Positions 1 to 64,000 of a stretch of DNA of 64,000 nucleotides are shown piece after piece (the stretch's first letter is position 1; each line of letters opens with the position of its first letter). The position numbers and the translations under genes were made by a program. The stretch comes from Malania oleifera (lineage: Eukaryota > Streptophyta > Magnoliopsida > Santalales > Ximeniaceae). Below the pieces are notes generated by a model. The model was not told the origin of the DNA and did no database searches. It saw only the letters and a program-made list of their open reading frames with translations. The DNA lies in assembly GCF_029873635.1 (NCBI RefSeq), contig NC_080423.1, forward strand, positions 97,212,397-97,276,396, read 5' to 3'.

Positions 1-1970
1 CCTAAAAGATTCATCAGCTGAGTGTGTTGGATCATCATTAGCATTCTCACCAAACTGTTTTTTCCTACTAATTACACGTTTTTTTACAAAATACAAGTTC
101 AATATTCATTTCAAGTGCAATCTCTTTTACTGAAATTATAGAAGATATAAATCCATTCTCCCTATAATTTTTTAGAAAAAACAATAAGACCTTTAATTGA
201 TTAATGGCAACATCAATACGCATATCTTTTGATTGTAAATTTTTACTAACACAATTAACAGCAAATAGTATGTCATACCAAATAATCATTCCTAGTAAAA
301 ATTCAAAATTTTCCATCTCATAAGTTGCTATATAATAAGATTCACTTTTTGTTTGGATCATCACTAGTTTTTTTCTAATTGAAGTAAAACACCTCTAATT
401 TGATAAACTTGAAATCTTATTGCCTTAACACTCTTTATTTGATTTTTCCAACATGTTTGTGATAATGGTTTTATAGTTAAATTTGGTACATAATAGGTTA
501 AAATTTTTCATCGTTTCATAGACGAAGAAAATAATGTTTATATTCGTTGAACTACTTCAAAAAAAGTTATAATTTTAGAACAACAATTAATCATATTACA
601 AAGTACTAGATTAAGACTGTGACAACCACACAGAGTGTAAAATGCTCTATGATTTATATCTAGTAGTCTTTTTTGTACACCTTGTTGTTTTCCTTTCATA
701 TTAGATCCATTATCATATCCTTGCCCTCTTATATTCTCAATACCAAGTTCTAATTTTTGTATGACATTTATTAATTCATTAAAAAGTCATTCTCATGACG
801 TATCATCTATTTTTAGAAATTCTATAAAATGTTGTTCTATTTTAATTGGACTTGTAGAAAGATTCAAATATCGTATTATTAAAGACATTTGTTCTTGATG
901 ACTTACATCCGGGATGCAATCGAGTATGATTGAATAATATTTTGCTTCATTGATTTGCTTCATAATTTTCTTTTTAATATTAAGAGTTAACAAATTTATC
1001 AATTCATTTTGCATATTATGACCACGATAATGATTATGAATTTCACCATGTCGAAACGACGAATATGTTCTTTCATTATTGGATCAAATTCTACTATAAT
1101 TTCAATCAAACTTAAAAAAATCTCATTATTCTCTTAATAAATTCGTTCATTTTTCCCACAAAATGCCAAATTATTTTTAGCAAGAGTTTTCATAGCAAAA
1201 AAAATTTTCAATAATACTTTTTTCCAATGTTCTTTTTCTTTGTTAATTTGTTTTTCCATATTTTTATCAATTGTTGTATTTTTTGACAATTTTAACTCTA
1301 AATCAGCCCATTTATTCATATTAAAAATATGTTATTCACTAATTTCGTGAGTTTTAAACTTAGTACCAAGATTTTTCCAATCTTTACACCCTTCATTAAT
1401 TAGTTGTTGGTTATTTAATTTTTAGCCAAATAACTTACAATAAAAACAAAAAATTCTATCTAAATCTTTAGAATATATAAGTCATTTTCTATTATGTTTT
1501 TCTCCATCTAATAATTTTCGAATATAATATATATTTGAAAAATGTCTTGAATTTTCATCTTTTGGAAAAATTAAATCATTATCCCTAATAAGACATTTTT
1601 CAACTAATAAATTTCGTAATTTGGTATCTATATTTTCCCAATATTTTGGATCATAAATATTATCATCATTATTTATTTTTTATTCTTCTATATTTTTAAA
1701 ATGTCTTTCAAAAGAAACATCATTAGTTAGCATTTCTTGTATATCAATGTTATCTTTATTATTATTATTTTTATTGTTATTATTAGATTCTAATTCCATC
1801 TATGGAATTGATTGCTCGTCTCTTGGAAGATTTTCATCTTGCTCATTTATATTTTGTTTTGAACTAGTAATAAATTTATCAAGAGCTCCCTTTTGAGATG
1901 ACACTAATTCTTTTATTTTCTTTTTATTTCTTTGTTTTTCATATCTAGATTCATATTTTCTCGTTGACAT
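1..1970 (-). pseudogene. hAT transposase, TTF-type zinc finger/DUF4371 family (ZMYM1-like), broken
   Basis: The frame opens at ATG 1970 with MSTRKYESRYEKQRN and a Lys-rich N-terminus typical of this plant transposase family. It meets TAG at 1802-1800 after 56 codons. Beyond it, minus-strand segments stay recognisable: IYDPKYWENIDTKLRN around 1655-1600, then KLLDGEKHNRK and SKDLDRIFCFYCK around 1520-1440, which is the TTF-type zinc finger region. A DUF4371-like core, INEAKYYSIILDCIPDVSH, lies in 793-1014. A C-terminal block, MENFEFLLGMIIWYDILFA, lies in 68-364. These blocks are in different frames with several stops, so no full transposase can be made. The rest of the C-terminal dimerisation domain would lie left of the window. 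Family assignment is firm; the element is inactive. Confidence 0.8.
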
Positions 1971-2790
1971 AATTAAATTTTAAAATTAACACTAACTATA
2001 AATTGACAAATTACGTAAACAAATAAAAATAAATTTAATAAATCTATAAAAATAATAGATTGAAATAATATAACCTGATTATTATTATTATTGCAAATCG
2101 ATTGGTGAGCGAGACTTTAGAGATATCATATTCTTGCCGGATACAACGCTACAGCCTCAAAGCTTCCAAAATCTAAGAAAAAATAGAAAAAAAATTCAGA
2201 GTGAAAACAATAGAAAAAAATAATGCACAAACACTAAAATCAAAATTAGAGTTGATGAAAATTACAAAGAGTCGGAGGCCCCGAGACGATGAATGCAAGA
2301 GTCGGAGCAAAAATCACAGAGAGGCCGAGAGATGAGAGTAAGAGAGAATGTGAGAGATGGAGAGATTTTTTGAGAGATGGAGAGGTAGAAAAAGTGAGAT
2401 GCGGTGGGAATTATTGAGATTTTTATTGCATTTGATAGAGTGGGAGAGAGAGAGGTGAGAAATTTCGTTACATAATTGGAAATTGGGGAGATTAATGAGA
2501 AAGAGTTAAAGAGAGAAGAGAGAAAATGCATGGGGAATAGGAGAGAATAAAGAGGACATGGGTTGTGTGTGTTGGGAATTAAATGTGAAGAGGGAAATTT
2601 GTAATTTGCCGCGAGAATGTGAGGTTTTTGTGGGATGTTTTTTGAAAATTAAATAACTAAGAGATTTGCTATCTTTTAAGATTTACAAAATATATTAAAT
2701 AATCCAAACCAACTTAATATAAAATATATATAATTATGGGGCCCCCAAAATTTTGGGGCCCTAGGCAAGATATTCAATGACCTATACAGT

Positions 2791-2802
2791 GAGCCGACCC
2801 TG
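2791..2802 (-). repeat. hAT terminal inverted repeat (one end)
   Basis: Minus-strand CAGGGTCGGCTC, followed about 30 bases further in by TTGCCTAGGGCCCC. Both are characteristic of the end of this hAT group. The partner end is outside the window. Confidence 0.7.
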
Positions 2803-3735
2803 CAGCTACGGTATCATGTTCTGAATATAATTACTCCATTAGGATTCCTATACCATATAATACTGTACATATATAATAAAACTATAACTTGATCTCATGT
2901 TCATAAGTTTGTATAAAACCTGACATGTTCATGATTTTGTATAAAATCTGTCATATCATATCTCTGTATAAAATTGTCATTTCATAACTGGGTATGAAAC
3001 CGTCTGAACTCGGCATAAATTCGGTTGAACTGTCATTTAATACTGATTTCGGCATAAAGCCATTGAACTGAGCATAAAACCGGCTGAACTGTCATTTCAT
3101 AATTATATAAAAACCATCATGTTTAATCATACAATAATAATTGTTTTCATGCCACGTGATTTGACTGATAAATCATACTATAATAAACTGTCCGAGGAAA
3201 ATATATATTTTTCTGAAAACTAGGGTATGATCAATTTCACCTATTTAATTTAATTTCAAAATATTCTAAGAAAACCCGATATAAATATAATTAATTTCAA
3301 AATATTCCTAAAAATTTAATTTAATCAAATCCCTGCAGTTTAACTTAATTCCAAAATATTCCTAAAAATCTAATTTAATCAGGTCCTTACAGTTTAACTT
3401 ATATCCAAAATATTTCAAAAAATCTAATTTAATTAGGAAATATTTTTAAAATAAATATGACATAATCTATTCCTCTTACCTTAGCCCTGGACTGGTGCCT
3501 ACGACGTTCCGATGACGAATCCACTCTGGTTAAAATATTCAGGAGCGGAGCTGGGACCCGGATATGATCTTCGTTTTTTGATTTGGCAGGAAAATAGCCA
3601 AGATGAAGCTTTAGGTTAGCTTATATTATTATATTATATTATTTAATTAATAATTATGATCATTTAATTAATTAATTAATTAATATTATTTATTTATTTT
3701 ACACTTCCATGCATATTATTTTTGGGGTCTTTACA
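2803..3735 (-). mobile_element. Gypsy-type LTR remnant (reverse orientation)
   Basis: The minus strand begins TGTAAAGACCCC at 3735, matching the TGTARAGACCC or TGTAACGACC starts of the other Gypsy LTRs in this window. The left part, beginning CAGCTACGGTATCATG, resembles the body of the LTR at 13578-15552 near 14410. It contains spaced CGGCATAAA or CGGTTGAAC type units at 3000-3090, like the short tandem units of the other LTRs. The hAT element interrupts it on the left. It is an old fossil with no coding part here. Confidence 0.55.
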
Positions 3736-4606
3736 AATTCTATATATTTATGTATATATAAGCTGTACAATGGAGGGTCAATTTATATGCGAATGAAACC
3801 AAATAATAATAGAAAGATAATAAATACAAAGAATCAAAATAGAATAAAATAAACATAATATCAAAATATTCTAACATATATTCAAACAATAATGAAGTTT
3901 GGTGGCAATTTTGTGATTTTCATATATTCTCCTCTAGTGTCTTTTTCTCTAGATCGATCTGCATAAGGCAGCTCCCCTCTCGTGGTCTCTAACTTGCATT
4001 GTGTCGTCTCCAATCTAATAACCCATAGTCGGAGGTTACTCCTCTATGCTGCCAATAAATAGGGTAGCTTGGACTCTTCCAAGAAGTTTAAACACAATCA
4101 GCTTTCTCTTCTCTTCCTCTCTTACATTCTAGTAGTTGCCTATATCCTTCCAATAAATGAAATCGTTTGTGTTTTGGTCATACAAGAAAAAAAAAAAAAA
4201 CAAACTTATTGTAGTGAAGGTAGGGGGAATTGCACTTTGCCATTTTATACTTTTTCTATGGGTTTAAAGATTCAAGCAAATCATTTCCATCCATTTGTAA
4301 TGCCAATGCTAACATATTTTTACTCGCATTGTATGGATTACCAAAACGAAAAGAATTCTACTTATCAAGCCGTAAAATTTAAGCTTCAAGAGAATTAGGC
4401 ATGCCTATATGCCAAACCAAACTCAAACTGAGCTCCTAACCCAAATAGATCAATAAGGTAGCCTTAATCACAAGAAGAATAATATCATCCAAAGCTCGCA
4501 TTGATCCGGGCTACGCAAGGAGTGCATAATAGCTCGTCTCCCATTTCATATCCTTTTCACGCCACCAATATTTGAACTTAAGATTTCACATTTTGCACTT
4601 AATTAC
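3736..4606. other. No gene recognised
   Basis: AT-rich sequence between the LTR remnant and the first GST unit. A 109-codon open frame at 4069-4398 begins with TTG, contains a poly-A run coding Lys and resembles nothing I know, so it is not called. 4390-4500 shares diverged words with 4840-4960 (for example CCAAACCAAACTCAAACT against CCAAAGCAAACTCAAACT), perhaps an old local duplication. Confidence 0.4.
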
Positions 4607-5139
4607 CATACTCTGCCAATTTGTCAAAGTAAGCAAATACTGTTTGTTTAACTTTAGGAATGTGGACATTAACTGTTATCGACTAAGAGAAAACAATGAG
4701 GTAATTAAGGAAAAGAATTCGAAAAGCAAATTTTTTGTAATTTTTTCCACATACTAATATGTGTGTGTGTTGTGTGTGCGCATATATATAATTGTTTTTT
4801 GTGTCAAGTGTATAAAATTTAGGCTTGTTGAGGACTTGAATTAAGTTTGTCTACATAGATGCCAAAGCAAACTCAAACTTAGCCCGTATCCCCCCGTTAT
4901 CATAAGAACAACAAACATCATCATATTTAATGCCTTAATGGCAAGAAAATAAAGCATCAAAGTCTCATACTTCCGGGAAACCAAGAACGAACAACACTGA
5001 GTCAAACAAAAGACCCAACATAGATTTTGAAAGGAGATAGATCACTGAGATCGAGAGACCTCCCGAACCAATTTTACTTATTTAAGTACCATATTTTGCA
5101 CTCTATTACCATATATATATATATATATATCACGCCAGC

Positions 5140-8100
5140 TTATTGGGAGTTAGCAATGGCTCCATTGTTGTCTTTAGGCAGATGAATTTGGCGTATGATT
5201 CGAAAAGCTGGCAACAGCTCCTCCTTGGATGGTACCTCAGATTCTTTGATGATTGGCAATTCTGAAAACGCTTTCATCCACTGGTCTATCAAAGGGTATT
5301 TTTCAGAGTCAAATACTTTGACAGATGAAGCTGCCTCAATAACTTCCAGCCAAGTAGGCATCCAACCCAACACCATGTCCACTAACCCTATTGTGCTGCC
5401 CCCAAAGAACTTCTTGCCCTTGAGCTCTCCTTCAAGAATCTCTAATGCATGCTTTGCTTGCGCCACTGCCTCCTCTTGCTGCTCTTCCTTGCTATGCAAG
5501 ATTTTCCTCGCAACCTCGCCCAACTAAACAAGCATTATTAATGAAATTCAAATTATTTACATAGTCATAAAATTAAAATGATCATAGGTTTTTTTTTCTA
5601 ACATGAACATAAATATATGAAATTGTTTTCATAATTGATATATATATATATATATATATATATTTATTTATTTATTTTTCTTTAATAAATCAAGCCTGTT
5701 TTAATTTACATACATCTTTTAAATTTTTTCATGACAACTCCTCTTGTATGAGTTATTAGTTGGTCAAGCATTCCATTTAGTAGGCATTTAGTATTATTTT
5801 TTTTTATCTTGTTCAAGCACTGCCTAGTATCAATGCATACAAAAATTCAATAAGCCACAATATTTTTGCTTAAGAATCATGCTTAATGGTATGACCTATT
5901 GGCATGACAAGTATATATATCAAGAAAAATGAGTCTAGAGGTGTGAATAAATGGGAGAAAATCTATATTAGTCCTGAGGCTAAGCTTTATAACTTGAATT
6001 GTTTTTCTATAAAAGATTCTCATGCATAACACAAAATTTTTGGGTAGCTTGTTTATAGAATGATTAGATATATAAAAAATTATTTAAGTCTTATCTTCTT
6101 AAAAAGTCTATTTCACATTTTTAAAATTTTTTTTTCTAGTCACATATCTATGATTTTGAATGTTAGACTGGTTAAATTCAATGCACATTAATTTGCTTTT
6201 TAGATTCCTGAGTTATATTTGATGATAGTCAAGTTGCTATGTCGCATTGTCTATGTAGCTGAGAACCAATTAAAGCATCCAATGAACTCTCTTTTCCCAT
6301 GATTCAAACTTGAGACCTCCATTAATATGAATATCGAGCTTCAATTATTATGATGTTTCTTAAAAGATAGTAACATTACTGAAGTGGCATTCAAACACTT
6401 CTCCATAAATAAATTGAATTTTTTTAAGAAAAATTAGGAGAAAAACATTTTTCCTATTCTAATCATGTCTTTCACTATTATTATATTTGTGTGTGGCTCT
6501 TATACTTAGAAGGATCACAAACAAACAAAGGAAAACATGTGAAAGAAGTCTTCTTGTGCTGGAAGCAAAAGACTCGTCGACGAGTGCTCTGTGCTCGTCG
6601 ACGAGTAGATACTGAGAGTTAGAAAATCTCAGACTAGAAGACTCATCGATGAGAGTATAAACTCCTCGATGAGTGGGCTTTTTTGTCTCGTCAACAAATC
6701 TCCTGTACTCGTCGACGAGTGCGCCTGAGCTGCGAGAAGTTATTTGAATTTGAATAGTGTGACAGTTGGGAATTCTAAGGGAAACCTCCGAGGGCTTGTT
6801 ATATATGTTCTTCTGAGCATATTTTAACAAATAAGAGAGTAAGAGAGGGGTGAGGGAAGAAGAGAAGACCATTGAGTGCATATCTTTGATTTTCATAGCG
6901 AAATATCTTACCGATTGCCCCTGTGGATGTAGGTTTTACCGAACCACGTAATTCCTGGTGTCGTTGCTCTTATCTTTACTCTCTTTACATTGCTATGGTT
7001 GCGGAATAATTCGGTATTCACCATTTACTGTGTTTCAAGTATGTATGTGTGATTCTTTATACAATATTTATTCTGCTACGCATTGTTGGAAAAGACCCTT
7101 ATTTCACAACAACTATAATATTTGAGATTTAATATTATGTCACGCATCTATAATGAGCGATCCAATAATCAATATTAAAATTATATTCATATAATACCTA
7201 TAAAAGTGATTTAGAGGATTCTCTTATTAGCAAAAGGCGAAAAAGACCGTCCTCTGCATGCATATTCGTAGGACACGTGTCTATCATAAGTAATGAAATA
7301 ATTAATGATAAATTATTGCTATCGTACAAATGCATATGATTTATTATTTTATTTGGTCATTCATTGCTCTTGATGGAAACATGTCATATAAATATGTATG
7401 CAAAAAATGATGCTCTGTATTCTTAGACAATAGGTAAAATCTTTATTCTTATTTAAAAAAAAAAAAAAAAGACTTTGAGGCTACAATCAATTAATTATGA
7501 CAATCAGGGATCCCACCAGTTACTCCCACAAGACATAGAAATCAAATACTCTAATTGTAGCATTCTATTGGATGCATTTAACAAACCCGCCACCTACCTT
7601 TAGTTAATTTAAAGGCTAAAAGTAATGAATACCACCTATAAAATTTTGTTTTGAATAAAATATTTTCACACTTGAAATGCATCATTTTTTTAGGCTCAAT
7701 GTTATGGCTTAGTAGCAATATATAATGAATTTTACTAACATCTTAAAACTTTTGTCTTAAATAAAATGATACAATATGTGTGAGCCTTGACCATATCCCC
7801 CAAAGTCCAAATAGAGACAATCCTAAAATTTTAAATGAAAGCAATCTTTTGTTATTATCTGCTTATTTACTTGAAACTTGTCTCCTTTTTGTTTCACTAG
7901 ATCAAAGGAGAAAAGAAAAAAAAAAATTAGCCTTGTCCCCACTATGTAACTTGTGATAAAAGGTTAAATGAAATCATAAGTCAATGTTTGATAAGACATA
8001 AAGTGAAATGGAAAATGTGAAAAATAAAAATGTATTTTATGATAGAAAAACACAATCATCTTTCTAATTTTGTATTATAAATAATTAGTAGAATAAATAA

Positions 8101-9495
8101 TTTCTTGTACTAATTCTATTTTATCTTCTTTCTAACAAAAAAATCATAAAGATTTTGAAATTATGTTGTTTGGCTTGGGAAAAAAAATTTATCTCTTTTA
8201 AAATTAAAATTTCACTCTAAATATAAAATTTTCATACTCTAATTATTAATTAATGAAATGTTTATCATTAGAAATGTACTTAAAAGTTTTTTTCACTCTA
8301 ATTATTAATTAATGAAATATCTATCATGCAAAATGTAGTTAAAAAGTTTCCACTATGTGGAAATGTCAATACATTCAATTTCTATACTCGTGAATGGAAA
8401 GTAGAAAATGGAAGAAAAGAACAACAAAAGCATTGGAAAAAATGAATGGTTGGCACATTAAGCTAAGTGGGACATACTACAAGTAAAACATTTAGTGTTC
8501 ACAAGCATTGCCTTAATGTATGCACATGGAAGGTCATTACGTCAAGTCTTTTCAAAGGTCATTTTCTTTGTTAGCCGAGCAATCTACGTACACTTCTTTT
8601 ACTAAAAAAATGCGGACATTTATAAATCTAGGCATGAATATCACATACAAAATTGATCTAAAATGAACGATTTTGAATCATTTTGAAGGTTCAATCTCAT
8701 AAAAATATATATATTTTTTTTAAAAGAAGAAGCAAAGAGCAAGTAGGCATATGTGCAATATTCTAATATAAAAAAAAAAAAAAAGCAAAGAACAAGTAGG
8801 CATATGTGTAATATTCTAATATAAACATAGACAGACATGCACATATATTGGTTAGATGAAAGTATAGATGGAGGAAGGGAGGATTCTAGTCTTAACTATG
8901 GGTTATGTATGTGGAAAGGAGTAAATCAGGGAACTGACCCATAAACCTAGAGGTTTGCCAAGACACCATTAATATACAAGAATGAGTTTCCCCAATTGAT
9001 CATGGGTAATTAGTTCACCTTTTAGTAAATAAATTCTTTTCACATCATCTGCCAAAAATTCTCGATAGAATTTTCTTACGACGAATGTGTAGAGTTTGAT
9101 TTCCTACACATTAAATGTGTGTGTGAGAGAAAGAGAGAAGCATGTTTGCTTGAGATGTATACCTTTTCTTCAGCAAACTTGGCCCAAAAGAGTGCAGTGG
9201 CTTTTTGGAGAGGGTCCCGTGGGAGCAAGGGGTTGTGCGTCCAGGTCTCATCAATGTATTGGATGATGATGAGGGACTCAACAATGGGTTTGCCATTGTG
9301 AAAAAGCACAGGGACCTTCTTGTGGATAGGGTTGTGGGTGAGGAGCAGAGGGCTCTTGTTCCTCAGATCTTCTTCCACAAATTCATACTTCACTCCCTTC
9401 AGCCTCAAAACCCATTCCACCTTCCTTACAAAAGGACTCCACACTGTCCCCAACAGCTTCACCTCCTCATCATCCCCACCTCCTGCAGTTTCCAT
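5140..9495 (-). CDS. GSTU: Tau-class glutathione S-transferase, copy 1 (two exons)
   Basis: Cytosolic enzyme that conjugates glutathione to electrophiles and takes part in detoxification and stress responses. Exon 1 is 9163-9495 (ATG 9495, 111 codons) and exon 2 is 5523-5140 (127 codons plus stop), giving 238 residues, normal for the class. The intron is phase 0, with donor GAAAAG/GTATAC and acceptor TTTAG/TTGGGC. The thioredoxin-like N-domain has [19 protein letters not shown] with the catalytic Ser20, the cis-Pro loop KKVPV (Pro62) and the glutathione-binding ES pair (Glu73-Ser74). The C-domain has [20 protein letters not shown] and the conserved [12 protein letters not shown] chose ATG 9495 rather than the upstream in-frame ATG at 9564 because the upstream codons are only a GA-repeat and do not resemble GST. 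The single intron at this place is standard for the class, but 3,639 bases is far longer than usual. No break is seen. Confidence 0.93.
6479..7111 (+). mobile_element. Copia solo LTR in GST intron (unit 1)
   Basis: About 633 bases, starting TATTATATTTG (TG start altered) and ending TTTCACAACA. It is flanked by the direct repeat ACTAT at 6474-6478 and 7112-7116. It matches both LTRs of the Copia element at 19525-24839 at the corresponding site of unit 2. Its U3 carries CTCGTCGACGAG palindromes at 6573-6584, 6594-6605 and 6708-6719, with variants at 6642-6653 and 6662-6673. A solo LTR with matching target duplications is the normal product of LTR-LTR recombination. Confidence 0.88.
8731..8823. 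repeat. Local tandem duplication of about 45 bases
   Basis: The words GCAAAGAGCAAGTAGGCATATGTG and AATATTCTAATATAAA appear twice, near 8732-8773 and 8784-8823, separated by an A-run. Unit 2 has only one copy of this segment (about 26410-26450). It therefore arose in unit 1 after the duplication, or was lost from unit 2. Confidence 0.75.
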
Positions 9496-9586
9496 CTCTC
9501 TCTCTCTCTCTCTCTCTCCTTCTGTGGTTTTAATGCAATGAAAGCTCTGTTGGGCTCCGCCCATCCTACGGTGGTAGCTAGGGGTG

Positions 9587-9593
9587 CTTTATA
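9587..9593 (-). promoter_or_regulatory. Candidate TATA box of GST copy 1
   Basis: TATAAAG on the minus strand, 92 bases upstream of the ATG at 9495, with a (GA)n leader between. The same box and spacing occur for copy 2 at 27293-27299. Position and conservation are the only evidence. Confidence 0.55.
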
Positions 9594-9659
9594 TTGTGGT
9601 GGTAGCTAGGAGTCCAACATTAATGCCATTTTTTCGAGGTCTAAGGTGGCGTATCAAAT

Positions 9660-10095
9660 CTACCTGCACAAAAAGCAGAGTGCCACCCCACTTCTTATAT
9701 CAGCTTTTTTTTAAAAATAAAATAAAATAAAATTATACCACGTGCATGTCTTTAAAGTGTTGTTTGAAAGTAGAATAAGGGCTTTAAATTTTATTTGGGC
9801 AGTGCTATTGGAGAGAATATGCAGAAATTTGTCCCATTTCCGTGTTCATGTGTTTGTTTTTTCGATGTGGAATATGCGGAGTAGTTTTTATATTTATTAA
9901 TTTTGAATTTAGAAGGAGCGTGGCCTACTTGCCACTCGTCCTCTATTTTTATTTTTTAATATACTAAATGACAAATTTACCCTTTAATTTTTTACCGTAC
10001 AAAGTGACAATGCAACAAAAGAGAGAGAAAGAGGGACAAATTTGTCATTTCATTCTATGAAGGGAACCCATCTACGATTCAGATTGGGGAATCTT
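9660..10095. other. Unit 1-specific segment in GST promoter region
   Basis: Between the shared words AGGTCTAAGG (ending near 9645) and TATTAAAATTCTATTGAAG (from about 10095), unit 1 has about 430 bases where unit 2 has about 100 unrelated bases. It holds no long open frame and no clear terminal repeats. It starts about 165 bases upstream of the GST ATG, so it changes the upstream region of this copy. Confidence 0.6.
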
Positions 10096-10960
10096 TATTA
10101 AAATTCTATTGAAGAAATATTCAAATTACACAAGGTGGTGCCCCTTACAAAATTGATTCGTTGTTATTTACTGATATAAAGAACTTGATTCATTTATTTT
10201 AAATTAATGATGTAACTGGACTAATATTTTCCAAAAGTCAAGAAATGAGATTGCCTCGTTTTGATGAAATATATTAAGTTCTTGGAATAATATTTTTGTA
10301 AGACTAGAGTTGGTTCAACCTTTTTATTCATTCAATGATTCAGAAGATCTTTTTTTTTTTTTTTTAAGTACCATTTGACCAATAATTTTGTGAAAAAAAA
10401 TATTTGTGTTTTAGGAACAAGATAATATTTCTAAAAGAAAGTAACTTAACCAAAATTAGATAAAATTATATATAAAATATATTTTAGATAATTAAAATGT
10501 TTAAATAAAAAGCACTTCATTTGGCTAAAAAATAACTAAACTTGCAATATATAACTATACGAATAGTGTTAATAATTTTGTAAGGAAAAAATATTATTAT
10601 TTTTTAAAAAAAATAAGCTAAGGAATTATCAGAAAAACAAAATTTGAGAAAAAATAGATTGATATAGATTTAAAAAGTTTATTTTAAATAGTACAGGTAA
10701 AATCTATTCAATTAAGAAATAAAATAAATATAATAGTATTGTTGATACTAAATAAAAGATATATCTCAAAATAAAATAGGGAATTTCTTTTGCTATCATC
10801 TACAATATGTTGAAGTACTTAAGATCATTTAGATAGATAATAATAATAATAATATAACTTCTAAAAATTAAATTATAAAAATAAAATTATTGACCTAAAG
10901 CACTCCCAAATATTTATTTGAAATTTAGGAAAAAAAAAACTCATTAATTGATTATTAAGC

Positions 10961-11074
<114 letters not shown>

Positions 11075-11415
11075 TTTTAGGTAGCAAATAAAAATTTTAA
11101 AATTGTAATAAATTTTGCAATAAATTTATTAATATTTTCATTGGAGGAAGTCATATAATAAGATTCTTTATTATATGATTTCATAATAATATCTCATTAA
11201 AATGTTTGCATTTCATAATTTTGAATAAAAAATATTTTTTTATAAATAAATTTGTTTGAATATTCATGCTTTAATATTATTAACTGAATTATGAGAATAT
11301 ATTATTAATTTTTTTTAAAAAATCTAAACTTTATTTACACAAATATTTTACATAATATTATTGACATGAAATCAAATATAATGCACAAGATTCATTTACT
11401 TGCGCTTATACGTAT

Positions 11416-11731
11416 TGTGACAACTCGAATAAAAATAGAAAACAGTAATAGAAGGAGGAGGTCAACTTCGTTGATGAATACAGGGGATTCGTCTACGAGG
11501 GTATAAAGAGAATTCGTCGACGAAGACAGGATTCGTCAACGAGAAAATACCGAGAGAGGTTTTTGAACAGACTGAATTTCGTCGACGAGAAGTGGATTTC
11601 TTCGATGAAATTATTAAAGGGCTCGTCGACGAATGACGTGGCTCGTCAACGAATCCAGTCCTATAAATATGAAAAATCCAGATTTTAACTTCAAGATTAA
11701 GTAAACTCTCATCCTCTCTCTCCTCCCTTCG

Positions 11732-11798
<67 letters not shown>

Positions 11799-12224
11799 TT
11801 GGGCCGGATTTAAATTGGTTCGACAATCTGAAGCCACCACGACGCTCCTGGAGAAATTCTTTCCATTTTTGCAGGAGCGGATCGTTGGTGGAAGTAAGTT
11901 GGAATTCATCCCTGAGTTGAGGTAAGACATTTTAAGCTAAATTTGGGCTTACAGCAGTTATAGGAAATGATATACGAGTGAAAATACTGAAATTTAATAT
12001 TAAGAATTTTCATTTTCAGGGTATTGATTAAGAAATCCCACAGGTGTAAGACCAGAGATTATAGGGGCTTTTCTCAGTAATTAGGTAATGGGATAAACTA
12101 AAGCAGTTATTTTCATGCAAACTATTATTATTTATGAGAAAAGTTATTTTCTGGAAAGCATATATTATATCTGTAGATTACAAAGGAAATGTATGTTTGA
12201 GAAAAATACTGCTACTATGTTGAA

Positions 12225-12257
<33 letters not shown>

Positions 12258-13482
12258 AGATGTCAGAAATTATGATTTTTAGAATACAATGTATGGTTTT
12301 ATACAGTAAATGTGTGGCATGAATATTATTTTACGTGGAGAAATATCATGATATGACAATGATACGAATGGAATATGTTTTGAGAAATTATAAAAGAATA
12401 CAGTACATTATGATGTTGAAAATACATGATAAATTGATTATTTTCAAAATGATATACATATTTGAAATGATTTCGGTGCGAGGCCATATTAATGTATGAT
12501 TTTGGCGCAAGGCCGTATTTATGAGACGATCGGCACGAGGCCGTATTTATGAAATGTTCAGCACAAGGCCGTATTTATGAAATTATGAAAGATGCTATAA
12601 TATTAAGTATTATATGTTATCAGAACCCTGATGTTAGTTTAGTTCAGTTCAGGAGCATGGTATTGTAGCTTATAGATCAGATATCTATGATCAGATTAGT
12701 GCTAACCACCCCACAAGGGGGTGGGAGATGGATAGTTGATGTGGCTTTCAATAGAGTGTGGACGTCCACCTGGTAGTCCGGACCAGGGTGTGGTGGGTCC
12801 ATCGTACTTACAGACATTTTTGACTCGACAGTGGTTGACCAGCAATTGTTGGGTCCCGCCTTCAGGTTGCACAACCCGTCATGGGGGGTAATACATGATA
12901 TTAGCTAGCTATTCATTTTGAGTATATTTTCAGTATTATCAGTTATAACAAATGTTTCATGTATGATATGACTTATTAGTAAATATGAAAGCATGTGATT
13001 ATTCAGTACGATATGATGAACGTTTATAAAAATATGAAATGTACTGTATATGTATAATTGCCTTAAATGTTCATGTTGTCACACAACTGTATTTAGTTTA
13101 TTTTCCTTTAGTGAGAAGTGTCTCATCCCAGAACTAAATTAATTTTTCAGGAGTCCCTAAGAGACTGGCGGGTCGTGACCGCCGTTGAGTCAGTGATATA
13201 TTACCCCGTTAGGAGGGTAAGCAACGTACTAGGATCAGAATTGTTTTGGTTATGAGATCCTAGATATATTTTGAAAATTTTGGAAGAATGTAAATAAATA
13301 CAGTATTAAGGGAATGTAGATAACTCTGGTATTATGTTTTATGGTTGGATGATTGAGATTTTATATTTACTGCTGCTTAGGTTTTCGTTGTGATTGACAG
13401 GTGTCCCTGTTACCCACGGGTTCAGGTTGACTTTTCTATTTATTATGCTACACTTTATATTAAGGAATTTGAGGTCGTTACA
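11416..13482 (+). mobile_element. Gypsy solo LTR (forward), unit 1 only
   Basis: About 2,067 bases starting TGTGACAACTCGAAT and ending GGTCGTTACA, the same family as the LTR at 40130-42466. No internal region or second LTR adjoins it. U3 has a cluster of TCGTCGACGA-like palindromes (11467-11655), then CTATAAATATG at about 11670 as the likely TATA box. A long (TC)n lies in the transcribed leader, and short tandem GCGAGGCCGTATTTATG-like units at 12475-12590. Flanking 5-mers are CGTAT and CATAC, so the target duplication is degraded or absent. It is missing at the matching place in unit 2. Confidence 0.8.
11736..11792. repeat. (TC)n microsatellite inside the LTR
   Basis: Near-perfect TC repeat about 65 bases past the candidate TATA box of the LTR. 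The same placement of a TC tract occurs in the LTRs at 34236-34299 and about 53590-53612, and a short one at about 40460. Confidence 0.95.
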
Positions 13483-13577
13483 CATACACACACATGTGCA
13501 GTACTTTAGGATAAAGTGATATGTGACCATCATGGCCATGTGCGTTACACAGGAAGAGGAGAGTGGTAGGGGCACAT

Positions 13578-14091
13578 TGTAATGACCTGCTATTTAAATG
13601 GGTTATATATATACTATAACATTTGAAATGCTCTGATACCAAATTGGATTAAACCCAATCATCAACTCAAACAGCAGGAAGCAGAAATCAAATAAACATA
13701 ACCATACGTAATTATATACAATACCAGAGTGCTAAAGTGTTTCCCAAAATATACATATATATCTGTTTTCCAAAATACCCTCAACTGGCTAGGGCTATAA
13801 AAAAATACTTCCGAAAATACTAACACTACTGTCAGGGCTCTATCTATGAGCCTGATCTGCTCGTTTACCTGGATCACCTGAAAAATGTTAAAATAATTGG
13901 GATGAGCCAACGCTCAGTAAGACGAAATATGTTATTACTAGTGTGTGGAAAATGAGTTACAATACTGTGAAAATCTATTACTATATATACATGTATCACT
14001 GAATCTGTAAAGTACAATATTAGTAATATAATCTTCATTTTTTACCCATTGCTTAACATTTCTGTACTTTAGGTTTCTACTCAAAATACTG

Positions 14092-14136
<45 letters not shown>

Positions 14137-15552
14137 CTGTTTCTATAAACCTGTATAAGCATAGTAATAACTGTAAACTTTCCTGTGAATAACTGTGTAT
14201 CATGATTTAACCCCTCATGACAGCATTGTGCGGCCCGTAGGCGGGATTTACCCTGACTGGCCAACCAAGAATAAATCACTATACTCCATAGTCTGATCAG
14301 CCCTCCTCAACCCATATCTGATGGGGAGCCTGTCCACTCATGGGCTCTATGTGATCGACATTTATACCACGTATTATCTGAATAGGTGGTTGCACTCTAT
14401 ATACTGTATGTAGCTATGGTACCATGTTCTGTAAACTGTATGGTCCAACAGGGTATGATATTATATAATACATCTCTATATACAACTATCTGTCTTACCA
14501 TGATTCTGTAATAACTATATAAATCATGACGCTGTGAAAAATTGAATCTATATCAACTGTGTTTCTGCAATTAACTGTAAATCTGTATGTCAGGGTACTG
14601 TAAAACTGTATAATCATGGTATTTCTGTAATTGCTATAAAATATATTCACTGTCTGTATATTCTGTAAAACATAACTCAGGAAAATACTGTAAAACATAT
14701 TTATGTATTATATCTATATTCTCAAGCCACACAATAATTCTTAAACATATTAATCATACTTGATAAACTATATAAATCTCTACTGTGAATAATACTCTGG
14801 TAGAACATTCATAATTTTATACTGAAATCATACTCAAATAACCTAGCATAGCATATTTCCCTTACCTGTTTCTTGCTAAAATCCCCTACTATAATGGGTC
14901 CAACACCCGCAGGGTTCTCCACTCAATACCCTGAAAACTATAAATCTAAAAAAAAACATTACTATTTCTACGTCTATTACATTTCTTGCAACTGTTGGAA
15001 ACTCAAATTCCGAATAAAAGACCTTACCCTGGATTTGGGATGAATCCCAATTTCGCTCCACCGACAAACCGCTCCGATAGACATGAAGAGAACTTCGCCA
15101 AGAGCGTCGTGGTGGCTTCAGATAGTCGATCCGGCAATTGACAAGATCGAAATCGAAGAGAGATAGAAGAGGGGTCGTAGGAGAGAGTGCAACGCTGTAT
15201 TTCGGAATTAATCCGAAGTTTTGCACTATTTATACTATGGGATTCGTTGACAAGCCACGTCACCTCATCGACGAGTCCTTCAATAATTTCGTCGACGAAC
15301 TTCCTCCTTTGTCGACGAATTCCAATCTATCCCAACAACCTCTCTTGGTATCTTCTCGTCGACGAGGTCCTAAAGAACCCTTGTCGACGAAACCCCTGTA
15401 TTCGTCGACGAGACCTGGGGAAATTTCTTGGAATTATCACCTCCAAAATGCAATGTCGTCGACAAGCGCGAAGTCGACTACCTCCTTTTGTTACTGATTT
15501 CATTTCCCTCTCTCTTTATTATTTAAATACCATTATTTTTTGGATCGTTACA
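13578..15552 (-). mobile_element. Gypsy solo LTR (reverse), unit 1 only
   Basis: About 1,975 bases. The plus strand starts TGTAATGACCTG and ends GGATCGTTACA. It is the same family as the split LTR at 38934-40129 and 50629-50981. Read on the minus strand, the U3 has TCGTCGACGA palindromes (15240-15470), then TATAAATAG at about 15230. The site shows GGGCACAT on the left and ACATAGTTCTG on the right, while the unfilled site in unit 2 reads GGGCACATAGCTCTC (about 28672). This places the insertion exactly, although the duplication itself is partly lost. Confidence 0.82.
14097..14134. repeat. (TA)n microsatellite
   Basis: Nineteen or so TA units inside the reverse LTR. Confidence 0.95.
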
Positions 15553-17034
15553 TAGTTCTGCTCCTTTCCCCACATGCCATCTTGGACTGTGATGCACACG
15601 AGTCAATGTGGCAATAGGGAAGTGGTGGATACACAAACTCACTAGTCATTTTTATCTATTTACTTACTGTTATGTAGGTCTATGATGTTATAAGTCACAC
15701 AAACCCACCAATCGTTCTTATCTATTCACTCACTACTATGTAGGTCCATGATATTATAGGTCTGTGACAAAAAACATTTTCCTTAATGTCAATCAGTTGT
15801 TAATTTACGAAATTCTATTAAAGAAATATTTTATTGTTAGGTTCGATAGTCAAAATTCAGATTCATATTATAGTTTGTGCTAATAGACCAGGAAGGCTTA
15901 ATTTGACAATACCCCTTCCCTCGGAAGATGAATGAAAAGTAACTTTCAATACATTGTCTCTTACAAGATTGATTCGTTATTATACATTGATACAAAGAAC
16001 TTGATTCACTCATTTTAAAGTACTGACAATTAATGCAATAATAAAAGACTATAGTAACTTGACTAATATTGAAGGGTCATATAAATCTACCTAGATAAAA
16101 TTGTCAAAAGGGAAGAAATAAGATTGCTTTGAATTTGATGAAATGTATCAAGTTTCTAGAATAATGTTTTTATAAGATTGTAATGTTTCAACCTTTTCTA
16201 CTAATTCAACAATTCAAAAAAACATTTTTTTTCAAGTACTAGTTGACGAAAATCGGAGCAACATATATATTAAGATAATTTAAATTTAATAATTTAAATA
16301 TATTTCAAAATAAAGCAATAATTTACTATCGTACTCAAGTTTATAAATAAAAGTACAAGTAGCTAGTTATTTATAAGTATTTGTTTCATTTTGGAACTAC
16401 AAAAAAAAAAATATAAACAGACACAAAATAATACTATCATACAAAATAAATGTTATGATCGATATGGATAAATTTTAAAAGGACATGATCATATGAAACA
16501 TTAAAGAGATATAAAATTGAAAATATCATATAAGATTATATTTAATAATATGTTCATATGCATCATTTTCTTTTTTTTTTTTCTTTTTTTTTATTTTATA
16601 AAAGTTTTCAATGTATGGCTTTTTCTATCGAATGTTGGAATGATCTTATTGTAATTTTTTTGAAAAAGTCAAAAGTTTGTAATGCTCTTTGCGACAAACG
16701 CATTTCAACATTAGTGCTAGCCTAATCAATTATTTTGCCTAACCTAGTAGAAAGTTTTTACTTTTTTTCATATTTAATTTAGTTTGCCCTACACATGCAA
16801 AATTTCCTTGGGATACTGCCCCTACAAAGTAGCAAAAGGCTCCTAGCTATACACCATAATAATTCTTAAATATTTTAGTTTTGTAGGATTGCTTAATTTT
16901 ATTAAATTATTTAAAATTATATATTATAATGTAAGATAAGACATTTTCTAAGAAGTGAATTTGGTGATAAAAAGTAACAAATTTTAAGGAACTTAGAGAG
17001 CATAACAATTTAACTTATAGAAAACATTTATTAA
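15553..17034. other. No gene recognised (duplicated with about 28680-30352)
   Basis: AT-rich intergenic sequence present in both units. No open frame of note and no terminal repeats were seen. A (TA)n at 29410-29457 in unit 2 is much shorter here. Confidence 0.6.
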
Positions 17035-17789
17035 TAGGGCAAAAGACACTAACTTCTCTTAAGATTTAATAAAAATGCAATGACACTTCCAAAGGTTTCA
17101 AAAATTTCAAAAAACTCGCTTGAGATTTCAAGGATTTCATGAACCTCTCTTGATATTTGTTAAAAAGATACAAACTTCCTCTTGTATTTTGTAAAAAGAT
17201 AAATTTGTTAGGGAAAGTCTAGGGGTGAGCATAATTCGGTTAAAACCAAATTAACCGAATTAAACAAGTAAATTCGGTAGGTTCGGTTTGGTTTTCATTT
17301 TCGTTGAATTTCAATTTTCGATTTTCGATTTTTGATTCGATTTTTAGGTTCGATTAATTCGGTTAACCAAATTAACAGAATAGTATAAATTAATAATAAA
17401 TAATTATATATTGTATATTAAAATTTTAATTATTTTTATGTATTATATACATATATTAAAATTTTATATATATTATTTATATTATATATATATATAAATA
17501 TTAAATTGGTTAAAATTGGTTAACCGATTTAACTGAAATTCGGTTCAGTCAGTTTTGAGCTCGGTTAAATATGGAATTTCGATCAGTTTGGTTAATGAGA
17601 TTTTTTAATCAATTTTTTTTTGTTAATTCAATTAATTAACCGAATTCACCAAACCGACCAAATGCTCACCCCTAAGAAGGTCTGTGCCTTTTTGTTGAAC
17701 CCCAGGAGAGGTTTGTGACATTTTTGATATTTTAGGAAAGATTTGTCTTCTTACCAAATCTTATGAGTGATAAGTGTCTTTTGGCCTTA
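17035..17789. mobile_element. MITE with AAAAGACACT terminal repeats, unit 1 copy
   Basis: Inverted ends TAGGGCAAAAGACACT (17035) and AGTGTCTTTTGGCCTTA (ending 17789). The inside is repeated TTTCAAAAATTTC-like sequence with no coding. The superfamily is uncertain, because the flanking TTAA/CTAA does not settle the target duplication. It is interrupted by a second MITE at 17220-17674. The same nested pair is at 30353-31079 in unit 2, so both were in place before the duplication. Confidence 0.65.
17220..17674. mobile_element. hAT-like MITE nested in another MITE, unit 1 copy
   Basis: Ends TAGGGGTGAGC and GCTCACCCCTA form an 11-base perfect inverted repeat. Flanks GGAAAGTC and AGAAGGTC differ at two of eight bases, fitting an old 8-base hAT target duplication. 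The inside is built of repeated ATTCGGTTAACC-like words. The matching copy is 30536-30962. Confidence 0.78.
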
Positions 17790-17815
17790 CTAATATCATG
17801 ACTTTTGAATACAGT

Positions 17816-17866
17816 ATGTCGCGATGTCTCGGACCTGCCCAGAGAACCACACTCTCAAAATATTCA
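17816..17866. other. Junction of the two duplicated units
   Basis: About 51 bases that match neither the sequence left of unit 1 nor the sequence right of unit 2, lying between the last shared base of unit 1 (ATACAGT) and the first of unit 2 (CATACTCT). It is consistent with filler DNA at an end-joining breakpoint. Confidence 0.6.
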
Positions 17867-18199
17867 CATACTCTACCAATTTGTCAAAGTTAGCAAATAC
17901 TGTTTGTTTAACTTTAGGAATGTGGACATAACTTTTATCGACTAAGAGAAAACAATAAGGCAATTAAGGGAAAGAATTTGAAAAGCAAATCTTCTGTAAT
18001 TTTTTCCACATACTAATAAAGCATCCAAGTCTCATACTTCCGCGAAATCCAGAACGAACAACACTGAGTCAAACAAAAGACCCAACATGGATTTTGAAAG
18101 GAGATAGACTGAGATCGAGAGACCTCCCAAACCAATTTTACTTATTTAAGTACCATATTTTGCACTCTATTACCATATATATATATATATCACGCCAGC

Positions 18200-21100
18200 T
18201 TATTGGGAGTTAGCAATGGCTCCATTGTTGTCTTTAGGCAGATGAATTTGGCGTATGATTCGGAAAGTTGGCAACAGCTCCTCCTTGGATGGTACCTCAG
18301 ATTCTTTGATGATTGGTAATTCTGAAAACGCTTTCATCCACTGGTCTATTAAAGGGTATTTTTCAGAGTCAAATACTTTGACAGATGAAGCTGCCTCAAT
18401 AACTTCCAGCCAAGTAGGCATCCAACCCAACACCATGTCCACTAACCCTATTGTGCTGCCCCCAAAGAACTTCTTGCCCTTGAGCTCTCCTTCAAGAATC
18501 TCTAATGCATGCTTTGCTTGCGTCACTGCCTCCTCTTGCTGCTCTTCCTTGCTATGCAAGATTTTCCCCGCAACCTCGCCCAACTAAACATGCATTATTA
18601 ATGAAATTCAAATTATTTACAGTCATAAAATTAAAATGAACATAGGTTTTTTTTTTTTTAACATGAACATAAATATATGAAATTGTTTTCATAGTTGATA
18701 TATTCTTTTTTATTTTTCTTTAATAAATCAAGCCTGTTTTAATTTACATACATCTTTTAAATTTTTTCATGACAACTCCTCTTGTATGAGTTATTAGTTG
18801 GTCAAGCATTCCATTTTGTTGGTATTTAGTATTATTTTTTTTTATCTTGTTCAAGCACTGCCTAGTATCAATGCATACAAAAATTCAATAAGCCACATTA
18901 TTTTTGCTTAAGAATCACGCTTAATTGTATGACCTATTGGCATGGCTAGTATATATATCAAGAAAAATGAGTCTACAGGTGTGAATAAATGGGAGAAAAT
19001 CTATATTAGTCTTGAGGCTATGCTTTATAACTTGAATTGTTTTTCTATAAAAGATTCTCATGCATAACACAAAATATTTGTGTAGCTTGTTTATAAAATG
19101 ATTAGATATATACAAAATTATTTAAAAGTCTTAATCTTCTTAAAAAGTCTCTTTCACATTTATTTAAAATTTTTTTTTCTAGTCACATATCTATGATTTT
19201 GAATGTTAGATTGGTCAAGTTCAATGCACATTTATTTGCTTTTTAGATTCCTGACTTATATTTGATGATTGTCAAGTTGCTATGTCTCATATTGTCTATG
19301 TAGCTGAGAACCAATCAAAGCATCCAATGAACTCTCTTTACCCATAATTCAAACTTGAGACCTCCATTAATATGAATATCGAGCTTCAATTATTATGATG
19401 TTTCTTAAAAGATAGTAACATTACTGAAGTGGTATTCAAACACTTCTCCATAAATAAATTGAATTTTCTTCAAAAAAAATTAGGAGAAAAACATTTTTCC
19501 TATTCTAATCATGTCTTTCACTATTGTTATATTTGTGTGTGGTTCTTATACTTAGTGGCATCACAAACAAACAAAGGAAAACATGTAAGAAAAGTCTTCT
19601 TGTGCTGGCAGCAGAAGACTCGTCGACGAGTGCCCTGTGCTCGTCGACGAGTAAATACTGAGAGTTGGAAAATCTCAGAGTAAAAGACTCATTGACGAGA
19701 GTATAGACTCATCAACAAGTGGGCTTCTTTGTCTCGTAGATGAATCCCCTGTACTCGTGGACGAGTGCGCCTGGGCTGCAAGAAGTTATTTGAATTTTGA
19801 ATTTGAACAGTGTGATGGTTGGGGATTCAGAGGGAAACCTTTGAGAGCTTGTTATATATGTTCTTCTAAGCATATTTTAACAAGTAAGAGAGTAAGAGAG
19901 GGGTGAGAGAAGGAGAGAAGATCATTGAGTGCATATCTTTGATTTTCATAGTGAAATCTCTTACCGATTGCTCCCGTGGATGTAGGATTTGCCGAACCAC
20001 ATAATTCCTGGTGAAGTTGCTCTTATCTTTACTCTCTTTACATTGCCATGGTTGCGGAATAATTCTTTATTCACCATTTACTTTGTTGCAAGTATGTATG
20101 TGTGATTCTTTATACAATGTTTATTCCACTACGCATTGTTAGAAGAGACCCTTATTTCACAACAATTAGCATCAGAGCGTATTTTATGGCCTCTGAATTT
20201 AAGGATCTCATGGTGTAACAAGGCATGGTGATGGTTTATACAGAATTCAACCAGATAGCATGGATGTAACTACTTGGAATGAATTGGGAGCAATCATTCA
20301 ATTTTGTTTGACTAGAGACATGTTGTATCACGTCGTGGATGAGAATTCTCCGACATTAGTTTGGTGAAAACGGGAATGCCGATATATGTCTAAGGGTTTG
20401 TCAAAATCTGCAAGTGTAATGGAGGAAGACTCGGAATGTAGTGATGGAGATTTACTACGTGTTTCATCGGGTTCGAAGTGCCTCATGGGTAATTCTTGGA
20501 TCTTAGTCACCAGATGCTTTTATCCTAGAAAATGGTTTGACATCTACATGTCAGTTTATACTGGTTGTATTTTGATGAAAAATGATATTCCATGTAAAAT
20601 GTTTGTTATTGGAAATGTCAAAATCAAAATGCGTGATGGTGTTGTAAAAGTCATATATGATGTAAAGCATGAATCAGGTCTAAGGAAGAAAGGTTTTTCA
20701 TTTGAAAATTTAGACTGTAATGGATATTGTTACGAGTCTGAATGTGGAGAAATGAAAGTGTGTGAGGATAACTTGATAGTGATGAAAGGGAAAAAGTAGC
20801 AAAAAATATCTATGCACTGCAGGGTGTTACAGTTGTAGGTGGAGTTGCAACTATTGAATCTGAGTCAATTATCCTATGGCAGTATGGTTAAAGCATATGA
20901 GTGACTACATGTGTTCAAATACTTAGGAACAAATGATGATAGCATAAGGGGATAGACATATGTATTTCGTGTGTTTATCACAAAGGGTGAAGAGACCCAA
21001 ACCCAAAAAATAAAAGAAAAATAAATGAAAGAAAAGGAAAATATATAAAGGAAAGGAAAAATAAGAAAAAAAAGGAAAAGAGTTTGGTTAGGACCAAACC

Positions 21101-21316
21101 GTTGACAGTTTGGTGGGACTCAGAATAATCGTCAATCGTTTTCCTGTAGGGCAAACTACCGAGAGCATATAAGGGCATTTTTGGTTTGGCAAATCACCGT
21201 TGACGGTTTTAGAAAACCTTCGATAGTTTTGTGTGGGGACAACTTGCCTATAAATAGACATTAGATAATTTTTTTTTTGAAAAATTAGTTATCTCTCTCT
21301 CTCTCTCTCAGCTCTG

Positions 21317-21383
<67 letters not shown>

Positions 21384-24300
21384 TCCCTCACGTGACTCTC
21401 TCTCACTTCTACGCTCACCCGAAGCCGCTCTCACTCCCCAAACGTCTTTCTCATCTCTCTCGGGTTGTCGGATCAGTTTCTGCGGCAGTTTCGTAAAGCT
21501 AGGATCTTCATCTCCCAATCATTTTAGGCATTTTATTAAGATCAAGTAAGGGGAATAAATTATGCCAACTTTTTATTAAATTTGAACCGATTAAACTTAA
21601 ATTTATGATTTTAGAAATGTTATGCTAGTTGTATTTTCAAAATCCAACCGATTGAAACTGAGTATTATGTGATATAATTTCTCTAGTCAAATTATTAGGG
21701 TATGATATGACATTCAAACCGTGTGTTATGAGATTAATTCTTCACAAACTGGTTGGGATTACTGTGGTAAATGAATTGATATGTTTGGGTGATTTGTTTT
21801 GTGTGGTTTTTCGGGTATTTCACAATATAACGTTGGCAGGCCTGAGGAGTTTGTTATATTATCATTTATATAAATGGGGGTCAAACATTTGGCAGGCCTG
21901 AGGAGTTCATTTTATTGAATTACTAAGTCATTTTGAAAGTGTAACAGTGGATGTCAGTTGTGAAATACGTGCTGGGAACGATGAAGAGGGGTGCCCTAAG
22001 AACCATGAAAAGTGAAGTACTTGTGCAGTATCCTGTGTGAATGTGAATGAAATATATTGTAAATATGGATGTGTTGTGTTGTATGTGTATACAGATTTTG
22101 TGGTATGATTGATTTTGAATGTGTGTGAGTACATGTATGTGAATTTAAATGCATGAATGAATATGGCGAAGTAAAACTCCCCACCTGAGGGTTTACTGAG
22201 TAAGGTGAGTACCCTGATAAGTATCAGTTGTAGCCTCACCCAAATTAAAAAGGGTAAGGTTACAAGCGGTATAAGAGCAAATGGGTGTTACATGTATGGA
22301 CGTGTAATCTCTTCAATCCTCAGGAACTCTCACATATAAATGATTACGTATGTATGAGTACAGTCTGCATGTGTCTTCTCAGTTGATGTTGATTAACAAA
22401 CAATTATATTTTATATACACTAAAACTCATCTGCCACACACTAATATAGTTTATTTCATCCTTACTAAGAAGTGTCTCATCTTAACGATTTATTAACTTT
22501 TTAGGTTCTTCTAGAGATCGGGCTTGAAAGCCTATGCAGGGTTTAGTTTTTGTGACTGTGAATGAATGTAAGATATTGGAACATATAAGTTTTTGTTTTA
22601 AATGTTGGTTATGTAATATGGACAGGTGGAAACTCTTTTTGGTTGTATAATATTGTACTCTGGTATTTATTTGAGGTAGTTTAATAATTTTTCGCTGCAT
22701 GAGTGATATTTATGGTATCAGAGATTGGTGAATGGAATACATAACACCTTGGGCCCCACTTGGCGGGTTCGGGGCATTACAAAGGGTCTTGGTGTACTTC
22801 ATATAGTGGCTGAGGGGAAGAACCAAACCGGAAAAGAGATTCTCAAGTCAAACATTGGGGCTGAGTACGCTTGTTTTGTTCAAAGAGTTTTGTGAGCAGG
22901 GCAGGTTATATGCAGGACTTGCAGGGTACTTCTTGGTAAAGTCAGTAAGTATGACGCATTTCTCGTGTGTCAGATCACCAAAGGTAACGCTAGATGGGAA
23001 AGTTGCAGGTGAATGTGGGTAGGTTTTGTGGTAGACTACTCGGTTGCGAGTGGATGTTCACTGGTGCACTATTCTAGTGATGGAGGATCTAGGCTTGGTG
23101 TTATGTTCAGACTATACATTTTTCTATTGTATAATAAAGGTGGGTGCAAGCTGGGTGATCCTATGGCAAACAAAGGGGTGATCGAGGACATGACTTTTGG
23201 TGATAGAGTCATAGGGTAGCGTACTCAAGTAAAGGAAGAGAAACTAATGCCAAAAAATTGAAGTAGCAGCAATCATGTTATTCAGATGGAGTTAGGGACT
23301 TTAGGCAAAAATGCGAGGAGTTTTATCTTGCGTCAACAGTATCACGGTATGAATGGGCAAGTGATGCAGGTGGAGTAATAGACTTAGGGCAGAGATGATG
23401 TAGTTCATATTGCAGGGAGTTTTCAGCTCGAGAGACCAACATGAACACGATGGGCCCATGTGTACTATCAAACCACCATTCAAGTATAAATTGGTGAGAC
23501 TTCTAGTTGGGAAGAGGGTGATAGTGATGTATGAAGTGATGTATCTATTGTATGTGAATAACATGTTATTGGCTAGAAATGCTTAAACTGAGGCTAATCA
23601 GTTGGGAACTCTGTTGAAAGGTTTTGACATGAATGTGTTGGGTACGACCAAAATGGGTCTTGGTTTGTTGATTCACATGGACAAAACTGCAGGGAGATTA
23701 GTATTATCTTAGGGTGGTTTTGTGAACAAGGCTACAGGGAGATTGGTGTTATCTAAGGGTGGCTTTATGGATGGAACCGTAGGGAGACTTTTTTTGCCGT
23801 CTCAAGGGGGTTCTGTGGAGAATCAATATGGAATGGCTACCGCTTGGTACCCAAGAACAGACTATGATGTCCGGGATATGTCAAAGATCCTCTGTGATTG
23901 TGTAATGGAGCGTTTCAGTAGGCAATAAAGTGGACTATTAGTTGTTAGTTTTGTTGAGGACTATGCAGGGGGCTTTGGTGATATAAGGCTTGCAGTAGTT
24001 TTTGTGTTTCCTATTTTGGGAAGGTCTTATTGAAGCTTAGGGTGAAGTTTTTAGGTGTTGCATCTACAACTGGATCGGGATTGATGGTAGATGCTGAAGC
24101 TGCCATTGGCAAGTTTAAGCGGCATTGCTTGGACTTGGTACATGTCTCCAAGTGCTAGAAGGGATACGATCCCAACCAAGCGTTTGAAGTTCAAGGTGGA
24201 GAAATTAGTCATGTTTTCAGGTTCTCTTAAGGGGCATATAATTGCCAAGGTAGATATTTTTATATTTGTTTGTGGCTCTTATACTTAGTGGGATCACAAA

Positions 24301-27207
24301 CAAATGAAGGAAAACATATGAGAGAAGTCTTCTTGTGCTGGGAGCAGAAGACTCGTCGAAAAGTGCCCTATGCTCATCGACGAGTAAATATCAAGTGCCA
24401 GGAAATCTCAAAGCAGAAGACTCATCGACGAATCCCCTGTACTCGTTGACGAGTGCACTTGGGCTGCGAGAAGTTATTTGAACAGTGTGACGGTTGGGGA
24501 TTCAGAAGGAAACCTTCGAGGGCTTGTTATATATGTTCTTTTGAGCATATTTTAACAAGTAAAAGAGTAAGAGAGGGGTGAGAGAAGGAGAGAAGACCAT
24601 TGAGTGTATATCTTTGATTTTCATAGCGAAATCTCTTGCCGATTACTCCCATAGATGTAGGTTGTGTCAAACCACGTAATTCATGGTGTCGTTGCTCATA
24701 TCTTTACTCTCTTTACATTGCTATGGTTGCAGAGTAATTCTATGTTCACCATTTACTTTGTTTCAAGTATATATGTATGATTCTTTATACAATGTTTATT
24801 CCGCTGCGCATTGTTGGAAAAGACCCTTATTTCACAACAACTATAATATTGGAGATTTAATATTATGTCACGCATCTATAATGAGCGATCCAATAATCAA
24901 TATTAAAATTATATTCATATAATACCTATAAATGTGATTTAGAGGATTCTCTTATTAGCAAAAGGTGAAAAGGACCATCCTCTGCATGCATATTCATAGG
25001 ACATGTATCTATCATAAGTAATGAGATAATTAATGATAAATTATATCTATTGCTATCGTACAAATGCATATGATTTATTATTTTCTTTGGTCATTCATTG
25101 CTCTTGATGGAAACATGTCATATAAATATGTATGCAAAAAATGATGCTCGACATTCTTAGACAATAGGTAAAAACTTTATTCTTATTTTAAAAAAAAAAC
25201 TTTGAGGCTACAATCAATTAATTATGACAATTAGGGGATCCCACAAGTTACTCCCACAAGACATAGAAATCAAATACTCTAATTGTAGCATTCTATTGGA
25301 TGCATTTAACAAACCCACCACCTACCTTCAGTTAATTTAAAGGCTAAAAGTAATGAATACCACCTATAAAATTTCGTTTTGAATAAAATATGTTCACACT
25401 TGAAATGCATCATTTTTTTAGGCTCAATGTTATGGCTTAGTAGCAATATATAATGAATTTTACTAACATCTTAAAACTTTTGTCTTAAATAAAATGATAC
25501 AATATGTGTGAGCCTTGACCATATCCCCCAAAGTCCAACTAGAGAGAATCCTAAAATTTTAAATGAAGGCAATCTTTTGTTATTATCTATTTATTTACTT
25601 GAAACTTGTCTCCTTTTTGTTTCACTAGATCAAAAGAGAAAAGAAAAAAAAAATTAGCCTTGTCCCCTACAATAGAATGTGTAACATGTGATAAAAGGTT
25701 AAATGAAATCGTAAGTCTATGTTTAATAAGACATAAAGTGAAATGAAAAACGTGAAAAGTAAAAATGTATTTTATGATAGAAACACACAATCATCTTTCT
25801 AATTTTGTATCATATATAATTAGTAGATTAAATAATTTCTTGTACTAATTCTATTTTATCTTCTTTCTACTAAAAAAATCATAATGATTTTGAAATTATG
25901 TTGTTTGGCTTGGAAATTTTTTTTATCTCTTTTAAAATTAAAATTTGAGACTCTAAATATAAAATTTACATACTTTAATTATTAATTAATGAAATGTTTA
26001 TCATTTCAAATGTACTTAAAAAAATTTCACTCTAATTAGTAATTAATGAAATATCTATCATGCAAATGTAGTTAAAAAGTTTGCACTATGTGGATACATT
26101 CAATTTCTATACTTGTGAGTGGAAAGTAGAAAATGGGTAGTTGGCACACTAAGCTACAATGGAACATACTACAAGTAAAACATTTAGTGTTCACAAGCAT
26201 TGCCTTAATGTATGCACACCACCTTAATATATGACAAGTCTTTTCAAATGTCAATTCTCATTTTTAGTCTAGCAATCTACTTACACTTCTTTTACTAAAA
26301 AAAATGCAGACATTTATGAATCTAGGTATGAAAATCACATACAAACTTGATCTAAAATGGACGATTTTGAAAGTTCAATCTCATAAAAATATTTGTAAAA
26401 AAAAAAAAAAAAGAGCAAATAGGTATATGTGTAATATTCTAATATAAACATAGACAGACATGCACATATATTCGTTAGATGAAAGTAGAGATGGAAGAAG
26501 GAAGGATTCTAGTCTTAACTATGGGTTATGTATCTCCATATTTAAGTGGAAAGGAGTAAATCAGGGAACTGACCCATAAACCTAGAGGTTTGCCAAGACA
26601 CCATTAATATAAAAGAATGAGTTTCCCCAATTGATATACAAAGCAGATTGATTTTTGCTATTTATTCTCCATAAGATGACTATCACAAGAATGAGTTTCC
26701 CCAATTTGATCATGGGTAATTAGTTCACCTTTTAGTAAATAAATTCTTTTCACATCATCTGCCAAAAATTCTCGATCGAATTTTCTTACGACGAATGTAT
26801 AGAGTTTGATTTCCTATACATTAAATGTGCGTGTGTGTGAGAGAGAGAGAAGCATGTTTGTTGGAGTATACCTTTTCTTCAGCAAACTTGGCCCAAAAGA
26901 GTGCAGTGGCTTTTTGGAGAGGGTCCCGTGGGAGCAAAGGGTTGTGTGTCCAGGTCTCATCAATGTATTGGATGATGATGAGGGACTCAACAATGGGTTT
27001 GCCATTGTGAAAAAACACAGGGACTTTCTTGTGGATAGGGTTGTGGGTGAGGAGCAGAGAGCTCTTGTTCCTCGGATCTTCTTCCACAAATTCATACTTC
27101 ACTCCCTTCAGCCTCAAAACCCATTCCACCTTCCTTACAAAAGGACTCCACACTGTCCCCAACAGCTTCGCCTCCTCATCATCCCCACCTCCTGCAGTAC
27201 TTCCCAT
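18200..27207 (-). CDS. GSTU: Tau-class glutathione S-transferase, copy 2 (two exons)
   Basis: Tandem paralogue of the gene at 5140-9495, with the same cytosolic glutathione-conjugating role. Exon 1 is 26872-27207 (ATG 27207, 112 codons) and exon 2 is 18583-18200 (127 codons plus stop), total 239 residues. Splice sites are GAAAAG/GTATAC and AAACATG..TTAG/TTGGGC-type, phase 0 as in copy 1. Catalytic Ser (WSPFV), cis-Pro loop (KKVPV), glutathione-binding ES pair and C-domain motif [14 protein letters not shown] are all present. Exon 2 differs from copy 1 at six bases by eye, three silent and three changing residues (R to G, A to T twice). Exon 1 differs at the extreme N-terminus and in V to A, L to P, P to S and L to F changes. 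The intron is 8,288 bases because of nested transposons. It looks intact; whether the long intron is spliced well is unknown. Confidence 0.92.
19525..20164 (+). repeat. 5' LTR of the intronic Copia element
   Basis: 640 bases, TGTTATATTTG to TTTCACAACA. U3 carries CTCGTCGACGAG palindromes near 19619-19652 and variants to about 19770. Confidence 0.88.
20386..20799 (+). pseudogene. Copia pre-integrase region fragment
   Basis: A 137-codon frame containing [20 protein letters not shown] and later [19 protein letters not shown]. It lines up with the plant Copia region just before integrase (SWILDSGC..WF..Y type). It is a fossil fragment with no intact polyprotein. Confidence 0.75.
20988..22781 (+). 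mobile_element. Gypsy-type solo LTR nested in the Copia element
   Basis: 1,794 bases, TGAAGAGACCC to GGGGCATTACA, with a perfect AAGGG target duplication at 20983-20987 and 22782-22786. U3 carries CCGTTGACGGTTTT-type near-palindromes (about 21100-21220), then CCTATAAATAG at about 21247. A (TC)n(AC)n tract at 21292-21382 follows in the leader. No internal region. It is absent from unit 1 because that copy is a solo LTR. Confidence 0.88.
21292..21382. repeat. (TC)n-(AC)n microsatellite
   Basis: TC repeat with a short interruption near 21310-21320, followed by about ten AC units. It lies in the transcribed leader of the nested LTR. Confidence 0.95.
24258..24839 (+). repeat. 3' LTR of the intronic Copia element
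   Basis: About 582 bases ending TTTCACAACA. It is shorter than its 5' partner and followed by the ACTAT target duplication. Confidence 0.85.
24845..26871 (-). other. Remaining intron of GST copy 2
   Basis: Matches 7117-9162 of unit 1 throughout and has no gene. At about 26608-26720 it has roughly 75 extra bases flanked by the near-identical words AAGAATGAGTTTCCCCAATT, a copy-2-specific insertion with duplicated edges. Confidence 0.75.
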
Positions 27208-27292
27208 CTTTCTCTCTCTCTCTCTCTCTCTGGTTTTAATGCAATGAAAGCTCTGTTGTGCTCCGCCCATCTTGTGGTGGCAGCTAGGGGTG

Positions 27293-27299
27293 CTTTATA
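27293..27299 (-). promoter_or_regulatory. Candidate TATA box of GST copy 2
   Basis: TATAAAG on the minus strand, 86 bases upstream of the ATG at 27207, with the same (GA)n leader as copy 1. Confidence 0.55.
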
Positions 27300-28075
27300 T
27301 TTTTTGGTGGGGGAGGAGTTCAATGTCATTTTTTCAAGGTCTAAGGAGGCCTATCATTCTTCTACATTCATTTGTTAACTATATAGGTCTTTAATGCTAC
27401 TGGCCTATGACAAAAAGCATTTTCCTTACTTAAATATTAACCAAATGTTAATTTATTAAAATTCTATTGAAGAAATATTTTATTGTTAGGTTAGATGATC
27501 AAACTTTGTATTCAAATTACACATGGCAGTGCCTTTTACAAAATTGATTCGTTGTTATTTATTGATATAAAGAACTTGAATCATTCATTTTAAATTAATG
27601 GTGTAACTTGACTAATATTTTCCAATAATTTTGTGAAAAAAATATATTTATCTTTTAGGAACAAGATAATATTTCTAAAAGAAAGTAATTTAATCAAAAT
27701 TAGATAAAATTATATATAAAATATATTTTAGATAATTAAAATGTGTAAATAAAAAAGCACTTCATTTGGCTAAAAAATAATTAAACTTGCAATATATATA
27801 GGAATAGTGTTAATAATTTTGTAAGGAAAAAATATTTTTATTTCTAAAAAAATAAGCTAAGGAATTACTAGAAAAACAAAATTCAAGAAAAAATAGATAG
27901 ATATAAATTTAAAAAGTTTATTTTAAATAGTACATGTAAAATCTATTCAATTAAGAAATAAAATAAATATAATAGTATTGTTGATACTAAATAAAAGATA
28001 TATCTCAAAATAAAATAGAGAATTTCTTTTGCTATCATCTACAATATGTTGAAGTATTTAAGATCATTTAGATAG

Positions 28076-28077
<2 letters not shown>

Positions 28078-28132
<55 letters not shown>
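28078..28132. repeat. (TAA)n microsatellite
   Basis: About 18 TAA units. The same place in unit 1 (about 10840-10852) has only four, so it has expanded in unit 2 or contracted in unit 1. Confidence 0.95.
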
Positions 28133-28233
28133 TAACTTCTAAAAATTAAATTATAAAAATAAAATTATTGACCTAAAGCACTCCCAAATATTTATTTGAA
28201 ATTCAGGGAAAAAAACTCATTAATTGATTATTA

Positions 28234-28244
28234 ACAACAACAAC

Positions 28245-28313
<69 letters not shown>
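28234..28313. repeat. (CAA)3-(TAA)n microsatellite
   Basis: Counterpart of 10961-11073. Confidence 0.95.
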
Positions 28314-28314
<1 letters not shown>

Positions 28315-29409
28315 TTTTAGGTAGCAAATAAAAATTTTAAAATTGTAATAAATTTTGCAATAAATTTATTAATATTTTCATGGAGGAAGTCATGTAATAA
28401 GATTCTTTATTATATGATTTCATAATAATATCTCATTAAAATGTTTGCATTTTATAATTTTGAATAAAAAATATTTTTTTATAAATATAATTTTTTGAAT
28501 ATTCGTACTTTAATATTATTAACTGAATTATGAGAATATATTATTAATTTTTTAAAAAAATATAAACTTTATTTACATAATATTATTAACATGTAATCAT
28601 ATATAATGCACATGACTCCTGATGTATGCCCATCATGGCTCTGTGCGTTACACAGGAAGAGGAGAGTGGTAGGGGCACATAGCTCTCCTCCTTTCCCCAC
28701 ATGCCATGATGGACTATGATACACATCATGAGTCAATGTGGCAATAGGGAAGTGGTGGATACACCAACCACTAGTCATTTTTATCTATTTACTTATTGTT
28801 ATATGGGTCCATGATGTTATAAGTCACACAAACCCACCAATTGTTCTTATCTATTCACTCACTACTATGTAGGTTCATGATATTATAGGTCTGTGACAAA
28901 AAACATTTTCCTTAATGTCAATCAGTTGTTAATTTACGAAATTCTATTAAAGAAATATTTTATTGTTAGGTTCGATAGTCAAAATTCATATTCATATTAT
29001 AGTTGGTGCTAATACACCAGGAAGGCTTAATTTGACAATATCAAAAGTAACTTTCAATACATTGTCTCTCTTACAAGATTGATTCGTTATTATGCATTAA
29101 TACAAAGAACTTGATTCATTCATTTTAAAGTACTGACAACTAATGCAATAATAAAAGACTATAGTAACTTGACTAATATTAAAGGGCCACATAAATCTAC
29201 CTAGATCAAATTGTCAAAAGCGAAGAAATGAGATTTCTTTGATTTTGATGAAATATATGAAGTTTCTAGAATAATGTTTTTATAAGATTGGAACGTTTCA
29301 ACCTTTTCTGCTAATTCAGCAATTCAGAAAAACTTTTTTTTTTTCAAGTACTAGTTGATCAAAATCTATGTCATGTGAGATGCATGTAATTAAAAGTGAA
29401 TAAATTGGA

Positions 29410-29410
29410 G

Positions 29411-29456
<46 letters not shown>

Positions 29457-29457
29457 T
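29410..29457. repeat. (TA)n microsatellite
   Basis: About twenty TA units with one TT interruption. Confidence 0.93.
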
Positions 29458-30352
29458 AAGATAATTTAAATTTAATAATTTAAATATATTTCAAAATAAA
29501 GCAATAATTTACTATCGTACTCATGTTTATAAATAAAAGTACAAGAAGCTAGTTATTTATAAGTATTTGTTTTATTTTGGAACTACAAAAAAAAAATATA
29601 AACAGACACAAAATAATACTATGATACAAAATAAATGTTAAGATCGATATGGATAAATTCTAAAAGGGCATGATCATATGAAACATTAAAGAGATACAAA
29701 ATTAAAAATATCATATAAGATTATATTTAATAAATATGTTCATATGCATCCTTTTCTTTCTTTTTTCATTTTATAAAAGTTTTCAATGTATGACTTTTTG
29801 CGTTTGCCGTAAAAATTTTCAATGTATGACTTTTTCTATTGAAAAAGTCAAAAGTTTGTAGTACCTTTTACGACAAACGCATTTAAAAAACACATGACTT
29901 CTACAATTGGTGCTCGCCTAATCAATTATTTTTCCTAAACCTAGAAGAAAATTTTTACTTTTTTTCATATTAAATTTAGTTTGCCCTACATACGCAAAAT
30001 TTCATCCTTATTTATTTATTTGTTTGTTTGTTTATTAATTCATAAGATCCTCCTTAGGATACTGCGTGCAAGAATCGGCTACAAAGTAGCAAAAGGCTCC
30101 GAGCTTTATACCATAATAGTTCTTAAATATTTTAGTTTTATAGGATTGCTTAACTTTATTAAATTATTTAAAATTTTATATTATAATGTAAGATAAGACG
30201 TATTCTAAGAAGTGAATTCGGTGATAAAAAATAACAAATTTTAAGGAAATTATAGAGCATAACAATTTAAAAAATATTCAACAATACTAATGTCAGCTAA
30301 TGTAATTAACTTGATGAAGTACTAGAATTTACTTATAAAAAGCATTTATTAA

Positions 30353-31079
30353 TAGGGCAAAAGACACTTACTTCTATTAAGATTTAGTAAAAATGCAATG
30401 AAACTTCCAAAGGTTTCAAAAATTTCAGAAAACTCGCTTGAAATTTCAAGAATTTCATGAACCTCTTGATATTTGTTAAAAAGATACAAACTTCCCATTG
30501 TATTTTGTAAAAAGATAAATTTTTTAGGGGAAGTGTAGGGGTGAGTATAATTCGGTCGGTTCGGTTTGGTTTTCATTTTCGTTGAATTTCAATTTTCGAT
30601 TTTCGATTTTCGATTTTCGATTTTCGATTCGATTTTTAGGTTCGATTAATTCGGTTAACTGAATTAGCCGAATAGTATAAATTAATAATAAATAATTATA
30701 TACTGTGTATTAAAATTTTAATTATTTTTATGTATTATATATATTTAAATTATATATATTATTTATATTTTATATATATATAAATATTAAATTGGTTAAA
30801 ATAGGTTAGTCGATTTAACCGAAATTCGGTTCAGTCGATTTTGAGCTCGGTTAAATATGGAATTTCAATCAGTTCGGTTAATGAGATTTTTTAATCAATT
30901 TTTTTTTTTGTTAATTCAATTAATTGACCGAATTCACCACATCGACCGAATGCTCACCCCTAGGAAGGTCTATGCCTTTTTGTTGAACCTCAGGAGAGGT
31001 TTGTGACATTTTTTATATTTTAGGAAAGATTTTTGTCTTCTTACCAAATCTTATGAGTGATAAGTGTCTTTTGGCCTTA
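30353..31079. mobile_element. MITE with AAAAGACACT ends, unit 2 copy (hAT-like MITE nested at 30536-30962)
   Basis: Same ends as 17035-17789. The inner MITE begins TAGGGGTGAGT and ends GCTCACCCCTA, and is 427 bases against 455 in unit 1. No coding sequence. Confidence 0.7.
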
Positions 31080-31105
31080 CTAATATCATGACTTTTGAAT
31101 ACAGT

Positions 31106-32524
31106 TTATCTGAATTTGCTTCAACTAAATAAGTGAACTGGTCATACATTAGAGTGTTATGGTAATCGTTTTCAATTTCTTAAAATTTGTCTTACTGAAT
31201 CAAATATGTTTTTATGTCATATTCGGTAAGTTTGATATTTAAAAATCTCTTTTCCATTTTTATCCAGTATGAAAAATAAAATAATAAAAAAAGTAAACAC
31301 TCACACAATTAAATTAAATTAATAAATTTTATTTTTGTCTAATAAATATATTATATTATATTTTAGTTTACAATTATTGATTAAATAGAAGACAAGAAAA
31401 TATTACTTTTATTGAATTAAAAGTTTATATAATTGCATGCTAATTTTATCAAATAGTTATGCCCTTGATAGTTAAAAAAGTTAAAATTAAGGGGAAAAAA
31501 TGCAGTTAAAATATTTTTTATGTTTTATATTTGAAAGATACTATTTTTGGAACAAAAAAAAAATTACAATTTCTTAAAATGTCTCTTATCTTTAACAAAT
31601 AATTTTTCTCTTAATAACTTAGAGGGTTAAAATAGGAAAAATACTAATGTTCGGATCTCCGTTACCAAACAATTAGAAAAATCTAGCATTCATATTCAAA
31701 GGCAAACTCTTCATATATTCATAACCCAATTCACAGATTTAGAATTGCATTTAATATTAAGCACCTAATGCTTAATTTGAATTTAATTCAGAATTGCATT
31801 TAGTATTAAACACTTAATGATCAATTCAAGTTAATTTCAAAATTAATTTACAAAATCATATTTAAATTCAATATTTAGAAAACACCTAATTTTATAGAAC
31901 ACCTCCATAAAAAATTGTTTATGGTTTAAGCAATCGTAAATTTATTTATTTTTAATTTTTAATAGTTATAAAATGACGCTTTATCTTTAAAATTTTTCAG
32001 CATTTGTATAAAAATATTAGAAAATATCTTTCTATTATTTTCTGACTTTCTTATATACATATAGGAAAATTAAAGCATAACATGACTTGTTTTTTTATAA
32101 TTATTTTAAAAATTATTTTAGGGATCTTTTGGAACCATTTAAATAAAAGTACGTTTTAGAAAAAGTATTGAATTTAATAGGTGTTGATAATAAATAATAA
32201 ATAGGAAAAGTGTTGAAATTTACTAATATGAGACGTCTTTTTGGAGGTAAAATTGTGAGAGATAAAGTGAATGATACCTAATTGAAATTGGCTATCAAAG
32301 ATAATATACAGAATACAGTCACAATTTTCACAATTCTTCGTACAGTGAAAATCTTGGTCATACAAACATAGAATAGGCTCAATTAAGTTGAATGAAAATT
32401 ATTACATTATATTTGATTTACGGAATGTAAAGAAATTTTAAATAGGAATTATTTACATAATATAATAAGTAATAAATTATATTTGATTTTTCATGATTCT
32501 ATTTCATTTCTATCTACCAAGCAT
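31106..32524. other. No gene recognised
   Basis: Single-copy-looking AT-rich sequence to the right of the duplication. Only short frames and A/T runs; no terminal repeats or coding similarity seen. Confidence 0.5.
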
Positions 32525-32850
32525 ATAACAAACAACAATAACAAGTCTTAAATCCCACTTGGTGAGATTGGCTACATGAATCCTTTCATGTCAATCCACC
32601 GGATCTAAAGCGTTTCCTTATTAGATTAAGGGCTATTGAATCATTCCTCATTACCTCATTCCAAACTATTTTAGGCCTACCCTACCTCTTTTTATGCTAG
32701 AAATTATAACTAACTCACTCTTCCTCACATGTGCTATGTTCCATGTTTCAAATGCTCAAACCATTTAAGTTGTCTATCTCTTATCTTGTTTTCAATCGGT
32801 GTTATACCAAAATTTTGCGTATATACTCATTTCTTACTATTGGAATTGGT
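32525..32850 (-). mobile_element. RTE-type LINE 3' end, truncated
   Basis: Minus-strand reading ends in CACCAAGTGGGATTTAAGACT then TTGTTATTGTTGTTTG. This is the typical tail of plant RTE LINEs, which end in TTG repeats after a GTAGCCGACCCCA-like segment; GTAGCCAATCTCACC is present here. Upstream on the minus strand, the reverse transcriptase C-terminus is faintly visible (RGR..), broken by stops. The 5' part is missing, as is usual for LINE insertions. Confidence 0.7.
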
Positions 32851-32854
32851 GTGA

Positions 32855-33940
32855 TCCAAAGAGGGAGGTGAATTGAGTTTTAAAACTTTTCGGCTAATTT
32901 AAACGTTTTGTCGATTCACCACATATCATATCTCATTTTAATTATGATCGTATATGTAAAATGATTATGTTATAAGTGTGAACATACACGTGCAACATAT
33001 CTCATTTAAATAAACATATCTCATTTAAATAAAGATGTGTATGCAAATTATTAAAACTATGAATAAACAAGCATACACGTGCAGAAATTAAAGTTTAGTA
33101 ATTAAATGAGATAGAGAAAGAGCGACACAATATTTGTTATCGAGGTTCGGCTAAACCAGCCTACGTCCCTGCCTTGGGCATACCCCCCATCGATTACATT
33201 ATCCTTGCTCACTTAAAAGGGCGAAGTAGAAGCCGTTACAACCTCTCCTTATGGGGCGAGGTAAACCCCACCTCAATTACAATGCTGAGCTCAACTTGTC
33301 TCACTTACGGGACTGAGGCTCTCCAGTTCAATTTCTAGGCCGAACCGAACCAATCTCACTTACGAGGCTGAGTCTTCATAGTTCAATTCCGGACTGAACC
33401 TAACCGATATAATAAAATCATTTTTGTATAAAATAATGTTTCTAAATACAAGTAAAATTGTACAACATTAAAGCTCAAAATGCACTCTCTAATGATATGA
33501 AATATGTTCAGTAGAGTATGAGTGTTTTTCTCAAAATAACATTTTCAATCTTTGAAAAATAATATATATGATGTGCACAACAAAGATTTAAACTCAAATA
33601 AAAAATTTTCCACAAAAATATCTATCAAAGCAAAAACAATGTGAAGAAGATTTAATATTACTCTCAAAGATTGTTTTTCAAAAGTGTAGGCTTGAGAGAG
33701 TAAGTGATTTGGAAAAACAAAATGGCCAAACAAAATATATGCTCTCTTTGAAAAGATTTTTTAAAGAATAATAGAGTTAGGAGAGTATAAAATTTACCCA
33801 ATAAAAGATTTTTGAAATAGAAATTGAAATGGAGGAACTTTGATTAAAAAATATTTGAGAGAATTTTAAATTTAATCAAAGTTACTAATATGGAGTAATG
33901 AGGGGGTATATATAGATTTTCAAGAAAATATGACTATTAG
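32855..33940 (-). mobile_element. LTR-like repeat, part 1 (interrupted by the Gypsy element)
   Basis: Starts near TGTGATCCAAAGAGGG and continues after the Gypsy insertion at 55444. It includes GAGGTTCGGCTAAACCAGCC and other widely repeated plant words. On the minus strand the likely TATA box is at about 33907-33915 (TATATATACCCC), with a motif array upstream of it now lying at 55500-55960. No coding part. Family is probably Copia, not proven. Confidence 0.5.
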
Positions 33941-34233
33941 TGTAGAGACCCAAAGAATTATAACAATCAAATAATAAGAGAAAGAGAGAGAAAAAAGAAT
34001 TTTCTTAAGGATTTCAATAGTGTCTCATCGACGAGTGAAGAAGTTCTCATCAATGAGCCGAGGTCTTGGGCTTGTCGACAAGGACATGCATCTCGTCAAT
34101 GAGAAGTTACTGAAAGGACTGTTTCCTGACCTTAAAACTCGTCGATGAGGAGAAGGTGTTCATTGGCGAGGCCACGTGGACAAGTTTTCTATATAAGCCC
34201 AAGAACCCATTTTTTAGCGGGGAAAAATTACAG

Positions 34234-34302
<69 letters not shown>

Positions 34303-36145
34303 CGACTCTCCCCCCCTTCTCTCTAGAAATCCGGCCCCATTCTCCTTCGGTTCAACGATCGGAAGCCGCCACGTCACTCTTGGGAAGATTCTCTACAAAT
34401 CTGTTGGAGTGATTCGTCAGTTAGGCTACTTGGAAACCATCCCAAATTTTGGGTAAGTTGATTATTTTAATATTTATTAAGGTATTTGGTATTTTTAGGA
34501 TGAGGAAAGTATTAAATGAGTTTTTACTGAAGTTTTGCTAAGGGAAATGCAATTTTAGGGTGTTGAGTTGGGGAACACGCAAGTGTAATTTTGGAGTAAT
34601 TTGTAAGCTTTTCCATAAGTCGGGTAAGGGGATAAACTAAGTCAGTATTTTCAAGAAATTATTTATTAATATTCAACTTTTATTTTCAAGGAAATTATGT
34701 ATGTTATAGAACTGAGTTTGGAAATACTGTTATTAATAGAAATATGATTTTAATGCAATTCAGTAGGAAATATGATTATGTACAGATTTTATGAATAGAA
34801 CAATATTCGCTTTTGTGTGGCATGAGTATAAAATTATATGATTTTACATAATATTAGAATATTATGTTTTCAGAATCAGCATGTTATTACTGTTTTCAGG
34901 AAGGTATTAAAAATGATAAAGGAACTATGTTTTAAGTATGGTATTGAAATAGTACAGAGATTTCAAACTATGTATGTTCAAATATATGTCGGCGTAAGGG
35001 CCGTTATTTTTCATGATATGATATGCCGGCGTAAGGGCCATGGTTTAATATGAAATGACAGCATAAGAGCCATGATTTTCATATGATATGCTATGCCAGC
35101 GTAAGGGCCGTGGATTTTATGTTTTACTATGGCGGCATAAGGACCGTGATTTATAAGATACAAATTGTCGGCGTAAGGGCCATGATTTTTATGTTATGAT
35201 ATGTAAAATTCATGAAAATATTATCTAGACTGATATTATTATGAAACAATTATGGATCATTATTTGAGATTTACTATATGTTATCAGAACCTGGATGGTT
35301 TGGTTTAGGCTTTCACGAAACAAAGTACCGTAGTTATATGATCACGATCATGTTTATGCTAGTGCTACCACTTGTCGTAAGAGGCAGTGGGTGATCGGCA
35401 GTCGATGTGGTTTTATGGTAGTGCAGGCGTCCCACTGGTGTCCAAACTAAGAGGGCCAAACCCATCGTACTTACAGACTTATGTTGATCTAGCGTGGTCG
35501 GCCAGCCATTACTAGGTCCCGCCTTCGGGCCACACAACCTAGTCATGTGGGAGTAAGACATGATACCAGCCAGCTATCCATCCAGAGTGTTATTTCATGT
35601 ATAGAAACTCAGTATATTATATCATATTATGATAAATTATGTTTTAAACAGATATGAAACAAATGGTTTGATTAGATATGTTTATGTACTTTTATATGTA
35701 TGACACAAAAATACTCATGTTGCCACATACTGATATTAGTTTATTTTCCTTACTGAGAGATGTCTCACCCCAGCTATATAAACATTTCAGGAGCCCCAAA
35801 TAGAAGAGCGGATAAAGTTCTGCAGCGTTAGAGTTTGATTGTTCTACCCTGTCTGAAGGGTAAATCATTTTACTAGGATCAAACGGATTTTTGGGTGGCC
35901 ACCCTAGGACACTTTTTTGATATTTTTGGATGTGTTTATGCATATGAAAGTTGTAGTAAAACTTTGGTATTGTGTTGGATGGATGATTTGATATGTATAT
36001 GATTTTATGTTTCCTGCTACTTAGGTATTAGTATTGTATTTTAGGTATATCCCTGGTACCCATGAATCCGGGTTGATTATGTTTTTCCAGGTTTATTATG
36101 TTATTGTGGAAAAAAAATTTATGGTAAAATAGGTAGGTCGTTGCA
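33941..36145 (+). repeat. 5' LTR of the large Gypsy element
   Basis: 2,205 bases, TGTAGAGACCC to AGGTCGTTGCA. U3 has TCATCGACGAGT and TCGTCGATGAGG-type palindromes (34022-34165), then CTATATAAGCC at about 34181, then (TC)n at 34236-34299. Short GCCGGCGTAAGGGCCGTG-type tandem units occupy 34988-35190. Confidence 0.9.
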
Positions 36146-36461
36146 ATTTGGTATTAAAACTTAGGTTGGTAGGTTTTGTAGACTTTAGAGTGCAGCGGAA
36201 ATGATACAAGAGTATTAGACAGGATTTGAGGTTTTGTTCTGCAGATTAGAGACAGGACTTCCGTGGTGTTTTTTGTGTTTTTCCTAAGGTGATGATTTCA
36301 AGAAAACCATAGTAAACTACTGTCGTGTTGTGTTTCTAAAGTGTGGGACTAAATCTTGAATGAGGATAGGGATGTCAAGGTAAAGGGATGATATGAGATT
36401 TTAGTTAGATGTGTAAATTATAAGAATAGGGTCCTTGAGCCATGTTTATTGTCTTTTTAGG

Positions 36462-38930
36462 ATGGACCCTGGAGGAGGTAGTGCCTATATGAGTGGTAGT
36501 GAGGGTGCAAGGCCCTCGAGTGCAGGTGAAGCTGATTCAGATGCAGTACTATGCAATGTGGCTCAGTAGGTTATGGTTGAGATCGCTAGGAGCTCCAGAG
36601 AGCAAGGAGGCCCGTCTGCAGGCCATGGGTGCACGATGGAGAAGTTTACCAAGATGAATCCTCCGGCATTTTCAGGAGGAGTTGAATCTTGGAGCCACCA
36701 AGAATTGGATGTAGGAGATCGAGAAAGTTTTGTCGGTATTACAGTGTATGGAGGAGCAAAGGGTCTTCTTCGCCACCTATAAACTGACAGGGGAGGCTGA
36801 GGGGTGGTGGACTGCTGTGAAACTTCTAGAGCAGTAGAGGACGACGCCGATAGTTATGACATGAAACCGATTTGAAGAACTATTCTTTGACAGATATTTC
36901 CCAGCCACTATCAGGGAAGTTAAAGTGGAAGAATTCCTGAATTTGAAGCAGGGACAGTAGTCGGTCCAACAGTATGCGGTGCGGTTTATAGAACTATCTC
37001 GCTTCACCCCGTATATTGTTCTTGATAAAGTAAAGAAGGCAAGACAGTTTGAAAGAGGATTGAGGTGAGGAATATATAAGCTGGAGGTAGTGTTAAAGAT
37101 ACAGGATTTTGTTGAGTTGGTTGATAGAGCAACGTTAGCTGAGGCTAGTAAGCGCATGGATGCAGAGGAGCAGGAACAGAAGAAGAGATCTACACCTTCA
37201 GGCTTCTAGTAGGGAGCTAGGCAGGGTCAGTGGAAGAGAGGAAACTATGGCAGAGGACAGAGGCAGGAGGCTGGAGGTTGTGAGTTCAGACGGTGCAAAA
37301 TTTTCTTGTCTATCAAACTTGTGGAAAGAGACACTTGGGAGAGTGTTGAGTGGGGAGAGCCATCTACTATCACTGCGATAGGCAAGGACATCTAGTGTGA
37401 GATTGCCCCACACCACCTGATTCCGCTCCTACTCCCATACCATACCGGGGAGGCTATCAGGTGCCCCTTGGAGGCCAGTAGAGGAATATAGCTCCAGCGA
37501 GAGTCTATGCTTTGATACTTGTAGATGATGAGATAGCCAGCGATGTGGTGACAAGTATGATTAACATGATTTCATTTAAAGTTATTGTATTATTTGATTC
37601 ATGAGTCACACACTCGTTTATGTCTATGGGATGTATTAGATTATGTGGGGCAGAAACACAGTTGTTAGACACTGAACTGTTAGTAACTACACCAACAGGG
37701 TTAGTAATGAGGTGTAGTAGAGTACTCTAAGGCTGTCCAATTGATATTAAGGGGAAAGTCTTGCCAGCTGATTTGATAGTATTGGATATGCATGAGTTCG
37801 ATGTAATTTTTAGTATGGACTGGTTGACAGCTAATTACACCAATATAGATTGTCATTTGAAAGAAGTAATATTCAGACCTCCGGGGAGACCAGTATTCAG
37901 GCTTATAGGGTCGCGTGTGCAATCCTTGCCTCAGTTAGTATCAACCATACAGGCGAGCAGACTACTTCTAGACGGTTGTCAAAGGTTCGTGGCATTTGTA
38001 AAGGAAATGTCAGAAAATGAATTAAAGCTTGCTAATACGCCAGTAGTGAAGGAGTTTTTAGATGTCTTCCCAGATGAGCTACCTGGGTTGCCTTCTAATC
38101 GCAAGGTCGATTTTGCTATTGATATACTTTCGAGGATGGCACCGATTTCTAAAGCTCATTACAGAATGACTCTAGTAGAGTTGGGAGAGCTAAAGGATCA
38201 ACTGCAAGGCTTGCTGGATAAGGGTTTTATTCGGCCCAGTGTGTTACCGTGGGGTGCTCTAGTGTTATTTGTAAAAAAGAAGGACGGGTCCATAAGGATG
38301 TGTATAGACTATAGGGAAATTAATAAGGTGACAATCAAGAACAAGTATCCTCTACCCTGTATAGACGATTTATTTTATCAGCTTTAGGGTATGTGGGTCT
38401 ATTCCAAGATTAACCTCAGATAAGCTATCATCAGGTGAAGGTAAAAGTAGAAGACGTCTCGAAGATAGCCTTTAGGACCAGATATAGGCATTATGAATTC
38501 CTCATTATGCCTTTTGGTTTGATGAATGCTCCTGCTGTGTTCATGGACTTGATGAATAGAGTATTTCACCAATATTTGGACCAGTTTGTTGTAGTTTATA
38601 TTGATGATATATTGGTATACTTAAAGAGTTTTGTAGAGCATGAGACGCATTTACGACTGGTACTTCAGATGTTCAAAGAAAAGAAATTGTATGCTAAGTT
38701 TAGTAAATGTGAATTCTGGCTAGAGAAAGTGTTGTTTCCGGGGCATGTTATTTTAGGGGATGGTAATTTAGTGGATCCCAGCAAGATTGAGATAGTGTTG
38801 AATTAGGTCTAGGAAATTAGAAGTTTCTTGGGACTGGTGCGTTATTGGCGTCAGTTTGTAGAAGAGTTTTCAACTTTATCAAGACCTCTCACGCGTCTGA
38901 CCAGAAAGAATGTTAGGTTTGAATGGGATA
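36462..38930 (+). pseudogene. Gypsy gag-protease-reverse transcriptase region (outer element), broken
   Basis: Recognisable pieces in order are a gag start, MDPGGGSAYMSG (36462), a gag body to about 37200, and a protease region near 37580-37700. The reverse transcriptase has [25 protein letters not shown] and [12 protein letters not shown] (38585-38620). The reading is broken in several places, so it is a fossil. Confidence 0.85.
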
Positions 38931-38933
38931 AGG

Positions 38934-38964
38934 TGTAACGACCTCAAAATTAAGACATTATTAA

Positions 38965-39005
<41 letters not shown>

Positions 39006-40129
39006 GAACTACTCTGATACCCCCTGCTATGAAACTCGAGCCTCAGAAGGCACTGGGGTAAATCTGAATATAAAATCATACCTATGCAGCAGAAACGTAA
39101 ACCATACATCCATACACATCATACAATACCATAAATCTGTATTTCCAAACCATAACTATATAATAGATTTCTCTCAAAAAATATCTGTCCCAAAATAGAA
39201 AACCCTGCACAAACTTACCCTCTAAACCAGGGTAATCAATGAACTCCCTATCCGCGAGCCTGATCTGCTCGCTTAGCTGGCTCTCTTAAAAAATGTTAAA
39301 GTCATGGGGTGAGTCGACGCTCAGTAAGTGGAAATATGGTATTACTAGTGTGTGGCGACTAAGTTGCGCACTGTTAAAATAACAACTGAACTGTAATTAA
39401 ATAGTAAATCCGTAAAACATGTCTATCATTTTCACAATTTAAAATATAACTATATCATCTGAATTTTCTACTTTTCATACTGCTAATATCATATTATACT
39501 CATCATATACTATAAAACTGTATACATATACAGAACCGTACTTTATCCCTAGAATTCTTTATGTTATGATATGATCCCTCATGATAGCGTTGTGTGGCCT
39601 GTAGGCGAGACTTAATCTGGTCGGCCCTCCAGATAAGTCAATATACTCTACACTACCTCAGCCTGGCCAAACTGCGTACTCTCCTAGGCGCGGGACTTGC
39701 TTCTACGTCGTCAAACTGGCCCCCTCAACCCAATGAACTGGGGAGCTGCATCCTCTCCTAGCACAGTTTGACGGTACCCACACACTATCTGAGATATGTG
39801 GTTGCACTCTATTATGTATATAGCAACGGTACCGTGCTCTGTATTCTTTATCTGTATCTTTTTGTAATCATTCCTCAGGAATCTGATACTATATCTATAC
39901 TCTTTTACTATTTTCATCATGTTTCCAAAATTACCATAACGCTATCTTTCTGTACTGTAAACTCTGTAATTTCTATATTTTGTATCAGTAGCATCTTGAT
40001 GCTATCTCTGTATATTTATCTGTATACTCTATATGTTATGGTAATAGGAAACATGACAAACTATAAACACTGTATATACTGTTCTGAATAAAGCTGTAAT
40101 ATACTGATCTGAGTAAAACTATAATATAC
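38934..40129 (-). mobile_element. Reverse-oriented Gypsy solo LTR nested in the outer element, part 1
   Basis: The plus strand begins TGTAACGACCTC immediately after TAAGG (38929-38933). The other end, GGGGCATTACA, is at 50981, followed by TAAGG (50982-50986), so the whole block is one insertion site. This part resembles 13578-14800. It contains an (ATT)n tract (38962-39002). Confidence 0.85.
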
Positions 40130-42466
40130 TGTAACAACCCGAATTTTTAAATGAAATTTAACTAATAAAGAAAGGGGAATGGAAACAAAAATAAAGAGGG
40201 AAGCTGAAAAGCTTCGTTGACAAACACAGGGTTTCGTCGACGAAGGCTTCAAGGATTTCGTCGACGAACACAGGGCTTCGTCGACGAAGAATTACCGAGA
40301 GGGATTCTGGAGCCGATTGCATTTTGTCGATGAAGACTGGATTTCGTTGACGAAATCTGTGAAGAACTTGTCGACGAAGGTTGGGCTCGTCGACGAATTC
40401 CGCCGCCTATAAACATGAAAAATCCGATTTTATCTTCAATTGCAAGCCTCCTCTCCACACTCTCTCTCTCTCCTTTTCGGCTCTCTCACTCTCTCTCTTC
40501 AATTTTGGGCTGGTTTTACGCCGGATCGAAGATTTGAGGCTACCATGACACTCTTGGAGAAATTCCCTACGAGTTTGCCGGAGCGGATCGTTGGGAAAAC
40601 GAAGTTGGAAATCATCCCTGGGTTGAGGTAAGGCTTTTTAAGCCAAACTAGACTTTATGGTAGTTATAGAAATTGATGTACGCATGAAAATACTGATGTT
40701 TAGTACTGGGGGTTTTGAGTTTCAGGGTGTTGATCAGGAAGTCATACGGGGGTTAGCCTAGGATATTTTGGGGGCTTTTTCAGTAGCTAGGTAAGGGAGT
40801 AAACTAAAGTAGTTCTTTTCCATGCAAACTATTATTGATTATAAGTAAATTTATTTTCAGAAAAGCATATGATATACCTGTATATTATAGATGAAATGTA
40901 CATTTAGGAAATACTGCTATTATGATTAAACGTATATGTATGTATGAGATGATAGAAAAGCACGATTTTAGAATATGAAGTATGACTTTTAACAAAGCAT
41001 GTGTGGCATGAATATTATTTTACGAGAAATGAGATATGATATGTATGCTTTTACGTATAAAACACATTTTTAGGTATTTTGAAAAGACGAGTTATGCTAC
41101 ATTGAGTTTGAGGAATATATGATAAAAGAGTTATTTTTAGAAGGTAAATACCTGAAACGATTCGGTACGAGGCCGTATTTATGTTATCGGCGCGAGGCCG
41201 TATTTATTATGCTATCGGCACGAGGCCATATTATTATGTTATCGACACGAGGCTGTATTTATGTTATCGGCGCGAGGCCATATTTATCATGCTATCGGCG
41301 CGAGGCCGTATTATTATGTTATTGGCACGAGGCCGTATTTATGTTATCGGCGCGAGGCCGTATTTATTATGCTATCGGCGCGTGGCCGTATTATTATGTT
41401 ATCGGCACGAGGCAGTATTTATGTTATTGGCGCGAGGCTGTATTTATTATGCTATCGGCGCGAGGCCGTATTATTATGTTATCAGCACGAGGCCGTATTT
41501 ATGTTATCGGCGCGAGGCCGTATTTATTATGCTATCGGTGCGAGGCCGTATCTATGTTTTCGGAACGAGGCCGTGTTGATGTTACGTATGTTCATGTATT
41601 ATATGTTATTGTAACCATGATGTTAGTTTAGTTCAGACCAGGAGCTCGGTACCGTAGCTATGGGTAGATTTTGGCACGAGACCATATTAGTGCTAACCAT
41701 CCCATGAGGGGATGGGAGATGGATAGTCGATGTGGCTTTTAGTAGAGTGTGGACGTCCACCTGGCAGTCCGGACCAGGGTGTGGCGAGCTCATTGCACTT
41801 ACAGACATATTTGATTCGACAGTGGTCAGCCAGCCATTGTCAGGTCCTGCATTCGGGTTACACAACCTGTCATAGGGGTAATACATGACATTAGCTAGCT
41901 ATTCATCATGGGTTGATTTTTCAGTATCACAGTTATACCAGATGTTTATATACCTTACGAGTTATTGGCATATATGAAAATGTATGATTATTTCGAATGA
42001 TATGATGAATGTTTTCCGACTTATGAAATGTACAGTATATGTATAATTGCACTAAATATTCATGTTGCCACACAGCTGTATTTAGTTTATTTTCCCTTAC
42101 TAAGAAGTGTCTCATCCCCAACATTATTAAATTTTTCAGGAGCCCCTGAGAGACTGGCGGGTCAAGGCCGCCATTGAGATTAGTGAGATTACCCCGTGAG
42201 GAGGGTAAGATTTTGTACTAGGGTTAGAATTATTTTGTGTTTGACCCTAGAGATATTCTGATGTATATAAGAATGTATAGTAGTACAGTATCATAATGTT
42301 ATAAAAGCTCTGGTATTATGTTTTGTGGATGGATGTATGGATTTTTATGTTTACTGCTATTAGGAATTCCGCTGTGTATGACAAGTGTCCCCGTTACCCA
42401 CGGGTTCGGGTTGACCATTTGATTTATTATGTTGTATTTTGTTATATTTTAATGAGGGACGTTACA
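40130..42466 (+). repeat. 5' LTR of the second Gypsy element
   Basis: 2,337 bases. U3 palindromes of the TTCGTCGACGAA type lie at 40210-40400, followed by CTATAAACATG at about 40408. Its longest special feature is the minisatellite at 41160-41580. Confidence 0.88.
41160..41580 (+). repeat. Minisatellite of CGGCGCGAGGCCGTATTTATG-like units
   Basis: About 17 units of 23-26 bases, alternating in a higher-order pattern (units followed by TTATGTTAT, TTATTATGCTAT or ATTATTATGTTAT). All three plus-strand frames stay open over it, so the long frames here are repeat artefacts, not genes. Other LTRs of these families have only three to six related units (12475-12590, 34988-35190, 54300-54460). Confidence 0.92.
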
Positions 42467-42784
42467 TTTGGTATCAGAGCTTAGGATAATAGGTTCTGTA
42501 GACTCTAGAGTGCAGCAGTAATAATACCAGAGTATAGGATAAGGGAATTTGAGGTCTGGTTTTGTAGGCTAGATGTAGGACTTCCGTGGTGGTTTGTATG
42601 ATTTTCCTGGGGTGATAATTTCAGGAAATTCATTGTAAACTATCGTCGGGTTGGGTATCTAGGTTGCAAGATTGAACCTTGAATTGAGATTAAGAGAGAT
42701 GGGTTAATTAGGAGAAATATACTATATGAGTTGAGTGATACACGTAGGGAAAGAGGTTTTGAGTTAAGTTACCTGTTTTTCAGG

Positions 42785-45484
42785 ATGGACCTTGGTGGCA
42801 ATAGTGCCCACGCCAGTGGGAGTGAGGGTGTTGGACCCTCAGGCGCTGCGGGTAGTGATTCAGATGCAGTTTTACGCAGCGTAACACAGCAAGTTATGGC
42901 AGAAATTGCCAGGAGTTCGAAGGAACATGGTGGTCTTTTTGTAGGCCACGGTAGCTCGATAGAGAAGTTTATTAAGATGAGTCCTCTAACTTTCTCAAGA
43001 GGAACAGATCCTGCAGTTGCTGAGAACTGGGTGTAGGAGATGGAGAAGATATTCGCAGTGCTGCAGTGCTCAGAGGAGCAAAAGGTGCTGTTTGCCCCTA
43101 CAGACTGACTGGAGAGGCCGAGAGATGGTGGTCGGCAGTGAAACTTTTAGAGCAGCAGAGGACTATTCCTGTAGAGATTACGTGGGAACGGTTTAAGGAG
43201 ATTTTCTTTGACAGGTATTTTCCAGCCTCTTCCAAGGAGGCTAAGATTGCAGAGTTCCTGAATCTGAAGCAAGGACAGCTGTCGGTACAGCAATACGCGG
43301 TGAGGTTTATTGAGTTATCCCGCTTCGCCACGTATATCATATTAGATGAGGTAAAGAAGGTACGACAGTTTGAAAGAGGCATGAGGAGAGAAATATACAA
43401 GCAGGTATCGATAATGAAGTTGTAGGACTTCGCTGAGCTAGTGGATAGAGCCACTATAGCAGAGATTGGTGATCGGTTAAAGGCTGAGGAGCAGAGACAG
43501 AAGAAGAGATCCATACCTTCTGGTTCCCAGCAGGGGGGGTGGACGTGGTACATGGAAGAGAGGTGGCTATTATAAAGGCCAGAGGCAGGAGACCGGGAAT
43601 CGCGGTTTCCAGGGTGCACAGGCATCTCCAGTTTGCCCATATTGTGGGAAGAAACACCTGGGGGAGTGTCGTGCTGGGCAAAGTGTCTACTACAGGTGTG
43701 GGGAGTCAGGGCATATGATGAGAGAGTGTCCTACACAGACTGGTACGGCTCCTGCTCCTAGACGTGCACAAGGAGGTTACCAGGCGCCATGAGGAGGCCA
43801 GCAGAGGAATACGGCCGCAGCCAGAGTTTTTGCTTTGACGCCAGGCGACACTGAGGCGGTCGGCGATGTGGTGACAAGTATTGTTGTTTTCATTTCAAGT
43901 TATTGCACTTTTCGATTCTGGTGCCACACATTCGTTTGTGTCCTTGGGGTGTGCTAAATTATGTAGGGTGGAAATGCAATCATTAGATGTTGAGTTGTTA
44001 GTGGCTACACTGACTGGGTCAGCAGTGAGATGTAGTTGGGTACTTAGTGGATGTCCAGTTGATGTTTAGGGGGAAGATCTATATGCTGATTTGGTGGCAT
44101 TAGATATGCACGAGTTTGACATTATTTTTGGCATGGATTGGCTAGTGGCTAATTCTGCTATTATAGACTGTCGTGCTAGAGAAGTGATATTCAGACCTCC
44201 AGGGAAACTAGAATTTAGATTTACAGGGTCACGAGTGCAGTCTTTACCTCAGATAGTCTCAGCTGTTCAGGCGAAGAGACTGCTTTAGAATGGCTGTTTG
44301 GGATTCGTGGCTTTTGTAAAAGAAATGTCAGAAAATGAATTAAAGCTCATTAATACGCCTGTGGTGAAAGAATTTATAGATGTATTTCCAAATGAATTAC
44401 CAGGTTTGCCGCCTGATCGTGAGGTAGATTTCCCTATTGATCTACTTCTAGATACAACGCCGATTTCTAAAACATCGTACCAAATGGCGCCGGCAGAGTT
44501 GGCCGAACTGAAGGATCAGTTGCAGGATTTGTTAGATAAAGGCTTCATACGGCCTAGTGTATCTCCATGGGGAGCTAATGTTCTATTTATGAAGAAGAAG
44601 GACGGGACTATGAGGATGTGTATAGATTACAGGGAGATTAATGAAGTGACCATTAAGAACAAATATCCTCTACCCCGTATTGATGATTTGTTTGACCAGC
44701 TCCAGGGTACACGAGTGTATTCGAAAATTGACCTCAGATCTTGCTACCATCAGGTGAAGGTGAAAGCAGAAGACATCTCAAAGATGGCCTTCAGGACCAG
44801 GTACGGGCATTACGAGTTTCTTGTTATGTCATTTGGTTTGACGAATGCTCCTACGGTATTTATGGACTTGATGAACAGAGTCTTCCATCGATACCTAGAT
44901 CAGTTTGTTGTTGTGTTTATTGATGATGTATTGGTCTATTCAAGGGGTTATGAGGAGCATGAGATGCACCTGAGGCAGGTTTTGCAAACACTTCGGGAGA
45001 AGAAGTTATACGCCAAATTCAGTAAATGTGAAATTTGGCTTGAGAAGGTCGTGTTCTTAGGGCATGTTATTTCTGGAGATGGTACTTCTGTAGATCCCAG
45101 TAAGATTGAGGCGGTGGTGAATTGGGCTAGACCGAGGAACGTCTAGGAGATCAGGAGTTTCTTGGGGTTAGTCGAATATTACCGTCGTTTTGTCGAGGGG
45201 TTCTCAGCCTTATCAATGCCTTTGACACGACTGACCAGGAAGAATGCCAGATTTGAGTGGGACGACAGCTGTGAGCAGAGCTTTCAGGAGCTGAAGTAGA
45301 GATTAGTCACAGTACCGGTATTGATCATCCCATCTGGGGGTGAGGGTTACACTATTTACAGTGATGCGTCCTTGAAGAGACTTGGCTGTGTGTTGATGCA
45401 GTATGGTAGGGTAGTGGCATATGCATTTAGACAGTTGAAAGAGTACGAAAAGAACTACCCTACCCACGACCTTGAGTTGGCTTG
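42785..45484 (+). pseudogene. Gypsy gag-pol region (inner element), broken and truncated
   Basis: Includes the retroviral-type gag core (GEAERWWSAVKLLEQQRT, 43120), the zinc knuckle, the protease DSG motif, reverse transcriptase with [14 protein letters not shown] (about 44905-44945), and the first part of RNase H. No integrase is present on this element. Confidence 0.85.
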
Positions 45485-46388
45485 TTTCATTTTAAAACAG
45501 TAGGCAGAGCTGGTTTGAGAATGGGTTTTGGGGTAAGAGCTAGGCCTTGGGATATTTTGAAATTGGACTCATGGGGTTTTAAAATGGGTGTTGGGTTAGC
45601 CCAAATGGTCATGTTTAAATACTTGGAGGTGCTTTCAATATTTTCTAAATTAATTTGTTTGTGTTGGAAGGCTATTCTTCAGAAATTAGTTGATCATGAA
45701 AACTAAAACATATCAATGTACTTTGAGCAAACCGGACTGCGTCTTACCTTCCACAGTGGACGCAACCCCGCAAGCCCTGTTGTAATCATTTTTTTTTTCT
45801 TCTATAATTATGCCTAAATATTCATCTGAATTAATGATTATATTTATATGACTGAGAATTATGTTCACCTTGTGGTGTGCTTTGCAGTTTGAACCATTGT
45901 AGAATTAATAAATTGCCTCATTGCCCCCCCCCCCTTTAATTTGGTCTCAATTTTTTGCACCAGTTGTGGAAATCCAAGTCCTGGATTAAAGGCTTCCATC
46001 AATACAATACACTCATACTAATAGATAATATTTAGAAACATAAATTTCATGACTTGAATTTAAATTTATGAATTTAAAAAAGATTCAATAATATAATTTT
46101 TGGGGTGAGAATGTTGCATGATCTGCGCAGGTAGAAGGGTCTTTTCCAAATGATTTGTTTAGGTGCAACAAAGGTGTGCATTTACGGTTAATGTCAACGG
46201 TATCAGCAAAGGTTTGTCTGTGTTTGTGTGTCCCTGCCTCTATTTTGTATCGCTTTTAGATTTTAGATTTTTGATTATTCTGTGTTACATGTTTGCATAT
46301 CGTTAGATGTTTGGATTCTTTTGATTTCAACAACATGGAAGATTTGAAAATCCACCTTCCTCGGTCGTCAGTCATAAGAGTTTATACC

Positions 46389-46431
<43 letters not shown>

Positions 46432-47858
46432 GTGCGACACTCAATTCCAGATCTCCACGCACATGATTTCTTCTAGGTATGGATCTTGTCCTTCTAAAAG
46501 TCTCAGCTTTTGTAGATTTTAATTTCCATTTTGGCCAGTTTATTGGTTTCGGGACTCAAATCTATTTTTATTTTTTAAAAATTTTCTTCTAGTGATGGTT
46601 GACATTTGGGCCCACAAGTTGATCAATAAGCACAAATTGAGATAATTTGAAAATAAGGCTTTCAAATAATTTAACTAGAACGCCTAATATGGTATAAATG
46701 TCTTGAAAAATTTCACCTTGAGAGGCACGAGTCAAAAAGAAAGTCCTTATAATTGAAGCAACATCCTTGAAAATGTCAATTAGGTTGCAAAGTATAATGC
46801 ACTTAGGGCGATTGTTTCTCTAGTGCGTCTAGTTTGTAAAAATGGTTTGAATGAGTAATGTTAAAAGTCAGAGCTTGTGATGTCACAAGTCCGTAGGTCT
46901 TTACATTTTCAAGTTTTAATAGATACTCCAGATAATTGTTAATATATTTATTCTGAGAGTATTGATATCATTTGTAATATAAATAATTGTTATTGGATTA
47001 TGACAATCTTCTTTTAATGAAGTTATTACGAACAATGAATAATCCGTAAAGTAACTTAAGGAGTCTGACAATTTCAACTATTATCATGATTTAATGAGAC
47101 AAAAAGTAAATGACTATCAAGTGAATATATAGCTTTAAGTGTGACAATACTTTAATAAGCATATTTATTAATGACATTTAAGATAAAGAAAAATAATGGT
47201 CAGAAAAGGAGTTGGTTGTTAAATTTTGTAGCTCGTAACTAAGCTTAGGGACATTTCCTTTATAGAGGTCAAACTTCGGGCACCCTAAAATAATATTATT
47301 TATTATTTTTATTTTATTTTTTTGAGATGAACGAGGTTTAGGTAAAACTTTTTTAAACCGGTTTCTAAAATAGTTGCCCAAAAAATCAGCCCTACTTATG
47401 AATAAGTGTGAGAAATTGTCTAACTAAAGGGTTGATTCCTTGTACATAGATGAACTAATCCATGCTAGGGTTTACAAATACGCAAACTAATGCATAAATA
47501 GGCTACCTACAAGGAATATGGTTATAACAAACTCTGCCAGTGCATCTAAATGTTACTAGGTGGCATTTCTATTAATGTTATGGAAACTGCACTTTGTTTG
47601 TGGGGATCATAAAACCCTTAGAACCTTGACTATACACATTGTTAAAAAGCCTTGTGTCTCTTCATACAGTAATTGAAGCTGTAGCTTGTAGGTGTGGTAC
47701 ACATGATGTGTGCTTGCACTTTTTAGTTCATATTCTAGTTTGTGGATTTAATCTTTCTTCTATCATTTGCATATCTTTTTATTTTTTATAAGACGTGCCT
47801 TCACTGGGGTTCCACTCATTTATTCCTTATTTAACCACATGTGTTTTTCCTTTTGTAG
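45485..47858. other. No gene recognised inside the CACTA-like segment
   Basis: Unassigned sequence with a C-run near 45925 and a (GA)n tract at 46391-46428, which is followed by a 16-codon frame of no known similarity. I looked for the preceding sulfate transporter exons here and did not find them. Confidence 0.45.
46391..46428. repeat. (GA)n microsatellite
   Basis: About 19 GA units. Confidence 0.95.
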
Positions 47859-49002
47859 TTCTCATGGCCCCCTTTTGTGATGGGATCTGTCATTCTTGCA
47901 GTACTTTTGATTATGAAGCACTTGGTATGAGATGATTGTATTTTTTTATAAACTAAGTACTTGTTAATTTTTTATTTAATTTTAATTTTGAAGTTTATGT
48001 TCGGGGAAAATCAAGGAAGCATTTACGATTCCTGTGAGCAACCGGTCCCCTTACAGCTGTTGCTTTGGGTACAACTTTTGTGAAAATATTTCATCCATCT
48101 TCCATTTCTTTGGTGAGAATAGCATGAATCTAACTCATTTTAAACTATTGGGTATTCAATTTAACAATAAGGTATAAATTGCAAAAGTGACAACAACATG
48201 AATAGTCAATTTTCTATTAAAAAAAACCTGAATAGTCAATTAATCATATAAGTTAAGATTTCCAGATTTAAATATAAAAGATGTTCATATATCAAGATAC
48301 AAATAATTTGTGCTTGTTATAAGTTAAGCTGATATGATTCTTTTACTGAAATGGTGGCTATTGCTGCCAACAAGTGGTCCGTTCTCTAATCTTCTTTTTC
48401 ATACACCACCCACTCAGGGGATATATGTAGATACCAATTCAACGACTAGTTTTTAAGCCCTATCTTTGCTTATAGTAAAAATACATATATTTATGTGGCT
48501 TATTCTAATTGTTACATGTGGCCTTACCAACTCTGTGCCCCCTGGCAGACTTTCAAACCAGCCTTGTGTAGTTTTAGTTCATTTGTTATTTCATTGTTTA
48601 TTTATTTATTTGTTCATATGTGTCTTTACTGTTTTTGTCTCAGTTAAATTTTATCATACAAACTTGTTCTGGAATTTCATTTTAATTGAAGTTTAATATA
48701 AAGGTTAGTAAATGTTGGGTTGTTGTTTTAGGTTGGAGATATGCCTGAGGGCCTCCCAAAATTTTTTGTCCCCAAAAATTTTAGTTATGCAAAGTCTTTG
48801 ATTCCTACCGCAATGCTTAATACTGGTGTTGCTATATTGGTAAGAGAAGTTAGGTTGGCCATTATGATTTTTATTTTTTTTTAAATTAAATTTGTGAAGT
48901 TGATTTTTGATGAACCATTACTTTTGGAACTCAAAGGAATCTGTTGGAATTGCTAAAGCATTGGCTGCAAAGAATGGATATGAGTTAGATTCAAATCAAG
49001 AG
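47859..49002 (+). pseudogene. SULTR4: Group 4 sulfate transporter gene fragment, four exons with introns
   Basis: Four consecutive blocks match the middle of plant SULTR4 (vacuolar sulfate exporter). 47859-47924 encodes FSWPPFVMGSVILAVLLIMK. 48005-48112 encodes GKSRKHLRFL..ATGPLTAVAL. 48732-48839 encodes VGDMPEGLPKFFVPKNFSYA. 48937-49002 encodes ESVGIAKALAAKNGYELDSN. Lengths are 66, 108, 108 and 66 bases, all phase 0, with GT donors throughout. Damage: TGA at 48035-48037 replaces the Arg of RFLRATGP, and the second exon is preceded by GG instead of AG. No upstream exons (N-terminal membrane spans) or downstream exons (from FGLGVAN onward, including the STAS domain) were found. Because introns are kept, this is a DNA-level copy, not a retrocopy. 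It sits in a CACTA-like element inside nested retrotransposons and cannot make a transporter. Confidence 0.88.
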
Positions 49003-50154
49003 GTATGTTGAAACTGTAAATGCTTATTGATCCCAGCCGCTGTGCATTATGCCCAGCTCAAAAAATGAACCTGTTGTCTTTGAGGTATGATCATTAATAC
49101 TCTTATTTTATTTGAATCATCTTTATTGTCCAGAAAATATTTGCCAATTGGGTATGTCAATATAGCATATAATGTGTTTGGCTTGGGAAAAAATAGTCCT
49201 TGTCAAACTAAGCCTTGCTTGGTTTTTATTTGGTCTTGCCTTTCCTGTATTTTCAACATGGGTCTGGCTTGGCTGCAATTTTAGCCTTGTCAAACTCTTA
49301 GGACAGAAAAATTTTCTGGTTTTTAGAACTTAAATATATTGAAGGGTCTTCTTTGTAGTTGTATAATCCACTGGGTGTTGTCAAGCACCGCAATAAGCTT
49401 GCTGGATTCAGATAATCCAAAATATAGTGTATCTATTAATTTTAAGGTCCATGAATACTAATCAACACAACAATAAATCAATATTATTTTAATTTTAGTA
49501 ATTACATATAGGGGGGTGATTGTAGAGTTACAAGCCTACATGATAGAAGGTCGAACGAGTTTTAAAATAGTTCGTTGATTTACTTTTTGTCACATAATTC
49601 ATATGTCACGAATATATGATTGTTACATTATTTAATGCTTATTATATGAAGGTCTTGTGCACTCGCAAAATTCATTACTAGTTGGATTATTGTAAACTGT
49701 TTATTATAAACACCTAGGTTTGGAGCATATCTCTATGGAAAATGTCATATTTACAGGAGAAATGCTATCAAAATTTTTTAAAAAACGTATACTAATTTTT
49801 TTAACTTTCTTAATTTGTAGGGTTTGCAACTGTGACAACGTCAGGACGATGTCGTGCGCTACGGATGCATCTTTTCACTTTTTTTGTTATCTGAACAGAT
49901 GAGATGTATTTGAATTTGCATAATGTATTTGTATTTAAATTTGAATTTGTATAAATGTATTTGAATTTGAATTTGAATTTGTATAATATATTTGTATTTA
50001 AATTTGAATTACAATTTTAAATAATTTATGAATTTTATTGCAATTATGGTTTAATGTTATGTATAAGAAAATGTAATTTAATTATAATTTTTTACAGGAA
50101 TTAATAATTGGAAAAAAATTAAATTCACTAATAATTATCCAATTTAAGTATTAG
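49003..50154. other. No gene recognised, internal CACTA-like sequence
   Basis: AT-rich. 49910-50010 has repeated TTTGAATTTG/TTTGTATTTAAATTTG words. No further sulfate transporter exon was found. Confidence 0.45.
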
Positions 50155-50628
50155 TGACGGTTTCAAAATCGTCACTAATACTATGTTTTTAGTGATGGTT
50201 CTGCAGAGCAATAGTGACGGTTCTAAAACCGTCACTAATAATAGAACATTAGTAACGGTTTTAAAACCGTCACTAATAATAGAGCAATAGTGACGGTTTT
50301 AGAACCGTCACTAATAATAGAGCATTAGTGATGGTTTTAAAATCGTCACTAATAATGGAGCAATAGTGACGATTTTTGGTCGATCCGGTATAGAATCTAT
50401 GGTGACGGGCTTAAGCTTTTAGTGACAGTTTTAATCCGTCACTAATACTCTATTATTAGTGACGGTTTAAAAATTTCGTCACTAATAAGTATTAGTAACG
50501 GCAGGTATAGCGACTAATTGAAAATCGTCCCTAATACTTAGAAAACCGTCACTAATACTAGTAGTGACGGTTTTGTGAGTATTAGTGACGATTTAAAACC
50601 GTCACTAATAACCTTCTTTTTTGTAGTG
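50155..50628. repeat. CACTA subterminal repeats and terminus
   Basis: About 20 copies of TTAGTGACGGTTTTAAAACC-like units in both orientations (motif TAGTGACGGTTTT and its complement AAAACCGTCACTA), ending at the CACTACAAAAAAG terminus. Such arrays are the transposase-binding regions of CACTA elements. They can fold into many short hairpins. Confidence 0.85.
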
Positions 50629-50981
50629 AAATTTGGGTTTTCACTATTTATAGAGTCGGATTTGTTGACGAGTCCTTTAATAATTTTGTCGACGAACTTC
50701 CTTTCTCATCGACGAATTTCAGACTATCCAAAAACTCTTCTCGGTATCTTCTCATCGACGAGGCATGGTGTGGCTTCGTCGACGAGGTCCCCTTATGCGC
50801 TTGTCGACGAACTCCCTGTGTTCGTCGACAGGGAGTTTGTCGACAAGGCCCTATGTGTTACTTCCGGGTTATTCCATCCAAAATGTAATGTCGTCGATGA
50901 AAGCTACTGCTTCCTTCTGTTTCTATTTTCATTTCCCTCTTTCTTTATTATTTAAATATCATTATTCTTCGGGGCATTACA
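50629..50981 (-). mobile_element. Reverse-oriented Gypsy solo LTR, part 2
   Basis: Remainder of the LTR begun at 38934. On the minus strand it starts at 50981 and holds TCGTCGACGA-type palindromes (50660-50900). The TATA-like CTATAAATAG lies at about 50647-50656. It is followed by the TAAGG target duplication. Compared with 13578-15552, the LTR middle is not represented. Confidence 0.82.
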
Positions 50982-50986
50982 TAAGG

Positions 50987-52970
50987 ATTGTGAGCAAAGC
51001 TTCCAGGAATTGAAACAGAGGCTTGTCATTGCACCGGTTTTGATCATTCTGTTAGGGGGTGATGGTTACGTAATTTACAGTAATGCGTCTTTGAAAGGGC
51101 TCGACTGTGTATTAATGCAGCATGGTAGGGTTGTAGCTAATGCCTTTCGATAGTTGAAAGAGTATGAAAAGAACTACCCTACCCACGATCTAGAATTAGC
51201 TGTAGTGGTGCATGCGTTGAAGATTTGGAGGCATTACTTGTATGGTGAGAGATACGAGATATTCTCCGATCACAAAATTTTGAAGTACTTCTTCACTCAA
51301 AAGGAGCTAAACATGAGACAGAGACGATAGTTAGAACTTATTAAAGATTATGACTGCACTATTAGTTACCACTTAGGGAAAGAAAATGTGGTAGTTGATG
51401 CTCTGAGCAGAAAATCAGTAGGACCAGCACTGGCAGCTCTAGAGGTTCAGCATCCGATCCAAATAGACCTAAAGAGACTTGGTGTAAAGTTGGTAGAGAG
51501 TGATCCTCAGGCATTTATCGCTAGCCTGGTGGTGCAGCCTACTCTACAGGAAATGATTAAGATGGCTCAGAGAGATGATGCAGAATTAGTAGAGTTGATA
51601 GCTGAGGTGCAGGACGAACAAGAAGATGAATTTAGTATTTCTGATGACGGGTCCTTGAGGTTCTGTTCCAGGTTATGCATGCCTGCAGACGCTGATATTA
51701 GAAGGACGATTTTAAAGGAGGCTCACAAGTCCTTGTACATGGTTCACTCAGGTAGTACTAAGATGTATAAGGATCTGCAAGAGTCTTACTAGTGAAGCGG
51801 CATGAAGAGGGAAATCGCCAAGTTCGTACAACAGTGTTTGACGTGCGAACAAGTAAAGGTTAAGCACCAGAGGCCGACGGGCCAGTTGCAGCCACTTTAC
51901 AGCCTAGAGTGGAAGTGGGATCATGTATCTATGGACTTTGTGATGGGTTTGCCATCGGAACTACATGGTTAGAATGCTATTTGGGTGGTCGTTGATAGAT
52001 TGACAAAGGCCGCTCACTTTATTCCTATTAAGGTCAACTATTTCATGGATAGGCTGGCAGAGATTTATGATTAGGAGATAATCCGTTTTCATGGTGTGCC
52101 AGTGTCTATAGTGTCAGACTAAGACCCACTTTTCACATCACGATTTTGGAGGAGCTTTTAGGAGGCTCTGGATTAGCATGACATTTCATCCTCAGACGGA
52201 CGGCCAGACTAAGTGGGTGATTCAGATATTAGAAGATATGTTGCGAGCGAGCGTGTTGGATTTTGGGGGTAGTTGGACCCAGTATATGCCGCTCGTAGAA
52301 TTTGCATACAATAACAGTTATCAGGCCAGCATCGACATGACACCTTATGAGGCGCTCTATGGTAGGAGATGTTGTTCTCCTCCATACTGGGATGAGATAG
52401 GTGAGCGGCAAATTGTGGGGCTAGAGTTAGTGCAGCAGGCATATGACAAAGTTTGGCTCATTAGAGACAGGATCAGTGCAGTTCAGAGCTATCAGAAGAG
52501 CTACATTGACACTCGCCACCGGAAGTTGGAATTTGAAGTTGGGGACCATGTATTTTTGAAGATAACGCCTTTAAAGGGAATTAAGGGGTTTGGGAGGAAG
52601 GGTAAGTTGAGCCCTAGGTTCATTAGCCCTTTCGAGATATTTGAAAGAGTGGAATAGTGGCTTATTGGCTAACTTTACCATCAACTTTATCTAGAATTCA
52701 CAACGTATTCCATGTTTCCATGTTGAGGAAATACGTCCTAGACCCCTCCTATGTCATCAGTTATGCCGAGTAAGAACTCAGTGACACTTTGGCTTATGAA
52801 GAAACTCCTGTGCAGATTATGGATAGAAAGGAACATGAATTGCGCAATAAGAGGATTCTATTAGTGAAAGTCCTATGGCGAAATCATGTGATAGAAGAAG
52901 CCTTATGGGAGCTCGAGGAGCAGATACGACAGAAATGCCTGCACTTATTCAGTGGAGATCAGGACTAGGT
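50987..52970 (+). pseudogene. Gypsy RNase H-integrase region (outer element), broken
   Basis: Continuation of the outer element after the nested block. RNase H pieces ([12 protein letters not shown]-type, about 51215) come first, followed by the connection LSRKSVGPALAALEV (about 51400). The integrase part includes MTFHPQTDGQT (52178) and EALYGRRCCSPPYWDE (about 52350). The C-terminal GPY-like and chromodomain-like region runs to about 52970. Several breaks. Confidence 0.85.
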
Positions 52971-53252
52971 ATATGGGTAATGTAAATGTAGTATGATTTA
53001 ATTTTATGAAAAACAAGATGAGACATGTATGAGTGGTATTGTAGGTTATAGAATAGGTAGTAGATAGTATTTTGGTTGTGGGAGAATTTTATTTTATGTG
53101 TATGTAATCTCCCAGGACCCAGAATGTAACCACGGTATTCCTTCGCCACAAGTGAGGGTAAGTAATAAAATAAGTAGTCCATTTTCTTTTAAAGGACGGT
53201 GTCAATACAGATAGTAAATTTCGAGGACGAAATTTTTATAAGGAGGGGAGAA

Positions 53253-55443
53253 TGTAGAGACTCGAAGAATTATAGTAATCAAATAATAAGAGAAAGAGAG
53301 AAAAAAAAATTTTCTTAAGGATTTCAACAGGGTCTCGTCAACGAGTGAAGAAGTTCTCGTCGACGAGCAGGGGTCTTGGGCTCATCGAGGGGGACATACG
53401 TCTCGTCAACGAGAAGTTACTGAAAAGACTGTTTCCGGACCCTGAAACTTGTTGACGAGGAGAAGGTGTTCGTCTACAAGCTCCCTTCATTGACTCGTCG
53501 ATGAGGAAATGTGACTCGCTGAGGAGGTCACGTGGACAAGTTTTCTATATAAGCCCAAGAACCCATTTTTCAGCGGGGAAAAATTACAGAATCTCTCTCT
53601 CTCTCTCTCTCCTACGACTCTCTCCCCTTTCTCTCTAGAAATTCGGCCCCGTTCTCCGTCAGTTTGACGATCGGAAGCCACCACGTCACTCCTGTGAAGA
53701 TTCTCTACAAATATGTTGGAGTGATTTGTGGGTTAAGCTAACTTGAGAATCATCCCAAAATTTGGGTAAGTTGATTATTTTAATATTTATTAAGGTATTT
53801 GGTATTTTTAGGTTGAGGAAAATATTAGATGAGTTTATACTGAGATTTTGTTGGGGGAAATGCAATTTCAAGGTGTTGAACTGGGGAACACATGAGTGTA
53901 ATTTTGGAGTAATTTGTGGGCTTTTTCATAAGTAAGGTACGGGGATGAATTAAGTCAGTATTTTCATGAAATTATTTATTAATATTCAGCTTTTATTTTC
54001 CAGGAAATTATGTATGTTATAGAACTAAGTTTGGAAATACTGCTGTTAATAGAAATATGATTTTAATACAGTTCAGCAGGAAATATGATTATATACATAT
54101 TTATGAATAGAACAATATTTACTTTTGTCTGGCATGGGTATAAAATTATATGATTTTACGTAATATCAGAATATTATGTTTTCAGAATCAGCATGTTATT
54201 ACTGTTTTCAAGAAGATATTAAAAACGATAAGGGAATTATGTTTTAAGTATGGTATTGAAACAGTACAGAGATTTCAAACTATGTATATTCAAATATATG
54301 CCAGCCTAGGGGCAGTGGTTTAATATGACATGTCGACTTTAGGGCTGTGATTTCCATATGATATGCTATGCCGGCATAAAGGCCGTGGATTTTATGTTTT
54401 ACTATGGCGGCGTAAGGGCCGTGATTTATAAGATACAAATTGCTGGTATAAGGGCCGTGATTTTTATGTTATGATATGTAAAATTCATGAAAATATTATC
54501 TTGACTGATATTATTATGAAACTATTATGTATCATTATTTGAGATTTACTATATGTTATCAGAACCCAGATGGTTTGGTTTAGGCTTTCATGAAGCACGG
54601 TACCGTAGCTATATGATCACGATCATGTTTATGTTAGTGCTACCACTTGTAGTAAGGGGTAGTGGGAGATTGACAGTCGATGTGGTTTTAAGGTAGTGCA
54701 TGCATCCCATTGGTGTCTGGACCAAGAGGGGCATACCCATCGTACTGACAAACTTATGTTGATCTAGCGTGGTGGGCCAGCCATTGCTAGGTCTCGTCTT
54801 CGGGCCGCACAACCTAATCATGTGAGGGTAAGACATGACACCAACCAACTATCCATCCAGGGTGTTATTTCATGTACAATTATATATGATGATTTCATGT
54901 ATAGAAACTCAGTATATTATATCATGTTATGATAAATTATGTTTTAAACAGATATGAAACAGACGACTTGATTAGATATGGTTTATGTACTGTTATATGT
55001 ATAACACAAAAATACTCATGTTACCACATATTGATATTAGTTTATTTCCCTTACTGAGAGGTGTTTTACCCCAGCTATATAAACATTTCAGGATCCCCAA
55101 ATAGAAGAGCGGGTAGAGCTCTGCAATGTTAGAGTTCTACTGTTCTACCCTGTCTAAAGGGTAAGTCATTTTGCTAGGGTCGACAGATTTATGGGTGGCG
55201 ACCCTAGGACACTTTTTGGATTTTGGGATGTGTGTATGCATATAACAATTGTAGTAAAATTTTGGTATTGTGTTGGATGGATGATTTGATATGTATATAA
55301 TTTTACGTTTCCCGCTGCTTAGGTATCAACGTTATATTTCAAGTATATCCCTGGTATTCATGAGTCCGAGTTGATTATGTTTTACCAGATTTATTATGTT
55401 ATTGTGAAAAAAAAATTTATGGTAAAATAGGCAGGTCGTTACA
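53253..55443 (+). repeat. 3' LTR of the large Gypsy element
   Basis: 2,191 bases, TGTAGAGACTCG to AGGTCGTTACA. It mirrors the 5' LTR, with a shorter (TC)n and diverged short tandem units. Confidence 0.9.
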
Positions 55444-56345
55444 GTTAGGGACAAGTTCAGTATTTTTAAAAATATTTAATTAAAAATTAAGCATATTTAG
55501 GCGCTGGAAATAAACCCAACCTGAGAGGTTCGGTTGCCCAGTGCCTAAGGTGAGTCACCCAAACACTAACAAAGAGTAAAAGTGATTTTTCGGGTTCGGT
55601 TGCCCGTGGGCAATGACCGGTGGGCTGAAGCCAAGGCGATTTCCCAACCTTCGTAGGTTTGGGTGCCCGGTGCTTGGTTCGGGTTGTTGGTTTTGGCTAT
55701 TCGATCACTTGGGATTATTTTGAACTAGAGGTTCAATTGCCCGGGGACAGTGGAAAAATTAGAGACCAGGGTTTGGTCAATCGTAGAAGCTATGTTCATT
55801 TTTAGTTCGATCGCCCGAGGCTTTAGTCAACTATTTAAATTTTTAGCCAACAGTGAGTTCGGTCAACCGAGGGCTATAACACATAAAATGTTCGGTCACC
55901 TGAGGCTTTTAATTAAGCCTAAAAACCCAACGCTAGTTGACCTTTGGGCGACTGAAGTCTTTGTAAGCCGTAATTTGACCCCAAAGTTATATTAAAAACT
56001 TTGAAAGATTTTATCTTTTTATGAAAAGGTTTTGTATGAAGTGTAGGTGCCCTAAGGTCAGTCTATGGTCATCTGAGCATTCAATCCATATCATGCAGAT
56101 GCATGCATTATTACATATTAAAGATAAAAAACTAAATGCAATTACAATTGAAATGAACAAATGTTTTCTTTCTTCTTTACTCTTCTATATGGAATTCGCC
56201 TGAAAGACATAATTTTTAAGTCCATTAGGCTTCTATTTTCTCGTATCTTATGTCCGTACTGAAATGAAAACCTATTCACACACTAAATGCACACATAAGA
56301 TACTGGTAGTTTGTCAGCATCAAAATAGGGATCGGACTCAAAAAA
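55444..56345 (-). mobile_element. LTR-like repeat, part 2, with TTCGGTTGCCCGAGG-type motif array
   Basis: Continues the repeat of 32855-33940. It holds repeated words GGTTCGGTTGCCCGTGG, GTTCAATTGCCCGGGG, GTTCGATCGCCCGAGG, GTTCGGTCAACCGAGG and GTTCGGTCACCTGAGG, spaced 40-80 bases apart (about 55530-55910). The right edge is approximate, near CAGCATCAAAATAGGGATC (56330). Confidence 0.55.
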
Positions 56346-57935
56346 CCAATACTTACTTTAGTAGTTATATTATTATACAAGAAACCATGATAGAGTTATA
56401 GGTAAGGGTGAGTTTGGCCTCTTTTTTTTTTTATTTTTCTTTTTATTTTTTAATTTTAAAGGTTGAATCGAACAAATTTAGTAAACAACTTTTTCAATTT
56501 TTTATAAGTCAACATTTTTTTTTTTTTATGAGCTTTTAAGGGTGAGTTTAAAGGGGAGTTTAGGTACAACGATAAATTTGGCACTGTGTGGCTTGGAGAT
56601 CACATGTTCAGAATGTGGAAATAGTCTCTTGTAAAAATTGAAGGTAAGGTTAAGTGTTATAGACCTATCGTGATCTGTCCCTTCACTGGACCCTACACAT
56701 ACGAGAGCTTTGTGCACCAGGCTACCTCCTTTTTTTTTTTTTTTTTTTTAAATAGTGAGTTTGACCCTTCTTTTTTGCCTCAATTTCTCCCTTTTTAAAG
56801 TAAAAACTAGGTTTAATGTGTTTAATAATCAATTTTTCTAACTTTTAAAAGTCAATTTTTATCTTTTTGGGAAGCTTTTAAAACTCATAGATTTGAAATT
56901 TTTAAAAATTAAAAGGTAGTTTTTTCTCTAATAATTATTTTATTCCATTTTTATCCATAATTATTTTCAAATATTACAAAAATATCAAATCATTAATTAT
57001 ATATTTTTTAAAATTACATATATATTTTAATCATTTTAAATATTTTAAACACCCTCAACTTTTTTACCAAACACCGGCTCAAAGTCATTTTTTTCCTTTC
57101 TAATAATAACTCATTTCTCGTAGGAGAATCAACCATTCAACATTAACTTTTTTTAATATGGAGTAATATATTTTTAAAATAATATCAAAATTATTTTTTA
57201 TTAAAAGTTCTTTTGAAAAGTCACACATGCCAAACAAAGCCTAACAAAAAATGCCCGTAGTTAAGCCATTTTTCACGAGAAAAATCCCAACGGAGAAAGA
57301 AGAAACCTTGTTTGAATGCACGTCTCTGTTTTCTCAATGGTGGGAGAGGCGAAAAATGAGTGGAGCGACTGTGAGAGGTTAGTTCTTTCAGGGTTTCTTA
57401 TCCTCTCTCCACACTCCCCTTCCCTTGCCACCCCCCCCCCCCCGGGCGGATGGAATGGTTGGTTTTAGATTTTCTTTTAGTATTTGAAACTGCTCTTAGG
57501 ATTCAACTTGAATTTACATCTATAATCTATCCCCTCTTGCATTTCCTCACATCCCACCCACTTGTTGCGGAAACAAATATAGTTTTTTCTTCTGAATTTA
57601 GTTTTGCCCAAGTAATATTGTAGTGGTGTTATGCTGATGATGATGACGTTCAGTAAAGACTCGAGATTATGTGGAATGTGCATGTACTAATCACTGTAAC
57701 TTTTAAATTGTTGATTGTTCTTTTCAAATGCATATTTTTTAGGGGTGAAAGAGTGGAAAGTGGAAACTGTCCTCAATCCTCAATGATGCAGTGGCATATA
57801 AATATAGGTTTATATAGGAATTGGGCTTCTCAACAATGATTCAGTAATTAAGAAAATTAGCTTTCTTGGATGGGAAATTATATGTGTTTCATAAATGTGG
57901 CAGCATTAGTAGTTTGTGCATAATGGCACCTGAGT
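56346..57935. other. No gene recognised with confidence
   Basis: AT-rich with T-runs (56515-56530, 56730-56750) and a C-run (57430-57443). 57337-57377 could be a tiny first coding exon (ATG GTG GGA GAG.. followed by GTTAGT), but the continuation resembles no family, so it is not called. Confidence 0.4.
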
Positions 57936-57936
57936 C

Positions 57937-58266
57937 GTTTGGTTTGGTGGAATAGCTATTCCTTGGAATAAGATGGAATCTTTAAAATTAGGGAATTGAG
58001 GAAATAGCTATCCTTCGTATATTCTTCATTATTTCATTCAACATATGATAAGAAGGGATCCCGGGGAGAAATTTGAAAATAGTTGTTCCTTGTCTATTTA
58101 TTGTTATAGATTTATAAAGAGTTTCACATTATTATTTGTTTTATACTAATAACACCATTTCTTGTATAACTAATTGTAACTAACCATTTCTTGTATAACT
58201 AAATGTAACTAATCTTTTATAACTACTACTCTATTCATAGGAATAGGCATTCTGTGAACCAAATGT
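57937..58266. mobile_element. MITE-like element
   Basis: Imperfect inverted ends: GTTTGGTTTGGTGGAATAGCTATTCC (about 57937, split here as GTTTGGTT and GAATAGCTATTCC) and GGAATAGGCATTC then GAACCAAA (ending about 58264). It contains a 28-base direct repeat, ACCATTTCTTGTATAACTAA, at about 58151 and 58182. Non-coding. Superfamily is not settled. Confidence 0.55.
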
Positions 58267-58286
58267 GACCTTAGGGTAGAAGGGGT

Positions 58287-58779
58287 TGTTAGGGTGTGGC
58301 TCGTATTGGTGTCGATAGCCGCACCACCCAGCCGCGATCGTTGACGCTGGAAACCAACGGCCACCAAACAGCTGCCCTACCATGTTGACTTTGCAGCTGC
58401 CTTGTTTGACTATCCTCCTCCCATATGTGTATATATATGTGTGTAATTGTGTGTGGCATGTGTGGTGAGTTGCGTGGCTGTGTGTGTGTAGCAAAGAGCT
58501 GTGTGTGTGTGCAGCAGGGAGTTGTGTGCGTGGGCTGAGAGCTGTGTGTGTTGTAAAAGGCGTGGCTGTGTTGTGTGAGGCAGTGAATCTTTGTAGAGAG
58601 AGAGAGAGAGAGTGGAGGGCAGTAGCCTCCTCCTCCTCCTCCTTGTAATTCTATTGATTATAGTAGATTGTGTATGCTTCCGTGGATGTAGGTCACAGTG
58701 GACCGAACCACGTAAATCTGGTCTTGTGGTTGCGTGTATTTTGCTTGTGCGATTGTTGCTCGTAGATCACTTCCCAACA
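58287..58779 (+). repeat. Copia LTR 1 of 3
   Basis: 493 bases. Contains GT-rich stretches and a short (GA)n, and ends CTTCCCAACA. Confidence 0.88.
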
Positions 58780-59033
58780 AATGGTATTAGAGTGACGTTG
58801 GAGCAAAATCGCCGGATCAAAGCAAAATGAGCCACCAAAACATTCCTCTCGTCGAGACGAAGTCAACGGCGGTAACCAGAGCTCGAATGAAGCTTAGAAG
58901 AGACCGCACGCGCGCACACTCACCAACGGCAGAAAGACCGCATTGCCTCGTGCCCTCACGCGTCGGTAGCTGATTGGGAAAGAGCGTCACGCGCTACCAC
59001 GCACTGGCGCACGTTCGGAGGTTGAAGACGCTA

Positions 59034-59253
59034 ACGTCAGCGACCATGTAAGCGCTGAGTCAGCGCCTACGTCAGCAAATGTCAAGCCACGTCAGAGCTG
59101 AGCCTGCTGTACAGTTAGCAGCCACGTCAGCATGGGCCCCACATACATCAGCAGCCATACAATGTCACGTCATCAGGAGGGACCCATGGTGGGCCCCACA
59201 TGACACGTCAGCAAGTGAACCCCACAAAAGGTGGGCCCCACGGTGCCACGTCA
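59034..59253. promoter_or_regulatory. Cluster of ACGTCA (bZIP-type) and GTGGGCCC (TCP-type) sites in the Copia leader
   Basis: Seven ACGTCA cores (59034, 59069, 59089, 59124, 59167, 59205, 59248) lie in 220 bases, most in the form CCACGTCAGC, whose complement GCTGACGTGG combines the C-box and G-box cores bound by plant bZIP factors. Interleaved are three GGGCCCCAC sites (about 59137, 59191, 59233), matching the TCP consensus. The cluster lies between the first LTR and gag. Binding is an inference from motif identity only. Confidence 0.5.
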
Positions 59254-59487
59254 GCAGGCGACATCAGTAACGACATCAGTGGTCGTTAATGCCGTCAGGA
59301 ATATTCCGTTAAGGGAGGGAATATTTCGTTAAAGTTAACAGAGAGTTGACTGTTTTTGACTGGTTTGACCTAAAGTTTGACCAGGCTTTTCGGAGCCATT
59401 TCGGGTCGGTTTTTCTTGAACCATCTCTAAGGTTTTTGGCCATTTCGGAGCGATTGACGGTGTCTGTTTTGTGAGATTCGGAGTAGA

Positions 59488-60262
59488 ATGGCAGGTGTTG
59501 GCACTTCAAAGTTTGAGGTGGAGAAGTTTGATGGGCGGAACAACTTCAGTTTGTGGCAGAGCACGATAAAGGATTTTTTGGTTCATCAAGACTTGATCAA
59601 GCCATTGATCGGGAAGAAGCTAGATGATTTCAAAGATGATGATTGGATCGAATTGGAGATGAAGACGGTTAGCACAATCCGATTGTGTCTGGAAAATGAA
59701 GTCAAATATTCGGTGTTAGACAAAGTTCTGGAAGAAATTGGAGCAAAGGTATATGTCGAAGTCCCTTACCAATAAATTGTTTTTGAAGAAGAAACTTTAT
59801 CAACTTCGAATGAACGAGGGAAGCAGTCTTTTTGATCACATAAATGATTACAACAAGATTTTAACCCAATTGTTGAACCTTGGTGTAAAAATTGATGAAG
59901 AGGATAAGGCGCTTCTACTTTTGTCGTCTCTACCAGCTTCATTTGATAGTCTGATAACTGCATTGCTCGTGGGGAAGGATACCTTAAAGTTGTATGATGT
60001 GATGACATCACTTCAAGATTCTGAGACATTAAGAAAGCCGATTGTGACGTCTCATGAGCAAGCTTTGGTAGCTAATAGTGAGAGACAAGGAAGAAGCAAA
60101 GATCGAAAGCTCAGAGGTAAACAATGGCGTTCAAAATCAAGAGGACGAGATACGAGTGAGGCCGTATGTTACTGGTGTGATAAAAAAGGCACTTCGAGAG
60201 GGACTGTGAAGATCGAAAAAGATACGAAGAAGAAAAGAAGACACGGGATGGTGTCAATGTAT
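59488..60262 (+). pseudogene. Copia gag region, broken
   Basis: Begins MAGVGTSKFEVEKFDGRNNF, the standard plant Copia gag start. It continues with MNEGSSLFDHINDYNKILTQ and LLSSLPASFDSLITALL of the UBN2-type gag core, ending in a basic region and a zinc-knuckle remnant (CYWCDKKG). Confidence 0.85.
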
Positions 60263-60439
60263 TAGAGCATGCCACATGGCATGGTAATGATGAGGTCCTT
60301 GTAACGACAAGCATTTTACATCGACAAATTAATCAAAAAAATGTGCAGTGTTGATACTGCAAGAAGTACGGCCATATGAAAAGGGAGTGCCGGAAGTTGA
60401 TAAGAAAGAACATGAATGCTTGCCGCAGTCCAAACAATG

Positions 60440-60930
60440 ATGGATGAGTTTTGGACTTTGGGAGTTCAGTTCATGTTTGTTTTAAGAAAGAATTTTTCCA
60501 TTCGTTCAAAGAAGCTTGTACGGTATCGCTCGGTGATGGGTTTTCATGCGATGTTAGAGCGATTGGATTTGTGAAGCTGAAGACACCTATTGGAGCGGTT
60601 CGTATTTTGGATGACGTAAACTTCGTCCCAAGGATGTGAAGAAATTTGATCTTCCTTAGTCGGTTGGATTCTAAGGGTTGCAAAATCTCTGTCGCAGGTG
60701 GAGCTATGGAGATGACCCGACGTGACTTAATGATATTTACTGGGAAGGAGTCTCGTAGGCTGTATCAGTTGATGGGAACCACTGTGGTTGGTGGTTTGAC
60801 CTCGGATGATGATAGTGGCACGTCGTCAGAAACAAACAAACGAGTTCGGTTTGCCGATGAAGAAGGCGACACTCTTTGCATGGTTCAGACGTTGGAACCA
60901 AGTTATGAAGACTTGTCTTGATCGAGTTCG
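60440..60930 (+). pseudogene. Copia pre-integrase fragment, first internal region
   Basis: Contains FGSSVHVCFKKEFFHSFKEA and ILDDVNFVPRM, then SRLDSKGCKISVAGG, as in the plant Copia region between protease and integrase. A similar fragment recurs at 61487-61960. Confidence 0.8.
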
Positions 60931-60981
60931 TATCAAGGTGGAGTTGTGGACTTGGGAGTTGATACTCGCCAAGGTGGAGAT

Positions 60982-61446
60982 TGTTAGGGTGTGCCTCGTA
61001 TTGGTGTCATCAGCTGCACCACCCAGCCGCAATCGTTGACGCTGGAAACCGACGGCCACCAAACAGCTGCCTACCTTGTTGACTTTGCAACTGCCTTGTT
61101 TGACTATCCCCCTCCCATATGTGTATATATATGTGTGTATTTGTGTGTGGCATGTGTGGTGAGTTGCGTGGCTGTGTGTGTGCATCAGATAGCTATGTGT
61201 GTGGGTTGAGAGCTGTGTGTGTTGTAAGAGGCGTGGCTGTGTTATGTGAGGCAATGAATCTTTGTAGAGAGAGAGAGCGGAGTTGAGGGCAGTAGCCTCC
61301 TCCACCTCATTGTAATTCTCCCAGTTATAGTAGATTGTGTATGCTCCTGTGGATGTAGTTCACAGTGGACCAAACCACATAAATCTGGTCTTGTGGTTGC
61401 GTGTATTTTGCTTGTGTGATTGTTGCTTGTAGATCACTTCCCAACA
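60982..61446 (+). repeat. Copia LTR 2 of 3
   Basis: 465 bases, followed by the primer site AAATGGTATCAGAGCG. Confidence 0.88.
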
Positions 61447-61486
61447 AAATGGTATCAGAGCGAGGTTGGAGCAAAATCGCCGGATC

Positions 61487-61960
61487 GGATGGGTTTTGGC
61501 CTCTGGGAGTTCAGTTCATATTTGTTTTAAGAAAGAATTTTTCCATTCGTTCAAAAAAGTTCGCGGTATGGTATCACTCGGTAATGGGTCTTCATGCGAT
61601 GTCAAAGTGATTGGATTTGTAAAGCTGAAGACGCCTGTTGGAGCGGTTCATATTTTGGATGACGTAAACTTCGTTCCAAGGGTGCGAAGAAATTTGATCT
61701 CCCTTAGTCGGTTGGATTCTAAGGGTTGCCAAATCTCTGTCACAGGTGGAGTTATGGAGGTGACCCGACGTGACTCAATGATATTTACTGGGAAGGAGTC
61801 TCGTGGGCTGTATTAGTTGATGGGAACCACAGTGGTTGGTGGTTTGACCTCGGATGATGATAGCAGCGTGTCGTTAGAAACGAACAAACGAGTTCGGTTT
61901 GCCGATGAAGAAGGCGGTATTCTTTGCATGGTACAGACGTTTGAACCAAGTTATGAAGAC
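61487..61960 (+). pseudogene. Copia pre-integrase fragment, second internal region
   Basis: Near copy of 60440-60930 (for example ILDDVNFVPRVRRNLISLSR). The second internal region (61447-62029) is much shorter than the first and lacks gag. Confidence 0.8.
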
Positions 61961-62029
61961 TTGCCTTGATTGAGTTCGTATCAAGGTGGAGCTGTGGACT
62001 TGGGAGTTGATACTCGCCAAGGTGGAGAT

Positions 62030-62409
62030 TGTTAGGGTATGGCTCGTATTGGTGTTGGCAGCCGCACCACCTAGCCGCAATCATTGATGCTAGAAACCGA
62101 CGGCCACCATACAGTTGCCTACCATGTTGACTTTGCAGCTGCCTTGTTTGACTATCCCCTTCCCATATGTGTATATATATGTGTGTAATTGTGTGTGACA
62201 TGTGTGGTGAGTTGCATGGCTGTGTGTGTGTGAGAGAGAGCGGAGTTGAGGGCAGTAGCCTCCTCCTCCTCCTTGTAATTCTCCTGGTTATAGTAGATTG
62301 TGTATGCTCCCGTGGATGTAGGTCATAGTGGGCCGAACCATGTAAATCTGGTCTTGTGGTTGCGTGTATTTTGCTTGTGCGATTGTTGCTCGTAGATCAC
62401 TTCCCAACA
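62030..62409 (+). repeat. Copia LTR 3 of 3
   Basis: 380 bases, ending CTTCCCAACA directly before the GGGGT target duplication. Confidence 0.88.
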
Positions 62410-62479
62410 GGGGTGATGGTGGTAGTGGAAATTTTTAGTAATGTTGCTACTGAACATTTAATTTTCCAAACAGAATACT

Positions 62480-62999
62480 GTTGGATTTACCTTCTATATG
62501 GAAAACGGCTCATGTATTCACATATATGCAGATCGATTCACTCGAATGTCTTGTCCATGCCCAAGTGGAAGAAGAAGACATTCACTGTTGGTGGTAAGCC
62601 CAACTGTTTGGGTGGTTTGCAATGAATTTTCCTTCATTGTTGCAAAAACCATCACAAATCCTATTTTTGGTGAGTTAGCAAAACCTAATGATAAAATTCT
62701 TGAAGATTGGACACTGGACAAACATGTGGTTATCTCCAAATAGGGTGATGATAATGTCTATAGCATGGAATTAAAGTACCCTCACTTTGGACAAAGTTGA
62801 CTTGACTTTATGCTAGAAAAACAAAGGGAGATAAATTCTGCATCATATAGAAGCTTACAAATGTGAAATACAAGGATGATGCTCCTATTACTCATGAGTT
62901 CTATTTCTAATAAAAGAGCTCCATTGCACATTTAGCGAACAAAGACTACTATAGGATCAAAGTCGCTTTCTGTGGTGAGGTTCATGGAATTGCTTAAAT
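62480..62999 (+). pseudogene. Unrecognised coding-like sequence, apparently decayed
   Basis: Consecutive pieces read like protein in shifting frames. One, near 62620-62742, contains KPNDKILEDWTLDKHVVISK and stops at TAG. One is GDDNVYSMELKYPHFG (about 62748-62800). One is KYKDDAPITHEFYF followed by two stops, then KSSIAHLANKDYYRIKVAFC (about 62866-62970). The composition looks like conserved globular protein, not random AT-rich frames. I do not recognise the family. It may be a decayed host gene or an unclassified transposon protein. Confidence 0.35.
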
Positions 63000-64000
63000 C
63001 TTATAATATTTGAATCAATCATATGGCCCTACAGTCCTACCTATTTGAGTAAACATCTCTCTTATTTTGTTTTCATGAAAAACAAAAAATATCTTCTGCC
63101 ACCTTAAGTTGTTGACTCTATTCGATTTCACATGTTCCGAGTTTGATTGTAACAAAGTTTCTAAATCTTTTTTGAGTGTCCTTTTTTTTAATCCAGAATT
63201 GAATGATGCATTTATCCTTACAATTTTTCTCATTGAAAATGTGCTATTGGGGAGCTATCATCTTGATGAGTTGCCTATATGGTGGATCACTCAATTAGCT
63301 GGTAGTTGGTAGAGTTGCTAATTACAAACAGGTTTTCTTGGTGAAAAATGACACGCGGCCATGATGTGCTATCTTTTAATTAAATGGTTGATTGCATGTC
63401 ATCCTTGGGGTTTTTTGTTTTATCTGTTTGTGGTCCATGGGGATTTGCCTTCCTCAATCCTGGACCAATAACAGGCCTGGGTGTTATATATAGCTATATA
63501 GAATATAGATGGATGGTATATCCTAGTTTACAAGGTAGCTTTGCATATTGCATGGTGTTGTCTTAGGAAAATTTTATGATTCAGACATTGGGGATACGCA
63601 CCCTGTTGCTGATGGTTGGATTTTGAATCTAATGGCCAGCAACTGCTGTGTATGATACAAGCCCCCGAAGATGTGTGTCATAGAAAGACCCCTTTTTTTG
63701 TTATCAAAGTTAAAGGATTTGCTACATCTCGGAGATTGCATTTAATTATTAAGCTCTTTATTTTATTAAGGTTCTGCTTGGCGGATTTTTGGGTGATTCC
63801 ATTCCTGTGCTTTGATTCCATGGCTTTTCTATGGCAGGTTTTGGAAGTTACAACAATTCTATGGTGCCTGTGTATCTTGCATGTAAACTAGAAGTTTTCA
63901 TTCTTGTTATTGTTACTATTTCTTCTGGCACTAGTCCACTACCGCATTACTAATAACACTTGTAGTGAGGGCTACACATCCAAGACAACTACTGATTTAT
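63000..64000. other. No gene recognised
   Basis: Several plus-strand frames of 60-91 codons (63109-63312, 63384-63566, 63616-63891) overlap in position with no splice or family evidence. They may be further pieces of the decayed sequence at 62480-62999. Confidence 0.35.

What the first reader, a model, noticed from the sequence alone, without database searches (positions are those of the whole stretch)
6570..53520. A 12-base palindrome (CTCGTCGACGAG) is clustered in U3 of both Copia and Gypsy LTRs
Perfect or one- to two-off copies occur three to seven times in each of the Copia LTRs (6573-6719, 19619-19770, 24350-24450) and in every Gypsy LTR of three families here (11467-11655, 15240-15470, 34022-34165, 40210-40400, 50660-50900, 53330-53520). 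In the Gypsy LTRs they sit just upstream of the likely TATA box. Copia and Gypsy LTRs are not homologous, so sharing a clustered palindrome points to convergent recruitment of one host factor, or to exchange of U3 modules. A bound dimeric regulator or a dense CpG methylation target are both possible.
Basis: partly seen in the sequence, partly recalled or inferred. Interest (0 to 1): 0.75.

Follow-up and report, generated by a model that had tools for sequence, protein, structure and literature searches.

The report
Shared palindrome array in retrotransposon promoters
Two unrelated kinds of jumping genes in one tree genome carry the same precisely spaced array of a 12-letter mirror-image DNA word just ahead of their promoters, which suggests that a control switch passed between them and is probably read by one regulatory protein.

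Summary
All 43 sites with up to two mismatches lie in the nine named clusters (0.16 expected). The host genome holds 29,470 perfect copies against 36 for a palindromic control. The sites form a lattice: in the common gypsy form, two quartets stepped about 21-25-21 bp around a linker, ending 8 nt or 17-20 nt before the TATA box in 42 of 45 oriented gypsy arrays. Copia LTRs carry a six-site version.

Outside the array, Copia and gypsy LTRs show no similarity (best E 0.03). Inside it, a 13-nt box at the linker start is shared in place and orientation, and one doublet spacer is shared inverted. I read this as exchange of a U3 module rather than convergence on one site. Palindrome A/T positions hardly vary while spacers diverge, and damage falls on its CpGs. 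Best mechanism: a phased multi-operator enhancer for a dimeric factor; the factor is unknown.

Palindromic U3 arrays are known from Sireviruses (PMC2829016). The Copia-gypsy sharing and rigid geometry look new. The three Copia LTRs in the window are not independent.

The parts
6573..6719 (+). Copia LTR C1 array: six palindromes (steps 21, 48, 20, 25, 21); linker box 6606-6618; TATA-like 6800
19619..19765 (+). Copia LTR C2 array: six palindromes, same steps; linker box 19652-19664; TATA-like 19853
24352..24453 (+). Copia LTR C3 array: four palindromes (steps 21, 48, 21), middle part missing; linker box 24385-24397 (weaker match)
11467..11653 (+). Gypsy LTR G1 array: eight palindromes (21, 25, 19, 46, 20, 24, 20); linker box 11544-11556; TATAAA at 11662, 8 nt after the last site
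15243..15466 (-). Gypsy LTR G2 array on the minus strand, with one extra site 54 bp upstream; TATA 8 nt after the last site
34024..34170 (+). Gypsy LTR G3 array (5' LTR of element A), right quartet shortened; TATA about 34190
40213..40397 (+). Gypsy LTR G4 array (5' LTR of element B): eight palindromes (20, 24, 20, 46, 20, 24, 19), mostly the TTC...GAA form; TATAAA at 40408
50661..50901 (-). Gypsy LTR G5 array on the minus strand; TATA 8 nt after the last site
53334..53526 (+). Gypsy LTR G6 array (3' LTR of element A): eight slots (22, 25, 21, 46, 21, 25, 21), two of them degenerate; TATA about 53546
19505..24838 (+). Copia element with LTRs C2 and C3 (outer ends approximate; target-site duplication not found); Pol_BBD at 20368-20799
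33941..55443 (+). Gypsy element A (LTRs 33941-36145 and 53253-55443) apparently split by nested insertions; gypsy pol domains and a weak chromodomain match

Best explanation
The clusters are copies of one composite, promoter-proximal module of the U3 region: up to eight 12-bp palindromic operators on a fixed lattice (two quartets stepped about 21-25-21 around a linker) plus a 13-nt linker box; in the gypsy LTRs it stands at a fixed distance from the TATA box. Shown: sites, spacing, box, TATA distance, near-invariance of the A/T positions, and presence in one gypsy LTR lineage and one Copia group. Inferred: a dimer binds each palindrome; several dimers act together as an enhancer; CpG methylation of the sites accompanies or causes silencing; and the module was exchanged between the two superfamilies, the palindromes possibly serving as joints (one doublet lies inverted in Copia relative to gypsy).
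For: 29,470 perfect copies vs 36 control. Steps of 457 neighbours: 19-22 (235), 24-26 (117), 44-51 (78), other 27. Genome-wide 20,683 perfect decamer pairs with gaps 2-31, control 0; 83 listed pairs have steps 19-21 and 24-26 only. TATA 8 nt (20) or 17-20 nt (22) after the last site in 42 of 45 oriented gypsy arrays. A/T positions 0.905-1.000 alike between loci vs spacers 0.34-0.61. Linker box shared forward, doublet spacer shared inverted, no similarity outside the array. Copia identity of a carrier: RVT_2 5.7e-30.
Against: The shared stretches are short (13 and 9 nt) and were noticed by eye before testing. The first all-spacer test was nearly negative. The Copia copies are one family group, so the sharing may be a single event. 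In Copia the TATA-like motif lies 74-87 nt away, not 8-20. No protein, expression or methylation data. No array-free sister Copia LTR was found to show a gain.
Confidence: 0.55

Rival explanations
1. Convergent recruitment: Copia and gypsy LTRs independently evolved arrays for the same host factor or factor pair, and protein contacts imposed the same spacing.
For: Gypsy spacers diverge to 0.34-0.61 identity while sites persist, so selection can hold the geometry; the Copia-TATA distance differs; the doublet spacer is inverted; first all-spacer test nearly negative.
Against: The 13-nt linker box sits in the same place and orientation and a neutral-looking spacer matches in inverted orientation at 0.65-0.67.
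Confidence: 0.2
2. RNA- or single-strand-level function: neighbouring palindromes pair into hairpins in the LTR transcript and feed or evade siRNA silencing, as discussed for maize Sireviruses.
For: The arrays fold strongly as RNA: mean z -4.4 (25 gypsy modules), -3.6 (14 Copia modules). Sirevirus palindromes are described as sRNA hotspots (passages in PMC5311732 and PMC10760457).
Against: Hairpins need no fixed step or TATA distance. Asymmetric outer bases persist in some slots (for example Copia slot 5: C...A in 17-18 of 18). Any palindromic array folds, so z does not discriminate.
Confidence: 0.15
3. Passive minisatellite-like expansion of a palindromic unit with no function.
For: The left quartet of G4 scores as a tandem repeat; some loci have extra units (L199, L204).
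Against: A/T positions are nearly fixed while spacers diverge; regular steps hold across LTRs; the array occurs in non-homologous LTRs.
Confidence: 0.05
4. Old shared inheritance: both superfamilies kept the module from a distant past.
For: Spacers can become unrecognisable while sites persist.
Against: A second Copia family in the window lacks it. Copia and gypsy split long before this plant (general knowledge).
Confidence: 0.05

Closest known systems
Sirevirus repeated-motif (RM) boxes in Ty1/copia LTRs (Bousios et al. 2010, PMC2829016; passages and sections 9 and 11 read)
   Same: Multiple palindromic boxes with dyad symmetry in the upper half of the LTR, CpG-containing, upstream of a TATA box, proposed as regulatory.
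   Different: Core there is CGG-CCG (Tnd-1 apart); reported as Sirevirus-specific; no fixed spacing in the parts I read; [quoted passage not shown] Here the core is TCGTCGACGA, in gypsy and Copia LTRs, with a fixed lattice and a linker box.
Palindromes of maize Sirevirus LTRs as small-RNA hotspots (Bousios et al. 2016; not held; known only from passages in PMC5311732 and PMC10760457)
   Same: Palindrome clusters in the LTR cis-region. PMC10760457 also reports the Sirevirus palindrome as the commonest motif in structured regions of maize Helitrons (10.7%), a precedent for one palindrome in two kinds of transposon.
   Different: No Copia-gypsy sharing appears in the passages seen; small-RNA data were not available here.
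CpG islands in LTRs of Del-lineage gypsy elements (PMC4029996; passages)
   Same: Gypsy LTRs with CpG-rich regulatory parts; a probable relative of the gypsy carriers here.
   Different: Eudicot Del LTRs were reported without CpG islands; the word palindrome does not occur in that paper.
LTRs that recruit stress factors, such as ONSEN/HSF and EVADE/WRKY (PMC12786077, passages)
   Same: Works like: host factor sites in an LTR promoter.
   Different: Other sites; the passages describe no eight-site lattice and no sharing across superfamilies.

Membership tests
Sirevirus RM boxes | Repeated palindromes with dyad symmetry in the LTR upstream of the TATA box | tested here: met
Sirevirus RM boxes | CGG-CCG core signature (all RMs but Tnd-1) | tested here: not met
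   Core is TCGTCGACGA; signature from PMC2829016 section 9
Sirevirus RM boxes | Host element is a Sirevirus (Ty1/copia) | tested here: not met
   Most carriers are gypsy; lineage of the Copia carrier not determined
Sirevirus RM boxes | Boxes form CpG islands | tested here: inconclusive
   115 of 125 CpGs of the window arrays lie in palindromes; no CpG-island program was run
Ty3/gypsy (gypsy carriers) | Gypsy gag, protease and reverse transcriptase domains | tested here: met
   Retrotrans_gag, RVP_2, RVT_1
Chromovirus (gypsy carriers) | Chromodomain at the end of integrase | tested here: inconclusive
   Chromo E 0.0018, 18.6 bits, under the 25.1-bit cut-off
Ty1/copia (Copia carriers) | Copia-type reverse transcriptase beside the LTR that bears the array | tested here: met
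   RVT_2 5.7e-30 in L155; Pol_BBD in the window element
Transcription-factor operator array | A protein binds the sites and changes transcription | not testable with these tools
   No binding or expression data

The most novel reading that the evidence does not exclude
A portable enhancer cassette crossed the Ty1/copia-Ty3/gypsy boundary, its palindromes serving both as operators and as seams at which doublets are inverted and rejoined. It has spread to the order of 100,000 LTRs of one genome, putting much of that genome's retrotransposon load under one dimeric, methylation-sensitive regulator.
Probability: 0.45. Interest if true: 0.86.

Novelty: new variant of a known kind. Interest (0 to 1): 0.7.

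Why it matters
Copia and Gypsy make up 28.9% and 30.0% of the presumed host assembly (PMC10199050). If families of both share one promoter module, a single host factor or one epigenetic change could wake or silence both, and regulatory sequence would be shown to move between retrotransposon superfamilies. The rigid lattice makes this testable: operator number, helical phase and CpG methylation can be varied in reporters, and the 12-bp site can be used as bait for the factor.

Tried and rejected
Smith-Waterman with all spacers of the window arrays gave no clear Copia-gypsy similarity (36 tests, best p 0.007); signal appeared only with slots aligned and more copies. One blastn each against plasmids and phages gave no match. 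A homologue search with a GST exon gave no hit. The motif letters occur in 0 papers of the library; five variants occur in 11 papers, of which the 10 listed have unrelated titles. No known plant factor was matched: no motif library was at hand and candidates from memory did not fit. Array-free sister Copia LTRs, which would show the direction of exchange, were not sought with success. A genome-wide count of the linker box was asked for but did not complete. Rows dropped: 47 of 117 clusters had fewer than three good sites; 20 of 65 gypsy clusters had no TATA box within 26 nt; 18 of 22 Copia copies (L215-L234, C1, C2) were complete enough, where C3, L155 and L180 were not used; 25 of 45 gypsy modules and 14 Copia modules were folded.
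Full report
WHAT WAS CHECKED. The host genome is searchable as G000 (1,494,336,490 bases, 510 contigs; window at C7:97212397-97276396). It holds 29,470 perfect copies against 36 of the reversed 12-mer, also a palindrome of equal composition, though without CpG. In 20 stretches of 10 kb at round coordinates on ten contigs there are 65 sites with up to two mismatches against 4 for the control. Fifteen clusters with at least three good sites lie in 10 of those 20 stretches (counted from the list). That extrapolates to about 75 per Mb, of the order of 100,000 arrays in the genome; the base is only 200 kb.

WHICH GENOME. Length, scaffold count and N50 match the published Malania oleifera assembly (1,495.1 Mb, 514 scaffolds, N50 112.6 Mb, 13 pseudo-chromosomes; PMC10199050, passages); contig C6 has 112,642,085 bases. 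The species (Ximeniaceae, Santalales) is inferred from this; no record names it.

ARCHITECTURE. In 70 clusters with at least three good sites (527 sites; 47 of 117 clusters left out), the 457 adjacent steps are 19-22 bp (235), 24-26 bp (117), 44-51 bp (78) or other (27); none is 23 or 27-37. The common gypsy form is a quartet stepped about 21-25-21, a linker, and a second such quartet; the step across the linker is about 46 in one class and about 51 in another. Forty-five of 65 gypsy clusters could be oriented by a TATA box within 26 nt of a site. The box lies 8 nt after the last site in 20, 9-11 nt in 3 and 17-20 nt in 22; the two main distances differ by about one helical turn. Twenty-two of 45 have eight sites in register. 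Two perfect decamers with any gap of 2-31 nt occur 20,683 times, control 0; the 83 listed plus-strand pairs, all from the start of C1, have steps of 19, 20, 21, 24, 25 and 26 only.

CARRIERS. The Copia LTRs of the window come down to one insertion history: a solo LTR (C1) and the two LTRs of one element (C2, C3) at matching places in the introns of two tandemly duplicated GST genes (the first exon matches GST_N, the second exon was read by eye). Pol_BBD lies inside the element. A relative elsewhere (L155) has a Copia reverse transcriptase beside an LTR with the array (RVT_2 5.7e-30). The gypsy elements have gag, RVP_2 and RVT_1 and a sub-threshold chromodomain (E 0.0018). Downstream flanks of 44 of 45 oriented gypsy arrays connect into one LTR lineage; the exception is the window's own G5, which does join by its array flanks. 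Outside the window 59 of 61 clusters join the gypsy component and two are Copia. A second Copia family at 58.3-62.4 kb has no site in its LTR stretches.

CONSTRAINT. In 60 architecture-defined sites of the window, departures from the 12-mer number 66 of 360 at CpG positions (57 transitions), 4 of 240 at the inner A/T positions and 44 of 120 at the outer bases, all of these last transitions. Between gypsy loci the A/T positions are 0.905-1.000 alike per slot, the spacers 0.34-0.61. In the window arrays 115 of 125 CpGs lie inside palindromes (summed). Right-quartet intervals differ by 0, 1 or 2 bp in 340, 168 and 17 of 525 comparisons (175 pairs), although 232 of 1,493 gaps in the flanks exceed 2 bp. 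This comparison favours regular arrays, since sites must be recognised to be counted, and the pairs are not independent.

SHARED BETWEEN COPIA AND GYPSY? Outside the array, blastn with 7-base words between five Copia LTR stretches and 65 gypsy sequences gives nothing better than E 0.03; a gypsy control query finds 38 of the 65, its own LTR included. A first test of the spacers of the window arrays was nearly negative (36 comparisons, best p 0.007). With more copies two local matches emerged. First, the linker starts with a 13-nt box. With a score table from 43 gypsy linkers, C1, C2 and L180 reach scores found in 2.5e-5, 3.5e-5 and 2.5e-5 of 399,520 background 13-mers, L155 9.8e-5 and C3 7.6e-4, in the forward orientation only. 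Linker-wide comparison agrees for four of five Copia linkers and is weak for C3. Twenty further copies of the Copia family were fetched (chosen among the best matches to C2); 19 have the linker, reading TAGATACCGAGAG in 7 and AAGATACCGAGAG in 1, with scores from 4.4 to 21.0. AAGATACCGAGAG itself opens 3 of 43 gypsy linkers (counted). Second, the 9-nt spacers of two Copia doublets, in reverse complement, match the first-doublet spacer of the 46-class gypsy array: background fractions 4e-4 and 1e-4 among 24 spacer pairings in two orientations, mean identity 0.65 and 0.67 against 0.22-0.52 for the rest. The linkers of the 51-class and of Copia hold an inverted repeat beyond chance (p 0.003 and 0.01), those of the 46-class do not. 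I saw box and spacer by eye before testing, and the Copia copies are one family group, so these are not many independent events.

MECHANISM. Conserved dyad sites, restricted steps and a fixed TATA distance in the gypsy LTRs fit a protein-bound enhancer array. Three CpGs per site and their decay fit methylation of silent copies. Binding by a dimer, activation, and blocking by methylation are inferences. RNA folding is strong (mean z -4.4 for 25 gypsy modules, -3.6 for 14 Copia modules), as any palindromic array would give, and palindromes of maize Sirevirus LTRs are described as small-RNA hotspots (PMC5311732, PMC10760457, passages), so the hairpin rival stays open. That palindromes are the seams at which doublets were inverted is speculation from the inverted doublet. 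In Copia the TATA-like motif is 74-87 nt away, so the promoter geometry is not identical.

AGAINST WHAT IS KNOWN. Sirevirus LTRs carry palindromic boxes upstream of the TATA box (PMC2829016, passages and sections 9 and 11); their core differs, they were reported as Sirevirus-specific, and fixed spacing is not mentioned in the parts read. One palindrome in two kinds of transposon has a precedent: the maize Sirevirus palindrome was also the commonest motif in structured Helitron regions (PMC10760457, passage). Del-lineage LTRs have CpG islands, but not in eudicots (PMC4029996, passages). The listings of searches showed no report of a palindrome array shared by Copia and gypsy; most of those papers I saw only as listings. 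Hence a new variant of a known kind.

Noticed in passing
window 4607-31105: Tandem duplication of a GST gene (minus strand) with a Copia insertion in the same intron: a solo LTR in one copy and an element with both LTRs in the other.
   Followed up: partly
window 41162-41584: An 80-bp CpG-rich tandem repeat (5.3 copies) inside the LTR of gypsy element B; a related-looking 28-bp array lies at 12508-12583 in the G1 LTR.
   Followed up: no
window 50205-50376: A 38-bp tandem repeat (4.5 copies) whose unit holds an inverted repeat, next to self-complementary stretches at 50149-50501; perhaps part of a DNA transposon.
   Followed up: no
window 33941-55443: Gypsy element A (LTRs 89% identical over 2,118 aligned bases) appears to be split by nested insertions including element B and the minus-strand LTR G5.
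   Followed up: partly
L199:617-960 and L204:263-945: Loci with longer or doubled arrays than the eight-site form, suggesting that array units can expand.
   Followed up: no
L155 and L180 linkers: In these two diverged Copia LTRs the linker step is 71 and the linker seems to contain the 13-nt box twice (by eye).
   Followed up: no
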